This document shows, in pieces, positions 1 through 47,009 of a stretch of 47,009 nt of DNA. The notes beneath the pieces are model-generated. The model made no database searches. It had not been told where the DNA came from and saw nothing but the letters and a program-made list of their open reading frames with translations. Positions within the stretch are counted from its first letter, which is position 1. Each line of letters opens with the position of its first letter. Source of the DNA: Streptomyces sp. (lineage in GTDB: Bacteria > Actinomycetota > Actinomycetes > Streptomycetales > Streptomycetaceae); the NCBI RefSeq assembly GCF_031178505.1, contig NZ_JAPSIW010000003.1, forward strand, positions 1 through 47,009. Direction: 5' to 3'. The position numbers were made by a program, and so were the translations under genes.

Positions 1-2
1 GC

Positions 3-332
3 AACGGCACCCCGGTCGAGACCGCCTCCTCCTACCTCCCGTGGGACGTCGTCAAGGACATCCCCGAGCTGTTCGCCGAGAACCCCGGCGGCGGTGGCAT
101 CTACGCCCGACTCGAAGACCACGGGCACGAGTTCGCTGAGTTCGTCGAGACGCTGCAAGCACGGCCGGCCTCTAAGGCGGAAGCCACCGAACTGGCTCTC
201 AGCCCAGGCGCCCCGGTCGTTCACCTGATCCGGGAAGCCCGCACCACGGCCGGGCTCGTCGTCGAGGTCTGCGACACCCTCATGGCCGCTGACCAGTTCG
301 TTTTCGAGTACCGGATCCCAGCAGCCGACTGA
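3..332 (+). CDS. GntR-family repressor, C-terminal part (KorSA-like)
   Basis: This is the last 109 codons of a gene that starts upstream of the window, ending at TGA 330-332. The visible part resembles the UTRA ligand-binding domain of GntR/HutC-type regulators. It has a SYLPWD-like segment near the start, an ELALSPGAPVVHLIREA strand-turn region, and a typical end (VEVCDTLMAADQFVFEYRIP). In AICEs of the pSAM2 type, a GntR repressor (KorSA) at this place silences the transfer and replication genes. The palindromes directly downstream (382-460) fit its operators. The DNA-binding domain is not in the window, so the assignment rests on the C-terminal domain and gene order. Confidence 0.75.
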   Translation, partial: NGTPVETASSYLPWDVVKDIPELFAENPGGGGIYARLEDHGHEFAEFVETLQARPASKAEATELALSPGAPVVHLIREARTTAGLVVEVCDTLMAADQFVFEYRIPAAD

Positions 333-381
333 CGACCGCTCAACTCCTCACAGCCCGTCGCGAGTTCTCTGTCGCGGCGGG

Positions 382-460
382 TTGACTCATGTATAGGAGT
401 GATGCACTCTTCTTCATGTCACTCATATACATGAGTGACGGAGTCCAGCCTCTATAGAGG
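382..460 (+). promoter_or_regulatory. Operator cluster upstream of the transfer genes
   Basis: This AT-richer gap of about 140 bp contains an 18-bp near-perfect palindrome at 420-437 (CACTCAT, 4-bp centre, ATGAGTG), a perfect 12-bp palindrome at 449-460 (CCTCTATAGAGG), and a related half-palindrome at 386-402. The string GGAGTGAT occurs at 396-403 and again at 459-466. TTGACT at 382-387 is a plausible -35 box. By position these are inferred to be KorSA-type repressor sites controlling the genes from 472 onward. Confidence 0.55.
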
Positions 461-471
461 AGTGATCCGCT

Positions 472-822
472 GTGCGTCAGATCCCCGTCGACACCTCCGC
501 CGCGACCGTGATGGTCGCCAAGACTCCGGAGCCGAAGGTGAAGGACCGCCGGACCGGTGAGCTGGCCGTCGACGCCGAGACCGGTGCCAAGCTCATGACC
601 GTGAACGTGATGTTCGCGGCCAACGACGAAGTCGAGATTCTGTCCGTGACGGTCCCGGAGACCGGTATCTCCGGTGAGCTGGCCATGGGTACCCCGGTCG
701 CGCTGACGGGTCTGATCGCCCGGCCGTGGGAGAACGAGTTCAACGGCCAGAAGCGGCACGGCATCGCGTTCCGGGCGGTCGCTGTCACGTCGCTGGCCGC
801 TGCGGGCTCGAAGGCTGCCTGA
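472..822 (+). CDS. Small AICE protein, possible OB-fold DNA-binding protein
   Basis: A 116-residue protein starting at GTG 472, just after a GGAG-type ribosome site at 458-462. The sequence alternates short beta-like strands. Its C-terminal part (VALTGLIARPWENEFNG, then RHGIAFRAVAV) resembles the core of small OB-fold single-strand-binding proteins. It is the first gene behind the operator cluster and lies 2 bp before the translocator gene. Proteins of this size and position are common but uncharacterised in Streptomyces integrative elements. The OB-fold idea is inference only. No catalytic motif or membrane segment is visible. Confidence 0.7.
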   Translation: MRQIPVDTSAATVMVAKTPEPKVKDRRTGELAVDAETGAKLMTVNVMFAANDEVEILSVTVPETGISGELAMGTPVALTGLIARPWENEFNGQKRHGIAFRAVAVTSLAAAGSKAA

Positions 823-824
823 TC

Positions 825-2180
825 ATGACGTGGTTCATGGTCGCTGTGGTTGTGGTCGTCGCTGCTGCGGGTCTCCTGCGGTGGCGGCGCCCCGCCTGGT
901 ACTGGCTCACCTTCGGGGCCCTGGTCGCGACGGTGCGGGTCCTGGTCCGCTACGCCTCGGTCATGGAAGCGTGCGGGCTGACGGTCCCGCCCTCACGCTG
1001 GCGGCTGGCTCTGGCCCGGATGGCGAATCGGCCGGCGCCTGAGTCCCGGCCACCGCGCATCTTGCGGTTACGGTTCACCCGTACCGGCCTGGTCCTGCGG
1101 CTCAAGCTCCGGCCGGGACAGGATGCCTTCGACGTGGCTGCCGCTACCGACCGGCTCCGCCACTCCTTCGGCGTCTACGGCGTCACCTCCCGCGAGCTGC
1201 GCTCGGGCGTGGTCGAGGTGCGGATGACCGGCTACGACGTCCTCCAGCGGGTGCAGATGCCCGCCATGGCCGAGACGCGGCCGATGCGCATCCCTGTGGC
1301 GCTGCGGGAGGACGGTGCGGTGCACTACCGCGACTACCGTGCCGTCCCGCACGGCCTGACCCTGGGGGCCACGGAGTCCGGGAAGTCCGTCTACCAGCGC
1401 AATCTGGTCGCCGGGCTCGCTCCGCACCATGTTGCCCTGGTCGGCATCGACTGCAAGCAAGGCGTGGAACTGTTCCCGCTGGCCCGCCGGTTCTCCGCGC
1501 TCGCCGACAACCCCGACACCGCCCTCGATCTCCTCGAAGCGCTCGTCGGACACATGGAGGACGTCTACCAGCTCATCCGGGCCGAGCAGCGCATCAGCGT
1601 CGCCGTGCCGGATGCGGAGATCGCCGCCGATATCTGGGACCTGCGCGAGGATCTGCGGCCGGTGCCGGTCGTGGTCCTGGTCGACGAGGTCGCCGAACTC
1701 GCCCTCTTCGCGAGCAAGGAGGAGGAGAAGCGCCGCGACCGCATCATCACGGCGCTGGTACGTCTCGCTCAGCTCGGCCGTGCCGCCGGCATCTACCTCG
1801 AAATCTGCGGGCAGCGCTTCGGCTCCGAACTCGGCAAGGGCATCACCATGCTCCGTGCCCAGCTCACCGGCCGTACCGCCCACCGCGTCAACGACGAAAC
1901 GTCCGCGAACATGGCCTTCGGCGACGTGTCACCCGACGCCGTCCTGGCCGCCATCCAGATCCCCACCGACACCCCCGGCGTCGCCGTCACCGGTGACTCG
2001 ACCGGCGGCTGGGCTCGCATCCGCGCCCCGCACACCACGCTGCGTGAGGCCGTGAACATCTGCAACAAGCACGCCGACCGCACCCCCGACGTGCCCGCGC
2101 TGGCCGCCTTCCGGCCTGCCCTCGCTCCGCTGCCCAAGGCCCGGGTGCCGCTGTCCAAGACAGCCCCCGCCACCGCCTGA
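825..2180 (+). CDS. FtsK/SpoIIIE-type DNA translocase (TraSA-like conjugation protein)
   Basis: A 451-residue septal DNA translocator. Actinomycete elements use one such hexameric ATPase to move double-stranded DNA between mycelial cells. Two hydrophobic N-terminal segments (about residues 3-18 and 27-45) would anchor it in the membrane. A Walker A motif (GATESGKS) lies near residue 181 and a Walker B motif (VVVLVDEVAEL) near residue 284, followed by a QRFGSELGKGIT segment and an arginine-rich RTAHRVNDE region, as in the FtsK motor domain. I chose ATG 825 because a longer GTG-initiated frame would run far into the preceding gene. The C-terminal tail is short, and I cannot delimit a DNA-reading gamma-like domain. 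Confidence 0.88.
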   Translation: MTWFMVAVVVVVAAAGLLRWRRPAWYWLTFGALVATVRVLVRYASVMEACGLTVPPSRWRLALARMANRPAPESRPPRILRLRFTRTGLVLRLKLRPGQDAFDVAAATDRLRHSFGVYGVTSRELRSGVVEVRMTGYDVLQRVQMPAMAETRPMRIPVALREDGAVHYRDYRAVPHGLTLGATESGKSVYQRNLVAGLAPHHVALVGIDCKQGVELFPLARRFSALADNPDTALDLLEALVGHMEDVYQLIRAEQRISVAVPDAEIAADIWDLREDLRPVPVVVLVDEVAELALFASKEEEKRRDRIITALVRLAQLGRAAGIYLEICGQRFGSELGKGITMLRAQLTGRTAHRVNDETSANMAFGDVSPDAVLAAIQIPTDTPGVAVTGDSTGGWARIRAPHTTLREAVNICNKHADRTPDVPALAAFRPALAPLPKARVPLSKTAPATA

Positions 2181-2263
2181 CCGTCCCGCATTCACGGTCG
2201 GCGCGACCGCCCTTCGCGCCAGGTCCCTACCCCTCCCATGCCTGACGACAGGAAGGAGCTGTG

Positions 2264-2938
2264 ATGGCCCGCCCCGCTCTCCGCATCGACGCCGTGCTCG
2301 TCCAGGCCGTCATCGCCGGGGCACTGTCCTTCGCCCACCTTCACGACCTGGCCGCCGCTGCCGGACAGGACGGCTGGAAAGCCTGGGCCTACCCCGTCTC
2401 GGTGGACCTGCTCCTGGTCGCCGCGTGGCGACGGCTGCGCACCGACGGACCGTCCCGGCTGGCCTGGTGCTGGTTCGTCATCGCCCTGGTCGCCTCGCTC
2501 GGCGCCAACGTCGCCACCGCCGGACTCCTCGACCTGAACGACGTCCCGGCCTGGCTGCGCATCCTCGTCGCCGCCTGGCCTGCCCTGGCCTTCATGGGCG
2601 GCACCCTCCTCGCCCACACCGCCGCCCACCACGAGCCGGAAGCGCCGGCACCCACCCCACCGGCGCCCGAACCCCCGGGCTTCGCGGACGATCACGACCT
2701 CGTGCGCATGGACGACACGGAGGAGCCCCCGGAACTCCCTGCGCCCGAACCCGAGCAGGCCCCGGCTCCGCCCGCGGTTCCCGCTCCGTCGGTCCCGGCC
2801 GCGCTGGTCGACCACGCCCGCAAGGTCGCCGCCGACCACGAACACCGCACCGGCAGCCCTATCGACACCGACACCCTCCGCACCCGCCTCGGCGTCCCGC
2901 CCCAGCTCGCAGACGCCATCGCCGCCCAGCTCGCCTGA
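2264..2938 (+). CDS. DUF2637-type membrane protein (SpdB-like spread protein)
   Basis: A 224-residue protein with ATG 2264 placed 5 nt after GGAAGGAG (2251-2258). The N-terminal half holds four hydrophobic segments, at about residues 10-28, 40-55, 63-90 and 95-115, typical of the DUF2637 family encoded by Streptomyces conjugative elements. A proline- and glutamate-rich linker follows (about 125-175). The C-terminal domain looks like a small winged-helix (VDHARKVAADHEHRTG, then a TRLGVPPQLADAIAAQL end). Such proteins are linked to intramycelial plasmid spreading (pock formation). It sits between the translocator and three tiny spread genes. Confidence 0.8.
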   Translation: MARPALRIDAVLVQAVIAGALSFAHLHDLAAAAGQDGWKAWAYPVSVDLLLVAAWRRLRTDGPSRLAWCWFVIALVASLGANVATAGLLDLNDVPAWLRILVAAWPALAFMGGTLLAHTAAHHEPEAPAPTPPAPEPPGFADDHDLVRMDDTEEPPELPAPEPEQAPAPPAVPAPSVPAALVDHARKVAADHEHRTGSPIDTDTLRTRLGVPPQLADAIAAQLA

Positions 2939-2960
2939 CCCGAAAGGAGAACGACGCCTC

Positions 2961-3152
2961 ATGCCTGCCCGTGACCACTTCCACTCCGTGATGCGGATCG
3001 GCCCGGTGCAGATCGGCACCCACCGCGACCGCTACGGCCGGACCAAGCACGCCGCCGTGTGCACCAACGACCGCTGTGGCTGGTCCGCCGACTACACCGC
3101 TCAGTCTGCCGCACAGCTCGCCGCCCGCACCCACCGCTGCAAGGTCAGCTAG
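2961..3152 (+). CDS. Mobile-element transfer protein, 63 residues
   Basis: This small protein has the pattern seen in many Streptomyces integrative elements between the DUF2637 gene and spdD: an N-terminal MRIGPVQIGTH segment, then CTNDRCGWSADY and a final ARTHRC. The cysteines and histidine could bind a metal ion. A GAAAGGAGA ribosome site precedes ATG 2961. The biochemical role is unknown, and the name reflects conserved position only. Confidence 0.75.
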   Translation: MPARDHFHSVMRIGPVQIGTHRDRYGRTKHAAVCTNDRCGWSADYTAQSAAQLAARTHRCKVS

Positions 3153-3162
3153 GAGGCCACCC

Positions 3163-3318
3163 GTGGACGTCCCGCTCTGGTTCGCCCTGCTCTGCGTCGG
3201 AGTCCTCGGCATCAAGCTCATCCGCCCGCCCTGGTGGCTCATCGCCGTACTCCTCCTCGGCGGCTACCTCCTCGCCGACAGCCTCCTCGCCCCCGTCATC
3301 GACACCGCCGTCAAGTAA
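3163..3318 (+). CDS. Small membrane protein of the spd cluster (51 residues)
   Basis: GTG 3163 follows an AGGAGG ribosome site (3151-3156). The peptide is nearly all hydrophobic: one segment at about residues 4-18, then a second (WWLIAVLLLGGYLLADSLLA) at about 24-43. It is a probable bitopic or hairpin inner-membrane protein. Small membrane proteins of this kind accompany DUF2637 and SpdD in AICEs and are thought to help plasmid spread. An in-frame GTG at 3076 would give 80 residues but lies inside the previous gene and lacks a good ribosome site. Confidence 0.65.
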   Translation: MDVPLWFALLCVGVLGIKLIRPPWWLIAVLLLGGYLLADSLLAPVIDTAVK

Positions 3319-3330
3319 GGAGATCCGCCC

Positions 3331-3648
3331 ATGTTCCGGCCCAAGCACCCGACCATGCCCCAGCCCACCGGCACGGTCACCCCGCCCGCCGTCGTCGAGC
3401 CGACGACCATCACGCCCGGCACCCCGGCCCCGCCGCCGGCCCCCACGGCCCCGGCTCCTCCGTCGCGCCCGGTCGTCCAGCTCACCCCGGGCACCGCGCT
3501 CGCCCTCGTCGGCGGCGGCACCGCCGTCGTCCTGGTCGTCGGCGCCGTCCTGGTCTCCATGCTCCTCGCGGTCGCCGTCACCGCCGCCTCGCTGGCCATC
3601 TGCGCCCTGGTCATCCGCTCACTCGTCAACGCCCAGCACCGCCGCTGA
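3331..3648 (+). CDS. spdD: SpdD-like spread protein
   Basis: A 105-residue protein with a proline/threonine-rich N-terminal half and a long hydrophobic segment (about residues 55-90, rich in Val, Ala and Leu). It ends in a short basic tail with Gln-His-Arg-Arg. This is the usual build of the mobile-element protein SpdD. An AAGGAG ribosome site sits 8 bp before ATG 3331. It is the last of the spread genes and is followed by a repeated hairpin element. Confidence 0.75.
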   Translation: MFRPKHPTMPQPTGTVTPPAVVEPTTITPGTPAPPPAPTAPAPPSRPVVQLTPGTALALVGGGTAVVLVVGAVLVSMLLAVAVTAASLAICALVIRSLVNAQHRR

Positions 3649-3652
3649 ACGG

Positions 3653-3702
3653 ATCACCGGGGCGACGCACAAGCCGCCAAGCACGCCGCCGCCCCCGGGC
3701 TG
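3653..3702 (+). repeat. Intergenic hairpin element, copy 1
   Basis: The gap between spdD and the GGDEF gene contains a 25-bp sequence (3666-3690) that recurs exactly at 4313-4337. In both places it is flanked by GC-rich arms that can pair (here CCGGGG with CCCCGG around the core, with one bulged base), leaving a conserved loop containing ACAAGCCGCCAAGCA. The same loop with different but compatible stems suggests a structured RNA or DNA hairpin rather than chance. Confidence 0.6.
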
Positions 3703-3745
3703 ACCGTCCCGCCAAACCAACCGCCATCGCCAAAGGGAGAACACC

Positions 3746-4297
3746 GTGGACCCGCAGACAGCCGCGACCCTCCTGCCGTTACTCGGCTGGGCACTGCACG
3801 GAAGCGTCCTCACCCGCCGCCTCGCCTCCGCCCGCCGCGACCCCCTGACCGGCCTGCACACCCGCGCCGGATGGACCGCCCGCGCCGAACACTGCATCCG
3901 CCGCCACCCCCGCGCGGCCGTGCTCCTGGTCGACCTCGACCACTTCAAGACCCTCAACGACACCCACGGCCACGCCGCCGGAGACGCCGCCCTCATCTCC
4001 ACCGCCCACCGGCTGAGCAGCTGGTGCGGACGCCACGGAACCGCCGGCCGACTCGGCGGAGACGAATTCGTCGCCGTCATCCGCGACCTGGACGCCGTCG
4101 ACCTCGACGCCCTCACCACCGCACTCCACCAGCCCACGAACTACGAGGGCTCGGCCCTGCCGCTGGCCGCCTCGGTCGGTGTCTGCCGCCTCGTCGAGCT
4201 GCCGGTGCCCGCACTCACCGATGCCCTCGCCGCCGCCGACGCGGCCATGTACACCGCCAAGGGCCGCAGCCGCCGGGGCTCGCACACCGCTCGCTGA
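3746..4297 (+). CDS. GGDEF-domain protein (probable diguanylate cyclase)
   Basis: A 183-residue single-domain protein starting at GTG 3746 after AAAGGGAG. A short hydrophobic N-terminus (about residues 5-20) leads into DPLTGLHTRAG, the usual start of the GGDEF fold. It continues with VDLDHFKTLNDTHGHAAGD (metal and substrate region), the intact signature RLGGDEF at about residue 108, and a C-terminal DAAMYTAKGRSR. Such proteins make c-di-GMP from two GTP molecules, and c-di-GMP controls Streptomyces development. I see no sensor domain. Its presence within the AICE transfer cluster, flanked on both sides by copies of the hairpin repeat, suggests a cargo or regulatory module. Confidence 0.85.
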   Translation: MDPQTAATLLPLLGWALHGSVLTRRLASARRDPLTGLHTRAGWTARAEHCIRRHPRAAVLLVDLDHFKTLNDTHGHAAGDAALISTAHRLSSWCGRHGTAGRLGGDEFVAVIRDLDAVDLDALTTALHQPTNYEGSALPLAASVGVCRLVELPVPALTDALAAADAAMYTAKGRSRRGSHTAR

Positions 4298-4303
4298 CCG
4301 GCC

Positions 4304-4346
4304 ACCGGGTGGCGCACAAGCCGCCAAGCACGCCGCCACCCGGGGC
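4304..4346 (+). repeat. Intergenic hairpin element, copy 2
   Basis: The second copy of the 25-bp core lies at 4313-4337. Here CCGGGTGGCG (4305-4314) and CGCCACCCGG form a perfect 10-bp stem enclosing the shared loop. It stands between the GGDEF gene and the Zn-finger gene. The two copies bracket the GGDEF gene. Confidence 0.6.
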
Positions 4347-4382
4347 CGTCCCTTCCAACCGCAATCGAAAGGAACCACCATC

Positions 4383-4565
4383 ATGGCCCACCACACCCCG
4401 CCCCGGCCGAGGATCTGCCCGGCCTGCGACGGCTTCGCCTCCGTCCACATCACCACCGGCGGCCGCAACGCCCGCGGCCACCTCCGCACCATCACCGCCC
4501 ACTGCCCGACCTGCCACGGCACCGGCACCACCACCCGCCACACGCGGGAGGGCGCCCGTGCCTGA
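4383..4565 (+). CDS. Small zinc-finger protein (DnaJ-like CxxC motifs)
   Basis: A 60-residue protein with CPAC near residue 12 and CPTCHGTG near residue 42. The second is a CxxCxGxG element as in DnaJ zinc fingers, so the two CxxC pairs probably bind one zinc ion. ATG 4383 follows AAAGGA. Its stop overlaps the start of the rep gene by 8 bp, so the two are probably translationally coupled. Small CxxC proteins before rep are common in these elements. Their function is unknown. Confidence 0.65.
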   Translation: MAHHTPPRPRICPACDGFASVHITTGGRNARGHLRTITAHCPTCHGTGTTTRHTREGARA

Positions 4566-5371
4566 CACCCTGCTCGACCCGACCACCCTCGGCGACCTGC
4601 TGAGGGTGGCTTCGGCCCCTGACTACGCCCGCTGGGAAGCGCGGTGCCCTGCACTTCCATGCCGTGATCAGGCTCGATGGACCGGAGGGGCCCGACACCA
4701 CGCCACCGGCCTGGGCGACCGTCGATCTCCTCGCCGACGCGATCCGCGCCGCCGCCGCGCACTCCTACACCTCCGTCTCGGCCCCGGCCGCCGAGGACCA
4801 ACCGGCACGCACCTTCCGTTGGGGCACACAGCTCGACGTACGGCCCGTGAAGGCGTTCGGAGACGGTTCCGACATCACTGAACAAGCCGTCGCCTCCTAC
4901 GTCGCCAAGTACGCCACCAAAGCCGCCGAGACCACCGGCACCCTCGACCGCCGCATCGGCGAACTTTCCGAACTCGACCGACACGACGTCCCCGACCACA
5001 CTCGCCGCCTGGTCGAAGCCTGCAACATGCTCGACCCCCTGTACCCCGAACGCCGCCTGTGGGCCTGGGCTCACATGCTCGGCTTCCGAGGTCACTTCTC
5101 CTCGAAGTCCCGGCAGTACTCGACCACCCTCGGCGCCCTCCGCCAGGCACGCGCCGACTACCGCGCCGCGCAGGAACACGCCGCCCTCGTCCTGGACGAC
5201 CGCGAACCGGACACCGTCCTTGTCCTCGCCGACTGGCAGTACGCCGGACACGGCCGCACCCCCGGCGAATCCGTCCTCGCCGCCACCATCGCCCGCAACC
5301 TCCAGCTCAACCGCGAGACAGCTCGTGAAGCCGTACGCGACCAACTCGACCAGGAAGGAGTCGCAGCATGA
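4558..5371 (+). pseudogene. Replication initiator (RepSA-like) broken by an internal deletion
   Basis: From GTG 4558 the first 26 or so codons (PDTLLDPTTLGDLLRVASAP, then DYARWE) read like the N-terminus of a RepSA-type initiator. At about 4628-4640 the frame ends in unrelated sequence, while the +1-shifted frame continues with KRGALHFHAVIRLDG, the conserved His-x-His motif region found near the middle of full-length Rep. The C-terminal part then runs normally to 5371 (SYVAKYATKAAE, FRGHFSSKSRQYS). Full-length relatives are, from memory, some 450 or more residues. A region of perhaps 150-250 codons is therefore missing and the frame is shifted. The element probably cannot replicate by itself unless a short product from GTG 4664 is active. 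Confidence 0.8.
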
Positions 5372-5556
5372 CCACCGTCACTCCAGAACTGCTGACCGTG
5401 CCGGAAGTCATGGCGCGGCTGAAAGTCGGACGCAGCAAGGTCTACGACCTCATCCGCACCCGTCGTCTCGCCTCCCTCAAGATCGACGGGGCGCGTCGAG
5501 TGCCCGCCGACGCCGTACGGGACTTCATTCAGTGCCAGTTGGGAGAGGCCATCTGA
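5368..5556 (+). CDS. xis: Excisionase (MerR-like helix-turn-helix)
   Basis: A 62-residue protein with a winged-helix signature: LLTVPEVMARLKVGRSKVYDLI at about residues 8-29, a wing with SLKIDGARRVPADAV, and a short end. This is the usual form of AICE Xis proteins, which bind beside the attachment site and direct Int toward excision. The ATG overlaps the rep stop (ATGA) and its own TGA overlaps the int ATG, giving a rep-xis-int coupled operon. A GAAGGAG ribosome site lies at 5352-5358. Confidence 0.85.
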   Translation: MTTVTPELLTVPEVMARLKVGRSKVYDLIRTRRLASLKIDGARRVPADAVRDFIQCQLGEAI

Positions 5557-6722
5557 TGGCCAAGCGACGTAGCCGGGGTGACGGCGGCCTCCACTGGGAC
5601 GAGAAGAGACAGCGTTGGATCGCCACGGCGAACCTCGGCTTCGATCCGAGCGGTAAGCGGATCGTCAAACGGGGGAGTGGCAAGACCAAGACGGAAGCCA
5701 AGAACAAGCTCAAAGAGGTTCTGCGCGACCACGAAGACGGTCTCGCGATCGCACCCACGGGGTACACCGTCGCCGACGCGGTGAATGACTGGCTTGCGTA
5801 CGGTCTTGCGGGCCGTGATCAGCGCACCGTCGAGAACTGCACCAACCTGAGCAGGAAGCACGTCATACCGGGGCTGGGTGCCCGGAAGCTGCGTGACCTC
5901 AGCGCAGAGGACGTCGACCGTTGGCTGGTCACCAAGGCTCAAACTCTGAGCACGCGCAGCCTTCAGGCGGTCCACTCCTGCCTGAACCGGGCGGTCAAGC
6001 GGGCCATGGCGCGGGACAAGGTGAAGCGCAACGTGGTGGAGCTGTGCTCCGTGCCCCAGGGCCAGCCTGGCCGGCCGTCCAAGGCGCTCAGCTTCGCCCA
6101 GGCCGAGGCGGTGCTGAAGGCTGCCGAGGGCACCTCGATGCACGCCTATATCGTCGTTGCCCTGCTGACCGGTGCGCGTACCGAGGAACTACGGGCGCTG
6201 ACCTGGGACCACGTCTTCCTCAAGGGAAATCCGGACGCCGACCCGCCACAGCCTCCGCACCTCGCCGTCTGGCGCTCGGTTCGGCGTGGTGGAGACACGA
6301 AGACCCGGAAGTCTCGGCGAACCCTCGCCCTGCCGGCGCGTTGCGTGGAAGTCCTCTGGCAGCACTTCGAGGACCAGGGTTGGGAACGGCTCGCCGCTGG
6401 TGATAAGTGGGCGGAACACGGGCTCGTCTTCTCGTCGGCTGTGGGCAAGCCGCTCGATGCCACGAACGTCCGGCGCGCTTTCCGCCAGGCGCTCAAGGAA
6501 GCTGAGGGCATCAACGCCGACGAGTGGACCCCTCGGGAGCTGCGGCACAGTTTCGTGTCGCTGCTCTCCGACCGTGGCGTCCCGTTGGAGGAGATCTCTC
6601 GCCTGGTCGGCCACTCCGGTACGGCCGTGACTGAGGAGGTCTACCGGAAGCAGATCCGGCCCGTGATTCAGACCGGCGCCGTGGTCATGGACGGTATCTT
6701 CAAGCGCGCTCCAGAGCGGTAG
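5556..6722 (+). CDS. int: Tyrosine integrase of the AICE
   Basis: A 388-residue site-specific recombinase. The N-terminal arm-binding region has WIATANLGFDPSGKRIVKRG, followed by a SAM-like core-binding domain (about residues 70-160). The catalytic domain shows the first Arg in TGARTEELRALTW (about 208), the HxxR box in ELRHSF (about 328), a second His in LVGHSGTAVTEEVY, and the nucleophilic Tyr at about 362. All the expected catalytic residues are present. ATG 5556 overlaps the xis stop. The gene ends 61 bp before the 58-bp att repeat, as expected for an integrase acting on its own attachment site. It is the only intact integrase in the window. Confidence 0.93.
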   Translation: MAKRRSRGDGGLHWDEKRQRWIATANLGFDPSGKRIVKRGSGKTKTEAKNKLKEVLRDHEDGLAIAPTGYTVADAVNDWLAYGLAGRDQRTVENCTNLSRKHVIPGLGARKLRDLSAEDVDRWLVTKAQTLSTRSLQAVHSCLNRAVKRAMARDKVKRNVVELCSVPQGQPGRPSKALSFAQAEAVLKAAEGTSMHAYIVVALLTGARTEELRALTWDHVFLKGNPDADPPQPPHLAVWRSVRRGGDTKTRKSRRTLALPARCVEVLWQHFEDQGWERLAAGDKWAEHGLVFSSAVGKPLDATNVRRAFRQALKEAEGINADEWTPRELRHSFVSLLSDRGVPLEEISRLVGHSGTAVTEEVYRKQIRPVIQTGAVVMDGIFKRAPER

Positions 6723-6749
6723 TCACGCAGTTAGACACGCATACGAAAC

Positions 6750-6787
6750 AGGTGAGGCACTTACTCTTAAGAGTAGGTGCCTCACCT
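6750..6787. terminator. 38-nt palindrome behind int, touching the att site
   Basis: Two 19-nt arms (6750-6768 and 6769-6787) are complementary except for one position that could form a G-U pair. The centre is CTTAAG. It stands 27 bp after the int stop and its right arm overlaps the first 4 bp of the att repeat. It may end int transcription or serve as a protein-binding site at the attachment region. The lack of a T-run makes the terminator reading uncertain. Confidence 0.5.
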
Positions 6788-6841
6788 GGTGTTTCTCTGT
6801 CGGGGTGGCGGGATTTGAACCCACGACCTCTTCGTCCCGAA
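6784..6841. repeat. Attachment site copy (58-bp direct repeat, tRNA-Pro 3' half)
   Basis: These 58 bp are identical to 45926-45983. From 6800 on they match the tRNA-Pro(CGG) gene from its discriminator base to the anticodon loop. Identity stops at 6842, and the rest of the tRNA is absent or scrambled, so this copy is an att remnant rather than a gene. It marks the junction between the AICE (left) and the defence island (right). Confidence 0.92.
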
Positions 6842-6946
6842 TGAGGTTCGGCTACCACCCCTGCCAGCATGAATCCTGTTTGCCCTGGTCAGGTGGGTGG
6901 TCTCGCTTGGTCTCGCGCCGTATGGAACGGGCTTGGGGAGTGGGTC

Positions 6947-6965
6947 GGCTCCCAAACGGCTCCCA
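6947..6965 (+). repeat. Left arm-type repeat (19 bp)
   Basis: GGCTCCCAAACGGCTCCCA occurs here and exactly again at 45852-45870, about 105 bp and 56 bp inside the two att copies. It is itself two GGCTCCC heptamers spaced 11 bp apart. This is the layout expected for integrase or excisionase arm sites flanking an attachment core. Confidence 0.6.
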
Positions 6966-7123
6966 CAGCGTTTCCTACCAGCTCGGGCGAGGACCTTCAC
7001 GCCAGCAACCGTGCGACATTCCCCTTCACTTGGCCCTCCTCCTGTGCCACCGAGTCGGTGTCGTCTCGGCTCTCGCTGAGTGACCCGTCGACACCGACCC
7101 GTGACGTACCTGCGCCTTACAAC

Positions 7124-7153
7124 TTGTGAAGGTTTGGCGTAGGTTTCTATCCT
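7124..7153 (+). promoter_or_regulatory. Predicted promoter of the first defence operon
   Basis: TTGTGA (7124-7129) and TATCCT (7148-7153) are separated by 18 bp, a fair match to a Streptomyces vegetative (HrdB-type) promoter. Transcription would begin near 7160, leaving a leader of about 180 nt that contains the inverted repeat at 7165-7191 and the small leader frame at 7283-7339. Confidence 0.45.
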
Positions 7154-7282
7154 CCTGCTTCGACGACCGATCTGGTAATAACCGGTCGGTCTGTCAGTGG
7201 ATGCGTCTACAGTCCGTGGCAGGTCGGCGGTGTGGTGTGTGACACATCGTCGGTGAACATGGTGATCGACGTTTCAGGAGCC

Positions 7283-7339
7283 ATGCAAGTGCGGCTTTGG
7301 CAGTGGTGCGTTGCTGTGGCAGTAGCGGGGGCGGTGTAG
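7283..7339 (+). CDS. Possible 18-residue leader peptide
   Basis: ATG 7283 follows CAGGAG closely (2-nt gap) and encodes MQVRLWQWCVAVAVAGAV, stopping at TAG 7337-7339, two nucleotides before the GTG start of the ATPase-helicase gene. The main gene has no good ribosome site of its own, so translation may be coupled through this frame. No larger homologous protein is implied. It could be a coincidence in a GC-rich leader. Confidence 0.35.
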   Translation: MQVRLWQWCVAVAVAGAV

Positions 7340-7341
7340 GC

Positions 7342-10300
7342 GTGGCGACGAATCGAGCCGGTTGGATTCCCGACGAGCGTCTGGTTCGCGAGGTCGACGA
7401 CCTCTTCGAGCGGGCGACCAACTCGTATCGTGCGAATTCGCACCTGATCGCGGAGCACGCCAACCAGGAGGAGTCCATCCGAGTCGGCGGTTACTCGAAC
7501 CGCACGCTACTGGAGCTGGTGCAGAACGCGGCCGACGCGATGTCGGGAGCCGACGAGCACGAGGAGGGGGCCGGGCGGGTCGAGATCGTCCTCGACCTCG
7601 ATCGCCAGACCTTGTACTGCGCGAACGCCGGGCGTCCGTTTTCGCGTAGCGGCCTGACCACGCTCGCGCACGCGCACCTCAGCGGTAAGAGAGGTGATGA
7701 GATCGGGCGGTTCGGACTCGGGTTCAAGTCGGTGCTCGCGGTCACCGACGCTCCGCAGGTGTTCAGCCGGTCGATCGCCTTCGAGTTCAACTCTCCCAAG
7801 GCGAAGGCGGCCCTCGCGGCGATCGCCCCCGCATCCAAGAGGCTGCCGGTCCTAAGGACCCTGACGCGGATCGATGCCGACGTCGAGTTCGCCGAGGACC
7901 CGATCCTGGCCGAGCTGGCGGAGTGGGCGGTGACGATCGTCAGACTGCCGCGCGCGTCGAGGTTGGAGAACCTCCGGAGGGAGATCGAGGAGTTCCGCTC
8001 CGAGTTCCTCCTCTTCGTCAACTCGGTGCGCGAGGTCCGGCTCCGGGTCGTCGGCGCCGACGCCGACTTCGTGACGAGCCACGTGTCGCGTGACCTCGGT
8101 GACGGTAGGTTCCGCATCGAGCGTCCCGACGGTGACCACGAGGAGTGGTACGTCGAGAATCGGATGCACGCACCCAGCCCCGAGGCTCGGACCGAGGTCG
8201 GTGAAGCGGTGTCGCGTGACCGGATGAAGGTCACGGTCGCCATGCCAGCACGGTTCGCCCAACTGAAGACGGGCGGGTTCTGGTCGTATTTCCCGCTCCA
8301 GGACAGGACGTCGGCATCCGCCCTCTTCAACGCCCCTTGGAGCGTGAACGACGACCGCACCACGCTGCTCGCGAACACGTACAACCGGGAGATCCTCGTG
8401 ACTCTCTCCGGGATGTTCCTCGACATGTTGCCGAAGGTCTCGTCCTTCGACGATCCTGCAGCGCACTTGGACTACATGCCTGCACGTGGTCGCGAGACCC
8501 ACTCGTTCGGCGACGAGATCCTCTGCGTTCATATCCCGCAGCTCGGATGCGAGAGGGCTCTGATCCCCGATGCTGCAGGTGTACTGCGCACGCCGCCGGA
8601 GCTCCGTCCTCTCGACTTCCGCGTCAGCGAGGCGTCCGAGCGCGACCACGAAGAGTGGATCAAGTCGCCCCACACCAGTGGCGATGTGCCGCACTGGCGT
8701 TGCTACGCCAACAATCAGCGTATGACGCGTCTGCGGACGCTTTACGTGTGCAGTGTCTCCTCCGCCTTCGTCGACTCGCGGCCGAGGGATGAGGCTAAGG
8801 CGCTGGAGAAAGTACCCAAGAGAGGCGTCCTGTCGTGGCTGCGCGAGTGGGCGGAAGGGGCCGACGCGGCCTCTGCCGCGAGAGCGCTCGACTTCGTGCT
8901 GCGGAATCCCAGAGTCGACGGCATCGGCTCCGCGAAGGTCATACCCACGACCGACGGCATGAAGTCCGTCAAGGATCGCGGTCAGGTCTTCCTCCATCGC
9001 GTGGAGGGCATCGAGGTCGAAGGATCGTGCTTCGTCGATCCGGATTTTCTGGCCGTTCCCGGCGTCGAGAAGAAGCTCGGTGACAGGGGCTTCCGAGACC
9101 TTGACCCGCTCGCGAAGTTCGAGGCCAGGATGGCCAAGCTGTCGCCGGAGTCGGAGGACGACGAGCTTCCGAAATTCTGGGACGCGGCCGTCGACGTGCC
9201 CATAGCGCAGGCGCAGAAGGTCGTGGCGGGCAACAAGGCCGGTGCCCTCAAGGTTCCGACACGGGACGGCGGCTGGGCGTCGCCCGAGTACGTACTGGAC
9301 ATCGACGGCCTCGGTGACGGCATTGCCGACCGAGTGTTGGACAGGACGAAGTGCGTTCCCCAGATCGCCCATGCAGCAGGCGTCATCACAGAGCCTGTGG
9401 CTTCGTACTCGGTCGAAGAGGAGGTCCATTTCGACGACTACTGCCAGTACGTCCTGGATGAGCTGAACCGGAGGTTGGGGCCCGGGGAGCGCCACGTCGA
9501 AGAGGTCGAGTTCGACAAGGGCGACGGCCCGGGTCCGTTCTCGGCACTCCTCATGCTTAAGGAGGCGGAGGCGCCTGAGAGCATCCGCGAACACTGGACG
9601 GAGAGGCTGCTCAGGCTCGACGAGGCGGGTTACTGGCTCTGCACGGACGTCGACACGGGGCTCACCCACCGAGTCGCTTCCCCCGTGCGATGGGCGGTGG
9701 ACCAGGCTGGCCTGCTGAAGTCGAGCCGCGGTTACCGGGCTCCCGGTCACGTCGTCTCCGCGTCGCTCGTCGAGTACGAGGCCCTGCTGCCTCTCTTCCG
9801 CGGACCGCGCCACGTCGAAGACGCCCTGGCACTGCCGAAGGCGCTGGACGAGGTTCCGGCGGAAGTCATGCGCGATGCGCTCCGATCGGAGGTCCTCAAG
9901 CCGATCAAGAACGGGGCCCTGACGGGGTTCGTCCTCACTGCCGGCAGGACCGCATTCCCGGACGGGCGTCCGGATCTCATCCCCGCCAGGGTTGGACGCG
10001 TCATCGAGGCGAGGCGACCCGACGCGGTGTACTTGGCGACGACCGAAGAAGAACGCGCGTTCCTCAGCATGAGACAGAAGCCGTACCTCAAGGCGGACCC
10101 CGACGAAGCGGAGCTGCTCGTCGAGGAGGTCGGATGTCGTCGGTTCGAGGACAGCTTCTCCTTCTCGCTGCTGGTCGACGGCCGGCAGGGCGAGGAGCGC
10201 GTCATCGACTTGTACGCCGGGCTGCGTTCGACGTTCGTCGAGGACAAGGTCGTGAACGCGACCGTGGCGAAGGCCGTCCAGATCACGAAGCGCGTGACCA

Positions 10301-12063
10301 CCGAGGACGGCGTCGAGGACCAGACGCTCGAGTGGCATCTCGAGGGGCTGACTCTCGTGGTCCATGCCGACCTCGACGAAGAGCGCGTTCTGCAGATCGT
10401 CAACGGCGCGTTCGACCTGCGTCTGTCGAACGCCGAGCTGAGCGACATCCTCCGAGCACGTGCAGACCAACGTCTGGAGGAACAGCGGCAGGCCGCCCGG
10501 GCCGCAACCGGTGATGCGGAGCGCCTGGAGATCTTCTTCGGCGACGACACGCTGAAAGAGTGCCTGCCGAAGGGGCTCTGGCAGGCACTCGACGGGCAGG
10601 GCCTGGTGGACGACTCCACGTCCGTTGCGGAGCTCTTCCTGACGGTCTACGGCAGCGACTCGATCAGATTCCTCAAAGATCAATTCAGCGTCGAGGGGTA
10701 CACGGACGTTCCCACGGCGTGGGCGGGGGGAGCGTCGACCGTCGCCTGGCTCCGGAAGATGGGATTCGGCACGCAGTATGCCGGACGCCGCGGTCGGCAC
10801 CAGGACGAGGAGTTCGTCGTGCCCGGTGCCGTGAGGCTCAACCCTCTGCACGATTTCCAGAAGGAGATCAGCCGGGAGCTGAAGGAGGTTCTGACGTCCC
10901 GAGAAGCGGACGGGCGCGCACGCAAGGGCATGGTGGAACTTCCGACGGGAGCCGGAAAAACTCGCGTGGCCACCGAAACCGTGCTGCGGCTCTTCGTCGA
11001 CGGCGACATGAGCGGAACCGTGATCTGGATCACGCAGTCGGAGGAGCTCTGCGAGCAGGCGGTGCAGACGTTCGAGACCGTCTGGCGATGGCTCGGCGAC
11101 GAGCGTCCGTTGACCATCGGCAGGCTCTGGAACTCCAACGTGGTCCACGAGCCAGACACCGAGTTCAGCGTGGTCGTGGCCACCGACGCCAAGCTCGACA
11201 GGGTTGCAGACACCCCCGAGTACGAGTGGCTCAGTCGCGCGTCCGCGGTGTTCATCGACGAGGCGCACCGGGCGGGCGGGTCGAAGATGTACACGAAGAT
11301 CCTCAGGTGGCTCGGAGTCGACGGCCGTAGCTGGGAGCGGCCTCTGGTGGGCGTCTCGGCCACCCCGTTCAAGGGGAAGAGCGACGTCGTCACCAAGCCG
11401 ACGGAGGAGCTGGCGGCCCGCTTCGGCCACCACATCATGAGGGCCTTCGGAGGCAACGCCTACGAGGAGCTGTCGAAGAGGGGCGTCCTCGCGCGGGTTC
11501 GACACGAGGTGCTGAAGGGCGTGGACGTCGCGCTGAAGCCGGATGAACTCGAGCAGGTGCAGTCGTGGCGCAAACTCGAGCCCAAGGTTCTCGACCGCAT
11601 CGGGCGGGACCAGGCTCGTATGCGGATCCTCGTGGAGGACATTCTTCACCGGGACCCGGAATGGCCGATCCTCGTGTTCACTCCGAACGTCCTGTCCGCC
11701 CAGGTCCTCGCCGCCACGCTTCGTTACCGGCAGGTCGCGGCCGAGGCGGTCAGCGGCCAGACCGGACGGCAGGCACGCCGTGACGTAATCGAGAAGTTCA
11801 AGAAGGGGGAGATCCGGGTCCTGGCCAACTGCGATCTGTTGATCCAGGGCTTCGACGCACCGGGTGTCCGGGCCCTGTACATCGCGAGGCCGACGTTCAG
11901 CCCCAGCGCGTACATCCAGATGGCCGGCCGCGGACTGCGCGGCCCCGCGAACGGCGGCAAACCGGAGTGCCTCATCGTGGACGTCGCCGACAACTTCGGG
12001 GCGGTCAACGATTTCCTCGGATACCGCGCCTACGAAGACCTCTGGCGAAAGCAGGGAGCATGA
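7342..12063 (+). CDS. GHKL (sacsin/Hsp90-like) ATPase fused to an SF2 helicase
   Basis: A 1573-residue protein. The N-terminus carries a GHKL ATP-binding fold: TLLELVQNAADAM (N box, about residues 54-66) and IGRFGLGFKSVLAV (G2 box, about 122-135), with the spacing of sacsin- or Hsp90-type domains. A long middle region (about 250-1150) has no motif I recognise. The C-terminus is a DEAD/DEAH-type translocase with Walker A PTGAGKT (about 1201), DEAH in FIDEAHRAGG (about 1306), VSATPFKG (about 1338), and motifs V-VI (LIQGFDAPGVRAL ... YIQMAGRGLRG, about 1505-1534). GTG 7342 is preferred. TTG 7297 would add 15 residues. The stop overlaps the next gene (ATGA). A role in nucleic-acid surveillance in a phage-defence complex is inferred from the neighbours. 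Confidence 0.85.
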   Translation: MATNRAGWIPDERLVREVDDLFERATNSYRANSHLIAEHANQEESIRVGGYSNRTLLELVQNAADAMSGADEHEEGAGRVEIVLDLDRQTLYCANAGRPFSRSGLTTLAHAHLSGKRGDEIGRFGLGFKSVLAVTDAPQVFSRSIAFEFNSPKAKAALAAIAPASKRLPVLRTLTRIDADVEFAEDPILAELAEWAVTIVRLPRASRLENLRREIEEFRSEFLLFVNSVREVRLRVVGADADFVTSHVSRDLGDGRFRIERPDGDHEEWYVENRMHAPSPEARTEVGEAVSRDRMKVTVAMPARFAQLKTGGFWSYFPLQDRTSASALFNAPWSVNDDRTTLLANTYNREILVTLSGMFLDMLPKVSSFDDPAAHLDYMPARGRETHSFGDEILCVHIPQLGCERALIPDAAGVLRTPPELRPLDFRVSEASERDHEEWIKSPHTSGDVPHWRCYANNQRMTRLRTLYVCSVSSAFVDSRPRDEAKALEKVPKRGVLSWLREWAEGADAASAARALDFVLRNPRVDGIGSAKVIPTTDGMKSVKDRGQVFLHRVEGIEVEGSCFVDPDFLAVPGVEKKLGDRGFRDLDPLAKFEARMAKLSPESEDDELPKFWDAAVDVPIAQAQKVVAGNKAGALKVPTRDGGWASPEYVLDIDGLGDGIADRVLDRTKCVPQIAHAAGVITEPVASYSVEEEVHFDDYCQYVLDELNRRLGPGERHVEEVEFDKGDGPGPFSALLMLKEAEAPESIREHWTERLLRLDEAGYWLCTDVDTGLTHRVASPVRWAVDQAGLLKSSRGYRAPGHVVSASLVEYEALLPLFRGPRHVEDALALPKALDEVPAEVMRDALRSEVLKPIKNGALTGFVLTAGRTAFPDGRPDLIPARVGRVIEARRPDAVYLATTEEERAFLSMRQKPYLKADPDEAELLVEEVGCRRFEDSFSFSLLVDGRQGEERVIDLYAGLRSTFVEDKVVNATVAKAVQITKRVTTEDGVEDQTLEWHLEGLTLVVHADLDEERVLQIVNGAFDLRLSNAELSDILRARADQRLEEQRQAARAATGDAERLEIFFGDDTLKECLPKGLWQALDGQGLVDDSTSVAELFLTVYGSDSIRFLKDQFSVEGYTDVPTAWAGGASTVAWLRKMGFGTQYAGRRGRHQDEEFVVPGAVRLNPLHDFQKEISRELKEVLTSREADGRARKGMVELPTGAGKTRVATETVLRLFVDGDMSGTVIWITQSEELCEQAVQTFETVWRWLGDERPLTIGRLWNSNVVHEPDTEFSVVVATDAKLDRVADTPEYEWLSRASAVFIDEAHRAGGSKMYTKILRWLGVDGRSWERPLVGVSATPFKGKSDVVTKPTEELAARFGHHIMRAFGGNAYEELSKRGVLARVRHEVLKGVDVALKPDELEQVQSWRKLEPKVLDRIGRDQARMRILVEDILHRDPEWPILVFTPNVLSAQVLAATLRYRQVAAEAVSGQTGRQARRDVIEKFKKGEIRVLANCDLLIQGFDAPGVRALYIARPTFSPSAYIQMAGRGLRGPANGGKPECLIVDVADNFGAVNDFLGYRAYEDLWRKQGA

Positions 12064-13577
12064 TCCTGGTACCGGATCTCGCCGACGTCGAGACGACGAC
12101 CACCAGCAACGCCGAACGGCGGGTGGCGCGACTGCTGCGGGCGATCGACGGGCCCCACGGGGCGGTCGCCTTCCACTCGGTGAAGCTGCGGAGTCATGCG
12201 GTCAAGCAGCAGGGGGAAGCCGACTTCGTCGTGCTCTGGGACGGTGTCGTCGTCATCGTCGAGGTCAAGGGCGGGGGCGTCAGGAAGTACGACGGCGTCT
12301 GGTATTCCATCGACCGCCACGGTGACTGGAAGAAGCTGCGCGAGTCCCCGATGGACCAGGCGCAGTCGGCGATGTACGCGTTGCGCGACATTCTTCAGGA
12401 GGAAGGCGTCGGTTGGTTCGCGACCGAGGCCGTCGCCCTCACCCCCGACATCGACGCGCCTCCGGCCGCGGTCGAGTGGAAGGGGAGCCACTGGTGGGCC
12501 AGGGACCAGATGACCATCGCGGCGATGACGGAAGCCTTCGAGAAGGTCGCCGGTGAGGCCAGGACCGCACCCTTCGGAGTCAGGATCGCTCGGTCCGAAA
12601 CCCTGCGGGCGCGCCTCTTCGGCGAGTTCACGCGGATGCCCGTTATCGATGCACAGCGGGGCGCCGTCCTGGAGGAGCAGAACCGGGCGACCGAGGGGCA
12701 GGCACGGGTCCTGGCCGCGCTCTCCCGAAACCCGAGGATGCTCGTCTTCGGCGGTGCGGGCACCGGAAAGTCCCTGGTGCTGGTGGAAGGCGCGAAGCAG
12801 GAGGCGGGCGAGGGAAAGTCGGTTCTCATCACCTTCCACTCACCCGCCCTCGTCGACTTCTTCGGTCCGCGGATCGAGGGCAGAGACATCGATCTTCTTC
12901 CGTTCGCGGACTTGTCAGGTGACAAGCAGTACGACGTCGTCTTCGTCGACGAGGCGCAGGACCTTATGAACGCCGAGGGTATGGACGCACTGGACTCCGT
13001 GATCCGCGGAGGTCGCGAGGGCGGTCGGTGGAGGATGTTCCTGGATCCGAACAACCAGGCGCGCGTCGACGGCGAATTCGACCCTGATGTCTGTGAGCTG
13101 GTCCAGCAGGAGGCGCTCCAGTACGACCTGGACCGGAACGTCCGCAACACCCGGGCGATCGTCCACGTCGTGCAGGAATACCTGGGCGCCGACGTCGGAG
13201 ACCCGGGCATCGTCCACGGTGACCGAGTGGAATGGCGGTGGTCCGATGCGACGGCCGACGTCGACGCGGCGGAATCCGTGGCCCGGGACCTCGTCGCGGA
13301 CGGCGCCCGTCGTCAAGACATCTGGATCATCAACGTCTCCGAGGGTGCCGAGCCTTATAGAAGCGAGGCCGGGTTCCTCGTGACGAACCCGCGGTTCGCC
13401 AAGGGGCTGGAAGCAGAGCACGTCATCGTCTGCGGCCTGCCCCGTGAGTACGACGATCGGGGCCTGGCCGCCTTCTACGTGGCAGTCACGAGGGCGCGGG
13501 TCACGCTCCACGTGATCGCGTCCAAAGAGGACAAGAAGCGGCTCCAGGCTCTTCTTCGAAAGCAGGTCTGCAAGTGA
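12060..13577 (+). CDS. NERD-domain nuclease fused to a UvrD-like (SF1) helicase
   Basis: A 505-residue protein starting at ATG 12060 inside the previous stop. Residues 15-115 form a NERD (nuclease-related) domain. The PD-(D/E)XK pattern is visible as QGEADFVVLWDG, then VVIVEVKGG (about 52-73). The helicase part shows Walker A GGAGTGKS (about 231), Walker B with Q motif VFVDEAQDL (about 295), and a UvrD C-terminal end with NPRFAKGLEAEHVIV and AFYVAVTRARVTLHV (about 470). The middle subdomains are short compared with full UvrD/Rep enzymes. Coupled overlaps at both ends place it in one operon with the ATPase-helicase and DrmA. It could cut or process phage DNA loaded by its partners. Confidence 0.85.
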   Translation: MILVPDLADVETTTTSNAERRVARLLRAIDGPHGAVAFHSVKLRSHAVKQQGEADFVVLWDGVVVIVEVKGGGVRKYDGVWYSIDRHGDWKKLRESPMDQAQSAMYALRDILQEEGVGWFATEAVALTPDIDAPPAAVEWKGSHWWARDQMTIAAMTEAFEKVAGEARTAPFGVRIARSETLRARLFGEFTRMPVIDAQRGAVLEEQNRATEGQARVLAALSRNPRMLVFGGAGTGKSLVLVEGAKQEAGEGKSVLITFHSPALVDFFGPRIEGRDIDLLPFADLSGDKQYDVVFVDEAQDLMNAEGMDALDSVIRGGREGGRWRMFLDPNNQARVDGEFDPDVCELVQQEALQYDLDRNVRNTRAIVHVVQEYLGADVGDPGIVHGDRVEWRWSDATADVDAAESVARDLVADGARRQDIWIINVSEGAEPYRSEAGFLVTNPRFAKGLEAEHVIVCGLPREYDDRGLAAFYVAVTRARVTLHVIASKEDKKRLQALLRKQVCK

Positions 13578-16500
13578 ACCTCACCGTGGCTCAGAAGAAG
13601 GCCCTGGAACACCTTCGAGAGTCCTACGTAGGGCCCGAGGCGGGCGATGACGAGGTCACGACGAACCTGCCTCACCGGCAGTACGCCGTCGGCATGCTGT
13701 TCCCGGTCGAGGCCGGGAATCGAGGGACTCACGGCGGCGGAGACACGGACGAACACGTTTCCGCCGACGTCCCGGACGGCGAGGTGGAGGAGAGCGGCGC
13801 CGGGGTCCCCCTGGCAGAGGACTGGAGGCCCTCGTCCGTCGCGATCTCCTTCGTCACCGACGGCGATTCCGTCGACGTCGACTTCTCGTGCGGCACGTAC
13901 GCCGTCGTCGACGGGGACGGGCCACCCGGATGGCGGCGTACTCCGTTCTCCGCCGGCGTCATCGAGCTCCGGCGGGAGAAGAAGATCGAGCGCCTGTCCG
14001 TCGGGGGTGTTTCGGTCGAGGTCGGATCGCGCTGGCGCGTCTTCGGGGGAAACTCGTTGGTCACCGTCCATGTACGGGTTCTGACCGAGTCCACGGGTGA
14101 CGACCGTCTCGACATCCCCGGGATGCTGTTCCAGGTCCGTCTGGCCGTCACTCCGCCCGCTGGTGCAAAGATCCTGGAGTACGACACGACGCGTTCGTTC
14201 GACGCCGATCCGGAAGCCGCCGAGCTGCGTCTGCGGTACCGCAACCGAAAGGTCTACGCGGTCGGGCACGGAATGGCCGCGGACTGGGAGTTCACGGCTG
14301 GCCGTTGCACACGGATCTTCCTCGAACCCGTCCCGGCGTTCGTGGTGCCCGCCGTCGAGACCACGGGTTTCGACGAGGGGACGGCCGAAGCCGGGGCCTT
14401 GGAGCTGAGGCACCTCCAGCAGATCGACGAGGACCCCGGAGCGGTACTGCAATCGTTGGATGCCTTCGTCGAGGCGTTCGCCGGCTGGGCTTCCCGGCAG
14501 ATGGAACGGGCGGAAGCGTTCGGCGACGACAAAGCCGTGGCCGTCCGTATCGCCGAACGTTCGGAGAACACGGTCGGCAGGATGAAGAAGGGCGTCGACC
14601 TCCTCCGGTCACCGGAACAGCAACATCTCCGAACGGCATTCTCACTCGGCATGGCCGCCATGCGCCTTCAGATGCGGCAGGGGGCGATCAACCGTGGGGA
14701 GCCGGAGGACCTGGTTCGGGAACCGGAGTGGCGGCCGTTCCAACTCGGCTTCCTGCTAGTCTCGTTGGCTTCCACCGTTGACGAGAGGCACGAGGACCGG
14801 GGACTCGTCGACCTCATCTGGTTTCCGACCGGTGGTGGTAAGACCGAGGCATACCTGGGTCTCGCCGCGATCGAGGTCTTCCGCCGACGGCTCGACCACG
14901 GTACGGCCGGTGGGGGAACCGCCGTCATCACCCGCTATACCCTGCGGCTCCTGACCGCTCAGCAATTCCAGCGGGCCGCGGCATTGGTCTGTGCGATGGA
15001 GAGGTTGCGGGCCACGGACGGCCGGGCGAAGGGGATGGCGCCTTTCTCGATCGGTCTGTGGGTCGGCAACGAAGTCACCCCCGGTACGCGTGGAGAGGCG
15101 CGTGACGCGCTCAAGCGTCTTCAGAAGGCCGCGCGTCCGGAAGAGGCGAACGAGTTCCAGGTCGAGAGCTGCCCGTGGTGTTTGACGCCGATGGTGCCGA
15201 AGCTCAGGAGCGACAAGCCGCATGACTACGGCATGCGTCTGGTGGGACCGGACGTCGTACTCCATTGCGTCGACGAGTCGTGCGAGTTCACCGACGGGCT
15301 TCCGCTCGCGGTCGTCGACGAGGTGCTGTACGAGGAACCGCCCACGATCCTGCTGGCCACCGTCGACAAGTTCGCACGTCTGCAGTTCAAGCCGGAAGCC
15401 GGGAGGCTGCTCGGTCTCGGGACCATTTTCAAGCAACCGTCCGTGATCATTCAGGATGAGTTGCACCTGCTCTCGGGGCCGCTCGGGACCACCGTCGCCG
15501 TTTTCGACGCGGTGATCCAGCTCCTGCTGAGCCGGTCGGGGGTCAGCCCCAAGATCGTGGCTTCGACGGCCACCATCCGCGCGTCCGAGGAACAGGTGGG
15601 AGGGCTCTACGGACGAAAAGTCGCCCTGTACCCGCCGTCGGGGCTCGACGACGACCGGACGTTCTTTTCCCGCCCCGTCGAGAGCGGAGAAGGGCGTCTC
15701 TACGTCGGTTTGATGCCGCAGTCGGTCTCGCAGCCGTCGGCCGTCATCGCCGCCGTCACCCCCATGGTGGAGATGCCCGAGGCACTCGCCGCCCGCGCTC
15801 CGTCCGCCGCGCCACGGGACGCGTACTGGACACTGGTCATGTACCACAACAGCCTCCGCGAGCTCGGGCGTACCGGAACGCTGGTCGTCGACGACGTCAA
15901 CGGCCGTCTGGAGCCTCGTGCCGAAAGGCTCGGTTTCCCGCTGCGTCCCGTCAGGGCCGGAAAGGTCCTCGAACTGACGAGTCGCCGCGGAGCGGAGGAG
16001 CTGCCGAACGACCTCCGTGCGCTCCGGATCGGGGTCGACGAGTCGTCGGACGCCGTGGACGTGGTCCTCTCGTCGAACATGCTCTCCGTGGGCATCGACA
16101 TTCCGAGGCTCGCGCTGATGCTCATGGTGGGGCAGCCGAAGACCACGGCCGAGTACATCCAGGCCACCAGCCGTGTCGGGCGTGGAGACACGCAAGGCGT
16201 CGTCGTCACGCTGTTCCGGTCGAGCAGGGCCCGCGACCGATCGCACTTCGAGACCTTCCGCGGTTATCACGAGGCTCTTTACCGGAGCGTAGAGCCCACG
16301 AGTGTCACGCCGTGGTCGTTGGCCTCGCGCAACCGCTCGCTCGCCGGCGCACTCGTGGCGCTGTTGAGGCAGTCGTTCAGCGCGCTCGCCCCGAACGACG
16401 CCGCGGGTCGGCTCGACCTCGGGGACGACAAGATCCGCGAAGCGGTCGACCGACTCGTCGACGGGTTTCTCGGTTACGTGACGCGCGCCGACGGTCTCGA

Positions 16501-16753
16501 AGCGGAGGAGACGCGCTCTGCGGTGGGCAGCCTTCTGAGGGATTGGGACCGGCGGGCGGCACAGGCACGCGAGGCGGACGAGCCGCTGTACTACCAGCGC
16601 ACGAAGAAGGATCAAGCAGCTCTGTTGAAGAGGTTCGGTCAGCCCGGAGAAGGGTGGCTCGTCGGAGACTCGATGAGGTCTGTGGAGCCAAACGTGGCGG
16701 TCGAGGTCCAGGAGCCGCAGGAGGAGGTGCACCGTGGAGAAGATCAGGCATGA
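13574..16753 (+). CDS. drmA: DrmA-like SF2 helicase (DISARM core)
   Basis: A 1059-residue helicase with a long N-terminal region (about 1-400) of unknown fold. The helicase domain shows IWFPTGGGKTEAYLGL (Walker A, about 416), a zinc-ribbon-like insert (CPWC ... CVDESCEF, about 535-575), DELHLLSGPLGT (motif II, about 628), VASTATIRAS, and a C-terminal lobe with NMLSVGIDIPRLALML (about 836) and QATSRVGRGDTQGVVVT (about 862). The DELH box with the SVGIDIP and TSRVGR pattern, directly followed by a DUF1998 gene, is characteristic of DrmA. In DISARM, DrmA and DrmB form a complex that loads on DNA with unmodified ends. GTG 13574 overlaps the previous stop (GTGA). Confidence 0.85.
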   Translation: MNLTVAQKKALEHLRESYVGPEAGDDEVTTNLPHRQYAVGMLFPVEAGNRGTHGGGDTDEHVSADVPDGEVEESGAGVPLAEDWRPSSVAISFVTDGDSVDVDFSCGTYAVVDGDGPPGWRRTPFSAGVIELRREKKIERLSVGGVSVEVGSRWRVFGGNSLVTVHVRVLTESTGDDRLDIPGMLFQVRLAVTPPAGAKILEYDTTRSFDADPEAAELRLRYRNRKVYAVGHGMAADWEFTAGRCTRIFLEPVPAFVVPAVETTGFDEGTAEAGALELRHLQQIDEDPGAVLQSLDAFVEAFAGWASRQMERAEAFGDDKAVAVRIAERSENTVGRMKKGVDLLRSPEQQHLRTAFSLGMAAMRLQMRQGAINRGEPEDLVREPEWRPFQLGFLLVSLASTVDERHEDRGLVDLIWFPTGGGKTEAYLGLAAIEVFRRRLDHGTAGGGTAVITRYTLRLLTAQQFQRAAALVCAMERLRATDGRAKGMAPFSIGLWVGNEVTPGTRGEARDALKRLQKAARPEEANEFQVESCPWCLTPMVPKLRSDKPHDYGMRLVGPDVVLHCVDESCEFTDGLPLAVVDEVLYEEPPTILLATVDKFARLQFKPEAGRLLGLGTIFKQPSVIIQDELHLLSGPLGTTVAVFDAVIQLLLSRSGVSPKIVASTATIRASEEQVGGLYGRKVALYPPSGLDDDRTFFSRPVESGEGRLYVGLMPQSVSQPSAVIAAVTPMVEMPEALAARAPSAAPRDAYWTLVMYHNSLRELGRTGTLVVDDVNGRLEPRAERLGFPLRPVRAGKVLELTSRRGAEELPNDLRALRIGVDESSDAVDVVLSSNMLSVGIDIPRLALMLMVGQPKTTAEYIQATSRVGRGDTQGVVVTLFRSSRARDRSHFETFRGYHEALYRSVEPTSVTPWSLASRNRSLAGALVALLRQSFSALAPNDAAGRLDLGDDKIREAVDRLVDGFLGYVTRADGLEAEETRSAVGSLLRDWDRRAAQAREADEPLYYQRTKKDQAALLKRFGQPGEGWLVGDSMRSVEPNVAVEVQEPQEEVHRGEDQA

Positions 16754-18536
16754 CCTGCGCCTCTCCGAGACGATCTCGCCGTTCGGTGTGGGAGCGATCG
16801 TCGACGTCCGGGGTGAGTCGCTCATGGCGCCGGACACGTCCTGGTGGGACAAGAGATTCGCCCATGAGATCAGCTGTGAGCGTCTGATGGCGCGCCTCGG
16901 TGCCGGCGTTCTCAGGCAACCGCCGGAACATGCGGGTCGCGCCGGCAAGGACACTCCCGCGTTGCCCTACTGGCGCTTTCCCGCTTGGCGGTTCTGCGAA
17001 CGCTGCGACAAGCTCTCGAAGCTGACCGGGAAAAAGAAAGGTAAGTGGAGTAACGCCTGTGAGTGTGGCGGCGCCCTCGTACCGATGCGCTACATCGCCG
17101 TCTGTGAGAAGGGTAGCCACGCCCAGGACGTCAACTGGTTCAAGTGGGCGCATCGTGGGCGCGGGGCGAGCCTGAGCGAAGCGGTCCGTTTCTGCCGCGA
17201 TTACAAGGCGCTCAGGTTCCACAAGCTGGCCACCCGTGGCGAAGGTCTCGCGGCGTTGGTGGTGAAGTGCTATGGATGCGGAAACGAGCGCAGACTCGCG
17301 GAACTCGTGACGAAGGGGGCTCTGCACCGGGACGGGATCCGTTGCGCGGGGCGGCAACCCTGGGAGCCGGAGGACTCCGTCAAGAAGCCCTGCCCGTACG
17401 AGCTGGTCGCCGTTCAGCGCGGTGCCACGGGCAACTACATCGCCGAGAGAATCTCGGCTCTCGACATACCCGAGGAACGTCCGCAGTCCGCGGAGGCGGC
17501 CGACAAGATCCGCGGGCACGTGTTCTTCGAGAAGGTGGTGACGGACAACGGCGGGCCCTTGTCGGAGCAGGTGGCGGAGTGGATCGCCGACGATCTCGGA
17601 GTTACGTCGGAAACCGTCCTCGCCGTGGCGGCGGGGGAGGAGACCGCACCGGACGAGATGCTGCTCGATCTCAAGGATGGTGAGTGGGCGGCGTTCCTGA
17701 AGAAGCTGGACGGTGGACGCGACGGTTCGGGAAGCGACTTCGTCGTCGACGGACGAAGCCTCGGAGGCGTCACAGGGCCGCAGAGTCTGCTCGGCAAGAT
17801 CAGCGGCATCGGGCAGGTGCGCAGGGTCCGTGAGGTCCGTGCTCTACGAGGATTCCGGCGTCATGACGCAGAAGCGGCGATGATCAGCGTTGATCTGGGC
17901 TCGGACCAGCGGCGTTGGCCCACCTACCCGGCGATCGAGCTGTTCGGGGAGGGGATCTTCCTGCGGTTCGACGAGCGGAAGCTCGCCGAGTGGGAGGCGC
18001 AACCGGAGGTGGAGGCACGCGCCGGCATCCTCAAGGAGCGCAGGGCCGACTCTCCCTGGGCCGGCCGCCTCGACATGCCGGAACCCAGGTACATCGCCCT
18101 GCACACGCTGGCGCACCTGCTTATCCGGCGACTGGCGTTCGCAAGCGGTTATGCATCCGCCGCGCTGCAGGAGCGGATCTACGCTAACTCCGACCGTACG
18201 GACAAGACCGCCGGGATCTTGATCTACACCGCGGCGGGGGACGCTCAGGGGACCCTCGGCGGCCTCGTCAGACTCGGGGCCCCCGAGAAGTTGATCCCGC
18301 TCCTGGTGGCCGCTCTGGACGACGCGGACATCTGTTCCAACGACCCGGTCTGCATCGAGAGCGATCGGCAGGGAGCCTCGCAGCTGAACCTCTCGGCCTG
18401 CCACGGTTGCTCCCTTGTGAGCGAGACCTCCTGCGAAACCGGGAACCGGCTGCTCGATCGACAGCTGGTGCTGGGCGGAAGCGATGTGAGGGGACTCTTG
18501 GACGATGTTCTGGCGGAGGTCCGACAGCCCAGGTGA
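16734..18536 (+). CDS. drmB: DrmB (DUF1998-family protein, DISARM core)
   Basis: A 600-residue partner of DrmA. It begins with IRHDLRLSETISPFGVGAIVDV, the usual DrmB opening. It has clustered cysteines for zinc (CERC at about 86, CECGG at about 107, KCYGCG at about 181) and ends with the DUF1998 signature: ICSNDPVCIES and SACHGCSLVSETSCETGNRLLDR (about 530-580), followed by the DRQLVLGG-type tail. TLAHLLIRRLAFASGYASAALQERIY (about 457-482) is also typical of the domain. The start overlaps drmA by 20 bp. No phospholipase-D gene (drmC) follows, unlike canonical DISARM. The neighbours are instead the AbrB-like, Vsr and methylase genes. Confidence 0.88.
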   Translation: MEKIRHDLRLSETISPFGVGAIVDVRGESLMAPDTSWWDKRFAHEISCERLMARLGAGVLRQPPEHAGRAGKDTPALPYWRFPAWRFCERCDKLSKLTGKKKGKWSNACECGGALVPMRYIAVCEKGSHAQDVNWFKWAHRGRGASLSEAVRFCRDYKALRFHKLATRGEGLAALVVKCYGCGNERRLAELVTKGALHRDGIRCAGRQPWEPEDSVKKPCPYELVAVQRGATGNYIAERISALDIPEERPQSAEAADKIRGHVFFEKVVTDNGGPLSEQVAEWIADDLGVTSETVLAVAAGEETAPDEMLLDLKDGEWAAFLKKLDGGRDGSGSDFVVDGRSLGGVTGPQSLLGKISGIGQVRRVREVRALRGFRRHDAEAAMISVDLGSDQRRWPTYPAIELFGEGIFLRFDERKLAEWEAQPEVEARAGILKERRADSPWAGRLDMPEPRYIALHTLAHLLIRRLAFASGYASAALQERIYANSDRTDKTAGILIYTAAGDAQGTLGGLVRLGAPEKLIPLLVAALDDADICSNDPVCIESDRQGASQLNLSACHGCSLVSETSCETGNRLLDRQLVLGGSDVRGLLDDVLAEVRQPR

Positions 18537-18700
18537 TGTGGCCTCCAGGCCGTCATGCGACGCGCAATGTAGGACGGGCCGAAGCGGCTCGTTGCGGATT
18601 GCGAACCCGTGCAGAGCGACTACGAGGTCTGGTCACGCTGGATGCGCCTGCCGCCCCCAGGGCAAATACGGGGGTGGGAGCGGCGTGCGATCCTGGCGGC

Positions 18701-18889
18701 ATGATCCGAGAACCGGCTGAGGCCATGGTGCGTGAGGACGGCTCCGTAGAACTTCCCATGGGGATTCTCGTCGAGGCCGGTCTGGCCCCCGGCGCCCGGC
18801 TCCTCGCCTACAGCGACGGAGACGGGCGAATCGTGCTGCGAAGGGAGGCGGACGCCCTGGACGATCTACTCAACGGACGTCCGCTCTGA
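18701..18889 (+). CDS. AbrB/MazE-like small DNA-binding protein
   Basis: A 62-residue protein at ATG 18701. The segment VREDGSVELPMGILVEAGLAPGARLLAYSDGDGRIVLRRE (two adjoining parts of about 20 residues each) reads as a swapped-hairpin AbrB or SpoVT-type fold: a strand, a PxxIL helix-cap, GL.PG.RL, then a beta strand with charged residues. Such proteins act as autoregulators or antitoxins. No toxin gene is adjacent. The 3' end overlaps the convergent Vsr gene by 20 bp. It lies between the two defence operons, so it may be a local regulator. Confidence 0.6.
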   Translation: MIREPAEAMVREDGSVELPMGILVEAGLAPGARLLAYSDGDGRIVLRREADALDDLLNGRPL

Positions 18890-19598
18890 GCACACGGGCG
18901 GCGTGCTTCGACTTGGACTCCTCCAGTCCGAGTCGTACGAGGGCGGCCGCGTCGTCGATCGGCGTGTGCTCCCAGACTCGGACCACGAACCAGCCGTGTT
19001 CCACCAGGAGGCTGTCCGTCTCTCTGTCACGGCTCTTGTTGCCTTCGATCTTTGACACCCAGAACTCCCTGTTCGTCGATGGGATCGACCGGTGGGTGGA
19101 GCACCCGTGCCAGTAGCAGCCGTCCACGAACACCGCCACCTTGTGCTTGGTGAAAAGCACGTCCGCGGTTCGGCGCAACGTGGCCACCGGCCTGGCGTTC
19201 ACCCTGAAGCGCAGCCCTTCCCGATGCAGAGAGGAGCGGAGCCTGAGCTCGGGCTTGGTGTCGCGTGCTCGATTGGAACGCATCGACGCCCGGGTACCGC
19301 TCGACGAGGCCCAGGAGTTCCCTATCTCCTCCGCCACCAGGAGCCCGGCCTCTTCGGCCAGGAGCCAAGCGGCACGAAGGTTCGCGCTCCGGGTGGGGTG
19401 GTCCACTTCGCCGAGGGAGTATCGGCGTCTGCGTCCTGCGACAGCCCATTCGAGTCTGGCGACGACGTGCCCCGTCCTTCGAGACTCGGTCAGGACGACG
19501 GTGGCGGGTACTTTGACGCCGGACTCGTCGCTCACGAAACGCTTGGCGTGACCTCCGGCGGCTCGATCCTGTTCACGTTTGCGATCAGTCCTCGTCAT
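18870..19598 (-). CDS. vsr: Vsr-type endonuclease with an N-terminal extension
   Basis: This 243-residue protein starts at ATG 19598 (minus strand). The C-terminal 135 residues follow the very-short-patch-repair nuclease family: RARDTKPELRLRSSLHREGL, TADVLFTKHKVAVFVDGCYWHGC (catalytic Asp and metal region, two adjoining parts), and NKSRDRETDSLLVEHGW with VVRVWEH. Vsr normally cuts at T:G mismatches that arise from deaminated 5-methylcytosine, and vsr genes commonly sit beside C5-methylase genes, as here (divergent). Members are usually about 140 residues. The extra N-terminal 105 or so residues contain beta-rich text (VPATVVLTESRRTGHVVARL) and look like an added domain I do not recognise. Confidence 0.88.
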   Translation of the reverse strand: MTRTDRKREQDRAAGGHAKRFVSDESGVKVPATVVLTESRRTGHVVARLEWAVAGRRRRYSLGEVDHPTRSANLRAAWLLAEEAGLLVAEEIGNSWASSSGTRASMRSNRARDTKPELRLRSSLHREGLRFRVNARPVATLRRTADVLFTKHKVAVFVDGCYWHGCSTHRSIPSTNREFWVSKIEGNKSRDRETDSLLVEHGWFVVRVWEHTPIDDAAALVRLGLEESKSKHAARVLRADVR

Positions 19599-19801
19599 CC
19601 CGGCCCTTGGGCGCCAAGCGCGGGAGGGCGGGCGGTAGGCAGAGGTGCGCCGTCGGCTCGCGGGGCCGTCGGATGATCCGCGTGAAGGGTGCCCAAGGTC
19701 CACTCCTCGAGCTTAAGGTGCTGCATGACCTGATCGAGCAGTCCGAAATGGACCTGATTGGGGGCCGGCGCGAAACGCTGTTGAGCTGTACAGTCGGGAG
19801 A

Positions 19802-19831
19802 TTGCCTTCCGGCCTGGTGGCCGGCTACAGT
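19802..19831 (+). promoter_or_regulatory. Predicted promoter with internal palindrome, leaderless methylase start
   Basis: TTGCCT (19802-19807) and TACAGT (19826-19831) are 18 bp apart. The -10 box ends 6 bp before ATG 19838, so the transcript would begin at or next to the start codon (leaderless). The spacer holds the palindrome CCGGCCTGGTGGCCGG (19809-19824), a candidate operator, possibly for the methylase itself or the AbrB-like protein. Confidence 0.45.
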
Positions 19832-19837
19832 GCGCCA

Positions 19838-21118
19838 ATGCGCCAACCACACAATGAAGTCGACGCCTCCGAAGTGGAGGCGGGGGATCCCGGTCTCGCT
19901 CCGCTGAGGACGATCGACCTCTTCGCCGGCTGCGGTGGGCTGACGCAGGGCTTCGTCGACGCGAAGTGCGGCGGCCGTCCGGTGTACCGGCCCGTCGCAG
20001 CCGTCGAGCTCGATTGGGCAGCGGCGGCTACGTACGCGGTGAACTTCACCGAGAAGTTCGGGGCGCATATCCACCAAGGGGACATCGCGGACTGGGTCGA
20101 CAGGCCCGGAGGACTCCCCGAAGCCGACATCGTGTTGGGTGGCCCGCCCTGCCAGGGGTTTTCGAGGCTTGGAAACCAAGATCCGAACGATGCGCGCAAC
20201 CAGCTTTGGCGCCATTATCTGGATGTGGTTTCAACCGTCCGGCCGATGGCTTTCGTTATGGAGAATGTTGACGCCTTCAGGAATTCTCCCGAATTCGAAC
20301 TCTTGCGCAGAGAAGTTCGGGATGGGGGAGCTCTCTCCGAATACTTCATCTACGATGATCTTCTCAACGCTGCTGATTATGGTGTGCCGCAACGACGTTT
20401 CCGTGCGATTGTCGTCGGAATCCGAAAGGATCTACGATCCGCCGTGGACTCGGCTCGTCTAATCGATGACCTGACGGACATGGAACTACAGGCCGCGCTC
20501 ATCCCGACTCCGGCTGCCGGGCCCGAACGCACCGTATGGCAGACGATTTCCGACCTCGTGCTGCGCAAGCTCTCCTCCGATCTACCCACACGCGAGGTGT
20601 CCGCTAACGGGCGTAAGATCGCCGGCCCGTTCCGTATGGACGAGCTTCATCTGCGCCGAAACGGCATAAAGCCGATCTCGATGGCGCGCTATCGTTCCAT
20701 TCCCGAGGGGGGAAACCGGTTCGACATCCCCTTCGAGTTGCTTGCGCCTTGTTGGAAGAAGCACAAGAGCGGTTCCGCCGACGTCATGGGGCGACTGCAC
20801 CGCGACAAGCCGTCGGTCACCATCCGTACGGAGTTCTTCAAACCGGAGAAGGGCCGTTACCTGCACCCTTGGCTGCATCGGCCCATCACACACCTGGAAG
20901 CGGCCAGACTGCAGGGCTTCCCGGAGTCTTTCCAATGGTGTGGAAGCAGGAGCGACATCGCACGGCAGATCGGTAACGCCGTGCCCGTCGGGCTGGGACG
21001 GGCCATCGCCGAGCACCTCGCCCCGCTGCTACTCGCTCAGCGGGACCTTCAGGCAACGACCACGGTGAAGGCTCCCCGTCCGCCCAAGCGGCGACGAAAG
21101 CTGGCGGCGGCTGCCTGA
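19838..21118 (+). CDS. C5-cytosine DNA methyltransferase
   Basis: This 426-residue enzyme transfers a methyl group from S-adenosylmethionine to cytosine C5. The motifs are in order: DLFAGCGGLTQGF (I, about 26), GGPPCQGFSRLG with the catalytic Cys (IV, about 102), FVMENVDAF (VI, about 139), QRRFRAIVVGI (VIII, about 185), a target-recognition region (about 210-330), and IARQIGNAVPVGLG (IX-X, about 376). ATG 19838 fits the leaderless promoter. ATG 19673 would add 55 poorly supported residues. It may protect host DNA from the adjoining restriction genes, the role of DrmMII in class 2 DISARM. The DNA from about 20155 to 20480 is visibly richer in A and T than the rest. Confidence 0.93.
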   Translation: MRQPHNEVDASEVEAGDPGLAPLRTIDLFAGCGGLTQGFVDAKCGGRPVYRPVAAVELDWAAAATYAVNFTEKFGAHIHQGDIADWVDRPGGLPEADIVLGGPPCQGFSRLGNQDPNDARNQLWRHYLDVVSTVRPMAFVMENVDAFRNSPEFELLRREVRDGGALSEYFIYDDLLNAADYGVPQRRFRAIVVGIRKDLRSAVDSARLIDDLTDMELQAALIPTPAAGPERTVWQTISDLVLRKLSSDLPTREVSANGRKIAGPFRMDELHLRRNGIKPISMARYRSIPEGGNRFDIPFELLAPCWKKHKSGSADVMGRLHRDKPSVTIRTEFFKPEKGRYLHPWLHRPITHLEAARLQGFPESFQWCGSRSDIARQIGNAVPVGLGRAIAEHLAPLLLAQRDLQATTTVKAPRPPKRRRKLAAAA

Positions 21119-21264
21119 TCGGTCCTGCGTAGAACGTTCGGTGATTCCGTACGGGGAACTTCCCGCATCCGGGCCCGGTTGTCGGTGCGCGCGGATATAG
21201 AGTTGTTTCATTGGACACCGACGCCGGGGCCTCAGCCGTTGGTTCACCTAGGGGAGGGTGAGCG

Positions 21265-23973
21265 GTGGTGGCCGTGGCCGACCTGACGTCCGCGGCCGAC
21301 GGGCGCGCGGGTCGGACGCCGCTCGTATGGCGGTCGACCTGTAGGCCACCCCTACGATCGCGGTACGCCGTGTATCCGAAGGGGTGGGGCTTGCAGGAGT
21401 TCGAGGATCAGTACGAGGCGTTCAAGCGCCTGATCAAAACGCACACGCCCGAACAGGCGTTGGCGACGATCAAGCTCTTCGGTATGTCCGACGAGCTCGC
21501 CAAGCGCATTGCGGAGCGTCATCAGCAGGAGACCATCGCCGTCCGCGAGAAGCGGGAGCCCGGTTCCGTCGTCCGGAACAACCGCGAGACTTGGTACGTC
21601 GGCCCCCAGGACGACGACAGGTGCTGGCCCGCTCTCAGGAACCTGCTGGCGAAACAGTCGTGGGACGAGGACAGCCTGCGCGGCCTCGACTCCGCTTCGA
21701 CCAAGGTCGTTTCTATGCTCGACCACCCCCTAGAGAGCGCGTTCTCTACCAGAGGGCTGGTCGTCGGCTACGTGCAGTCGGGTAAGACCAGCAACTTCAC
21801 CGCGCTCATCGCGAAGGCGGCCGACGCCGGATACAAGTTCTTCATCGTCCTCGCCGGCGTCCACAACGGGCTGCGACTGCAGACCCAGCTCCGACTCGAG
21901 CGGCAGCTCGTGGAGCCGGTGATAGACCAGTGGCACCCGCTCACCGGTCGCGTCGGGGACTTCGAGCCTCCCGCGGGCAACCCGGCGGCCTTCTTCGGCG
22001 ACAAGAGTCAGCAGCACGTCCTTTGCGTGATCAAGAAGAACGTGCCCAGGCTGCGGAAGCTCAAGGCGTGGTTGGAAAAGGCGCCCGACTACCTGCGCAA
22101 CTGCCCGACACTGATCATTGACGATGAGGCCGACCAGGCGAGTGTCGCGTCACGTAGCACCAATCCGCTGATCCGGGAGATCGTTGATCTGTTCCCCCGC
22201 GGGGGATACGTCGGTTACACCGCCACGCCTTTCGCCAACCTGCTGATCGACCCCGCCGCCAAGGACCTCTATCCGGAGGACTTCGTCGTCAATCTGCCGA
22301 AGCCACGCGGACACTTCGGCACCGAGGTTCTGTTCGGCCGGGACGCTTTGGACGGCGAGGACCCCCAGGAGGTACCGGACGGATACGACATGATCCGCAC
22401 GGTCCCCGACGAGGAGGTGCCCCTCGTTCGACCGGGACGAGACGAGATCGAGGGGTTCGTACCCGAGATCAGCGGTGCCTTGAGGACGGCAGTCCTGTAC
22501 TTCTGGCTCGTCACGGCCGCCCGACGGGTGCGTGGTACGGGGGTTCCCCACTCCACGATGCTCGTCCACACGAGTGTCAGCACCGTCGTCCACGAGAGCT
22601 TCGAAAGGCCCTTGGAGGCGTTTCGCAAGCGGACGGCGGGGTGGCTCGATGCCGCGGACGGGGAACTGCTCGAGGAGCTGAGGCGGCTCTGGGAGGCCGA
22701 GATCGCCCGTGTCCCCGGTAACGAGCCGGACCTCGGGGAGACGCCCGTTCCCTTCGACGCTCTCCTTCCGTTGTTGGCCGGTGTGGTGGACGACTGTCGC
22801 ATCATCCTGGACAACTCGAAGAGCGTGAAGCGATTGGACTACGAGGCCGGCCCGGTCGTCGCCATCGCCGTGGGCGGCAACACTCTGTCGCGTGGCTTGA
22901 CCCTGGAAGGGCTCGCCGTCAGTTACTTCGTGCGAAACGCCACGACGTACGACTCTTTGCTGCAGATGGGCCGCTGGTTCGGCTTCCGCGAAGGGTACGC
23001 AGACCTGCCGCGCATCTGGATGACGGACGGGATGCGCGACTGGTTCAGGCACATCGCCACCGTCGAGTCGGAGATGCGTCGGGACATCGATGTGTACATG
23101 GTCGAGGACAAGACGCCCAGGACCTTCGCCGTCCGCATGCGGACCCACCCGTCACTCCGTATCACGGCGGCGGGCAAGATGCGGGACGCGGTGAAGGCGA
23201 GTGCGGCGTACGGAGGGCAGCGTGTGCAGACCCGCTACTTCCGTACGCGGGACGCCGAGTGGTTGCGGGCCAACCGGCAGGCCGCCCACGACCTCGTCGA
23301 CCGCTCCCTGCGATTGGCGGGAGCCCGACACCAGGACAACGGAATGCAGGGCAGGCACATCCTCCGAGGTGTGTCCTACGACATCATCCTGGACTTCCTC
23401 GACGAATACCGCTTCCACGGCAAGTCGTTGGAGTGCGACGCGGGTCTGTTGCGCAGTTACGTAGAGCGTCGGGTGCGGTCCGGGGGCGGCGGTTCGCTGA
23501 AGCGCTGGAACGTGGCGATCATCGGCAATCCGCTCAGCGGTGATCCGGAAAAGCGGTACGAGTTCGGTCCCGGGCTCGCCGTGGACCGCGTCATCCGAGC
23601 GAAGCTCGGCGAAAGCGGAGGCGACGCCGCCGACATCAAGACCCTGATGAGCCGTCGCGATGCCGGCGTCGATCTCGACCTCGGTGCGCTGACGGAGATC
23701 AACGAGGCGGCGCTGAAGAACGCCAGGCGCGAGCAGGCGCCCGACACCGCGTTGCTGACCCTGTACCCGATCGACGCTCTATCGCCGTCACCGACGAACC
23801 GCGAGAGGCGTGCTCCGCTCGATGCCGTCGACCACGTGATCGGCGTCGGTCTGGTCTTTCCGATGCCTCGGGGTGAGGACAGTGAGGTGGAGTACTACAG
23901 CGCCGACCTGTCCCGCGTACAGGACGACGAGGAGGAAGACCTGTCGTTGCTCTTCGAGGAGGACGACAGTTGA
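21265..23973 (+). CDS. Z1-domain SF2 helicase/translocase
   Basis: A 902-residue protein. GTG 21265 lies 6-7 nt after GGGAGGG. The ATPase core has GLVVGYVQSGKTSNFTALIA (Walker A, about 164-183), TLIIDDEADQASV (about 283), and GYVGYTATPFANLLID (about 313). The Z1 domain follows: AIAVGGNTLSRGLTLEGLAV (about 535) and DSLLQMGRWFGFREGYADL (about 563-581), which combine motif V/VI features (SRGLT, MGRWFGFR). Z1 proteins occur in restriction-type gene clusters with C5-methylases, Vsr and GHKL ATPases and are thought to drive DNA translocation. It is the first of five genes joined by 1-4 bp overlaps. Confidence 0.92.
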   Translation: MVAVADLTSAADGRAGRTPLVWRSTCRPPLRSRYAVYPKGWGLQEFEDQYEAFKRLIKTHTPEQALATIKLFGMSDELAKRIAERHQQETIAVREKREPGSVVRNNRETWYVGPQDDDRCWPALRNLLAKQSWDEDSLRGLDSASTKVVSMLDHPLESAFSTRGLVVGYVQSGKTSNFTALIAKAADAGYKFFIVLAGVHNGLRLQTQLRLERQLVEPVIDQWHPLTGRVGDFEPPAGNPAAFFGDKSQQHVLCVIKKNVPRLRKLKAWLEKAPDYLRNCPTLIIDDEADQASVASRSTNPLIREIVDLFPRGGYVGYTATPFANLLIDPAAKDLYPEDFVVNLPKPRGHFGTEVLFGRDALDGEDPQEVPDGYDMIRTVPDEEVPLVRPGRDEIEGFVPEISGALRTAVLYFWLVTAARRVRGTGVPHSTMLVHTSVSTVVHESFERPLEAFRKRTAGWLDAADGELLEELRRLWEAEIARVPGNEPDLGETPVPFDALLPLLAGVVDDCRIILDNSKSVKRLDYEAGPVVAIAVGGNTLSRGLTLEGLAVSYFVRNATTYDSLLQMGRWFGFREGYADLPRIWMTDGMRDWFRHIATVESEMRRDIDVYMVEDKTPRTFAVRMRTHPSLRITAAGKMRDAVKASAAYGGQRVQTRYFRTRDAEWLRANRQAAHDLVDRSLRLAGARHQDNGMQGRHILRGVSYDIILDFLDEYRFHGKSLECDAGLLRSYVERRVRSGGGGSLKRWNVAIIGNPLSGDPEKRYEFGPGLAVDRVIRAKLGESGGDAADIKTLMSRRDAGVDLDLGALTEINEAALKNARREQAPDTALLTLYPIDALSPSPTNRERRAPLDAVDHVIGVGLVFPMPRGEDSEVEYYSADLSRVQDDEEEDLSLLFEEDDS

Positions 23974-24986
23974 GCGGGGGCGCCGATCTGCGGCGTGTGC
24001 TCGACCGGCACTGGGCCGAGTTGGATCTCGCCCCACTCGGCCCAGGAGCTGCTCTCAGGACCTCTCCGCTCCCCGTCGTCACCGAGCACGGGGCGGTCGC
24101 TGCGGCTACCGACGGTGACTCGTTGCGTCACTTGCTGATCCCCCTCCGGGGACGTCGACGTGTCCCCACCGGGCGGATCGGCGGAACACTCCGCGTCATG
24201 GAGCGGGCGTTGCAGGACGACGAGACCTACGGACGTTTCGCGGACATCGTCTGCACCCGTAGGGATCTCGACGACGTCTTCACGGGGCTGTGCGCCGACG
24301 TCCTCGTGGCACTGGAGGCGGACGGGCGGCAGCCCTACCGCACTACGCTGGCGGTGGTGAACCGCTGGCGTCAGCTCTTCAGCGGCATACCCCGCACGCT
24401 CACCGAGACGCAGGAGATCGGCCTCATCGGCGAGTTGTCGGTCCTCCTCCGCCTGCTCGTCAAGGACCCGGGCGCCGTGAGGTGGTGGACCGGCCCCGAG
24501 GGAGGACGGCACGACTTCTCCGACGGCCTCCGCGCCGTGGAGGTGAAGAGCACGCACACGACCTCGGAGCGTAGGACTTTCGACGTCCACGGACTCGACC
24601 AGCTGGAGGCACCGCAGGACGGTCGTCTGATGCTGGCCTGGCAGCGGTTCGAAAAGAGCCCGCGGGGGCGGACCGTCGGTGAGCTCGCCGCGGAGGCGGC
24701 CCGGATGTGCGACGACGAGTCGGAGCTGTGGCTTCGACTGGCACGTGTCGGCTATCGGCACGGACAGACGGACGACGAAGGCGCACTGCGCGTGTCACCG
24801 CTTGAAGAACGTTGGTACGAGGTCGACGGGGCCTTCCCCCGCCTCACGGCCGCTTCGCTGACGGAGCCGGTACCCGACGCACTCCTGGACGTTCGCTACA
24901 CCGTCGACCTGGCCGGTGTCCACTCGCCGGTGCTGGACGACGCGTCCGTGGATGCCTTCCTGGACGAGCTGGGGTGGACGCCATGA
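23970..24986 (+). CDS. PD-(D/E)XK nuclease-like protein (DUF4420 type)
   Basis: A 338-residue protein. TTG 23970 overlaps the Z1 stop. The probable active site is E in IGLIGELSVLLRLL (about 152), D in GRHDFSDG (about 180), and E-x-K in RAVEVKSTHT (about 191), with the order and spacing of PD-(D/E)XK restriction nucleases. Proteins of this type regularly stand next to Z1 helicases and GHKL ATPases in predicted restriction systems, where they are the likely cutting subunit. The C-terminal half (about 230-338) is a beta-rich domain of unknown role. Confidence 0.85.
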   Translation: MSGGADLRRVLDRHWAELDLAPLGPGAALRTSPLPVVTEHGAVAAATDGDSLRHLLIPLRGRRRVPTGRIGGTLRVMERALQDDETYGRFADIVCTRRDLDDVFTGLCADVLVALEADGRQPYRTTLAVVNRWRQLFSGIPRTLTETQEIGLIGELSVLLRLLVKDPGAVRWWTGPEGGRHDFSDGLRAVEVKSTHTTSERRTFDVHGLDQLEAPQDGRLMLAWQRFEKSPRGRTVGELAAEAARMCDDESELWLRLARVGYRHGQTDDEGALRVSPLEERWYEVDGAFPRLTAASLTEPVPDALLDVRYTVDLAGVHSPVLDDASVDAFLDELGWTP

Positions 24987-26863
24987 GCGCGGAATCCCCG
25001 CGTTGGTCGTCCGAGCCCTACGCCCCCGGCGGCGGAGGGACGGCCGAAGGTGCCTTGAAGAACCTCGACGGCACCGAGCTCGACCCGCTGACACTTCTGG
25101 TGAGGGAGTCGGCTCAGAACAGCTGGGACGCACGAACCGGGAATGGTCCGGTGAACTACCGAGTGGAACTGCGCACCCTCGGGCCCAGTGAGGCTCCGGT
25201 GTGGCGCGAACTCCTGGCCGCGGGCGCGCCTCAGCTTCGACACCTCAAGCTCCGGGCCTCGCTGGCACGTCCCGCCCCGCGCATCCTGACCGTGACCGAC
25301 ACGGGGACGAGGGGACTGGGCGGACCCACCCGCGCCGACGTCGCGGTTCCCGGGCAGTCGGACTTCGCGTCGTTCGTCCGCAAGACCGGCAGCTCCAGCA
25401 AGGTCACCGGCCGTGGTGGCACCTACGGTTTCGGGAAGGCGGTTTTCCACCTCCTCTCCGCATCGCACACGGTGATCGTGCACACGCGCTGTCGGGTGGA
25501 CGACCGATTGGAGACCCGACTCATCGGGTGGGCGGTCCACGAGAGCTACACCGTGGAAGGTGACGACGGTGCGAAGACGTTCACCGGCCGCCACTTCTGG
25601 GGAAGGGTCCGCCGCGGTTACGTCGAGCCGCTGCTCGGGGATGAAGCGGACGAGGTCGCCGGAAGTCTCGGCCTGAACTCCCTCCCCGACGGCGACACCG
25701 GGACTTCCGTCGCGATTCTCGACCCGGTCTTCGGCGAACGCGACGACGCCGAGGCCATGAGGTGGATCGTCGACGCGATGGTCTGGAACCTTTGGCCGAA
25801 GATGCTCCCGGAGGGAGGAGACGCCCCCATGCGCTTCTCCGCCCACCACGAGGGCCTGGCCGTCCCCGTTCCCAGGCCGTCGGAGGTGCCCCACCTGCGA
25901 CCGTTCGTCTGGGCCTACGACGACATGACCCGTCTCGTCGAGCACAAGTCCATGGGGCGCGTCCTCGGCCGACTCGGTATGCGGAAGTTCATCTCCCCGC
26001 AGGGAAGGCCCCCTCGGGTGGCGCAGGAGGCGGGTATCGGGGACCGGCTTCACCACACGTGTCTCATGCGGCCGGTCGACCTGGTGGTGAAGTACCTCGA
26101 AGGTCCCCCGTTCTTCGAGGAGAGCGGAGGTTACGCCGCGGTCTTCCGTGCCGACGCCGCAGTGGACCGGGTCTTCGCGGCGGCTGAGCCCGCATCGCAC
26201 GACGCCTGGTTGGTGGACAAGCTCAGTGGCGACGACCAGCGCCTGGCCAAGCACGCCCTCCGGAAGATCAACGACGCGATGAAGGAGGCTTCCGGGCCGG
26301 CCCGGGTGGCGAACGAGGCGGGCGAAGGTGTCTCCCTCGCGGGGATGAGCCGACTCATGGCTGGACTCATGGCGGGTACGGCGGGGGAGGGGGCGGAGGC
26401 GGTATTCGCCGCGGATACGACGCCCCCGGGAGGTTCGTCGGGCACCGGACGGGGCTCCGGAGGGCCGGCCGGAGCCGGCGGGAGCCCCGGCCCCAGAGGA
26501 GGATCCGGCGTCCCTCCCGGTCGCCGGCGCGTTCTGTACGACGGAGCCCCCGAACACGACGTCGTGGACGGTGAAGCCGTCATCGTCCAGCGATTCATCC
26601 TGCCCGACGCGGGCTCCTACGTCGTCCACGGTCGCCCCGCCGTCGCGTTGGGCGACGGACGCGGTGTCGAGACGGAGCCGCCCATCGGAGCGTCGATCCC
26701 CACGGTGCTGGGATGGCGTGCGGGGAGCGGACCCGTGACTGACGGGTCCTCGTTGCACACGGTCGGCGGTGACGGCACGGTCTGGTCGCTGGTCGTCCGG
26801 CCGGCCCCCGACACCATGACCGAGGTGACGGTCGTGGCCGAGGCAGGGGGTGACGATCGGTGA
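24983..26863 (+). CDS. GHKL ATPase (MutL/MORC-like) of the restriction locus
   Basis: A 626-residue protein with ATG 24983 overlapping the previous stop (ATGA). The ATP-binding fold shows LVRESAQNSWDAR (N box, about 38-50), VTDTGTRGLGG (G1 box, about 101), and GRGGTYGFGKAVFHLLSA (G2 box, about 141-158). A transducer-like domain follows (to about 340). Residues about 480-525 are a low-complexity Gly/Pro/Ser linker, and a beta-rich C-terminal domain ends the protein. Such ATPases dimerise on ATP binding and clamp DNA. Related proteins in Z1/C5-methylase operons have been proposed as the prokaryotic relatives of eukaryotic MORC proteins. I assign the family by motif only. Confidence 0.82.
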   Translation: MSAESPRWSSEPYAPGGGGTAEGALKNLDGTELDPLTLLVRESAQNSWDARTGNGPVNYRVELRTLGPSEAPVWRELLAAGAPQLRHLKLRASLARPAPRILTVTDTGTRGLGGPTRADVAVPGQSDFASFVRKTGSSSKVTGRGGTYGFGKAVFHLLSASHTVIVHTRCRVDDRLETRLIGWAVHESYTVEGDDGAKTFTGRHFWGRVRRGYVEPLLGDEADEVAGSLGLNSLPDGDTGTSVAILDPVFGERDDAEAMRWIVDAMVWNLWPKMLPEGGDAPMRFSAHHEGLAVPVPRPSEVPHLRPFVWAYDDMTRLVEHKSMGRVLGRLGMRKFISPQGRPPRVAQEAGIGDRLHHTCLMRPVDLVVKYLEGPPFFEESGGYAAVFRADAAVDRVFAAAEPASHDAWLVDKLSGDDQRLAKHALRKINDAMKEASGPARVANEAGEGVSLAGMSRLMAGLMAGTAGEGAEAVFAADTTPPGGSSGTGRGSGGPAGAGGSPGPRGGSGVPPGRRRVLYDGAPEHDVVDGEAVIVQRFILPDAGSYVVHGRPAVALGDGRGVETEPPIGASIPTVLGWRAGSGPVTDGSSLHTVGGDGTVWSLVVRPAPDTMTEVTVVAEAGGDDR

Positions 26864-27762
26864 ATCGTCGCGCCTACCCCTATCGCAGCGCGGCCGTCGG
26901 GTCGGTGACGATGTCCGAGTGGTCCCTCAAGTCCGAGGACGGGGAAGCCGTTCCGCTGCCCTCCTTCATACCCGACTGGGACTTCCAGAGAGACCTGTCC
27001 CTCGAGACGGTGGTCGAGGTCGACCTCGACGCAGTCAGGGCTTCGGCCGGACTCCCATACGAGGCCGAGCTCGCCCTCTCCGCGATCTGGAGTTCCACCG
27101 GCAGCGGCCTCCGGCGACTGGCCCACCGAATCACACTGCACGGTGGGGGCATCCGATCGGCACAGCTCTCGTTCACCGTGATCGGACGCGACAGCGGCGG
27201 CCGATTGTCCCTCGACACCCAACTGGTTCTCGCGAAGGCCCTGGACAATCCGGATCCGACCGGCCCCCGACGCGCGGGGTCCGTGCTCTGGCAGCACCGG
27301 GCCGGGGTGCGGCTGCAGGGCGACGCGTCGCAGTTCCCCATGGCCGTGGTCGACTTCAAGAGTGCCGGCTACCCGGAGAACGCTCCCTGGTACCTCGACG
27401 TCGGTCCGAACCTGGAGGCGGCGACGATGGGCGCCGTCGTGCTGCTCGTGAACAGCGGCACGCCGGTCGTGCTCAACGCGCTTCGCCGCGCGGAGAAGGC
27501 GTCATACGCGGAACGGCTCATCCAGTCCGCCGTCCGACAGGACGTCGTCCGCCTGATGATCGAGCGGGCCGTGTCCGACGAAGAGCTGACGGACTCGTCC
27601 CGGTTCGAGCCGGACACGCTCGGTCACACACTGCTCGGCCTTCTGCGTACCTTCCTCCCCGGTACATCCCTCACCTCCCTGCGCATGACACGTCGCACGG
27701 ATCCGGCGCTCTTCTCGGCGAAGATCCAGCACGCCGTCGGCCTCTTCTCCAAGGAAACGTGA
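26860..27762 (+). CDS. Uncharacterised protein of the Z1 operon (300 residues)
   Basis: GTG 26860 overlaps the stop of the GHKL gene by 4 bp (GTGA), and the stop overlaps the next ATG, so it belongs to the same operon. I recognise no catalytic motif. The first half is rich in beta strands (AELALSAIWSSTGSGLRRLA, IRSAQLSFTVIG). After a hydrophobic stretch (TMGAVVLLVNSGTPVVLNAL, about 191-210), the second half is mostly helical, with repeated Arg/Glu (about 215-250). There is no signal peptide or clear membrane span. The role is unknown. By context it is an accessory or specificity subunit of the predicted restriction complex. Confidence 0.7.
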   Translation: MNRRAYPYRSAAVGSVTMSEWSLKSEDGEAVPLPSFIPDWDFQRDLSLETVVEVDLDAVRASAGLPYEAELALSAIWSSTGSGLRRLAHRITLHGGGIRSAQLSFTVIGRDSGGRLSLDTQLVLAKALDNPDPTGPRRAGSVLWQHRAGVRLQGDASQFPMAVVDFKSAGYPENAPWYLDVGPNLEAATMGAVVLLVNSGTPVVLNALRRAEKASYAERLIQSAVRQDVVRLMIERAVSDEELTDSSRFEPDTLGHTLLGLLRTFLPGTSLTSLRMTRRTDPALFSAKIQHAVGLFSKET

Positions 27763-28523
27763 TGGTCCACCTGTATCCGCGGCTTCTGCCCGCGGCCGCG
27801 GCCAACCTCCGGGAGGAGTGCCTACACCGTTCCGTCGAGTATCTGCGTGATCGTTCGGCTCTCTCCCACCCGGCCATGTTCTACGCGGCCACCGGCGGGT
27901 CCCGTCTTCCCGAGCGGAGCCTCGGCTCCCTACGCGAGGCGGTGCTCGCGTGCGCCACCGAACGCGGCTATCCCGCCAAACCCGGCAGGAGGCAGGCGGC
28001 GGGTTTCGACATCGACGTGGCGACGGTCCTCCACCGAGACTCGGGCATCGTTCCGGCGGAGGCGGTCGCGGGTGACCTCTGGGCCTTCCTCTCCCTCGTC
28101 GTCCTGCCGGACGTGTCCGCGTGGAGATTCGCGGACCTGCATCGCGACCGGGTGCTGGGGACCGACGTCACACGCCACGTCTTCGGCCGGCTGTGGTGGC
28201 GAGCACACCTTCTGTACGACGAGGACGGAGGGAGGGAGGACCTCTACGCCTCGTTGTCCGTGCTCAACGAGTCGGACTTCGACCAGATCTACGCCCGACG
28301 CACCTCGATCGGCGGGAGCCCGCATCTGGTGCGGGCGATCGTCAGGGTGTGGCAAACGCTCGACGTTCCGCCCAACGCGGAGAGGCGGGTACTCCGCGAT
28401 TTCCTCATGCGTGTGCTCAGGCTCAACGCCTTCATCTCCTTCGACTCGCTGCCGGCGGAAGTACTCGACGAAGAGCTGGAAGGCGTGTTCCGGGAGTCGC
28501 TGTCCGTGGTGGCCGGAGGGTGA
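27762..28523 (+). CDS. Uncharacterised protein, DUF6339-like (253 residues)
   Basis: This is the last gene of the Z1 operon, with ATG 27762 overlapping the previous stop (TGATG). The text is largely helical and Arg/Leu-rich, beginning LYPRLLPAAAANLREECL. It has a central WAFLSLVVLPDVSAWRF (about 107-123), then FGRLWWRAHLLYD (about 142) and SESDFDQIYARR-like residues (about 170). I believe it matches the DUF6339 family found near Z1 and GHKL genes, but this rests on memory. There is no visible nuclease or nucleotide-binding motif. The operon ends here, facing the convergent nuclease gene. Confidence 0.65.
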   Translation: MVHLYPRLLPAAAANLREECLHRSVEYLRDRSALSHPAMFYAATGGSRLPERSLGSLREAVLACATERGYPAKPGRRQAAGFDIDVATVLHRDSGIVPAEAVAGDLWAFLSLVVLPDVSAWRFADLHRDRVLGTDVTRHVFGRLWWRAHLLYDEDGGREDLYASLSVLNESDFDQIYARRTSIGGSPHLVRAIVRVWQTLDVPPNAERRVLRDFLMRVLRLNAFISFDSLPAEVLDEELEGVFRESLSVVAGG

Positions 28524-28604
28524 ATCCCCGAGTGCCGTCAGGCGCGTTCACCCTGGAAGAAGAGCTGCCGGGGTTCACCGTGCGTAAGGACGGCCGGTGG
28601 CCGG

Positions 28605-29954
28605 CTACTGCAGCAGGATTTCCTCGGGGCGTCGGTTCGTGATCGCGACCTCCCGTCCGGCGAGGACGTGCTCGATGCACGCCGCCAGGTCGCCGCCGTG
28701 GTCGTCCCTGGCCATGCTCCGCAGTTCCGCGACCAGGCTCGTGCCGTTGAGGAGGATGATCGGATACTGATCCTCCACCATCTCGGTCTGTGCCGACTCG
28801 GAGTAGGCGCCGGTGGTGACGTAGACCCCGATCCACCCGCGTCGGAGCCGGGCTACCACCCGGGCGATCTGCTCCGCCGTGATGAGTGTGTCGGGTTTGA
28901 CGCACTTCGCCTGCCCGAGCACGACGAGGCTCGTGCCCGCCAGGCCGCTTCCGCCGCCGAGGTCGAGACGTCCGACGAAATCGGCTCCGCCGTCACCCGA
29001 CCGACGTGTGAGCCAGCCTTCCACGTACCCGTGACCCGCCCCACGCAGTACACGAGCCGCCACCGCGGCGGCCAGAGCCTCGAAGTCGTGCTTGCGGCCG
29101 TCGAAGTACTTGTAGATCGTTTCCAGGTCCGCCGCTTCACCACTGCCTGGCTTCGGGCGCTGATCACGCACCTTGGCCACCTGAGCCCGGGCGACCCGGC
29201 GACGCAGTCCCGGGAGGGCCGAGGAACCGTGCTTGACCCACTCCCGCCATGCCCGTGGCGCGAGGTCGAGTGCTTGAGCGTGGGACACGCCCTTGTCCCT
29301 GCGGGCCCCGATCCATTCCCAGTCGACCGTGTCGTCCTCGGAGGTCAGGTCGATGAGGGCGATGTCGTAGACGTAGTTCACGAACGGGGTGTGCTCGCGG
29401 CCTCCCCATTGCACCAACCGTTCGGTCCGCTCGATGACGCCGAGCCCACAGAACGCCACATGGCCCTTTGGCTTGCCGTTCCGGGGCACTGCGCGGAACA
29501 GCAGCAGAGGCGTGGCGGCGGCTCGTTCATCGGCGGTACGCCCCTGGTGGTCGGTGAAGGCGTCTAGTAGGGCGGCGTTGCCGGTGGTCGTGCCGGGCGG
29601 AACGCTCGAACCGGCCTTGTGATCGCCGAAATAGCGGACGTGGCCGTTGTCCATGTCGAAGACGTCGTGCCAAGGCGTCTGCTCGGTGCCGGCCTTCCAG
29701 GGACTGGAGCGGATGAGGATCGCCGGGCGCCGTATGCCGTCGGGGGTGGAGACCTTGGCCATCCCGTTGATGCCGGCTTCCAGAAGAGCCCGTTTGTGGC
29801 CCGACGAGTGCGTCACGTGGTGGAAGTTCGGGAAGCCGTCGAGCGACTCCGGCTTCGGGTCCTTGCCGCTCGCGTAACGGTAGACCTGTCCCACCCGCAG
29901 CTTCCCACCCACAGCCGGCCCTCTCCCTGGACTCGCTCCCCTATGCGTCATCAC
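28605..29954 (-). CDS. Mrr-type restriction endonuclease, probably modification-dependent (AspBHI-like)
   Basis: This 449-residue protein is convergent to the Z1 operon. The C-terminal third carries an Mrr-type nuclease core: GYVEGWLTRRSGDGGADFVGRLDLG, in two parts, with the Asp at about 323, then LVVLGQAKCVKPD (Q-x-K at about 346), followed by VYVTTGAYSESAQTEM. The N-terminal half (about 20-230) has FHHVTHSSGHKRALLEAG, RYFGDHK and GNAALLDAFTDHQ, which I associate with the DNA-recognition domain of AspBHI-type enzymes. Those enzymes cut DNA containing 5-methylcytosine or 5-hydroxymethylcytosine. The start is GTG 29954 or ATG 29951. If the assignment is right, the enzyme must avoid the host methylation made by the neighbouring methylase. 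Confidence 0.78.
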   Translation of the reverse strand: MMTHRGASPGRGPAVGGKLRVGQVYRYASGKDPKPESLDGFPNFHHVTHSSGHKRALLEAGINGMAKVSTPDGIRRPAILIRSSPWKAGTEQTPWHDVFDMDNGHVRYFGDHKAGSSVPPGTTTGNAALLDAFTDHQGRTADERAAATPLLLFRAVPRNGKPKGHVAFCGLGVIERTERLVQWGGREHTPFVNYVYDIALIDLTSEDDTVDWEWIGARRDKGVSHAQALDLAPRAWREWVKHGSSALPGLRRRVARAQVAKVRDQRPKPGSGEAADLETIYKYFDGRKHDFEALAAAVAARVLRGAGHGYVEGWLTRRSGDGGADFVGRLDLGGGSGLAGTSLVVLGQAKCVKPDTLITAEQIARVVARLRRGWIGVYVTTGAYSESAQTEMVEDQYPIILLNGTSLVAELRSMARDDHGGDLAACIEHVLAGREVAITNRRPEEILLQ

Positions 29955-30163
29955 GACAGTAGCGGCGGGTACTGACAGAGCGGTGTGCTTGCTCCGGGGC
30001 CGAGGATCTCGAAGGGTCCCGCCGGCGGCAGACGGGCGCGCTACGGCGATGCCCGGCTGACGCAGGTCGGGTCGAAGGGCGGTGCCTGGCGTCCATCGCC
30101 CCGGGTGGCCAAGCGGATGACCGAAGAATCTCCCGCGGTCTCACCGCCAGGGACGCCGACCGG

Positions 30164-31345
30164 CTACGCGAGAGCCTCGCGCACCGTCTCGACCAGGGAG
30201 GACGCACGCACATCGTCGATGCCCCCGACGATGTTGTTCATCGCATACCCGAAGGCGACACCGTGCTCCGGATCGGCGAAGGCGAGCGACCCTCCTCGAC
30301 CTGTGTGGCCGAATGAGCTTGACCCCAGCATCGGGTTGCTCTCGGTGGGCAGCATGTACCCGGCGCTGAAGCGGCTGGGGATCAGCATGACCTGATCTTT
30401 CCCGCCGGCCTGCTCCTCGGTCGCCGACGCCAGGGCGGCCGAGGAGAGCAGGCGCACGCCGTCCACCTCACCGATCAGCGCGGCGTACATGCGGGCCAGC
30501 GCACGGGCCGTACCGATGCCATTGGAGGCCGGGAGTTCCGCGGCCTGTACCTCCGGTGAGTCGAAGTCGATCGCGGCCGGGTCGGTGACCGCGTAGGCCC
30601 GGTTGCTGAATGAGTTCGGGTCCCGCCAGGCGACGACCTGTTCGCGGAGTTCTTCGGGGACCGACTCGGCGGGCAAGGTGGTGAGGTCGACGTCTGGCCG
30701 CTGGTACGCCATGCGGCTGACTCGGTCGCGTTCGCCGGCGGGCAGGCCGATGAAGAAGTCCAAGCCCAGTGGAGCCGCGATCTCGTCGGCGAAGAAGCGT
30801 CCCGGCGAGCGGCCGGATACTCGTCGGATCACCTCGCCGACCAGCCAGCCCCAGGTCCGGCCGTGGTAGCCGTGCGCCGTACCCGGAGTCCAAAGGGGGC
30901 GTTGAGCGGCCAGTGCCTCCGCCATCGGGTGCCAGGCCAGCGCCTCCTTCAACGGCACCGGGTGATCGAGCGCGACGAGGCCGGCCCGGTGGGACAGGAG
31001 CCAGCGCACGGGGATGTCCGCCTTGCCGTTCGCGGCGAACTCCGGCCAGTACTTCGCGACGGGTGCGTCCAGGTCGAGCGCGCCGCGCTCGACCAGCATG
31101 TGCACGGCGGTGGCGGTCGCCCCCTTGGTCGCCGAATAGACCAGTTGCAGTGTGTCCCGCGTCCAGGGACGGCCGGTCTCGGCGTCGGCCACGCCTCCCC
31201 ACAAGTCCACCACCGGGTGGCCGTTCCTGTACACGCACACCGCCGCGCCGAGGTCGCCGTGCCGGGTGAAGTTCTTCGCGAACGCCGCCCGTACCGACTC
31301 GAATCCGGGTGCCACCTCGCCGTAGATCATCGTCATGTCGGCCAT
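30164..31345 (-). CDS. Serine hydrolase of the beta-lactamase/EstB family
   Basis: A 393-residue enzyme of the class C beta-lactamase fold (esterase/D-aminopeptidase-like). The SxxK catalytic pair is in LVYSATKGATA (about 70), followed by DLDAPVAKYWPEF (typical after the active site), a Tyr in GTAHGYHGRTWGWLVG, and an HTG-like box in SFGHTGRGGSLAFADPE (about 348-364) near the C-terminus. No signal peptide is visible, so it is probably cytoplasmic. ATG 31345 is the first start. It lies between the defence genes and the peptide locus and shows no sequence link to either. The substrate is unknown. Confidence 0.85.
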   Translation of the reverse strand: MADMTMIYGEVAPGFESVRAAFAKNFTRHGDLGAAVCVYRNGHPVVDLWGGVADAETGRPWTRDTLQLVYSATKGATATAVHMLVERGALDLDAPVAKYWPEFAANGKADIPVRWLLSHRAGLVALDHPVPLKEALAWHPMAEALAAQRPLWTPGTAHGYHGRTWGWLVGEVIRRVSGRSPGRFFADEIAAPLGLDFFIGLPAGERDRVSRMAYQRPDVDLTTLPAESVPEELREQVVAWRDPNSFSNRAYAVTDPAAIDFDSPEVQAAELPASNGIGTARALARMYAALIGEVDGVRLLSSAALASATEEQAGGKDQVMLIPSRFSAGYMLPTESNPMLGSSSFGHTGRGGSLAFADPEHGVAFGYAMNNIVGGIDDVRASSLVETVREALA

Positions 31346-31408
31346 CCTGGCAGTCTCGCAGCCGTCCTCACGGAGACCGGCGCTTGCCCGGTGGCCGGGT
31401 AGTCGACA

Positions 31409-32752
31409 TCAGGCGGCGACGGACAGTTCCAGTAACCGTTCGCGGAACTCGCGGACGGAGGGTACTGACCTGTGCGGCTCCAGCTTCGTGGAGAACTCTC
31501 TGAGGCGGTCCAGGGCCCGAATGGAGCTGACGCTGTCCTCCAGGAGCGCGGCGCCGTAGTTCGCGGCGTCCAATGCCCCCTCCAGGTCACCACCGGCGAG
31601 CCGCGCCTCTGCGAGACGGCTCGACCGTACCGCCTTGTCCCGGGGAGCGGCTCTCGTCACGGAAGTCTCCAGGGAACTGGTCGCCCGCTCCAGCTGCCCC
31701 GAACGCAACAGCACCTTCCCCTCGGTCGACCGCAGCTGTGCCTCACCGAACCAGTCGAGCCAGTCGGGGTTGTCGTCCGTCTCCCTGTGCTCCCACAGCG
31801 AGGTGGCACGGTTGAGGGCCCTGCCCGCCTCGCGGTGCGCGCCGTCTCGTGAGAGGGCCTCCGCCTTGTGCAGGTAGAGGAACGACCGGGTGCAGGGCGA
31901 CAGGGAGTGTGGCGCATTGTCGATTGCGGTCGAGACGAGGCCGACACGCTCGGCGGTGCGTCCCGCCTCGGAGACGTGCACCCCCATCTCCGCGAGGATG
32001 AAAGCGCCGAAGGCATCGTCGCCGGTGGTGCGGGCACTGCGCAGGGCGCCGACGTAGTAGCGCTGGCCCGCGGAACGCAGGCCGGCGTCGTAGGCCATCC
32101 AACCGGTCAGGTGCGACACCCGGGCCGCCAACGCGTACAGCCGGATCCTGACCGCGTCGGTGTAACGGCCACCGCCGAGGAGACCGGTGACCAGAGCCAG
32201 GTCGCCTCGCGCCTGTTCCAGCAGTCGAGCGCCGCCGAGCTGGTCGTCGAGCGTGCGGAGAGTACTGATGCGCTGCTCGATCGTCGAGACCATCGTGTCC
32301 GTGACCCGGTCACCGTTGAGCGCCGCGGCCATGGCGGAGGGCGCGTCCACCCAGCTCGCCGCGAGACTGGTCAGGGCGGCTCCCGTGATGGTGAGGAAGC
32401 CTCTGCGATCCATCCGTCCACTCCCGACCAGGTCGGACAACGCCTCGACGGTACCGGCCTCCGTCCACGGAGCGGTGAGCCCTGTCACCTCCCAGACGGG
32501 GAGCCAGCGGGGCCATCCCTCCGCGCGCGCCTGCTCGTACGGCACGCCCAGCAGGTCTGCGAGGACGCGCTGGGCGTCCGCGTCCGGCTCCTGGCCCTGT
32601 GCCCATTTCCATACAGTCGTCCGGTTGGTCGCGAGCGGGAGACCGAGCTTCCTCCCGTGCTCCTGCATGAGCCGGGCGAATTCGGCCTTGCCCCACCCGC
32701 GCGTCTGGAGGAGGAAGGTCAGCGGGTGGACTGCTAACGGCTCGGTAGGCAC
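31409..32752 (-). CDS. XRE-type regulator with TPR-like C-terminal domain
   Basis: A 447-residue protein starting at GTG 32752. The N-terminal helix-turn-helix spans about residues 18-75: GWGKAEFARLMQEHG, then NRTTVWKWAQGQEPDA, the pattern of Streptomyces XRE regulators. LTITGAALTSLAASW (about 120) resembles a Tat-like stretch often found in this family's linker. The C-terminal 300 residues consist of helical repeats (for example EMGVHVSEAGRTAERVGLVS, and WLDWFGEAQLRSTEGKVLLR) as in TPR regulators. It is divergent from an RsbW-like ATPase gene, the common WhiJ-like pairing. It is a plausible controller of the peptide locus downstream of that gene. Confidence 0.82.
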   Translation of the reverse strand: MPTEPLAVHPLTFLLQTRGWGKAEFARLMQEHGRKLGLPLATNRTTVWKWAQGQEPDADAQRVLADLLGVPYEQARAEGWPRWLPVWEVTGLTAPWTEAGTVEALSDLVGSGRMDRRGFLTITGAALTSLAASWVDAPSAMAAALNGDRVTDTMVSTIEQRISTLRTLDDQLGGARLLEQARGDLALVTGLLGGGRYTDAVRIRLYALAARVSHLTGWMAYDAGLRSAGQRYYVGALRSARTTGDDAFGAFILAEMGVHVSEAGRTAERVGLVSTAIDNAPHSLSPCTRSFLYLHKAEALSRDGAHREAGRALNRATSLWEHRETDDNPDWLDWFGEAQLRSTEGKVLLRSGQLERATSSLETSVTRAAPRDKAVRSSRLAEARLAGGDLEGALDAANYGAALLEDSVSSIRALDRLREFSTKLEPHRSVPSVREFRERLLELSVAA

Positions 32753-32786
32753 GTCATCACTCCTGTCGTCCGCTCAAGGCGTAGTT

Positions 32787-32800
32787 GGAAGGCTACTTCC
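32787..32800. promoter_or_regulatory. Candidate operator between regulator and ATPase genes
   Basis: GGAAGGCTACTTCC is an inverted repeat (GGAAG, GCTA, CTTCC) 35 bp upstream of the GTG of the XRE gene. It overlaps a second dyad (GTAG ... CTAC, 32781-32796). The location in the 251-bp divergent gap suits an autoregulatory site. There is no direct evidence of binding. Confidence 0.35.
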
Positions 32801-32940
32801 CGTGTCCGAGTACGGGGAGGGCGTCCCCGGCAGAAACCCCCTAGAAACGTTCCGGTGGGCCGATCTGCGCCGTTGACTGGGTATCAGCCGTCGGCGAGCG
32901 AACTCGGTTGGACGCTCGCGGAGAGGCTCCTCAGATCGGT

Positions 32941-32975
32941 GGTTCCATTCCCGCGTCCCCGTCGGGGATGGAACC
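32941..32975. promoter_or_regulatory. Inverted repeat before the RsbW-like gene
   Basis: Arms 32941-32952 and 32964-32975 are complementary over 12 bp (one G-T pair) around an 11-nt centre, ending 16 bp before the GGAGG ribosome site of the ATPase gene. It could be an operator or an RNA hairpin in the leader. Confidence 0.4.
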
Positions 32976-33003
32976 GCTCTCCAGCTCTTCGGAGGCGTCC
33001 GCC

Positions 33004-33498
33004 ATGCCCACGCTCGTCCATCGGTTCGTCCTCACGGGTACCGCATCCGAGGTGCCCCCGGCTCGACGCGAGATCGTCGACAAGGTGCGCGCATGGGGTG
33101 TGCCGCTGGACGAGGCGACCGCCGACGCCATCCGACTGGTCGCCTCCGAACTCCTGACCAACGCCGTCGTCCACGGGACGGGGCCGATCACCGTCGGGCT
33201 GTCCAGCCGACCCGGCCGCTTGGTCATCGACGTCCTGGACGGCCACCCGGCGGTCCCGCGGAGCCGTTGTGCACAAGCGGACGACGAGAACGGGCGCGGC
33301 TTGGCGTTGGTCCGGCTACTCGCGACGCGCTGTGCCTGGGAGTCCGTCGGCCCCGGTAAGCGGGTGTGGGCGGAGATGGCGCTGCCCATGGCGGTGGAGG
33401 TGGGCCCTGCCGAAGCCGGGCCGCGCGACTTATCCGCGACGCGGGCCGAGGGCCGGGTCGGACCCAAGCCTGAGTCGCCGCGGTCGGCAGTCGCGTGA
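33004..33498 (+). CDS. RsbW-like GHKL ATP-binding protein
   Basis: A 164-residue protein whose ATG 33004 stands 8 bp after GGAGG. It has the anti-sigma/histidine-kinase-like fold: LVASELLTNAVVHG (N box, about 46-59), VIDVLDGHPA (G1 region, about 77), and NGRGLALVRLLA (G2 box, about 98). A variable tail follows from about residue 130. In Streptomyces such proteins often pair with an XRE regulator and control its activity. Here the regulator gene is divergent. It overlaps the next gene (TGATG). Confidence 0.83.
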   Translation: MPTLVHRFVLTGTASEVPPARREIVDKVRAWGVPLDEATADAIRLVASELLTNAVVHGTGPITVGLSSRPGRLVIDVLDGHPAVPRSRCAQADDENGRGLALVRLLATRCAWESVGPGKRVWAEMALPMAVEVGPAEAGPRDLSATRAEGRVGPKPESPRSAVA

Positions 33499-33806
33499 TG
33501 GGAAGGCACGCAGTGCGAGCGGGTCCGCTGCCGGACCGCGACGTGGTCTTCCGCCCCACCCGCCGCGACATCGACCCCGTCACCGGGGAGCCGACGGCGT
33601 ATGCCCTGTGGGACCGGCACGGATGGCAGGAGCACGGCGAGTGCTGGCTGTGGTGTGGCCGCGACGACGTCGAGGTGACGTGGATCGGGCCCGTTCGGTC
33701 GAGCGGCATACACGCGGATCTCTTCGCGTGCCGCGCATGCCTGTACGAACTGGACCAGCGCGTCCTGGAGGCCAACATGCGCCGGGACGTGGCCGTCCTC
33801 CCGTGA
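33498..33806 (+). CDS. Hypothetical protein, 102 residues
   Basis: It starts at ATG 33498 within the stop of the RsbW-like gene, so it is co-transcribed and probably translationally coupled. It contains RPTRRDIDPVTGEPTAYALW, a Trp/Cys-rich centre (CWLWCGRDDVEVTWIGPV) and FACRACLYELDQRV. The CxxC and the earlier cysteines might bind metal. I do not recognise a family. Its position between the ATPase and the candidate precursor peptide suggests it could belong to the peptide locus. Confidence 0.6.
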   Translation: MGRHAVRAGPLPDRDVVFRPTRRDIDPVTGEPTAYALWDRHGWQEHGECWLWCGRDDVEVTWIGPVRSSGIHADLFACRACLYELDQRVLEANMRRDVAVLP

Positions 33807-33868
33807 GCAGCCGAGCCGCCTGGCCGTAGGCGCAGAGCTGCGGCTCACCGTGCCACCCGATAGACCGG

Positions 33869-33906
33869 CGCCTCACGGAACCCGTCTCCCCCAGGGCCGT
33901 GAGGCG
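33869..33906 (+). terminator. Hairpin before the candidate precursor gene
   Basis: CGCCTCACGG (33869-33878) pairs perfectly with CCGTGAGGCG (33897-33906) around an 18-nt loop. It lies between the hypothetical gene and the small peptide gene and could end the upstream transcript or protect the peptide mRNA. There is no T-run. Confidence 0.4.
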
Positions 33907-33961
33907 GCCATGACCTCCCGCCGGGCCCCTGGTGGGAGACCCGAAGAGGAAGGAGCACGAG

Positions 33962-34129
33962 GTGGAAGAGCGCACGGCGTCACAGCCGGCCCGTAGCGGC
34001 CTGCTGATGGCGGTCGAAGAGCTTACCGCCGTGCACGACCGGTACGACGGTCTCCGTTCCGACAACTCCGGAAGTTCCGGCGACGCGCCGTGGCCGGGCG
34101 GCGACGGCAACCTGCACGACGGCGAGTAG
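33962..34129 (+). CDS. Candidate RiPP precursor peptide (55 residues)
   Basis: GTG 33962 follows GGAAGGAG (33948-33955) at a good distance. An in-frame GTG at 33932 lacks a ribosome site. The N-terminal part is charged and helical (SGLLMAVEELTAVHDRYDG, leader-like). The C-terminal 25 residues switch to Ser/Gly/Asp with a single Trp and Pro pair (SGSSGDAPWPGGDGNLHDGE), like a core peptide. Immediately downstream come a hairpin, a JmjC-type oxygenase gene, an aldo/keto reductase-like gene and a kinase-like gene. A modified-peptide function is inferred from this arrangement. I know no named precursor family that it fits. Confidence 0.55.
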   Translation: MEERTASQPARSGLLMAVEELTAVHDRYDGLRSDNSGSSGDAPWPGGDGNLHDGE

Positions 34130-34140
34130 GTACGCACGAG

Positions 34141-34180
34141 CGGCTGGGGCCGTCACGGATGGCCGTGCCGGCCCCAGCCG
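34141..34180 (+). terminator. Strong hairpin after the peptide gene
   Basis: A perfect 12-bp GC-rich stem (34141-34152 with 34169-34180) encloses a loop with a further 5-bp stem (CACGG/CCGTG). It begins 11 bp after the peptide stop and ends 38 bp before the oxygenase start. This is the typical place of a partial terminator that keeps precursor mRNA above enzyme mRNA. Confidence 0.6.
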
Positions 34181-34218
34181 TGTCCGCATCAGGTGACCAC
34201 ACCGTTGGAGGCACAGCG

Positions 34219-35415
34219 ATGGAACATCGGTTGATCGAAGCGATCGAGACGGCACTCGGGTGGGGTGGGGCCGCGGAGCTGGGCAAGGACTTCGCGCGGG
34301 GCGAGCTGGACGACTCCGCACTGCTCTCCCGCCTCCTGACCCCCAACCGGCTGCTCGACATCGCCATGCGCAGAAGCCTGAACCGCCCCCAGTTCCGGTG
34401 TTTCCAGAACGGCGTGGAGGTGCACCCCGCCGTCTACTACACCGACAGCGTCAGCCCCCGAGGCCAGAGCATCCCCATGGTCAACATGCGCAGCCTCGGG
34501 AACCTCCTGCGAGACGGCGCGACGCTCATCCTCGACCAGGCCAACGTCTTCGACCCGACGATGGAGGTCGCGTGCCGAGCGCTGCAGTGGTGGTCCCAGG
34601 AGCGTGTTCAGGTCAACGCGTACCTGACGACGAACGACGCCGCCGGATTTCCCCTGCACTGGGACGACCACGACGTCGTGATCGTGCAGCTCGCAGGCGA
34701 AAAGGAATGGGAAGTGCGAGCCGCCTCCCGCAAGGTCCCCATGTACCGGGACTCCGACCCAAACAACACCCCGAGTGACGAGATCATCTGGTCCGGCGTG
34801 ATGAGGACGGGCGACGTCATGCACATCCCCCGAGGCCACTGGCACCAGGCGACCCGGACCGGCAGCGGCTCGGGGAAGAGCCTCCACGTCACCTTCGGCA
34901 TCACGAAACGCACCGGCGCCAATTGGCTCGCCTGGCTTGCCGATTGGTGCCGCGAGCGCGAGATCTTCAGGCACGATCTCGACCGCTGGCGAGGTCCCGA
35001 CGGCGCGTCTCTGACCGAGGCCGCGGCGACACTGCTCGACGCGCGCTCCCCGGCCGACTACTTGGTCGCGTACGAACAGGAGACGACACTGCCTCGGCAC
35101 GTGCCGTTTCTCGACATACTCGGGCCGCTCGACGCCGTGGTGTGCACCACCCACTTCCCTCCGCGGATCCGGGAGAGCGGGGAGACCGTCGACGTCTTGG
35201 CCGCGGGGAAGAAGCTGACCCTCGCGGCCAAGGCTTTGCCGGCGCTGCGTCTGCTCTTGAGCGGTAGGCCGGTCGTGCTGGAACACGCCGTGGCCGTAGT
35301 CGGGGCCGACGCGGCAGAAGTCGCCGGGATCCTGGTGGAGGAGGAGCTGTGCGCGGTCCTGACCCCCGAGTTGTCCTCGGGCTACACCGGTCTCGTCACG
35401 AGCGCCGGCTTCTGA
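34219..35415 (+). CDS. JmjC-type cupin oxygenase (2-oxoglutarate/Fe(II) family)
   Basis: A 398-residue protein starting at ATG 34219. The metal-binding HxD is in GFPLHWDDHDVVIVQLAG (about 142-159) and the distal His in MHIPRGHWHQA (about 200), with KEWEVR between. This is the layout of bacterial JmjC/ribosomal-oxygenase-like (ROX) cupins that hydroxylate protein or peptide side chains. A winged-helix-like C-terminal region is also common in that group. The neighbouring small peptide gene suggests a peptide substrate. Its end overlaps the next reading frame by 67 bp. Confidence 0.8.
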   Translation: MEHRLIEAIETALGWGGAAELGKDFARGELDDSALLSRLLTPNRLLDIAMRRSLNRPQFRCFQNGVEVHPAVYYTDSVSPRGQSIPMVNMRSLGNLLRDGATLILDQANVFDPTMEVACRALQWWSQERVQVNAYLTTNDAAGFPLHWDDHDVVIVQLAGEKEWEVRAASRKVPMYRDSDPNNTPSDEIIWSGVMRTGDVMHIPRGHWHQATRTGSGSGKSLHVTFGITKRTGANWLAWLADWCREREIFRHDLDRWRGPDGASLTEAAATLLDARSPADYLVAYEQETTLPRHVPFLDILGPLDAVVCTTHFPPRIRESGETVDVLAAGKKLTLAAKALPALRLLLSGRPVVLEHAVAVVGADAAEVAGILVEEELCAVLTPELSSGYTGLVTSAGF

Positions 35416-36206
35416 CCGGAGCGCTGGATCTGGGCGTCACCGCGCTCGACACCAGCACCAACTACTTCGGCTTCCGCTCGCACCGGATCCTGGCCGGGAT
35501 CGCCGATGACCTGCTGCCGAAGTTCACGGTCTCCACGAAGGTCGGCTACTTCCCAGGGCACGGTGGGGCGGAGCACTCACTGGATCCCCTACGGCTGACC
35601 TCGGCCGTGGAAGACGTGGCCAAGGACCTCGGTCGGGAGCCGGATCTGGTGTTCCTGCACAACCCGGAACAATCGCTCCGGGAAACTGGCCCGCACCACA
35701 AGGAGGCGCTCGCCGCGGCGTGTACCGCCTTGGAGGACGCCACAGAGAAGGGGCTGTGCGCTGCATGGGGCGTCGCGTCGTGGGATCCGTCCCCGCTGCT
35801 GAGTCTGGTCGACGTGACCGTGCCGAGGCCGTCGGTTCTCATGGTCCGCGCCGGCTTGCTGGTCGGTGCGAAAACGCTGGACGCATCGGACACCCTCGTC
35901 GACGCGTGGGACCTCAATCGCGGTGACATTTGGGGCATGAGCGCCTTCGGGGGCAGCACGAGTGCCCCTGTGTGGGACAAGGTCGACCCGCGCCTCTTCC
36001 TTCAGGACGTCGGCTGGTTCTCCCCCGTCCAGGCGGCGTTCAGAACCGCCTACCACCTACCGCGAGTCGCCTCCATCGCTGTGGGCACCGATGAACCGGC
36101 TCACCTGCGGGAACTCCTAGGAGCCTTGGCAGGCCAGGTGGAGGAGCGGACCGTCCAGGAGTACCGCAGACTCCTCCGCGTCCGCACACGTGATCACCCT
36201 GTCTGA
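35349..36206 (+). CDS. Aldo/keto reductase-like protein
   Basis: A 285-residue protein. The only usable start is GTG 35349, inside the oxygenase gene. The AKR barrel features are visible: GALDLGVTALDTSTNYFG with the conserved Asp and Tyr (about 23-40), VSTKVGYFPG with the Lys (about 59), VFLHNPEQSL with the His (about 101), and a later AAWGVASWDPSPL (about 136). The N-terminus is about 10-15 residues shorter than usual, and the NADPH-binding end is divergent. It could reduce a peptide-derived carbonyl. The tail overlaps the convergent kinase gene by 13 bp. Confidence 0.75.
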   Translation: MRGPDPRVVLGLHRSRHERRLLTGALDLGVTALDTSTNYFGFRSHRILAGIADDLLPKFTVSTKVGYFPGHGGAEHSLDPLRLTSAVEDVAKDLGREPDLVFLHNPEQSLRETGPHHKEALAAACTALEDATEKGLCAAWGVASWDPSPLLSLVDVTVPRPSVLMVRAGLLVGAKTLDASDTLVDAWDLNRGDIWGMSAFGGSTSAPVWDKVDPRLFLQDVGWFSPVQAAFRTAYHLPRVASIAVGTDEPAHLRELLGALAGQVEERTVQEYRRLLRVRTRDHPV

Positions 36207-37051
36207 AGCTCGTCGATGACGTGCTCGGCCATGCGCCGCGCGGGCTCCAACCGAGGATCCTCCGGGTGCGCATACGGTCCGAGGATCTTCGAGCAGACGA
36301 ACAGCGTCATCAGCTTGCCGTCCCGACTTTCGAAGTCCTGTCGACGCTCCTGCCGTACACGGTCGGCCAGAGAAGGGACGGCGAGTGAACTCCCCCATAG
36401 AGAGGCGGAGTCCAGCCCCTGCGGGGCGTTGCCCCAGTCCTCCCAGTCAAAGAGACTGAACACCGGCGCCGTTACGTTGGCCCAGTTCAGGTCTGCGTGG
36501 GCCGGCACCCAACGCTGGACAGTCGTCTCGAAGTCACCGGAAAAGAGGGCCCGAATGGACTCGGTGACCGACGCCTGGGTGATGGTGTCGGTATCCGGTG
36601 TAGCGACCCGCCCGGTTCGGTGCGCTGCCAGCGCGCCCAGGGAGGCGTTCAATCCAGCCCACCACTCGTTCGGGATCTCGGGGTCCTCACTCAAAACGGC
36701 GTTACCGACGGGACGGGCCGGCAGGAGGTCGGTCTCGTCGGCCCGCCACATCACCGTGGCGTTCGTGTCCCGCCAGACCACGCATCCCCGCCATGTCGGC
36801 TGGGAGACGCCATCCAGGCGGGCGGCACACTCGGCGCCGTTCCATCCTTGATCGGTGATCTTGTCGAGCAGGCGTCGTTCGATGCGAACCCAAGTTTCAC
36901 GGTCTGTCCGGGCGCCCACGGACCGGCGCTTGCGAACCACCGTGTCCGGGAGGAAACGCACCTGAAGAGACCGCGCGACGCGGTCCAGGATCTCGTCAAC
37001 CGGCTGTACGCGTAGGTCAACAGCCTGGCTCGTGGAGACCGGGAGCGACAT
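36194..37051 (-). CDS. Aminoglycoside-phosphotransferase-like kinase
   Basis: A 285-residue protein from ATG 37051 (minus strand). The kinase motifs are the Brenner-type HADLNWANVTAP (about 186-197, catalytic Asp and Asn) and FSLFDWEDWG (about 200-208, metal-binding Asp). The N-lobe is poorly conserved, with no clear glycine loop, but has VRKRRSVGARTDRETWVRIE with a candidate Lys (about 30-49). APH-fold proteins phosphorylate small molecules or peptides. It is convergent to the reductase-like gene, so it may either belong to the peptide locus or be a self-resistance gene. Confidence 0.78.
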   Translation of the reverse strand: MSLPVSTSQAVDLRVQPVDEILDRVARSLQVRFLPDTVVRKRRSVGARTDRETWVRIERRLLDKITDQGWNGAECAARLDGVSQPTWRGCVVWRDTNATVMWRADETDLLPARPVGNAVLSEDPEIPNEWWAGLNASLGALAAHRTGRVATPDTDTITQASVTESIRALFSGDFETTVQRWVPAHADLNWANVTAPVFSLFDWEDWGNAPQGLDSASLWGSSLAVPSLADRVRQERRQDFESRDGKLMTLFVCSKILGPYAHPEDPRLEPARRMAEHVIDELQTG

Positions 37052-37213
37052 ACAAGCGACCGTAGCAGCGGGGGAGCCAGAGGTCGCCCAACTCTGCATC
37101 TCAGTTCGCCGGCGGCAGACAGCAAAGATCCACGAAGGACTGGCCAACGTCGCAGCGGCATGTGAACCTGGACGACCTTCTTGCAAAGCGCCAGGTCAAA
37201 GAGGTGATTGCCT

Positions 37214-37567
37214 GTGACTGCGGCGTCCTCGAGTCCCGGATTCTCCACCACCGTCGAGGCCCTGCGGCTTCGTGAGTGGCTGCTCGGTCCGGGTCAGGCC
37301 ACGCTCGTGATGGATCAGTTCTCCGCCGACGACTTCCGCCTCGTCGTGGACGACCGCGCGGACGTACACGTCAACTCGAAGGACGGTCGCTTCTACCTCG
37401 GGTGGTTCCCGTTCGGGCGTCCTGGCACCGACGGCGAGGGATGGAAGATCGCCGTCGCCGGAACAGCCAAGGTACGCGGCTACCAGATGACCTTCGACAC
37501 CGAGACGCCAGCCGACATCGTTGCCGCCGCAGTCGCTCGCGTCCTGGAGACCTCTCCGCCGGTGTAA
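37214..37567 (+). CDS. DUF317-like small protein
   Basis: A 117-residue protein. GTG 37214 follows AAGAGGT (37199-37205). TTG 37208 is an alternative. The sequence VHVNSKDGRFYLGWFPFG, then GWKIAVAGTAKVRGYQMTFD and TPADIVAAAVARVLE, follows the Streptomyces DUF317 pattern (a beta-sheet domain ending in a helix with IVAA). DUF317 genes are abundant in Streptomyces and in their mobile elements. The function is unknown. Confidence 0.7.
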   Translation: MTAASSSPGFSTTVEALRLREWLLGPGQATLVMDQFSADDFRLVVDDRADVHVNSKDGRFYLGWFPFGRPGTDGEGWKIAVAGTAKVRGYQMTFDTETPADIVAAAVARVLETSPPV

Positions 37568-38513
37568 CCGTCAGAGGCTCGAGTCGACGCCCTCGGACGC
37601 CCTGGACGTTCGTCCTCCTGAGACTCCGGCGCAGTCGACCCAGTACCCGTTCAGCTTGCGCACCGCTGGCGGTATCAAAATCACCAAGCTCTTGGAGGCG
37701 TACCTGCATCCCGACTTTCCGATCGATCCACCCGCTCCGGCCAGCGTCCCGTCCGCTTGCTGGGTTGGCCCCCGGCACTTGGCCGGTGACGACGGGCGCC
37801 CATTTGACGCCGTCGCCGACACGCTCGCCGGCCTGGGCTGGACGAGCCTGACGCTCGTCCGTGGGCGCCGGGAGCCGGACGAGGCGCCGGAGGACCGTCA
37901 GGTCCTGCGCAGCATCGTCTTGCACATCAGCCCCGATTCCCTGCGGTGGGCGCAGTGGGTCTTGCCGGACGAGCCGTTCCACCTGGGCAACCTGCCGACG
38001 GCCTGGCAAGTGTCCGCTCGTTCGAATCTGGCTGGTCCGCTCGCCCAGTGGTCGGCCTACTTCACCCCGGAGGTCCCCGGAGAGGCCCTTGGCGCCTTCC
38101 TCACCGCGCTCGACGCCCGCGATCAGCCGGTCCTGCCGCTTGGTGGCCCCGAGCTGGTCCTTGACGTGGTTACGGCACACGGTTGGCTGCGTGACGTAGA
38201 CCAGCCCGGCACGGGCGCGGTGGATCCGACGTTCGCCTCCCACCTTCGCCTCGGCGAGGTGCCGCCCCTCATCCAGGATGGCGATCCATTGGCACTGTTG
38301 GCTGAGGCTGGCGAGGCGGTCCTGGCCGGGTGGCAGGCGTGGGCCGAGCCGGTGCTCGGCGCGGGCTACCTGTGGGCCGCTTCGTTCAGCAGCAGCGTGC
38401 CGCACGACCTCGTCGCCGCCTTCGCCGACTCCCTCAGCTCCAGCGCACCGGTCCTGCGCCGGGTGCTCCCGGAGAGCACACGCGACCGCCTCCTGCGCGC
38501 TCCAGCCAGCTAG
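37521..38513 (+). CDS. DUF317-domain protein
   Basis: The frame runs from TTG 37521, but the first 45 or so codons overlap the previous gene and read poorly, so the true start may be near TTG 37653. From there the protein shows PSACWVGPRHLAGDD, DTLAGLGWTSLTLVRG and VLHISPDSLRWAQWVL (first domain), then WSAYFTPEVPGEALGAFLTAL (two DUF317-type repeats), and an Ala-rich helical end. It follows the smaller DUF317 gene as usual for tandem pairs. A strong terminator stands 17 bp after the stop. The function is unknown. Confidence 0.68.
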   Translation: MPPQSLASWRPLRRCNRQRLESTPSDALDVRPPETPAQSTQYPFSLRTAGGIKITKLLEAYLHPDFPIDPPAPASVPSACWVGPRHLAGDDGRPFDAVADTLAGLGWTSLTLVRGRREPDEAPEDRQVLRSIVLHISPDSLRWAQWVLPDEPFHLGNLPTAWQVSARSNLAGPLAQWSAYFTPEVPGEALGAFLTALDARDQPVLPLGGPELVLDVVTAHGWLRDVDQPGTGAVDPTFASHLRLGEVPPLIQDGDPLALLAEAGEAVLAGWQAWAEPVLGAGYLWAASFSSSVPHDLVAAFADSLSSSAPVLRRVLPESTRDRLLRAPAS

Positions 38514-38529
38514 GCCATCCAACGCATGG

Positions 38530-38562
38530 AAGCCGGGCCTCCCCTCGGGGAGGCCCGGCTTT
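38530..38562 (+). terminator. Rho-independent-type terminator after the DUF317 genes
   Basis: A perfect stem of about 15 bp (AAGCCGGGCCTCCCC paired with its complement) with a tiny TC/GA loop, ending in TTTATGTT. The best-formed terminator in the window. Confidence 0.85.
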
Positions 38563-38766
38563 ATGTTGCTGTGCCCTGGTCGGCGTCCTCATGCGTCACG
38601 GCTTGAGGTTGTTGAGAGCGGTCCGCCTCCACGCCTGATGCTTCGTTCTGCGTGACGAGTCCTACCGGCTATCGCTTGGAACGCACACGCCTCTGTGCCA
38701 GATGCCGGAGCGGTCGTCGGAGCTGGTCACCAGCGCGTGGGGTACGTATCGGCGCGGGGGCCAGGG

Positions 38767-39147
38767 TTAGAAGGCGTAGGGGGTGAAGGGACGGATTGGG
38801 TCGACGATAAGCCCAAGGAGGCGATCGAGCTCCGCTCGCTCGTCCTCATTCATGAGCTCGACAGCGTTGCCGAGTATCTTCACGTCGAGCCGATCCCAGA
38901 ACGGGGCCAAGAACTGGTCGAGGGCATCCGGGGCTCCGTCCAGAGTGCGCCGGTAGTCCTCGTAGCGCTTGAGCTGCGTCCTAGCCTCTGCGAAATCGTC
39001 GCGAGTGACCTCGTCAATGAGGCTCTGCTCGTGCTTGCTGAACGGGCGCCCGTCGAGGTGGTACCAGTTGCCGGTCTCTATTCGGCGCTCGGCGTCCGTG
39101 TCGCAGAACAGGACGACGGTCTCCGGTCGTGCTTGGGTCTTGGGCAT
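38767..39147 (-). CDS. Hypothetical protein beside the mobilisation genes (126 residues)
   Basis: ATG 39147 (minus strand) has an AGGAGG-type ribosome site (CCAGGAGGAGC upstream), so I prefer it over the longer frame from 39186. The protein is acidic and helical (SKHEQSLIDEVTRDDFAEAR, DALDQFLAPFWDRLDVKILG, ELMNEDERAELDRLL). No family is recognised. It lies 103 bp beyond the relaxase stop on the same strand and may be part of the mobilisation operon. Confidence 0.65.
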   Translation of the reverse strand: MPKTQARPETVVLFCDTDAERRIETGNWYHLDGRPFSKHEQSLIDEVTRDDFAEARTQLKRYEDYRRTLDGAPDALDQFLAPFWDRLDVKILGNAVELMNEDERAELDRLLGLIVDPIRPFTPYAF

Positions 39148-39249
39148 ACGGGAGCTCCTCCTGGGAGTGGGTGGGTGAGACATCAATGGTCGGGAGAATC
39201 GCCGGTTTGCCCAACCGGCGATCGTCGGCTATGTTGCGTCGCTTTCCGG

Positions 39250-40986
39250 TCAGCGGCGGCGGCTGGAAGAGTTCGCGGTGTCCTGCGCCAGCGGCGTGTT
39301 GGGCACTGAGGGCTTCTGGCGGTGACTGCCTTGGGTGAGTGCCTCGTGAGAGCTTTCGGACAGGGTGGGCAGGTGGGCGCTGTGGCGCAGGCGCCAGACG
39401 AGGACGTCGCTGATCGAGGTGGCGGTGTCGAGCTCGCGCCGCCGGGCAGCGTCGGCCAGCAGAGCTGCCGGGTCGTGGCCGGCCTTCCGGGTGTCGTCGA
39501 GGGTGGTGGCCAGTGCGGACCAGCCGCCCTCGGCCAGGATCCGTTCTGCCAGCTCGGGTAGCACGTGGTGAACAAGGTCGGCCTGCCGCTGCCGGACGCG
39601 CGGGGCCAGGCGCCGGCCTCGCTGGCCCAGTGCGGCCAGGGGCTCCCGCGCAGCGGCCTGGTAGGCGGCGCGCAGATGCTCGGCGGTTTGTCGGGCTGCT
39701 GCGGCCTGCTGACTGTGGTGGTTCTTGGCGTGCCAGTTCGCCGCGGCGATGGCAAGGAAGAACGCCATGTCGATGAGCATCGCGGTGGTGGCGCCGTCTT
39801 CCCCTCGGCCGAGCGCCGGCCCGCTGTGGACGAGGTCGCGGGCGGCTTGACGCAGGGTCCGGGCATGCCCGCGTACGGCCCTCACGTGGGAACGGCTGGC
39901 CCGCTCGAACACGAATGCTGCCTCGCGGAGTTCGGCGCGGGTGTGGGCGGCGGACGTTTTGGCCAGCGCGTCCAGTACCTCACCCGCCGCAGCGATCTGG
40001 GCCGCTGCTGTGCCGTCGTCACTCTGGTCGATGATCAGCAGGGCCTGCCAGGTAGCGGCGGTGGCCCTGCGGCGCGCGAACGCGGGACCCGTCATGTCCG
40101 GCAGGGCGGGCTGCTGCGGCCCGGAGCCATCCGCTGTAGTGGGCTCCGCGGGCAGGGCCCAGCGTTCGCGGATGCGGGGGAGGGACAGATCGGGTGCGAG
40201 TTTCGAACCGGAGTAGAAGACCGGCTCCCCGTCCTTGTTGTGGTCGTCGGGCAGGGCGACCTTGTAGCCGAGCAGGTCGCCGGAGGGCGCGATGCGCTTG
40301 CGGATCAGCAGACCGGCGGCGGCCAGGCGATCGAAGAACTCCTCCGTGGAGGCGGTGCCTGCGGCGGCGCGGCGGACGGTCTCGCGCAGTTCCTCACGCG
40401 CGGTGCGCTCGCGGCCTTCCCGTTTAGCTTTGTGGCGTTCGGCGCTGGTGGGCCGCTGGGCGGCAGTGCCGTCGCCGGCGTGGAGGCGGCGCAGCCCGTA
40501 GTCGATCTCGATCTTGCGGGCTTCGTCCTGGGAACGTTTGCCGTCCCGGCGGAGGCGGGCCTGGCGGCCGTCCTCGCGGACGATGGTGGCGATGATGTGG
40601 ATGTGGTCGTCGGCGTGCCGGACCGCCGCCCATCGGCAGGCGGCGTCGTCGCCGTCGGGTGCGATGCCGGTTGCGGCGACCATCCTGCGGGCGATCTCGC
40701 CCCACTGCTCGTCCAAGAGGATCGGGTCTTCGGGGGCGGCGCGTACCGACAGGTGCCACACGTGCTCGGTCGGCCGTCGGCTCTCGGGCAGGGCCATGAC
40801 TGGCTGGTCGAGCAGCCGCTGGAGAGCGCCGTACGTGGCGTCGAGGTCTCGGCCGGGATCGGGGGCAAGGCTGTCCCATGCAGCCACCAGGTGCGGGTCG
40901 ATGTGCTCCTCGTGCGTGCCAGGGCCGTACAGGTAGTGGAGCAGGCCGATGGTGCGCGTGCCCCTGGCATGGACGCGTGGGATCAC
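39250..40986 (-). CDS. Relaxase/mobilisation nuclease (MobA/VirD2-like)
   Basis: A 578-residue DNA-nicking enzyme. The N-terminal relaxase domain shows HLSVRAAPEDPILLDEQW (about 93-110) and the three-histidine metal site in AVRHADDHIHIIATIVRED (about 146-164), preceded by a histidine/tyrosine-containing first motif (TRTIGLLHYLYGPG, about 10-23, with the likely Tyr nucleophiles). The remaining 350 residues are helical, charged and Ala-rich, as in actinobacterial MobA proteins. GTG 40986 overlaps the MobC stop (GTGA). With no conjugation pore or FtsK gene in the island, it would be mobilised by another element such as the neighbouring AICE or a plasmid. Confidence 0.88.
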   Translation of the reverse strand: MIPRVHARGTRTIGLLHYLYGPGTHEEHIDPHLVAAWDSLAPDPGRDLDATYGALQRLLDQPVMALPESRRPTEHVWHLSVRAAPEDPILLDEQWGEIARRMVAATGIAPDGDDAACRWAAVRHADDHIHIIATIVREDGRQARLRRDGKRSQDEARKIEIDYGLRRLHAGDGTAAQRPTSAERHKAKREGRERTAREELRETVRRAAAGTASTEEFFDRLAAAGLLIRKRIAPSGDLLGYKVALPDDHNKDGEPVFYSGSKLAPDLSLPRIRERWALPAEPTTADGSGPQQPALPDMTGPAFARRRATAATWQALLIIDQSDDGTAAAQIAAAGEVLDALAKTSAAHTRAELREAAFVFERASRSHVRAVRGHARTLRQAARDLVHSGPALGRGEDGATTAMLIDMAFFLAIAAANWHAKNHHSQQAAAARQTAEHLRAAYQAAAREPLAALGQRGRRLAPRVRQRQADLVHHVLPELAERILAEGGWSALATTLDDTRKAGHDPAALLADAARRRELDTATSISDVLVWRLRHSAHLPTLSESSHEALTQGSHRQKPSVPNTPLAQDTANSSSRRR

Positions 40987-41645
40987 GCAGCCGCCTGGTT
41001 GTCCAAGTACTGCTGGGTGAAGGCGTCGACCCGCGTGGCGGCGCGCTGGACGGCGGCGAGGACCGCCTCGGCCTGCGGGGCCTCGGCTCCGGAGTTCAGC
41101 GCTCTGGCCACCTGGTTGAGGTTGTTTCCGATCTGCCCGAGGCGCCGCCGCAGCGTGAACAACTCCTGCAGCATCTCCTTCTTGCCTGCGATGTCCGCGG
41201 TGGTGCGGTTGAGGTCACGGGCAGCGTTGAGAGCCGAGCGGGCAAGAAACCCGGCCATGCTCATCCGGCACTCGGCGGCTGCCCGGACGAGCAGTTGGTA
41301 CTCGTCGTCATTCATGCGGCAGCTGGGCTGGCGCACGCGCTTCTTCTCGTCGCGCAGACGCTCACGCTGCTGCACACGGGGCTTCGACGAAGCGGCGTGA
41401 GCACAGTCGGTGCTGTGGCACGCGCGCGGTTCTTCCCTCTCAGGATGCGATCCGCCCTCGGTCGCATCCTGAATGATGGGCGCCCCCCGGTGCCGATCTG
41501 CTCGCACCGCTGTCGGGGCGGGGCAGGCAGGAGCATTGCTCCCGCCGGGAGCAATGCTCCTGCACCAACTTGCTCCCGACGGGGCAGGGGCGGTCGGCAA
41601 GGATTCCTCGTGAGGCTTGGGGTCTTCGTGGTGCGGGGTGTGCAT
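40983..41645 (-). CDS. MobC-like relaxosome accessory protein
   Basis: The conserved part is the C-terminal 120 residues: a basic stretch (RERLRDEKKRVRQPSCRMND), then DEYQLLVRAAAECRMSMAGF (ribbon-helix-helix-like), and LFTLRRRLGQIGNNLNQVARALNSG, the hallmark helix of MobC proteins, which help relaxase bind oriT. The frame is open from 41645, but the first 80 or so residues are Pro/Ala-rich and overlap a perfect palindrome, so the real start may lie at one of the GTG codons near 41350-41370 or at ATG 41315. The stop overlaps the relaxase start. Confidence 0.8.
   Translation of the reverse strand: MHTPHHEDPKPHEESLPTAPAPSGASWCRSIAPGGSNAPACPAPTAVRADRHRGAPIIQDATEGGSHPEREEPRACHSTDCAHAASSKPRVQQRERLRDEKKRVRQPSCRMNDDEYQLLVRAAAECRMSMAGFLARSALNAARDLNRTTADIAGKKEMLQELFTLRRRLGQIGNNLNQVARALNSGAEAPQAEAVLAAVQRAATRVDAFTQQYLDNQAAA
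41528..41562. repeat. 16-bp perfect inverted repeat near mobC (oriT candidate)
   Basis: CAGGAGCATTGCTCCC (41528-41543) is perfectly repeated in reverse complement at 41547-41562 with a 3-bp centre. It lies upstream of the conserved part of mobC, where oriT sites of mobilisable elements commonly sit. It could also act as an operator or attenuator of the mob operon. Confidence 0.5.
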
Positions 41646-41692
41646 GGGGCCCTTCGGGTCGGGGTCTGGTTGGGAGTGTTGGTGCTGGGGAA

Positions 41693-42310
41693 TCAGCGGA
41701 GTGGATCGCCGGCCGTGGCCTTGAGCTGGGCCTTGAACTCGCGGACGACTCGTCCGACGTCGTCGCTGGAGACGGTGTAGCCGACCGCGCGCAGGGCGGC
41801 CTCGACCCGGTCGCGTCCGACGCTGCCGGTCTCCTCGTAGATCCGGCGAGCGTGCTTGAGGATGACCTCATCGGAGGCGCGGGCTTTGCCGGTGTGGCGC
41901 TTCTTCCGGGCAGCCGGTTTCCGCTCGCGCCTGCCTGACACGCTGCCCGCGCTGTTGCCCGTAAGCGCCGGGCTGTCTTCGGCTTCTGCCCGTGCGGGCA
42001 GCCCGGGCACCAGGCGGGCAGGCTCCGAGCGGGCAGCCGGAGGCGCCTCGTCGTCACCCGGGTCTGATGGGTGTGGGCGGGCAGCGTCCTCTGTCCGAGG
42101 CAGTGGTGCCGGGCGGGCGGAGCGCGGGCGGCTGTGCCCGCCTTCATGGTCGGGGGCCGAGGCCGGAGTCTGCCAGCGCGGAGACAGCGTGATGGAGGCG
42201 AGGCCGAGGGCCTGCTTGCGGGTGGCGAGCTTGCGCAGCAGCAGCTCGTCCTGGAGCGGGTCGCCGTCGACGTCGGCCCGCTCCAGCGCCTCGTGCAGGC
42301 GTTCCGTCAG
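41693..42310 (-). CDS. Hypothetical protein of the mobilisation region, probably truncated at the N-terminus
   Basis: The minus frame is open from 42337, but the first 10 or so codons run into the integrase remnant, so the original start is probably lost at a junction near 42310. The N-terminal part (LTERLHEALERADVDGDPLQDELLLRKLATRKQAL, two segments) is helical. A Pro/Arg-rich middle follows. The C-terminus (ILKHARRIYEETGSVGRDRV, AALRAVGYTVSSDDVGRVVREFK) looks like a small winged-helix similar to the C-terminal domain of DUF2637 proteins. Function unknown. Confidence 0.5.
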   Translation of the reverse strand: MTERLHEALERADVDGDPLQDELLLRKLATRKQALGLASITLSPRWQTPASAPDHEGGHSRPRSARPAPLPRTEDAARPHPSDPGDDEAPPAARSEPARLVPGLPARAEAEDSPALTGNSAGSVSGRRERKPAARKKRHTGKARASDEVILKHARRIYEETGSVGRDRVEAALRAVGYTVSSDDVGRVVREFKAQLKATAGDPLR

Positions 42311-43140
42311 GCGCGGCGGCGGCGAACATCGCGACACGCTCGGCGGCGCCGAAGGACGACAGCTACCGCACCATCGACTCGATGGACTGGCTGTCGGCGC
42401 TGGTCGCCAACCACATCGCCCGCACGAAGCCCAAGCCGTGCCCCTGCCACGGCAAGACCTACGTCTTCCGAGGACAGGGCGCGGCCCGCACAGGCGGCCA
42501 CCAAGGCGCGAAGCTCGTCGACGTCGCCCGCCGTGCCGGCGTCTCGACCGGCACGGTGTCCAACGTCCTCAACCACCCCGAACGCGTCACCGAGGCCACG
42601 CGAGAGAAGGTCGAGCAGGCCATCGCGGACCTTCGGTTCGTCCGGGGCGGCGTCGTACCGGAGCCTGCCGCCCACTGGCGCAGGAACGGTTTCGCAACCT
42701 GGCTGTTCACGCCAGCGGTCTCCGGCTGGTACCCGAAGAAGGCACCACAGGAGCCACGGCCGGTGCCCCTACTCGGCGAGCCGTGGCCCGGTGTCCCGGC
42801 ACGGGGTCGGGGTGCCAGCGAACGGGCCGACGCCTGCTGGCTCCCGATAGCCAAGGGACTTACGCCCCACGGCCTCCGCCACACCCACCGGACGATCATG
42901 GAGGACCTGGGAACCGAGAAGGTGCTCATGGACGAACGCATGGGCCACATCGACGGCTCGGTCTCGGCACGCTACGCCCACGTCACTCCAGGCATGCGCA
43001 AGCGCCTCATGCTGGGGCTGACCGAGCAGTGGGAGGCAGCACTCGACGCACGTTTGGCCATGAGTGCCACGTCACCAGTGTGCGTGCTGAGTGATCTCCT
43101 GCGGGCACGCGAGGTGTCACGGGTGTCCGTCAAGTCGTAG
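42310..43140 (+). pseudogene. Tyrosine integrase remnant with an embedded LacI-type helix-turn-helix
   Basis: From about 42310 the plus frame reads like the middle of an integrase (ANIATRSAAPKDDSYRTIDS, then WLSALVANHIARTKPKPC). Next comes a complete LacI-type motif (KLVDVARRAGVSTGTVSNVL), then the catalytic end with LTPHGLRHTHRTIMEDLG (HxxR), RMGHIDGSVSARYAHVT (second His and Tyr), and a tail to 43140. The N-terminal arm-binding domain and the first catalytic Arg region are missing, and the frame is blocked by TGA 42190-42192. The nearest ATG is 42382. It is probably not a functional recombinase. A terminator follows at 43151. Confidence 0.8.
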
Positions 43141-43150
43141 CAATAACAGT

Positions 43151-43187
43151 GCTGTGCCCTCCGGCGACCACTCCCGGAGGGCACAGC
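43151..43187 (+). terminator. Terminator after the integrase remnant
   Basis: A perfect 14-bp stem (GCTGTGCCCTCCGG with its complement, 43151-43164 and 43174-43187) around a 9-nt loop, 10 bp beyond the stop codon. Confidence 0.75.
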
Positions 43188-43297
43188 CATGTCCGTGATG
43201 CCTCCGCGAGGCCGCGTCAACTCCGTGCGGCCGTCTCACTCCAGCAGTTACGACGATTGCCCAGTAGCGGGGCCAACGGACTTGGCTCAATAGGTAC

Positions 43298-44140
43298 ATG
43301 GAGACTGGCGAGCACTGGGCATACCGCGCAAGGCCGAAGGAGCTGGGCAGCCCTGTCAGGCGGGTGGAAGTCGTGCGAGTGGGCGGTCGTGGCAGGTCTG
43401 GCTGGGTCCATGTCCGGTTCTTGGAAGGGGATGACGCCGGCCTGCAGGAATGGGTCAGCCCCGGCTGCCTCGTAGCACCGTGGTCAGACGTCGACGCGTT
43501 CCGCGCGGATGACGAGGCAGAGCTCAGACTGGCCGAGGCGTCACGCCACGTACGGGGCGGTACGGATTTCGAGGCCGCGCGCCTGATCCTCGGGTTCGTC
43601 CGGCCGAAGAACAGGCTGCGCCTCCGCCGAGGGGTGGCGGACGCGGGAGTTCTGGAACTGAGCCGACTCGACGAGACAGCGCCGCTCATCGGCATGGACG
43701 CCACCGCGCTCCGCAGTGAACCGATGGTGCACGAGGACCGCGCCGGCATGTGCCTGGCCGGCTGGCCGGTCACCGAACGCGTCGCCCGTCAGGTAGCGGG
43801 CCGCCTCGCCGACGAGATCCTTCCGGAGGTGGACCGCAAGCAACAGGACATCGAGCATGAGCGCGCACAGCCCTCCCGGTACTCCTACCGTCGTCGGGAC
43901 GACCGCAAGTTGGATGCGGAGGCGGCCGTCCTGCGGACCGTCCGGGTGTGGTGCGGCGAGGACAAAGCTGAGCGCTACGACGAGCTGGTCGCACTGCGCG
44001 AAGAGGTCATCCGGCTCGGCCAGCTGGTGGAGAAGGCGGTCAAGGCTCTACGCGACCGTGGGCACGGCGTCATCGCCTCCACCATTGAGCGCGACCTTGG
44101 CGTCCATATCGCCAGCCTTGATCCTGACGTGCGTCGATAG
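43298..44140 (+). CDS. Conserved actinobacterial hypothetical protein (280 residues)
   Basis: ATG 43298 begins METGEHWAYRARPKELG, followed by VRVGGRGRSGWVHVRFLEGD and WVSPGCLVAPWSDVDAF. This pattern is familiar from many Streptomyces and phage/element-encoded hypothetical proteins (sometimes labelled PE-PGRS-like by transfer). The N-terminal 70 residues look like an SH3-like beta barrel. The rest is helical, with a DNA-binding-like charged middle (RRDDRKLDAEAAVLRTVRVW, about 200-219). The function is unknown. Its 3' end overlaps the convergent gene by 71 bp. Confidence 0.72.
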   Translation: METGEHWAYRARPKELGSPVRRVEVVRVGGRGRSGWVHVRFLEGDDAGLQEWVSPGCLVAPWSDVDAFRADDEAELRLAEASRHVRGGTDFEAARLILGFVRPKNRLRLRRGVADAGVLELSRLDETAPLIGMDATALRSEPMVHEDRAGMCLAGWPVTERVARQVAGRLADEILPEVDRKQQDIEHERAQPSRYSYRRRDDRKLDAEAAVLRTVRVWCGEDKAERYDELVALREEVIRLGQLVEKAVKALRDRGHGVIASTIERDLGVHIASLDPDVRR

Positions 44141-45716
44141 AGCCGCGCCACGGCTCCGGGGTCGGCTTCGGCGGCTCGGGCCGTGCCGCAGGCTGCTCCC
44201 TCTCCGGCCGGTGCGGGTTCCAGCCGCCGAGAAAGGGCCGTAGCTGATCTCCCGTCGGCTCCGCGTGGAAGTCGAGAACGGCCAGGCCCCTGCCGTTCAT
44301 GGTGGGGTCCAGCCGGTCGGCCTCCGCCTTCCCCCAAGCCGACCACTCTCGCAGCCTCTCGGCTTCGACGGCGTCGTCCGATATGGCGGCGGCTTCGTCC
44401 AGAGCAACGCAGAACACCCGGATCTCTCCAGCCACCTTCCACTGCTCCAGGGCTGTGCCGAAGTGCTCCGCCCGTAGGGCGTGAACCGCCTTGATTGAGG
44501 CGGCACTGACGGCGGACTCCCACTCCCGCCTCTCGCGCTCCTCCCGCTCCGCCTGGAGACGCCGACGCTCCGCCTCCTGCCGTTCCCGCTCCTCTCGCAG
44601 GCGCCGCTGCTCTGCCTCCCGTTCCAGCCGAGCCCGCTCCTGCTCCTCCGCGCGCGCCTTCAGCGCCCGGAACACCGAACCGACCTGCTCCTCCAACGGC
44701 TTCTTGGCGGTGTCGGCCCATTCCTTCTTCCAGCCGTAGCTGTGGCCGTAGCCGTAGCCCGAGTGCTGGCTGATCAGCAGTTCCAGCTCGCCGGAGGGCT
44801 CGAACCTGTGCGCCGGCGTCACCCGCTGCCAGTCGTACGTACGTCGGCCCGGCTGCTTGGGCACGTACCGGACCTGCTTCTGCCGTTCGCGGAAGCCGAC
44901 CTCGTACGTCCTGCCGTGAACGGTGAGCAGGGGCCTCGGTTGCTTGCGCTTCTTGGACACCGTGATCTCGCCGTGGCGGGCGAGTGCCTGCTCGGCGAGG
45001 AGCCGGAGAAGCGAGAGGACTCGCGGCAGGACCTCCTCCGAGATCTCGAAGGCGCTGTGGTCCGCAGTGACAGCGGCGATCACGTCCTCGACATCGCTGA
45101 TCACCCGGCTGCGCGCCAGCCGGATCCGGTTCCACTCGGTGTCGTCCTCACCCGACACCCTGAGCAGACCGAGGAAAAAGTCCCCCTTCGCCCGGCCGCT
45201 GTACTTCAGGTGGTACCCCTCGGGCGCACACTGCCGGGCTGCGTCGAAGGCCCTGCGGTAGCGGGCTCGCTCCTGGTCGCTGGGGTTCGGGATCCGGAGG
45301 AACCGCCCAGCCTGTTGTACCTCCGCGATCAAGGCGGCTCCGATTTCCGCTGACGACGCCTGCGGGGGCTTGGCGGCGCGTTGCGGCGCCGGCTTCGTCG
45401 TGGGCGGAGCTGTTTCTCGCTTCTGCGGAGGAGGGGCCGGTCGTGTCCGTTGCTCGGAACCCGCCGACCGCTGCTTACGCGGCGCCGGTTCCGGCCGGTC
45501 CGGGTGATGGCCGTGTTCCAGGTAGAAGCGCCCCGCGTCAGTGATCTCCGCCCGCCACTTCCCATCCTGCTTGGGCATGGTGATCAGACGCCGCTCCTTG
45601 AGCGCGCGGGCGGTGAGGGCGAACTCTGGGCTGTCCGACGTGACGGGGTCGGCTCCGCCCCCGATGCGGGTGAGGAGTGCGAGCTGCCGGTCATTTAACG
45701 GAGACCATCGGTGCAT
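44070..45716 (-). CDS. Large coiled-coil hypothetical protein (548 residues)
   Basis: I chose ATG 45716 (minus strand). The longer frame to 45860 has no support. An N-terminal winged-helix-like part (NDRQLALLTRIGGG ... ALKERRLITMP ... WRAEITDAGRFYLEHGH, about 7-70) is followed by a Pro/Lys-rich linker (about 75-120) and a middle domain containing HGRTYEVGFRERQKQVRYVP (about 265). A strongly predicted coiled coil of Glu/Arg/Gln repeats spans about 360-430, and the C-terminal domain ends in Trp/Arg-rich text. It may be a nucleoid- or DNA-associated protein. I recognise no named family. Confidence 0.72.
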   Translation of the reverse strand: MHRWSPLNDRQLALLTRIGGGADPVTSDSPEFALTARALKERRLITMPKQDGKWRAEITDAGRFYLEHGHHPDRPEPAPRKQRSAGSEQRTRPAPPPQKRETAPPTTKPAPQRAAKPPQASSAEIGAALIAEVQQAGRFLRIPNPSDQERARYRRAFDAARQCAPEGYHLKYSGRAKGDFFLGLLRVSGEDDTEWNRIRLARSRVISDVEDVIAAVTADHSAFEISEEVLPRVLSLLRLLAEQALARHGEITVSKKRKQPRPLLTVHGRTYEVGFRERQKQVRYVPKQPGRRTYDWQRVTPAHRFEPSGELELLISQHSGYGYGHSYGWKKEWADTAKKPLEEQVGSVFRALKARAEEQERARLEREAEQRRLREERERQEAERRRLQAEREERERREWESAVSAASIKAVHALRAEHFGTALEQWKVAGEIRVFCVALDEAAAISDDAVEAERLREWSAWGKAEADRLDPTMNGRGLAVLDFHAEPTGDQLRPFLGGWNPHRPEREQPAARPEPPKPTPEPWRGSIDARQDQGWRYGRQGRAQWWRR

Positions 45717-45820
45717 GGCGATCGTCGTACCGCCTGTGATCGGCCTCGCACAACCGTAGGGATGACCCTTTCCCAGCGTGAGCGGCAAAGAGCGGGCTGG
45801 ACGGCGGACGGCCGCTCGCT

Positions 45821-45870
45821 GGGAGCCGCCGGGAGCCGGATTCCGGAAGTTGGCTCCCAAACGGCTCCCA
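45821..45870. repeat. Right arm-type repeats of the island
   Basis: Two GGGAGCC heptamers (45821-45827, 45831-45837) and, inverted, the 19-bp repeat shared with the left end (45852-45870, two GGCTCCC heptamers 11 bp apart). They lie just inside the right att copy and are candidate integrase/excisionase arm sites. Confidence 0.6.
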
Positions 45871-45890
45871 AAACGGGGTCACAAAGCAAA

Positions 45891-45925
45891 TCAGGCCCGG
45901 TGCTGATCCCTCAGCACCGGGCCTG

Positions 45926-45926
<1 letters not shown>
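45891..45926 (-). terminator. Terminator of the tRNA-Pro gene
   Basis: A perfect 16-bp stem (TCAGGCCCGGTGCTGA and its complement) with a TCCC loop, 16 bp beyond the tRNA 3' end. On the minus strand it is followed by TTTGCTTTG. Confidence 0.75.
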
Positions 45927-46015
<89 letters not shown>

Positions 46016-46082
46016 ATCGTCGCCACTCTCGCGGCGACGTCGTTTACTTTAGCCCACCCGGAGCCGGAGACGAAATCCGGTT

Positions 46083-46844
46083 CTACCAGCGGCGGCGCAG
46101 CGGGTTCGGGCGGATGCGGTCCAGGGCCGCGAGGAGGACGCCCAGGGCGTAGAGGGAGAGGCCCAGGAGGAGGGCGTTGCCGAGGACGCCCTTGTAGCCG
46201 TGCTCGTCCACGTCGAGGAAGGGGTAGAGGTAGCGGTCCTGGGTGCCGGGGAGGAGGAGTTCGCCGCGGGCCAGGGAGAAGGTCAGGTAGGCGAGGGGGT
46301 AGAGCAGCCACGCGGCGGCCTGGCGCAGGTGGAGGCGGCCGGGGGTGGTGAGGAGCAGCCAGTCCAGGGCCGCGGCGGCGGGGACGGCCGTGTTCAGGAT
46401 GTGCGTCGCGGCTGCTTGCCAGCCGGTGCCCGCGGCCGCGGCGTCGGTCGCGAAGGGGCTCGACGCGTTGGTCAGGAGCAGGTGGTGCACGAGGCCGGCG
46501 GCGACGACGTAGAGCAGGGCCGCGCCGGTGAGGGCGCCCGGCAGGGGGCGGCGGGCGGACCAGGCGCGGCGGGCGGAGGCGAGCGTGACCAGGGCGAGCA
46601 GGACGCTGCTCTGGAGTGTGAAGTGGCTGATCGTCCGGGTGGCCGGGCCTCCCGTCGCCAGTGCGAGTGTGACGCCCGTCAGGGCCAGCAGCGCCGTCAG
46701 GAGGCGGAAGGCGGCGACCAGCGGGCGGCGTACCGGGGTGATCACGGCGCTCGCCGGGACGGGGGAGGGGAGCAGGGCGGGCGGGCCAGGGACCGCGGGG
46801 AGGTCCGGGATGTCCCTGGGGATGGGAGGTATCGGCGCTGTCAT
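46083..46844 (-). CDS. Pr6Pr-family membrane protein
   Basis: A 253-residue integral membrane protein. ATG 46844 is followed by a Pro-rich cytoplasmic start, then about six hydrophobic segments: residues 41-62 (VAAFRLLTALLALTGVTLAL), 72-90, 103-122, 148-165, 178-195 and 219-240. Conserved-looking features are ISHFTLQSSVLLALVTL, LNTAVPAAAALDWLL, and LLYPLAYLTFSLARG with a following YPFLDVDEHGYKGVLGNAL. This is the pattern of the Pr6Pr family. The transported or bound ligand is unknown. It lies outside the island and is probably original chromosome. Confidence 0.8.
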   Translation of the reverse strand: MTAPIPPIPRDIPDLPAVPGPPALLPSPVPASAVITPVRRPLVAAFRLLTALLALTGVTLALATGGPATRTISHFTLQSSVLLALVTLASARRAWSARRPLPGALTGAALLYVVAAGLVHHLLLTNASSPFATDAAAAGTGWQAAATHILNTAVPAAAALDWLLLTTPGRLHLRQAAAWLLYPLAYLTFSLARGELLLPGTQDRYLYPFLDVDEHGYKGVLGNALLLGLSLYALGVLLAALDRIRPNPLRRRW

Positions 46845-46938
46845 GGCCTCAAGCTAGACAGACCGGACATACCGGGCTATGCGGGGTGGGCCGTGTGGGT
46901 TACCGCCACCGGCCCGCCCGCCGCGAGGGTGTCCCTCG

Positions 46939-47009
46939 TCACTCCCGCCCCACCAGCGTCAGCAGCGTCGCCTCCGGGGGGCAGGCGAAGCGGACCGGGG
47001 TGTAGCGGT
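46939..47009 (-). CDS. C-terminal end of an unidentified protein (partial)
   Basis: The last 22 codons of a minus-strand gene that runs off the window, reading RYTPVRFACPPEATLLTLVG and ending RE. Ends of this kind occur in some Streptomyces metallophosphoesterases, but the fragment is too short to say. Confidence 0.5.
   Translation of the reverse strand, partial: RYTPVRFACPPEATLLTLVGRE

Follow-up and report, generated by a model that had tools for sequence, protein, structure and literature searches.

The Streptomyces sp. DNA analysed here (the window, a stretch of 47,009 nucleotides) carries, between positions 7342 and 29954, an operon built around DrmA and DrmB and a second operon encoding a Z1-domain helicase, a nuclease and a GHKL ATPase, and so raises the question of whether these constitute one composite machine or two. 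All of the genes named in a sequence-only reading of this DNA were recovered, in the order it gave, from open reading frames and profile matches; no name for the join was found in the literature searched, consistent with the view of that reading that the whole is an unnamed system.

Operon 1 as a DISARM-like unit

Operon 1 (7342-18536) comprises, in order, genes for G1, a NERD/SF1 helicase, DrmA and DrmB, all on the forward strand. G1 (7342-12063; the open reading frame opens at 7297) is a predicted fusion of an N-terminal sacsin-type GHKL ATPase (NCBIfam NF047352, 71.8 bits, cut-off 50) to a C-terminal SF2 helicase (ResIII/Helicase_C), and the ATP-binding motifs of both the GHKL and helicase parts are invariant in all 14 aligned sequences, window included. 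The 746-residue middle of the protein has a predicted fold with pLDDT 87, for which comparison with PDB structures returned nothing with E < 0.001 (best Z 3.6), a result still compatible with a known fold. At the E limits used, relatives of G1 were absent from phages and one partial match was found in plasmids. The N-terminal ~350 residues resemble the Tiamat protein TmtA (PADLOC, 182.5 bits), but the best match covers only residues 28-378, i.e. the ATPase end, with the helicase half outside it and no full-length match. The second gene (12060-13577; the start codon, ATG at 12060, overlaps the stop codon of G1, and the frame opens at 11967) encodes a NERD nuclease domain (GEADF...EVK) with a UvrD-type SF1 helicase. 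DrmA (13574-16753) scores 641 bits against the PADLOC DrmA model, finds its best solved-structure match in DrmA 7s9v (E 9e-145), and reaches 801 bits against NCBIfam DrmAS (NF038325), under the cut-off of 950; DrmB (16734-18536) contains an MrfA Zn-binding domain and exceeds the DrmB_fam cut-off (NF038324, 407 bits vs 240).

Both DISARM classes share with this locus DrmA, DrmB and, near most relatives' loci, a C5-methylase. The locus differs in having no match to DrmC, DrmD (class 1) or DrmE (class 2), in carrying G1 and the NERD/SF1 helicase instead, and in the presence of Vsr. The earlier statements that these three proteins are not seen, and that operon 1 thereby departs from canonical DISARM, are borne out, in that no PADLOC model for any of them was among the matches listed for the locus genes (for the methylase, the best 25 of 61 families). 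Canonical DISARM membership was accordingly rejected, the defining models being missing or under cut-off. DrmC, a PLD nuclease, is required by PADLOC's DISARM rules according to the available part of PMC9252829, and is described as non-essential to DISARM in that of PMC9142583.

Operon 1 recurs as a unit among actinobacteria. The G1 loci surveyed were the best 79 of 373 relatives, and the sample therefore favours close kin; after dereplication, DrmA and DrmB lie beside G1 in 76 of 77 loci. In the 49 dereplicated loci with full flanks, DrmA and DrmB are each present in all 49, the SF1 helicase in 44, a C5-methylase in 43 and Vsr in 33, counts biased toward detection, since the loci counted also supplied the clusters behind the layout models. 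A DrmD-like helicase and a PglX/Eco57I-type methylase occur in 4/49. Among 104 of the 174 unassigned neighbours of the relatives (mostly about 190-900 residues), no DrmC model matched at least two proteins within the 25 of 140 families listed, which leaves room for a single match; matches to other defence models, e.g. JetA, PD-T4-6 and MADS, were found among the same 104. It might be argued that operon 1 is a decayed DISARM, which has lost DrmC/DrmE and no longer functions, next to a restriction-modification system. The sub-threshold DrmA score and the missing DrmC, DrmD and DrmE matches would fit such decay, but the near-constant company of DrmA and DrmB with G1 and the invariant ATPase motifs of G1 speak against it, and we regard it as very improbable.

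Intervening genes and operon 2

Between the operons, the small protein previously called AbrB-like is present (18701-18889, forward strand, inside the stretch common to S. atroolivaceus), its family assignment having weakened to an AbrB/MazE-like resemblance (MazE_antitoxin, 17.9 bits, below the cut-off of 24.7). It is followed by a Vsr endonuclease on the reverse strand (18870-19703; Pfam Vsr at residues 138-202), the N-terminal part of which is possibly a mis-called start, and by the sole methylase of the locus, a C5-cytosine DNA methyltransferase (19838-21118, forward; DNA_methylase, 193.5 bits). Among the matches listed for the latter, the DISARM models named DrmMII scored up to 139 bits, and DruM2 gave 305 bits. 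Further C5-methylase matches lie on six other contigs of the same genome and could also serve.

The remaining genes of operon 2, all on the forward strand, encode an MzaC-like Z1-domain helicase (21265-23973; Z1, 211.7 bits), an MzaD-like DUF4420 PD-(D/E)XK nuclease with an EVK motif (23970-24986; DUF4420, 163.5 bits), and a GHKL ATPase related to PDC-M33A (24983-26863), which was matched by PADLOC, had no match in a Pfam search, and retains an intact N-box and GxxGxGK motif (RESAQNSWD and GTYGFGKA). Whilst the two genes that follow stood as unknowns in the sequence-only reading, one now has a predicted Ig-like beta-sandwich plus helices (26860-27762) and the other is a DUF6339 protein related to PDC-M33C (27759-28523; 46.5 bits, cut-off 23.2). 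The former was without match in Pfam and PADLOC searches, and in structure it resembles Ig-like domains of many unrelated kinds (best Z 9.0), which gives no indication of function. A single fused gene at 26850-28523 was discounted, since that frame contains DUF6339 only from 27759 and the Ig-sandwich gene lies upstream in another frame. In the literature searched, DUF6339 was not mentioned and PDC-M33 was not found named together with PADLOC. An AspBHI/Mrr-type REase (AspBHI_N and Mrr_cat; methyl-directed according to PADLOC) closes the locus on the reverse strand (28605-29954).

As had been proposed, operon 2 resembles predicted methylase/Vsr/GHKL/helicase restriction systems. The MORC/paraMORC operons in the available portion of Iyer et al. 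2008 (PMC2292703) likewise combine a C5-methylase, Vsr, a GHKL ATPase, an SF2 helicase with its own C-terminal domain and a RE-fold endonuclease, and their layout, i.e. GHKL, SF2 helicase and RE-fold nuclease in a methylase/Vsr neighbourhood, is found in the locus; a join to DrmA/DrmB and the DUF6339 and Ig-sandwich partners are not mentioned in that portion. The accessible part of PMC8011034, on paraMORC and Vsr, likewise does not name DISARM, DUF4420 or DUF6339. MZA offers matches to the Z1 protein and the DUF4420 nuclease, but at scores far under the curated NCBIfam cut-offs (MzaC 359 of 1500 bits, MzaD 91 of 420 bits) and with no other Mza model among those listed, and membership was rejected; the name is absent from the main text of PMC9122126. 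ARMADA, in the available part of PMC12458937, shares helicase arrays around a YprA/DrmA-type helicase and a Vsr-type nuclease, and its synergy with a neighbouring system has been demonstrated there. It is, however, described with a fused YprA-DUF1998-Vsr, BrxHII and PglX, whereas DrmA, DrmB and Vsr are separate here, BrxHII and PglX had no match among the locus genes scanned, and the terms GHKL, sacsin and Tiamat are absent from its main text; identity with ARMADA was dismissed on this difference in gene set. CglI/NgoAVII similarly pairs an ATP-driven Z1-domain helicase with a separate nuclease, but the latter, in the part of PMC4267653 available, has PLD and B3 domains, and the system has three genes only and no GHKL protein.

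Association of the two operons

The window locus is a 39-kb tRNA-Pro island carrying both predicted anti-virus machines side by side. It is bounded by att-like copies of a 66-bp direct repeat (6779-6844 and 45921-45986), the right copy overlapping tRNA-Pro(cgg) (45941-46015, reverse strand), and includes a relaxase (39253-40986) and a NikA/MobC-type mobilization protein (40986-41645), both on the reverse strand. Homology to two other Streptomyces records begins at 6784, inside the left repeat, and the block with both operons is common to them at 98-99% DNA identity; in Streptomyces sp. CCM_MD2014, window positions 6784-30279 correspond to an island of ~24.7 kb at the same tRNA-Pro (about 99% identity). 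In S. atroolivaceus operon 1 is present at 97% identity, and Vsr, methylase and Z1 are absent beside it; a methylase of 49% identity lies elsewhere in that genome, near a distant Z1.

Were the proteins of both operons parts of one complex or of one obligate pathway, this would accommodate the single methylase, the shared near-identical block, the recurrence of the joined state in several gene orders, and the occurrence of the GHKL/Ig/DUF6339 triad close to DrmAB at 21 of the 49 full-flank loci (window included). Operon 1 nevertheless stands alone in S. atroolivaceus, 69 of the 79 G1 genomes are without a close Z1 (ten have one, adjacent in seven), and operon 2 occurs without DrmAB at L204, L205, L207, L209 and L211-L214, with Vsr and/or a methylase near in each. 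Besides the window, eight close-Z1 places were found in the class sample, six without DrmA/DrmB in the fetched stretch (one, L207, being an 11-kb contig only, and another, L206, a Z1 without its partners) and two with. This survey of actinobacterial genomes, in which the operons are mostly apart, runs largely counter to the idea of a composite system that the sequence-only reading had put forward: the data do not support an obligate composite, which is unlikely, and integration of the two in any one complex or pathway appears improbable.

A chance join peculiar to the window was also rejected, since joining recurs. The joined state occurs in 10 of the 66 rows of the G1 tree (those of the 77 representatives from the profile search of genome contigs, plus the window) and needs nine changes, at least eight of them forced, with Z1 labels set by hand and the distant Z1 of the L128 and L134 genomes not counted as joined. 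Within the close G1 clade, Z1 lies inside the fetched flank in 4 of 25 full-flank loci and just beyond it in a fifth (L094); DUF4420 may be under-counted, its layout model having four members. Close Z1 is enriched in G1 genomes (10/79 vs 5/283 genomes lacking G1; Fisher p = 1.7e-4), although the two groups were sampled in different ways and are phylogenetically non-independent. These repeated joins and this enrichment, one methylase clade and a triad found beside either machine together argue against chance.

A shared mark and an exchangeable module

One methylase clade is, on the tree, predicted to serve both machines. A single starred clade of 49 rows mixes operon-1-only, operon-2-only and joined loci, and within it the operon-1-only L083, L090 and L096 group at 100* with the operon-2-only L205, L209, L212 and L213. 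On the other side, joined and operon-2-only loci tend to fall in separate groups (5 label changes vs a shuffled mean of 9.8). The tree was restricted to representative loci and to segments of at least 200 residues, and three joined loci enter it twice, each with two locus ids. The link between operon 1 and the methylase is not absolute: 15 genomes have no adjacent methylase, and eight of these match that of the window only more weakly than E 1e-10, one of the eight (G301) holding methylases of other types (L214). Operon 1 separates Vsr from the only methylase at L084 and L132, where the two flank it on opposite sides, and the association is therefore not just that of a stray Vsr/methylase pair.

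Co-location of the operons may reflect shared defence islands. In its plainest form, two unrelated systems would adjoin with no sharing of the mark, for which the tRNA-island setting with mobilization genes, the other defence matches near G1 and the further C5-methylases of the genome can be cited. Such a reading has some, but rather little, likelihood, as only one methylase is present in the locus where each half, when alone, usually has one near, the same clade accompanies both machines, and nearly all strong relatives of the GHKL ATPase of operon 2 in 296 genomes (13 of 14; 13/16 counting two weak partial matches, G210 and G175, which lie beside neither) are neighbours of DrmA or Z1.

We consider that the locus is probably a mobile island on which two DNA-restriction machines have a self-marking module in common, and it is best read, from its sequence, as a new DISARM variant joined to an Iyer-2008-type restriction system. 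The C5-methylase would mark its site in host DNA, with Vsr either guarding the methylated sites from 5mC deamination or serving as an accessory nuclease. The first machine would be a DISARM-like DrmA-DrmB translocase, in which the G1 GHKL-clamp/SF2 helicase and the NERD-nuclease/SF1 helicase replace DrmC and DrmD/DrmE, and which may load on foreign DNA, unmarked or end-bearing, and use the NERD nuclease. In the second, the Z1 helicase and DUF4420 nuclease would be gated by the second GHKL ATPase and its Ig-sandwich and DUF6339 partners. What the sequences show directly is gene content, motifs, conservation, recurrent joining, a methylase clade common to both machines and near-identical blocks in other Streptomyces; the roles in marking, sensing and cutting, and the sharing of the mark, we infer.

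Two things emerge from the survey. A DISARM-like unit of GHKL-helicase, SF1 helicase, DrmA and DrmB recurs in actinobacteria without matches to the DISARM nuclease and class-defining genes, and a GHKL/Ig/DUF6339 module recurs adjoining either of two different helicase machines. It is tempting, if speculative, to see in this triad an exchangeable gate that could be fitted to DrmAB or to Z1/DUF4420, DNA-translocating machines unrelated to each other, and that would read the same C5 mark in either setting; a locus such as this one, with both machines and a single methylase, might then be a two-armed restriction machine in which self and non-self are told apart by a common check. Should a common methyl mark prove to serve both machines, the modularity of defence systems would extend from genes to self-recognition. 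Near-identical operon-1 blocks exist with and without operon 2, which makes the question directly testable in Streptomyces.

Gene complement of the locus

The locus begins with operon 1, whose genes overlap each other by short stretches. It comprises G1 (7342-12063), in which a sacsin-type GHKL ATPase at the N-terminal end is joined to an SF2 helicase at the C-terminal end; a NERD/SF1 helicase (ATG at 12060, end at 13577), in whose NERD domain the GEADF...EVK motif is kept; DrmA (13574-16753); and DrmB (16734-18536). The ATP-binding motifs of both G1 domains, GHKL and SF2, are invariant across 14 aligned sequences that include the window's. Directly downstream lie a small AbrB/MazE-like gene and Vsr (minus strand), followed by the C5-methylase, Z1 helicase, DUF4420 nuclease, GHKL ATPase, Ig-sandwich protein and DUF6339, with overlaps of 4 bases from Z1 onward. 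An AspBHI-type nuclease (28605-29954, minus strand) closes the locus. The gene list of the sequence-only reading stands in that all the genes it named are present, and requires correction at 26850-28523, a span that holds two genes.

Systems were assigned from matches to individual PADLOC and NCBIfam models. The operon 1 half is a variant of DISARM without DrmC, DrmD or DrmE, and the operon 2 half is a variant of the methylase/Vsr/GHKL/SF2/RE-fold operons set out by Iyer et al. 2008 (PMC2292703). Neither G1-NERD-DrmAB, nor the triad of GHKL ATPase, Ig-sandwich protein and DUF6339 beside DrmAB, is described in the literature searched, which took in a minority of subscription papers and no supplements; within that same literature the join of the two operons is likewise undescribed, in keeping with the earlier claim that it corresponds to no named system.

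The two operons apart and joined

Across 296 genomes sampled evenly from the class, the window's own included, long G1 relatives (E <1e-50, in a frame of about 1560-1660 residues) occur at 13 places in 12 other genomes, with DrmA and DrmB downstream in 12 of the 13; in the exception, genome G118, DrmAB lies elsewhere on the same contig. A scan of genome contigs gave 79 G1 loci (the best 79 of 373 relatives), recorded as actinobacterial but for one Planococcus. Dereplication at 90% G1 identity reduced 93 loci to 77, of which 76 contain DrmA and DrmB and 49, the window among them, have both flanks nearly complete. Within these 49, DrmA and DrmB are each present in 49, the SF1 helicase in 44 (missing from loci L105, L107, L108, L110 and L130), the C5-methylase in 43, Vsr in 33, the triad in 21, Z1 in 8, a NaeI-type restriction endonuclease in 8, DUF4420 in 4, DrmD and PglX in 4 and AspBHI in 2. 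The triad is counted here with either the Ig-sandwich gene or c8, its counterpart in distant loci (profile comparison, 92% probability).

Close-clade loci have a NERD-type helicase between G1 and DrmA, and most distant-clade loci a UvrD-type one that lacks NERD; no helicase occupies this position in L105, L107, L108, L110 and L112. Many distant relatives share a layout in which Vsr and methylase genes are followed by DUF6339, c8 and GHKL pointing away from G1-UvrD-DrmA-DrmB. Operon 1 is flanked in L084 and L132 by Vsr on one side and the sole methylase on the other; L114 is arranged similarly, yet has extra methylase hits next to its Vsr. In L105, L107, L108 and L110, genes for a DrmD-like helicase and a methylase of PglX/Eco57I type diverge from G1-DrmA-DrmB; these loci combine the core with a module of class-1 DISARM. 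L044 with L057 shows G1-UvrD-DrmA-DrmB and then BrxHII-like, PglX-like, 2126-residue and GajB-like genes, an order that is ARMADA-II-like. The NaeI-type enzyme lies near operon 1 in L081, L082, L089, L099, L102, L104, L117 and L130, mostly adjoining a methylase.

Conversely, Z1-DUF4420-GHKL-Ig-DUF6339 is found without DrmAB in the stretch fetched in L204, L205, L207, L209, L211, L212, L213 and L214, with Vsr and/or a methylase near; the nearby methylase of L204 is on the opposite strand, L207 (an 11-kb contig) shows Vsr only and no methylase, and the genomes of L212-L214 carry operon 1 on a different contig. Apart from the window, 7 genomes of the class sample have close Z1 matches (bits >550), at 8 places in all. 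Two of these places (G118, G111) have DrmA/DrmB nearby; at the other six, which include L206 with a Z1 that lacks its operon 2 partners, neither was seen in the stretch fetched.

A close Z1 is present in 10 of the 79 G1 genomes, adjoining operon 1 in seven (L067, L068, L072, L075, L076, L094, L106) and on contigs that differ in length in three (L065, L069, L088); a more distant Z1 is joined in four distant loci (L124, L125, L127, L138). Genomes with G1 have a close Z1 more often than genomes without it (10/79 versus 5/283, p = 1.7e-4; inside the class sample alone, 2/12 versus 5/283, p = 0.03), although these p values are rough because the genomes compared are related and differently drawn. 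With the four distant loci included, the joined state occupies 10 of 66 G1 rows after dereplication. On the G1 tree it requires 9 changes, gain and loss being indistinguishable, of which at least 8 are forced by well-supported branches; the shuffled mean is 9.5, indicating that joined loci are scattered on this tree. Orientation also varies: operon 2 is downstream on the same strand in the window, divergent upstream in L068, L075 and L076, and convergent downstream in L094 and L106, the distant layout providing a further order.

Triad, methylase and proposed mechanism

The GHKL family has 14 strong matches (E <1e-60) in the 296 genomes besides the window, with DrmA only (within 10 kb) in six (G215, G250, G261, G252, G275, G089), Z1 only in five (G055, G259, G101, G069, G185), both in two (G118, G111) and neither in one (G274). 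The triad is mostly paired with one machine or the other. Two weaker matches (G210, 2e-23; G175, 1e-15) are in genomes with no DrmA or Z1 match at the limits used. The window's GHKL belongs to the Z1-linked type: its identity is 34-39% to the GHKL proteins from four joined close-clade loci and 20-23% to the eleven others aligned. In G089 and G252 the triad accompanies NERD-SF1-DrmA-DrmB, with G1 absent from the stretch. Loci L215 and L216, which have triad and methylase hits with NERD-SF1-DrmA-DrmB and no G1 within the stretch, are perhaps a DrmAB variant gated by the triad alone. The G274 locus (L225) contains methylase, Vsr, GHKL, c8 and DUF6339, with no DrmAB or Z1 within 19 kb.

The methylase tree comprised 98 segments, 95 of them different, with three joined loci entered twice. 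One well-supported 49-row clade mixes joined loci with loci that have operon 1 only or operon 2 only. Within it, a well-supported branch at 100 unites three operon-1-only loci (L083, L090, L096) with four operon-2-only ones (L205, L209, L212, L213); a 24-row clade of one paired methylase type of the distant layout also contains L205, L212, L213 and L214, all with operon 2 only. Joined and operon-2-only labels nevertheless cluster with respect to each other (5 changes against a shuffled mean of 9.8), which counts against free methylase exchange. Within the 49-row clade the window's methylase branches alone (55% to L044); this and the long branches flagged make its fine placement unsure. Fifteen genomes lack an adjacent methylase, which counts against a strict need for one: seven have one of at least 45% elsewhere, the match being interrupted by a stop in three of them; the other eight yield only matches weaker than E 1e-10, and G301, which is among these eight, carries methylases of the other types. 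In the window's own genome, six more contigs have C5-methylase matches.

Unmethylated 5'-overhang DNA activates DrmAB in DISARM, where DrmC is dispensable (PMC9142583), and the Z1 helicase of CglI/NgoAVII spends ATP on DNA, driving its partner nuclease (PMC4267653). By analogy, operon 1 may act through DrmAB and the NERD nuclease, G1 serving as an ATP-driven clamp, while in operon 2 Z1 and DUF4420 would act together and be gated by the second GHKL protein; both would rely on the single methylase and Vsr. PADLOC labels the AspBHI-type enzyme methyl-directed. As in the window, it stands near a C5-methylase or Vsr elsewhere: it adjoins one of them in L040, L044 and L086, and in L199 some 3 kb separate it from the methylase. 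If it truly cuts 5mC DNA, its site must not coincide with that of the methylase.

Genomic island and near-identical blocks

Two copies of a 66-bp repeat (6779-6844 and 45921-45986, 97% identity), the latter overlapping tRNA-Pro(cgg), enclose genes for a relaxase and a MobC/NikA-type protein. Homology to the window starts at 6784 in Streptomyces sp. CCM_MD2014 (98.6%) and S. zinciresistens (98.5%), reaching 30279 and 30540, respectively. The CCM_MD2014 island, about 24.7 kb by coordinates and almost entirely defence block, likewise ends on the right in tRNA-Pro(cgg) and an att copy. S. atroolivaceus matches the window at 96.8% over 6825-18950 and diverges beyond, with Vsr, methylase and Z1 not found in the remainder of its stretch. 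Together, these genomes indicate that the pair occurs as a block and that operon 1 also occurs without operon 2.

Immediately left of the left att copy, an FtsK-type translocase and a tyrosine integrase (726-6722) suggest that a second, AICE-like element is stacked at the tRNA-Pro used by the island. The window's own genome also carries, on a 7-kb contig (G000:C807, L226), a second DrmA-DrmB pair (DrmA identity 38%) with a UvrD-type gene.
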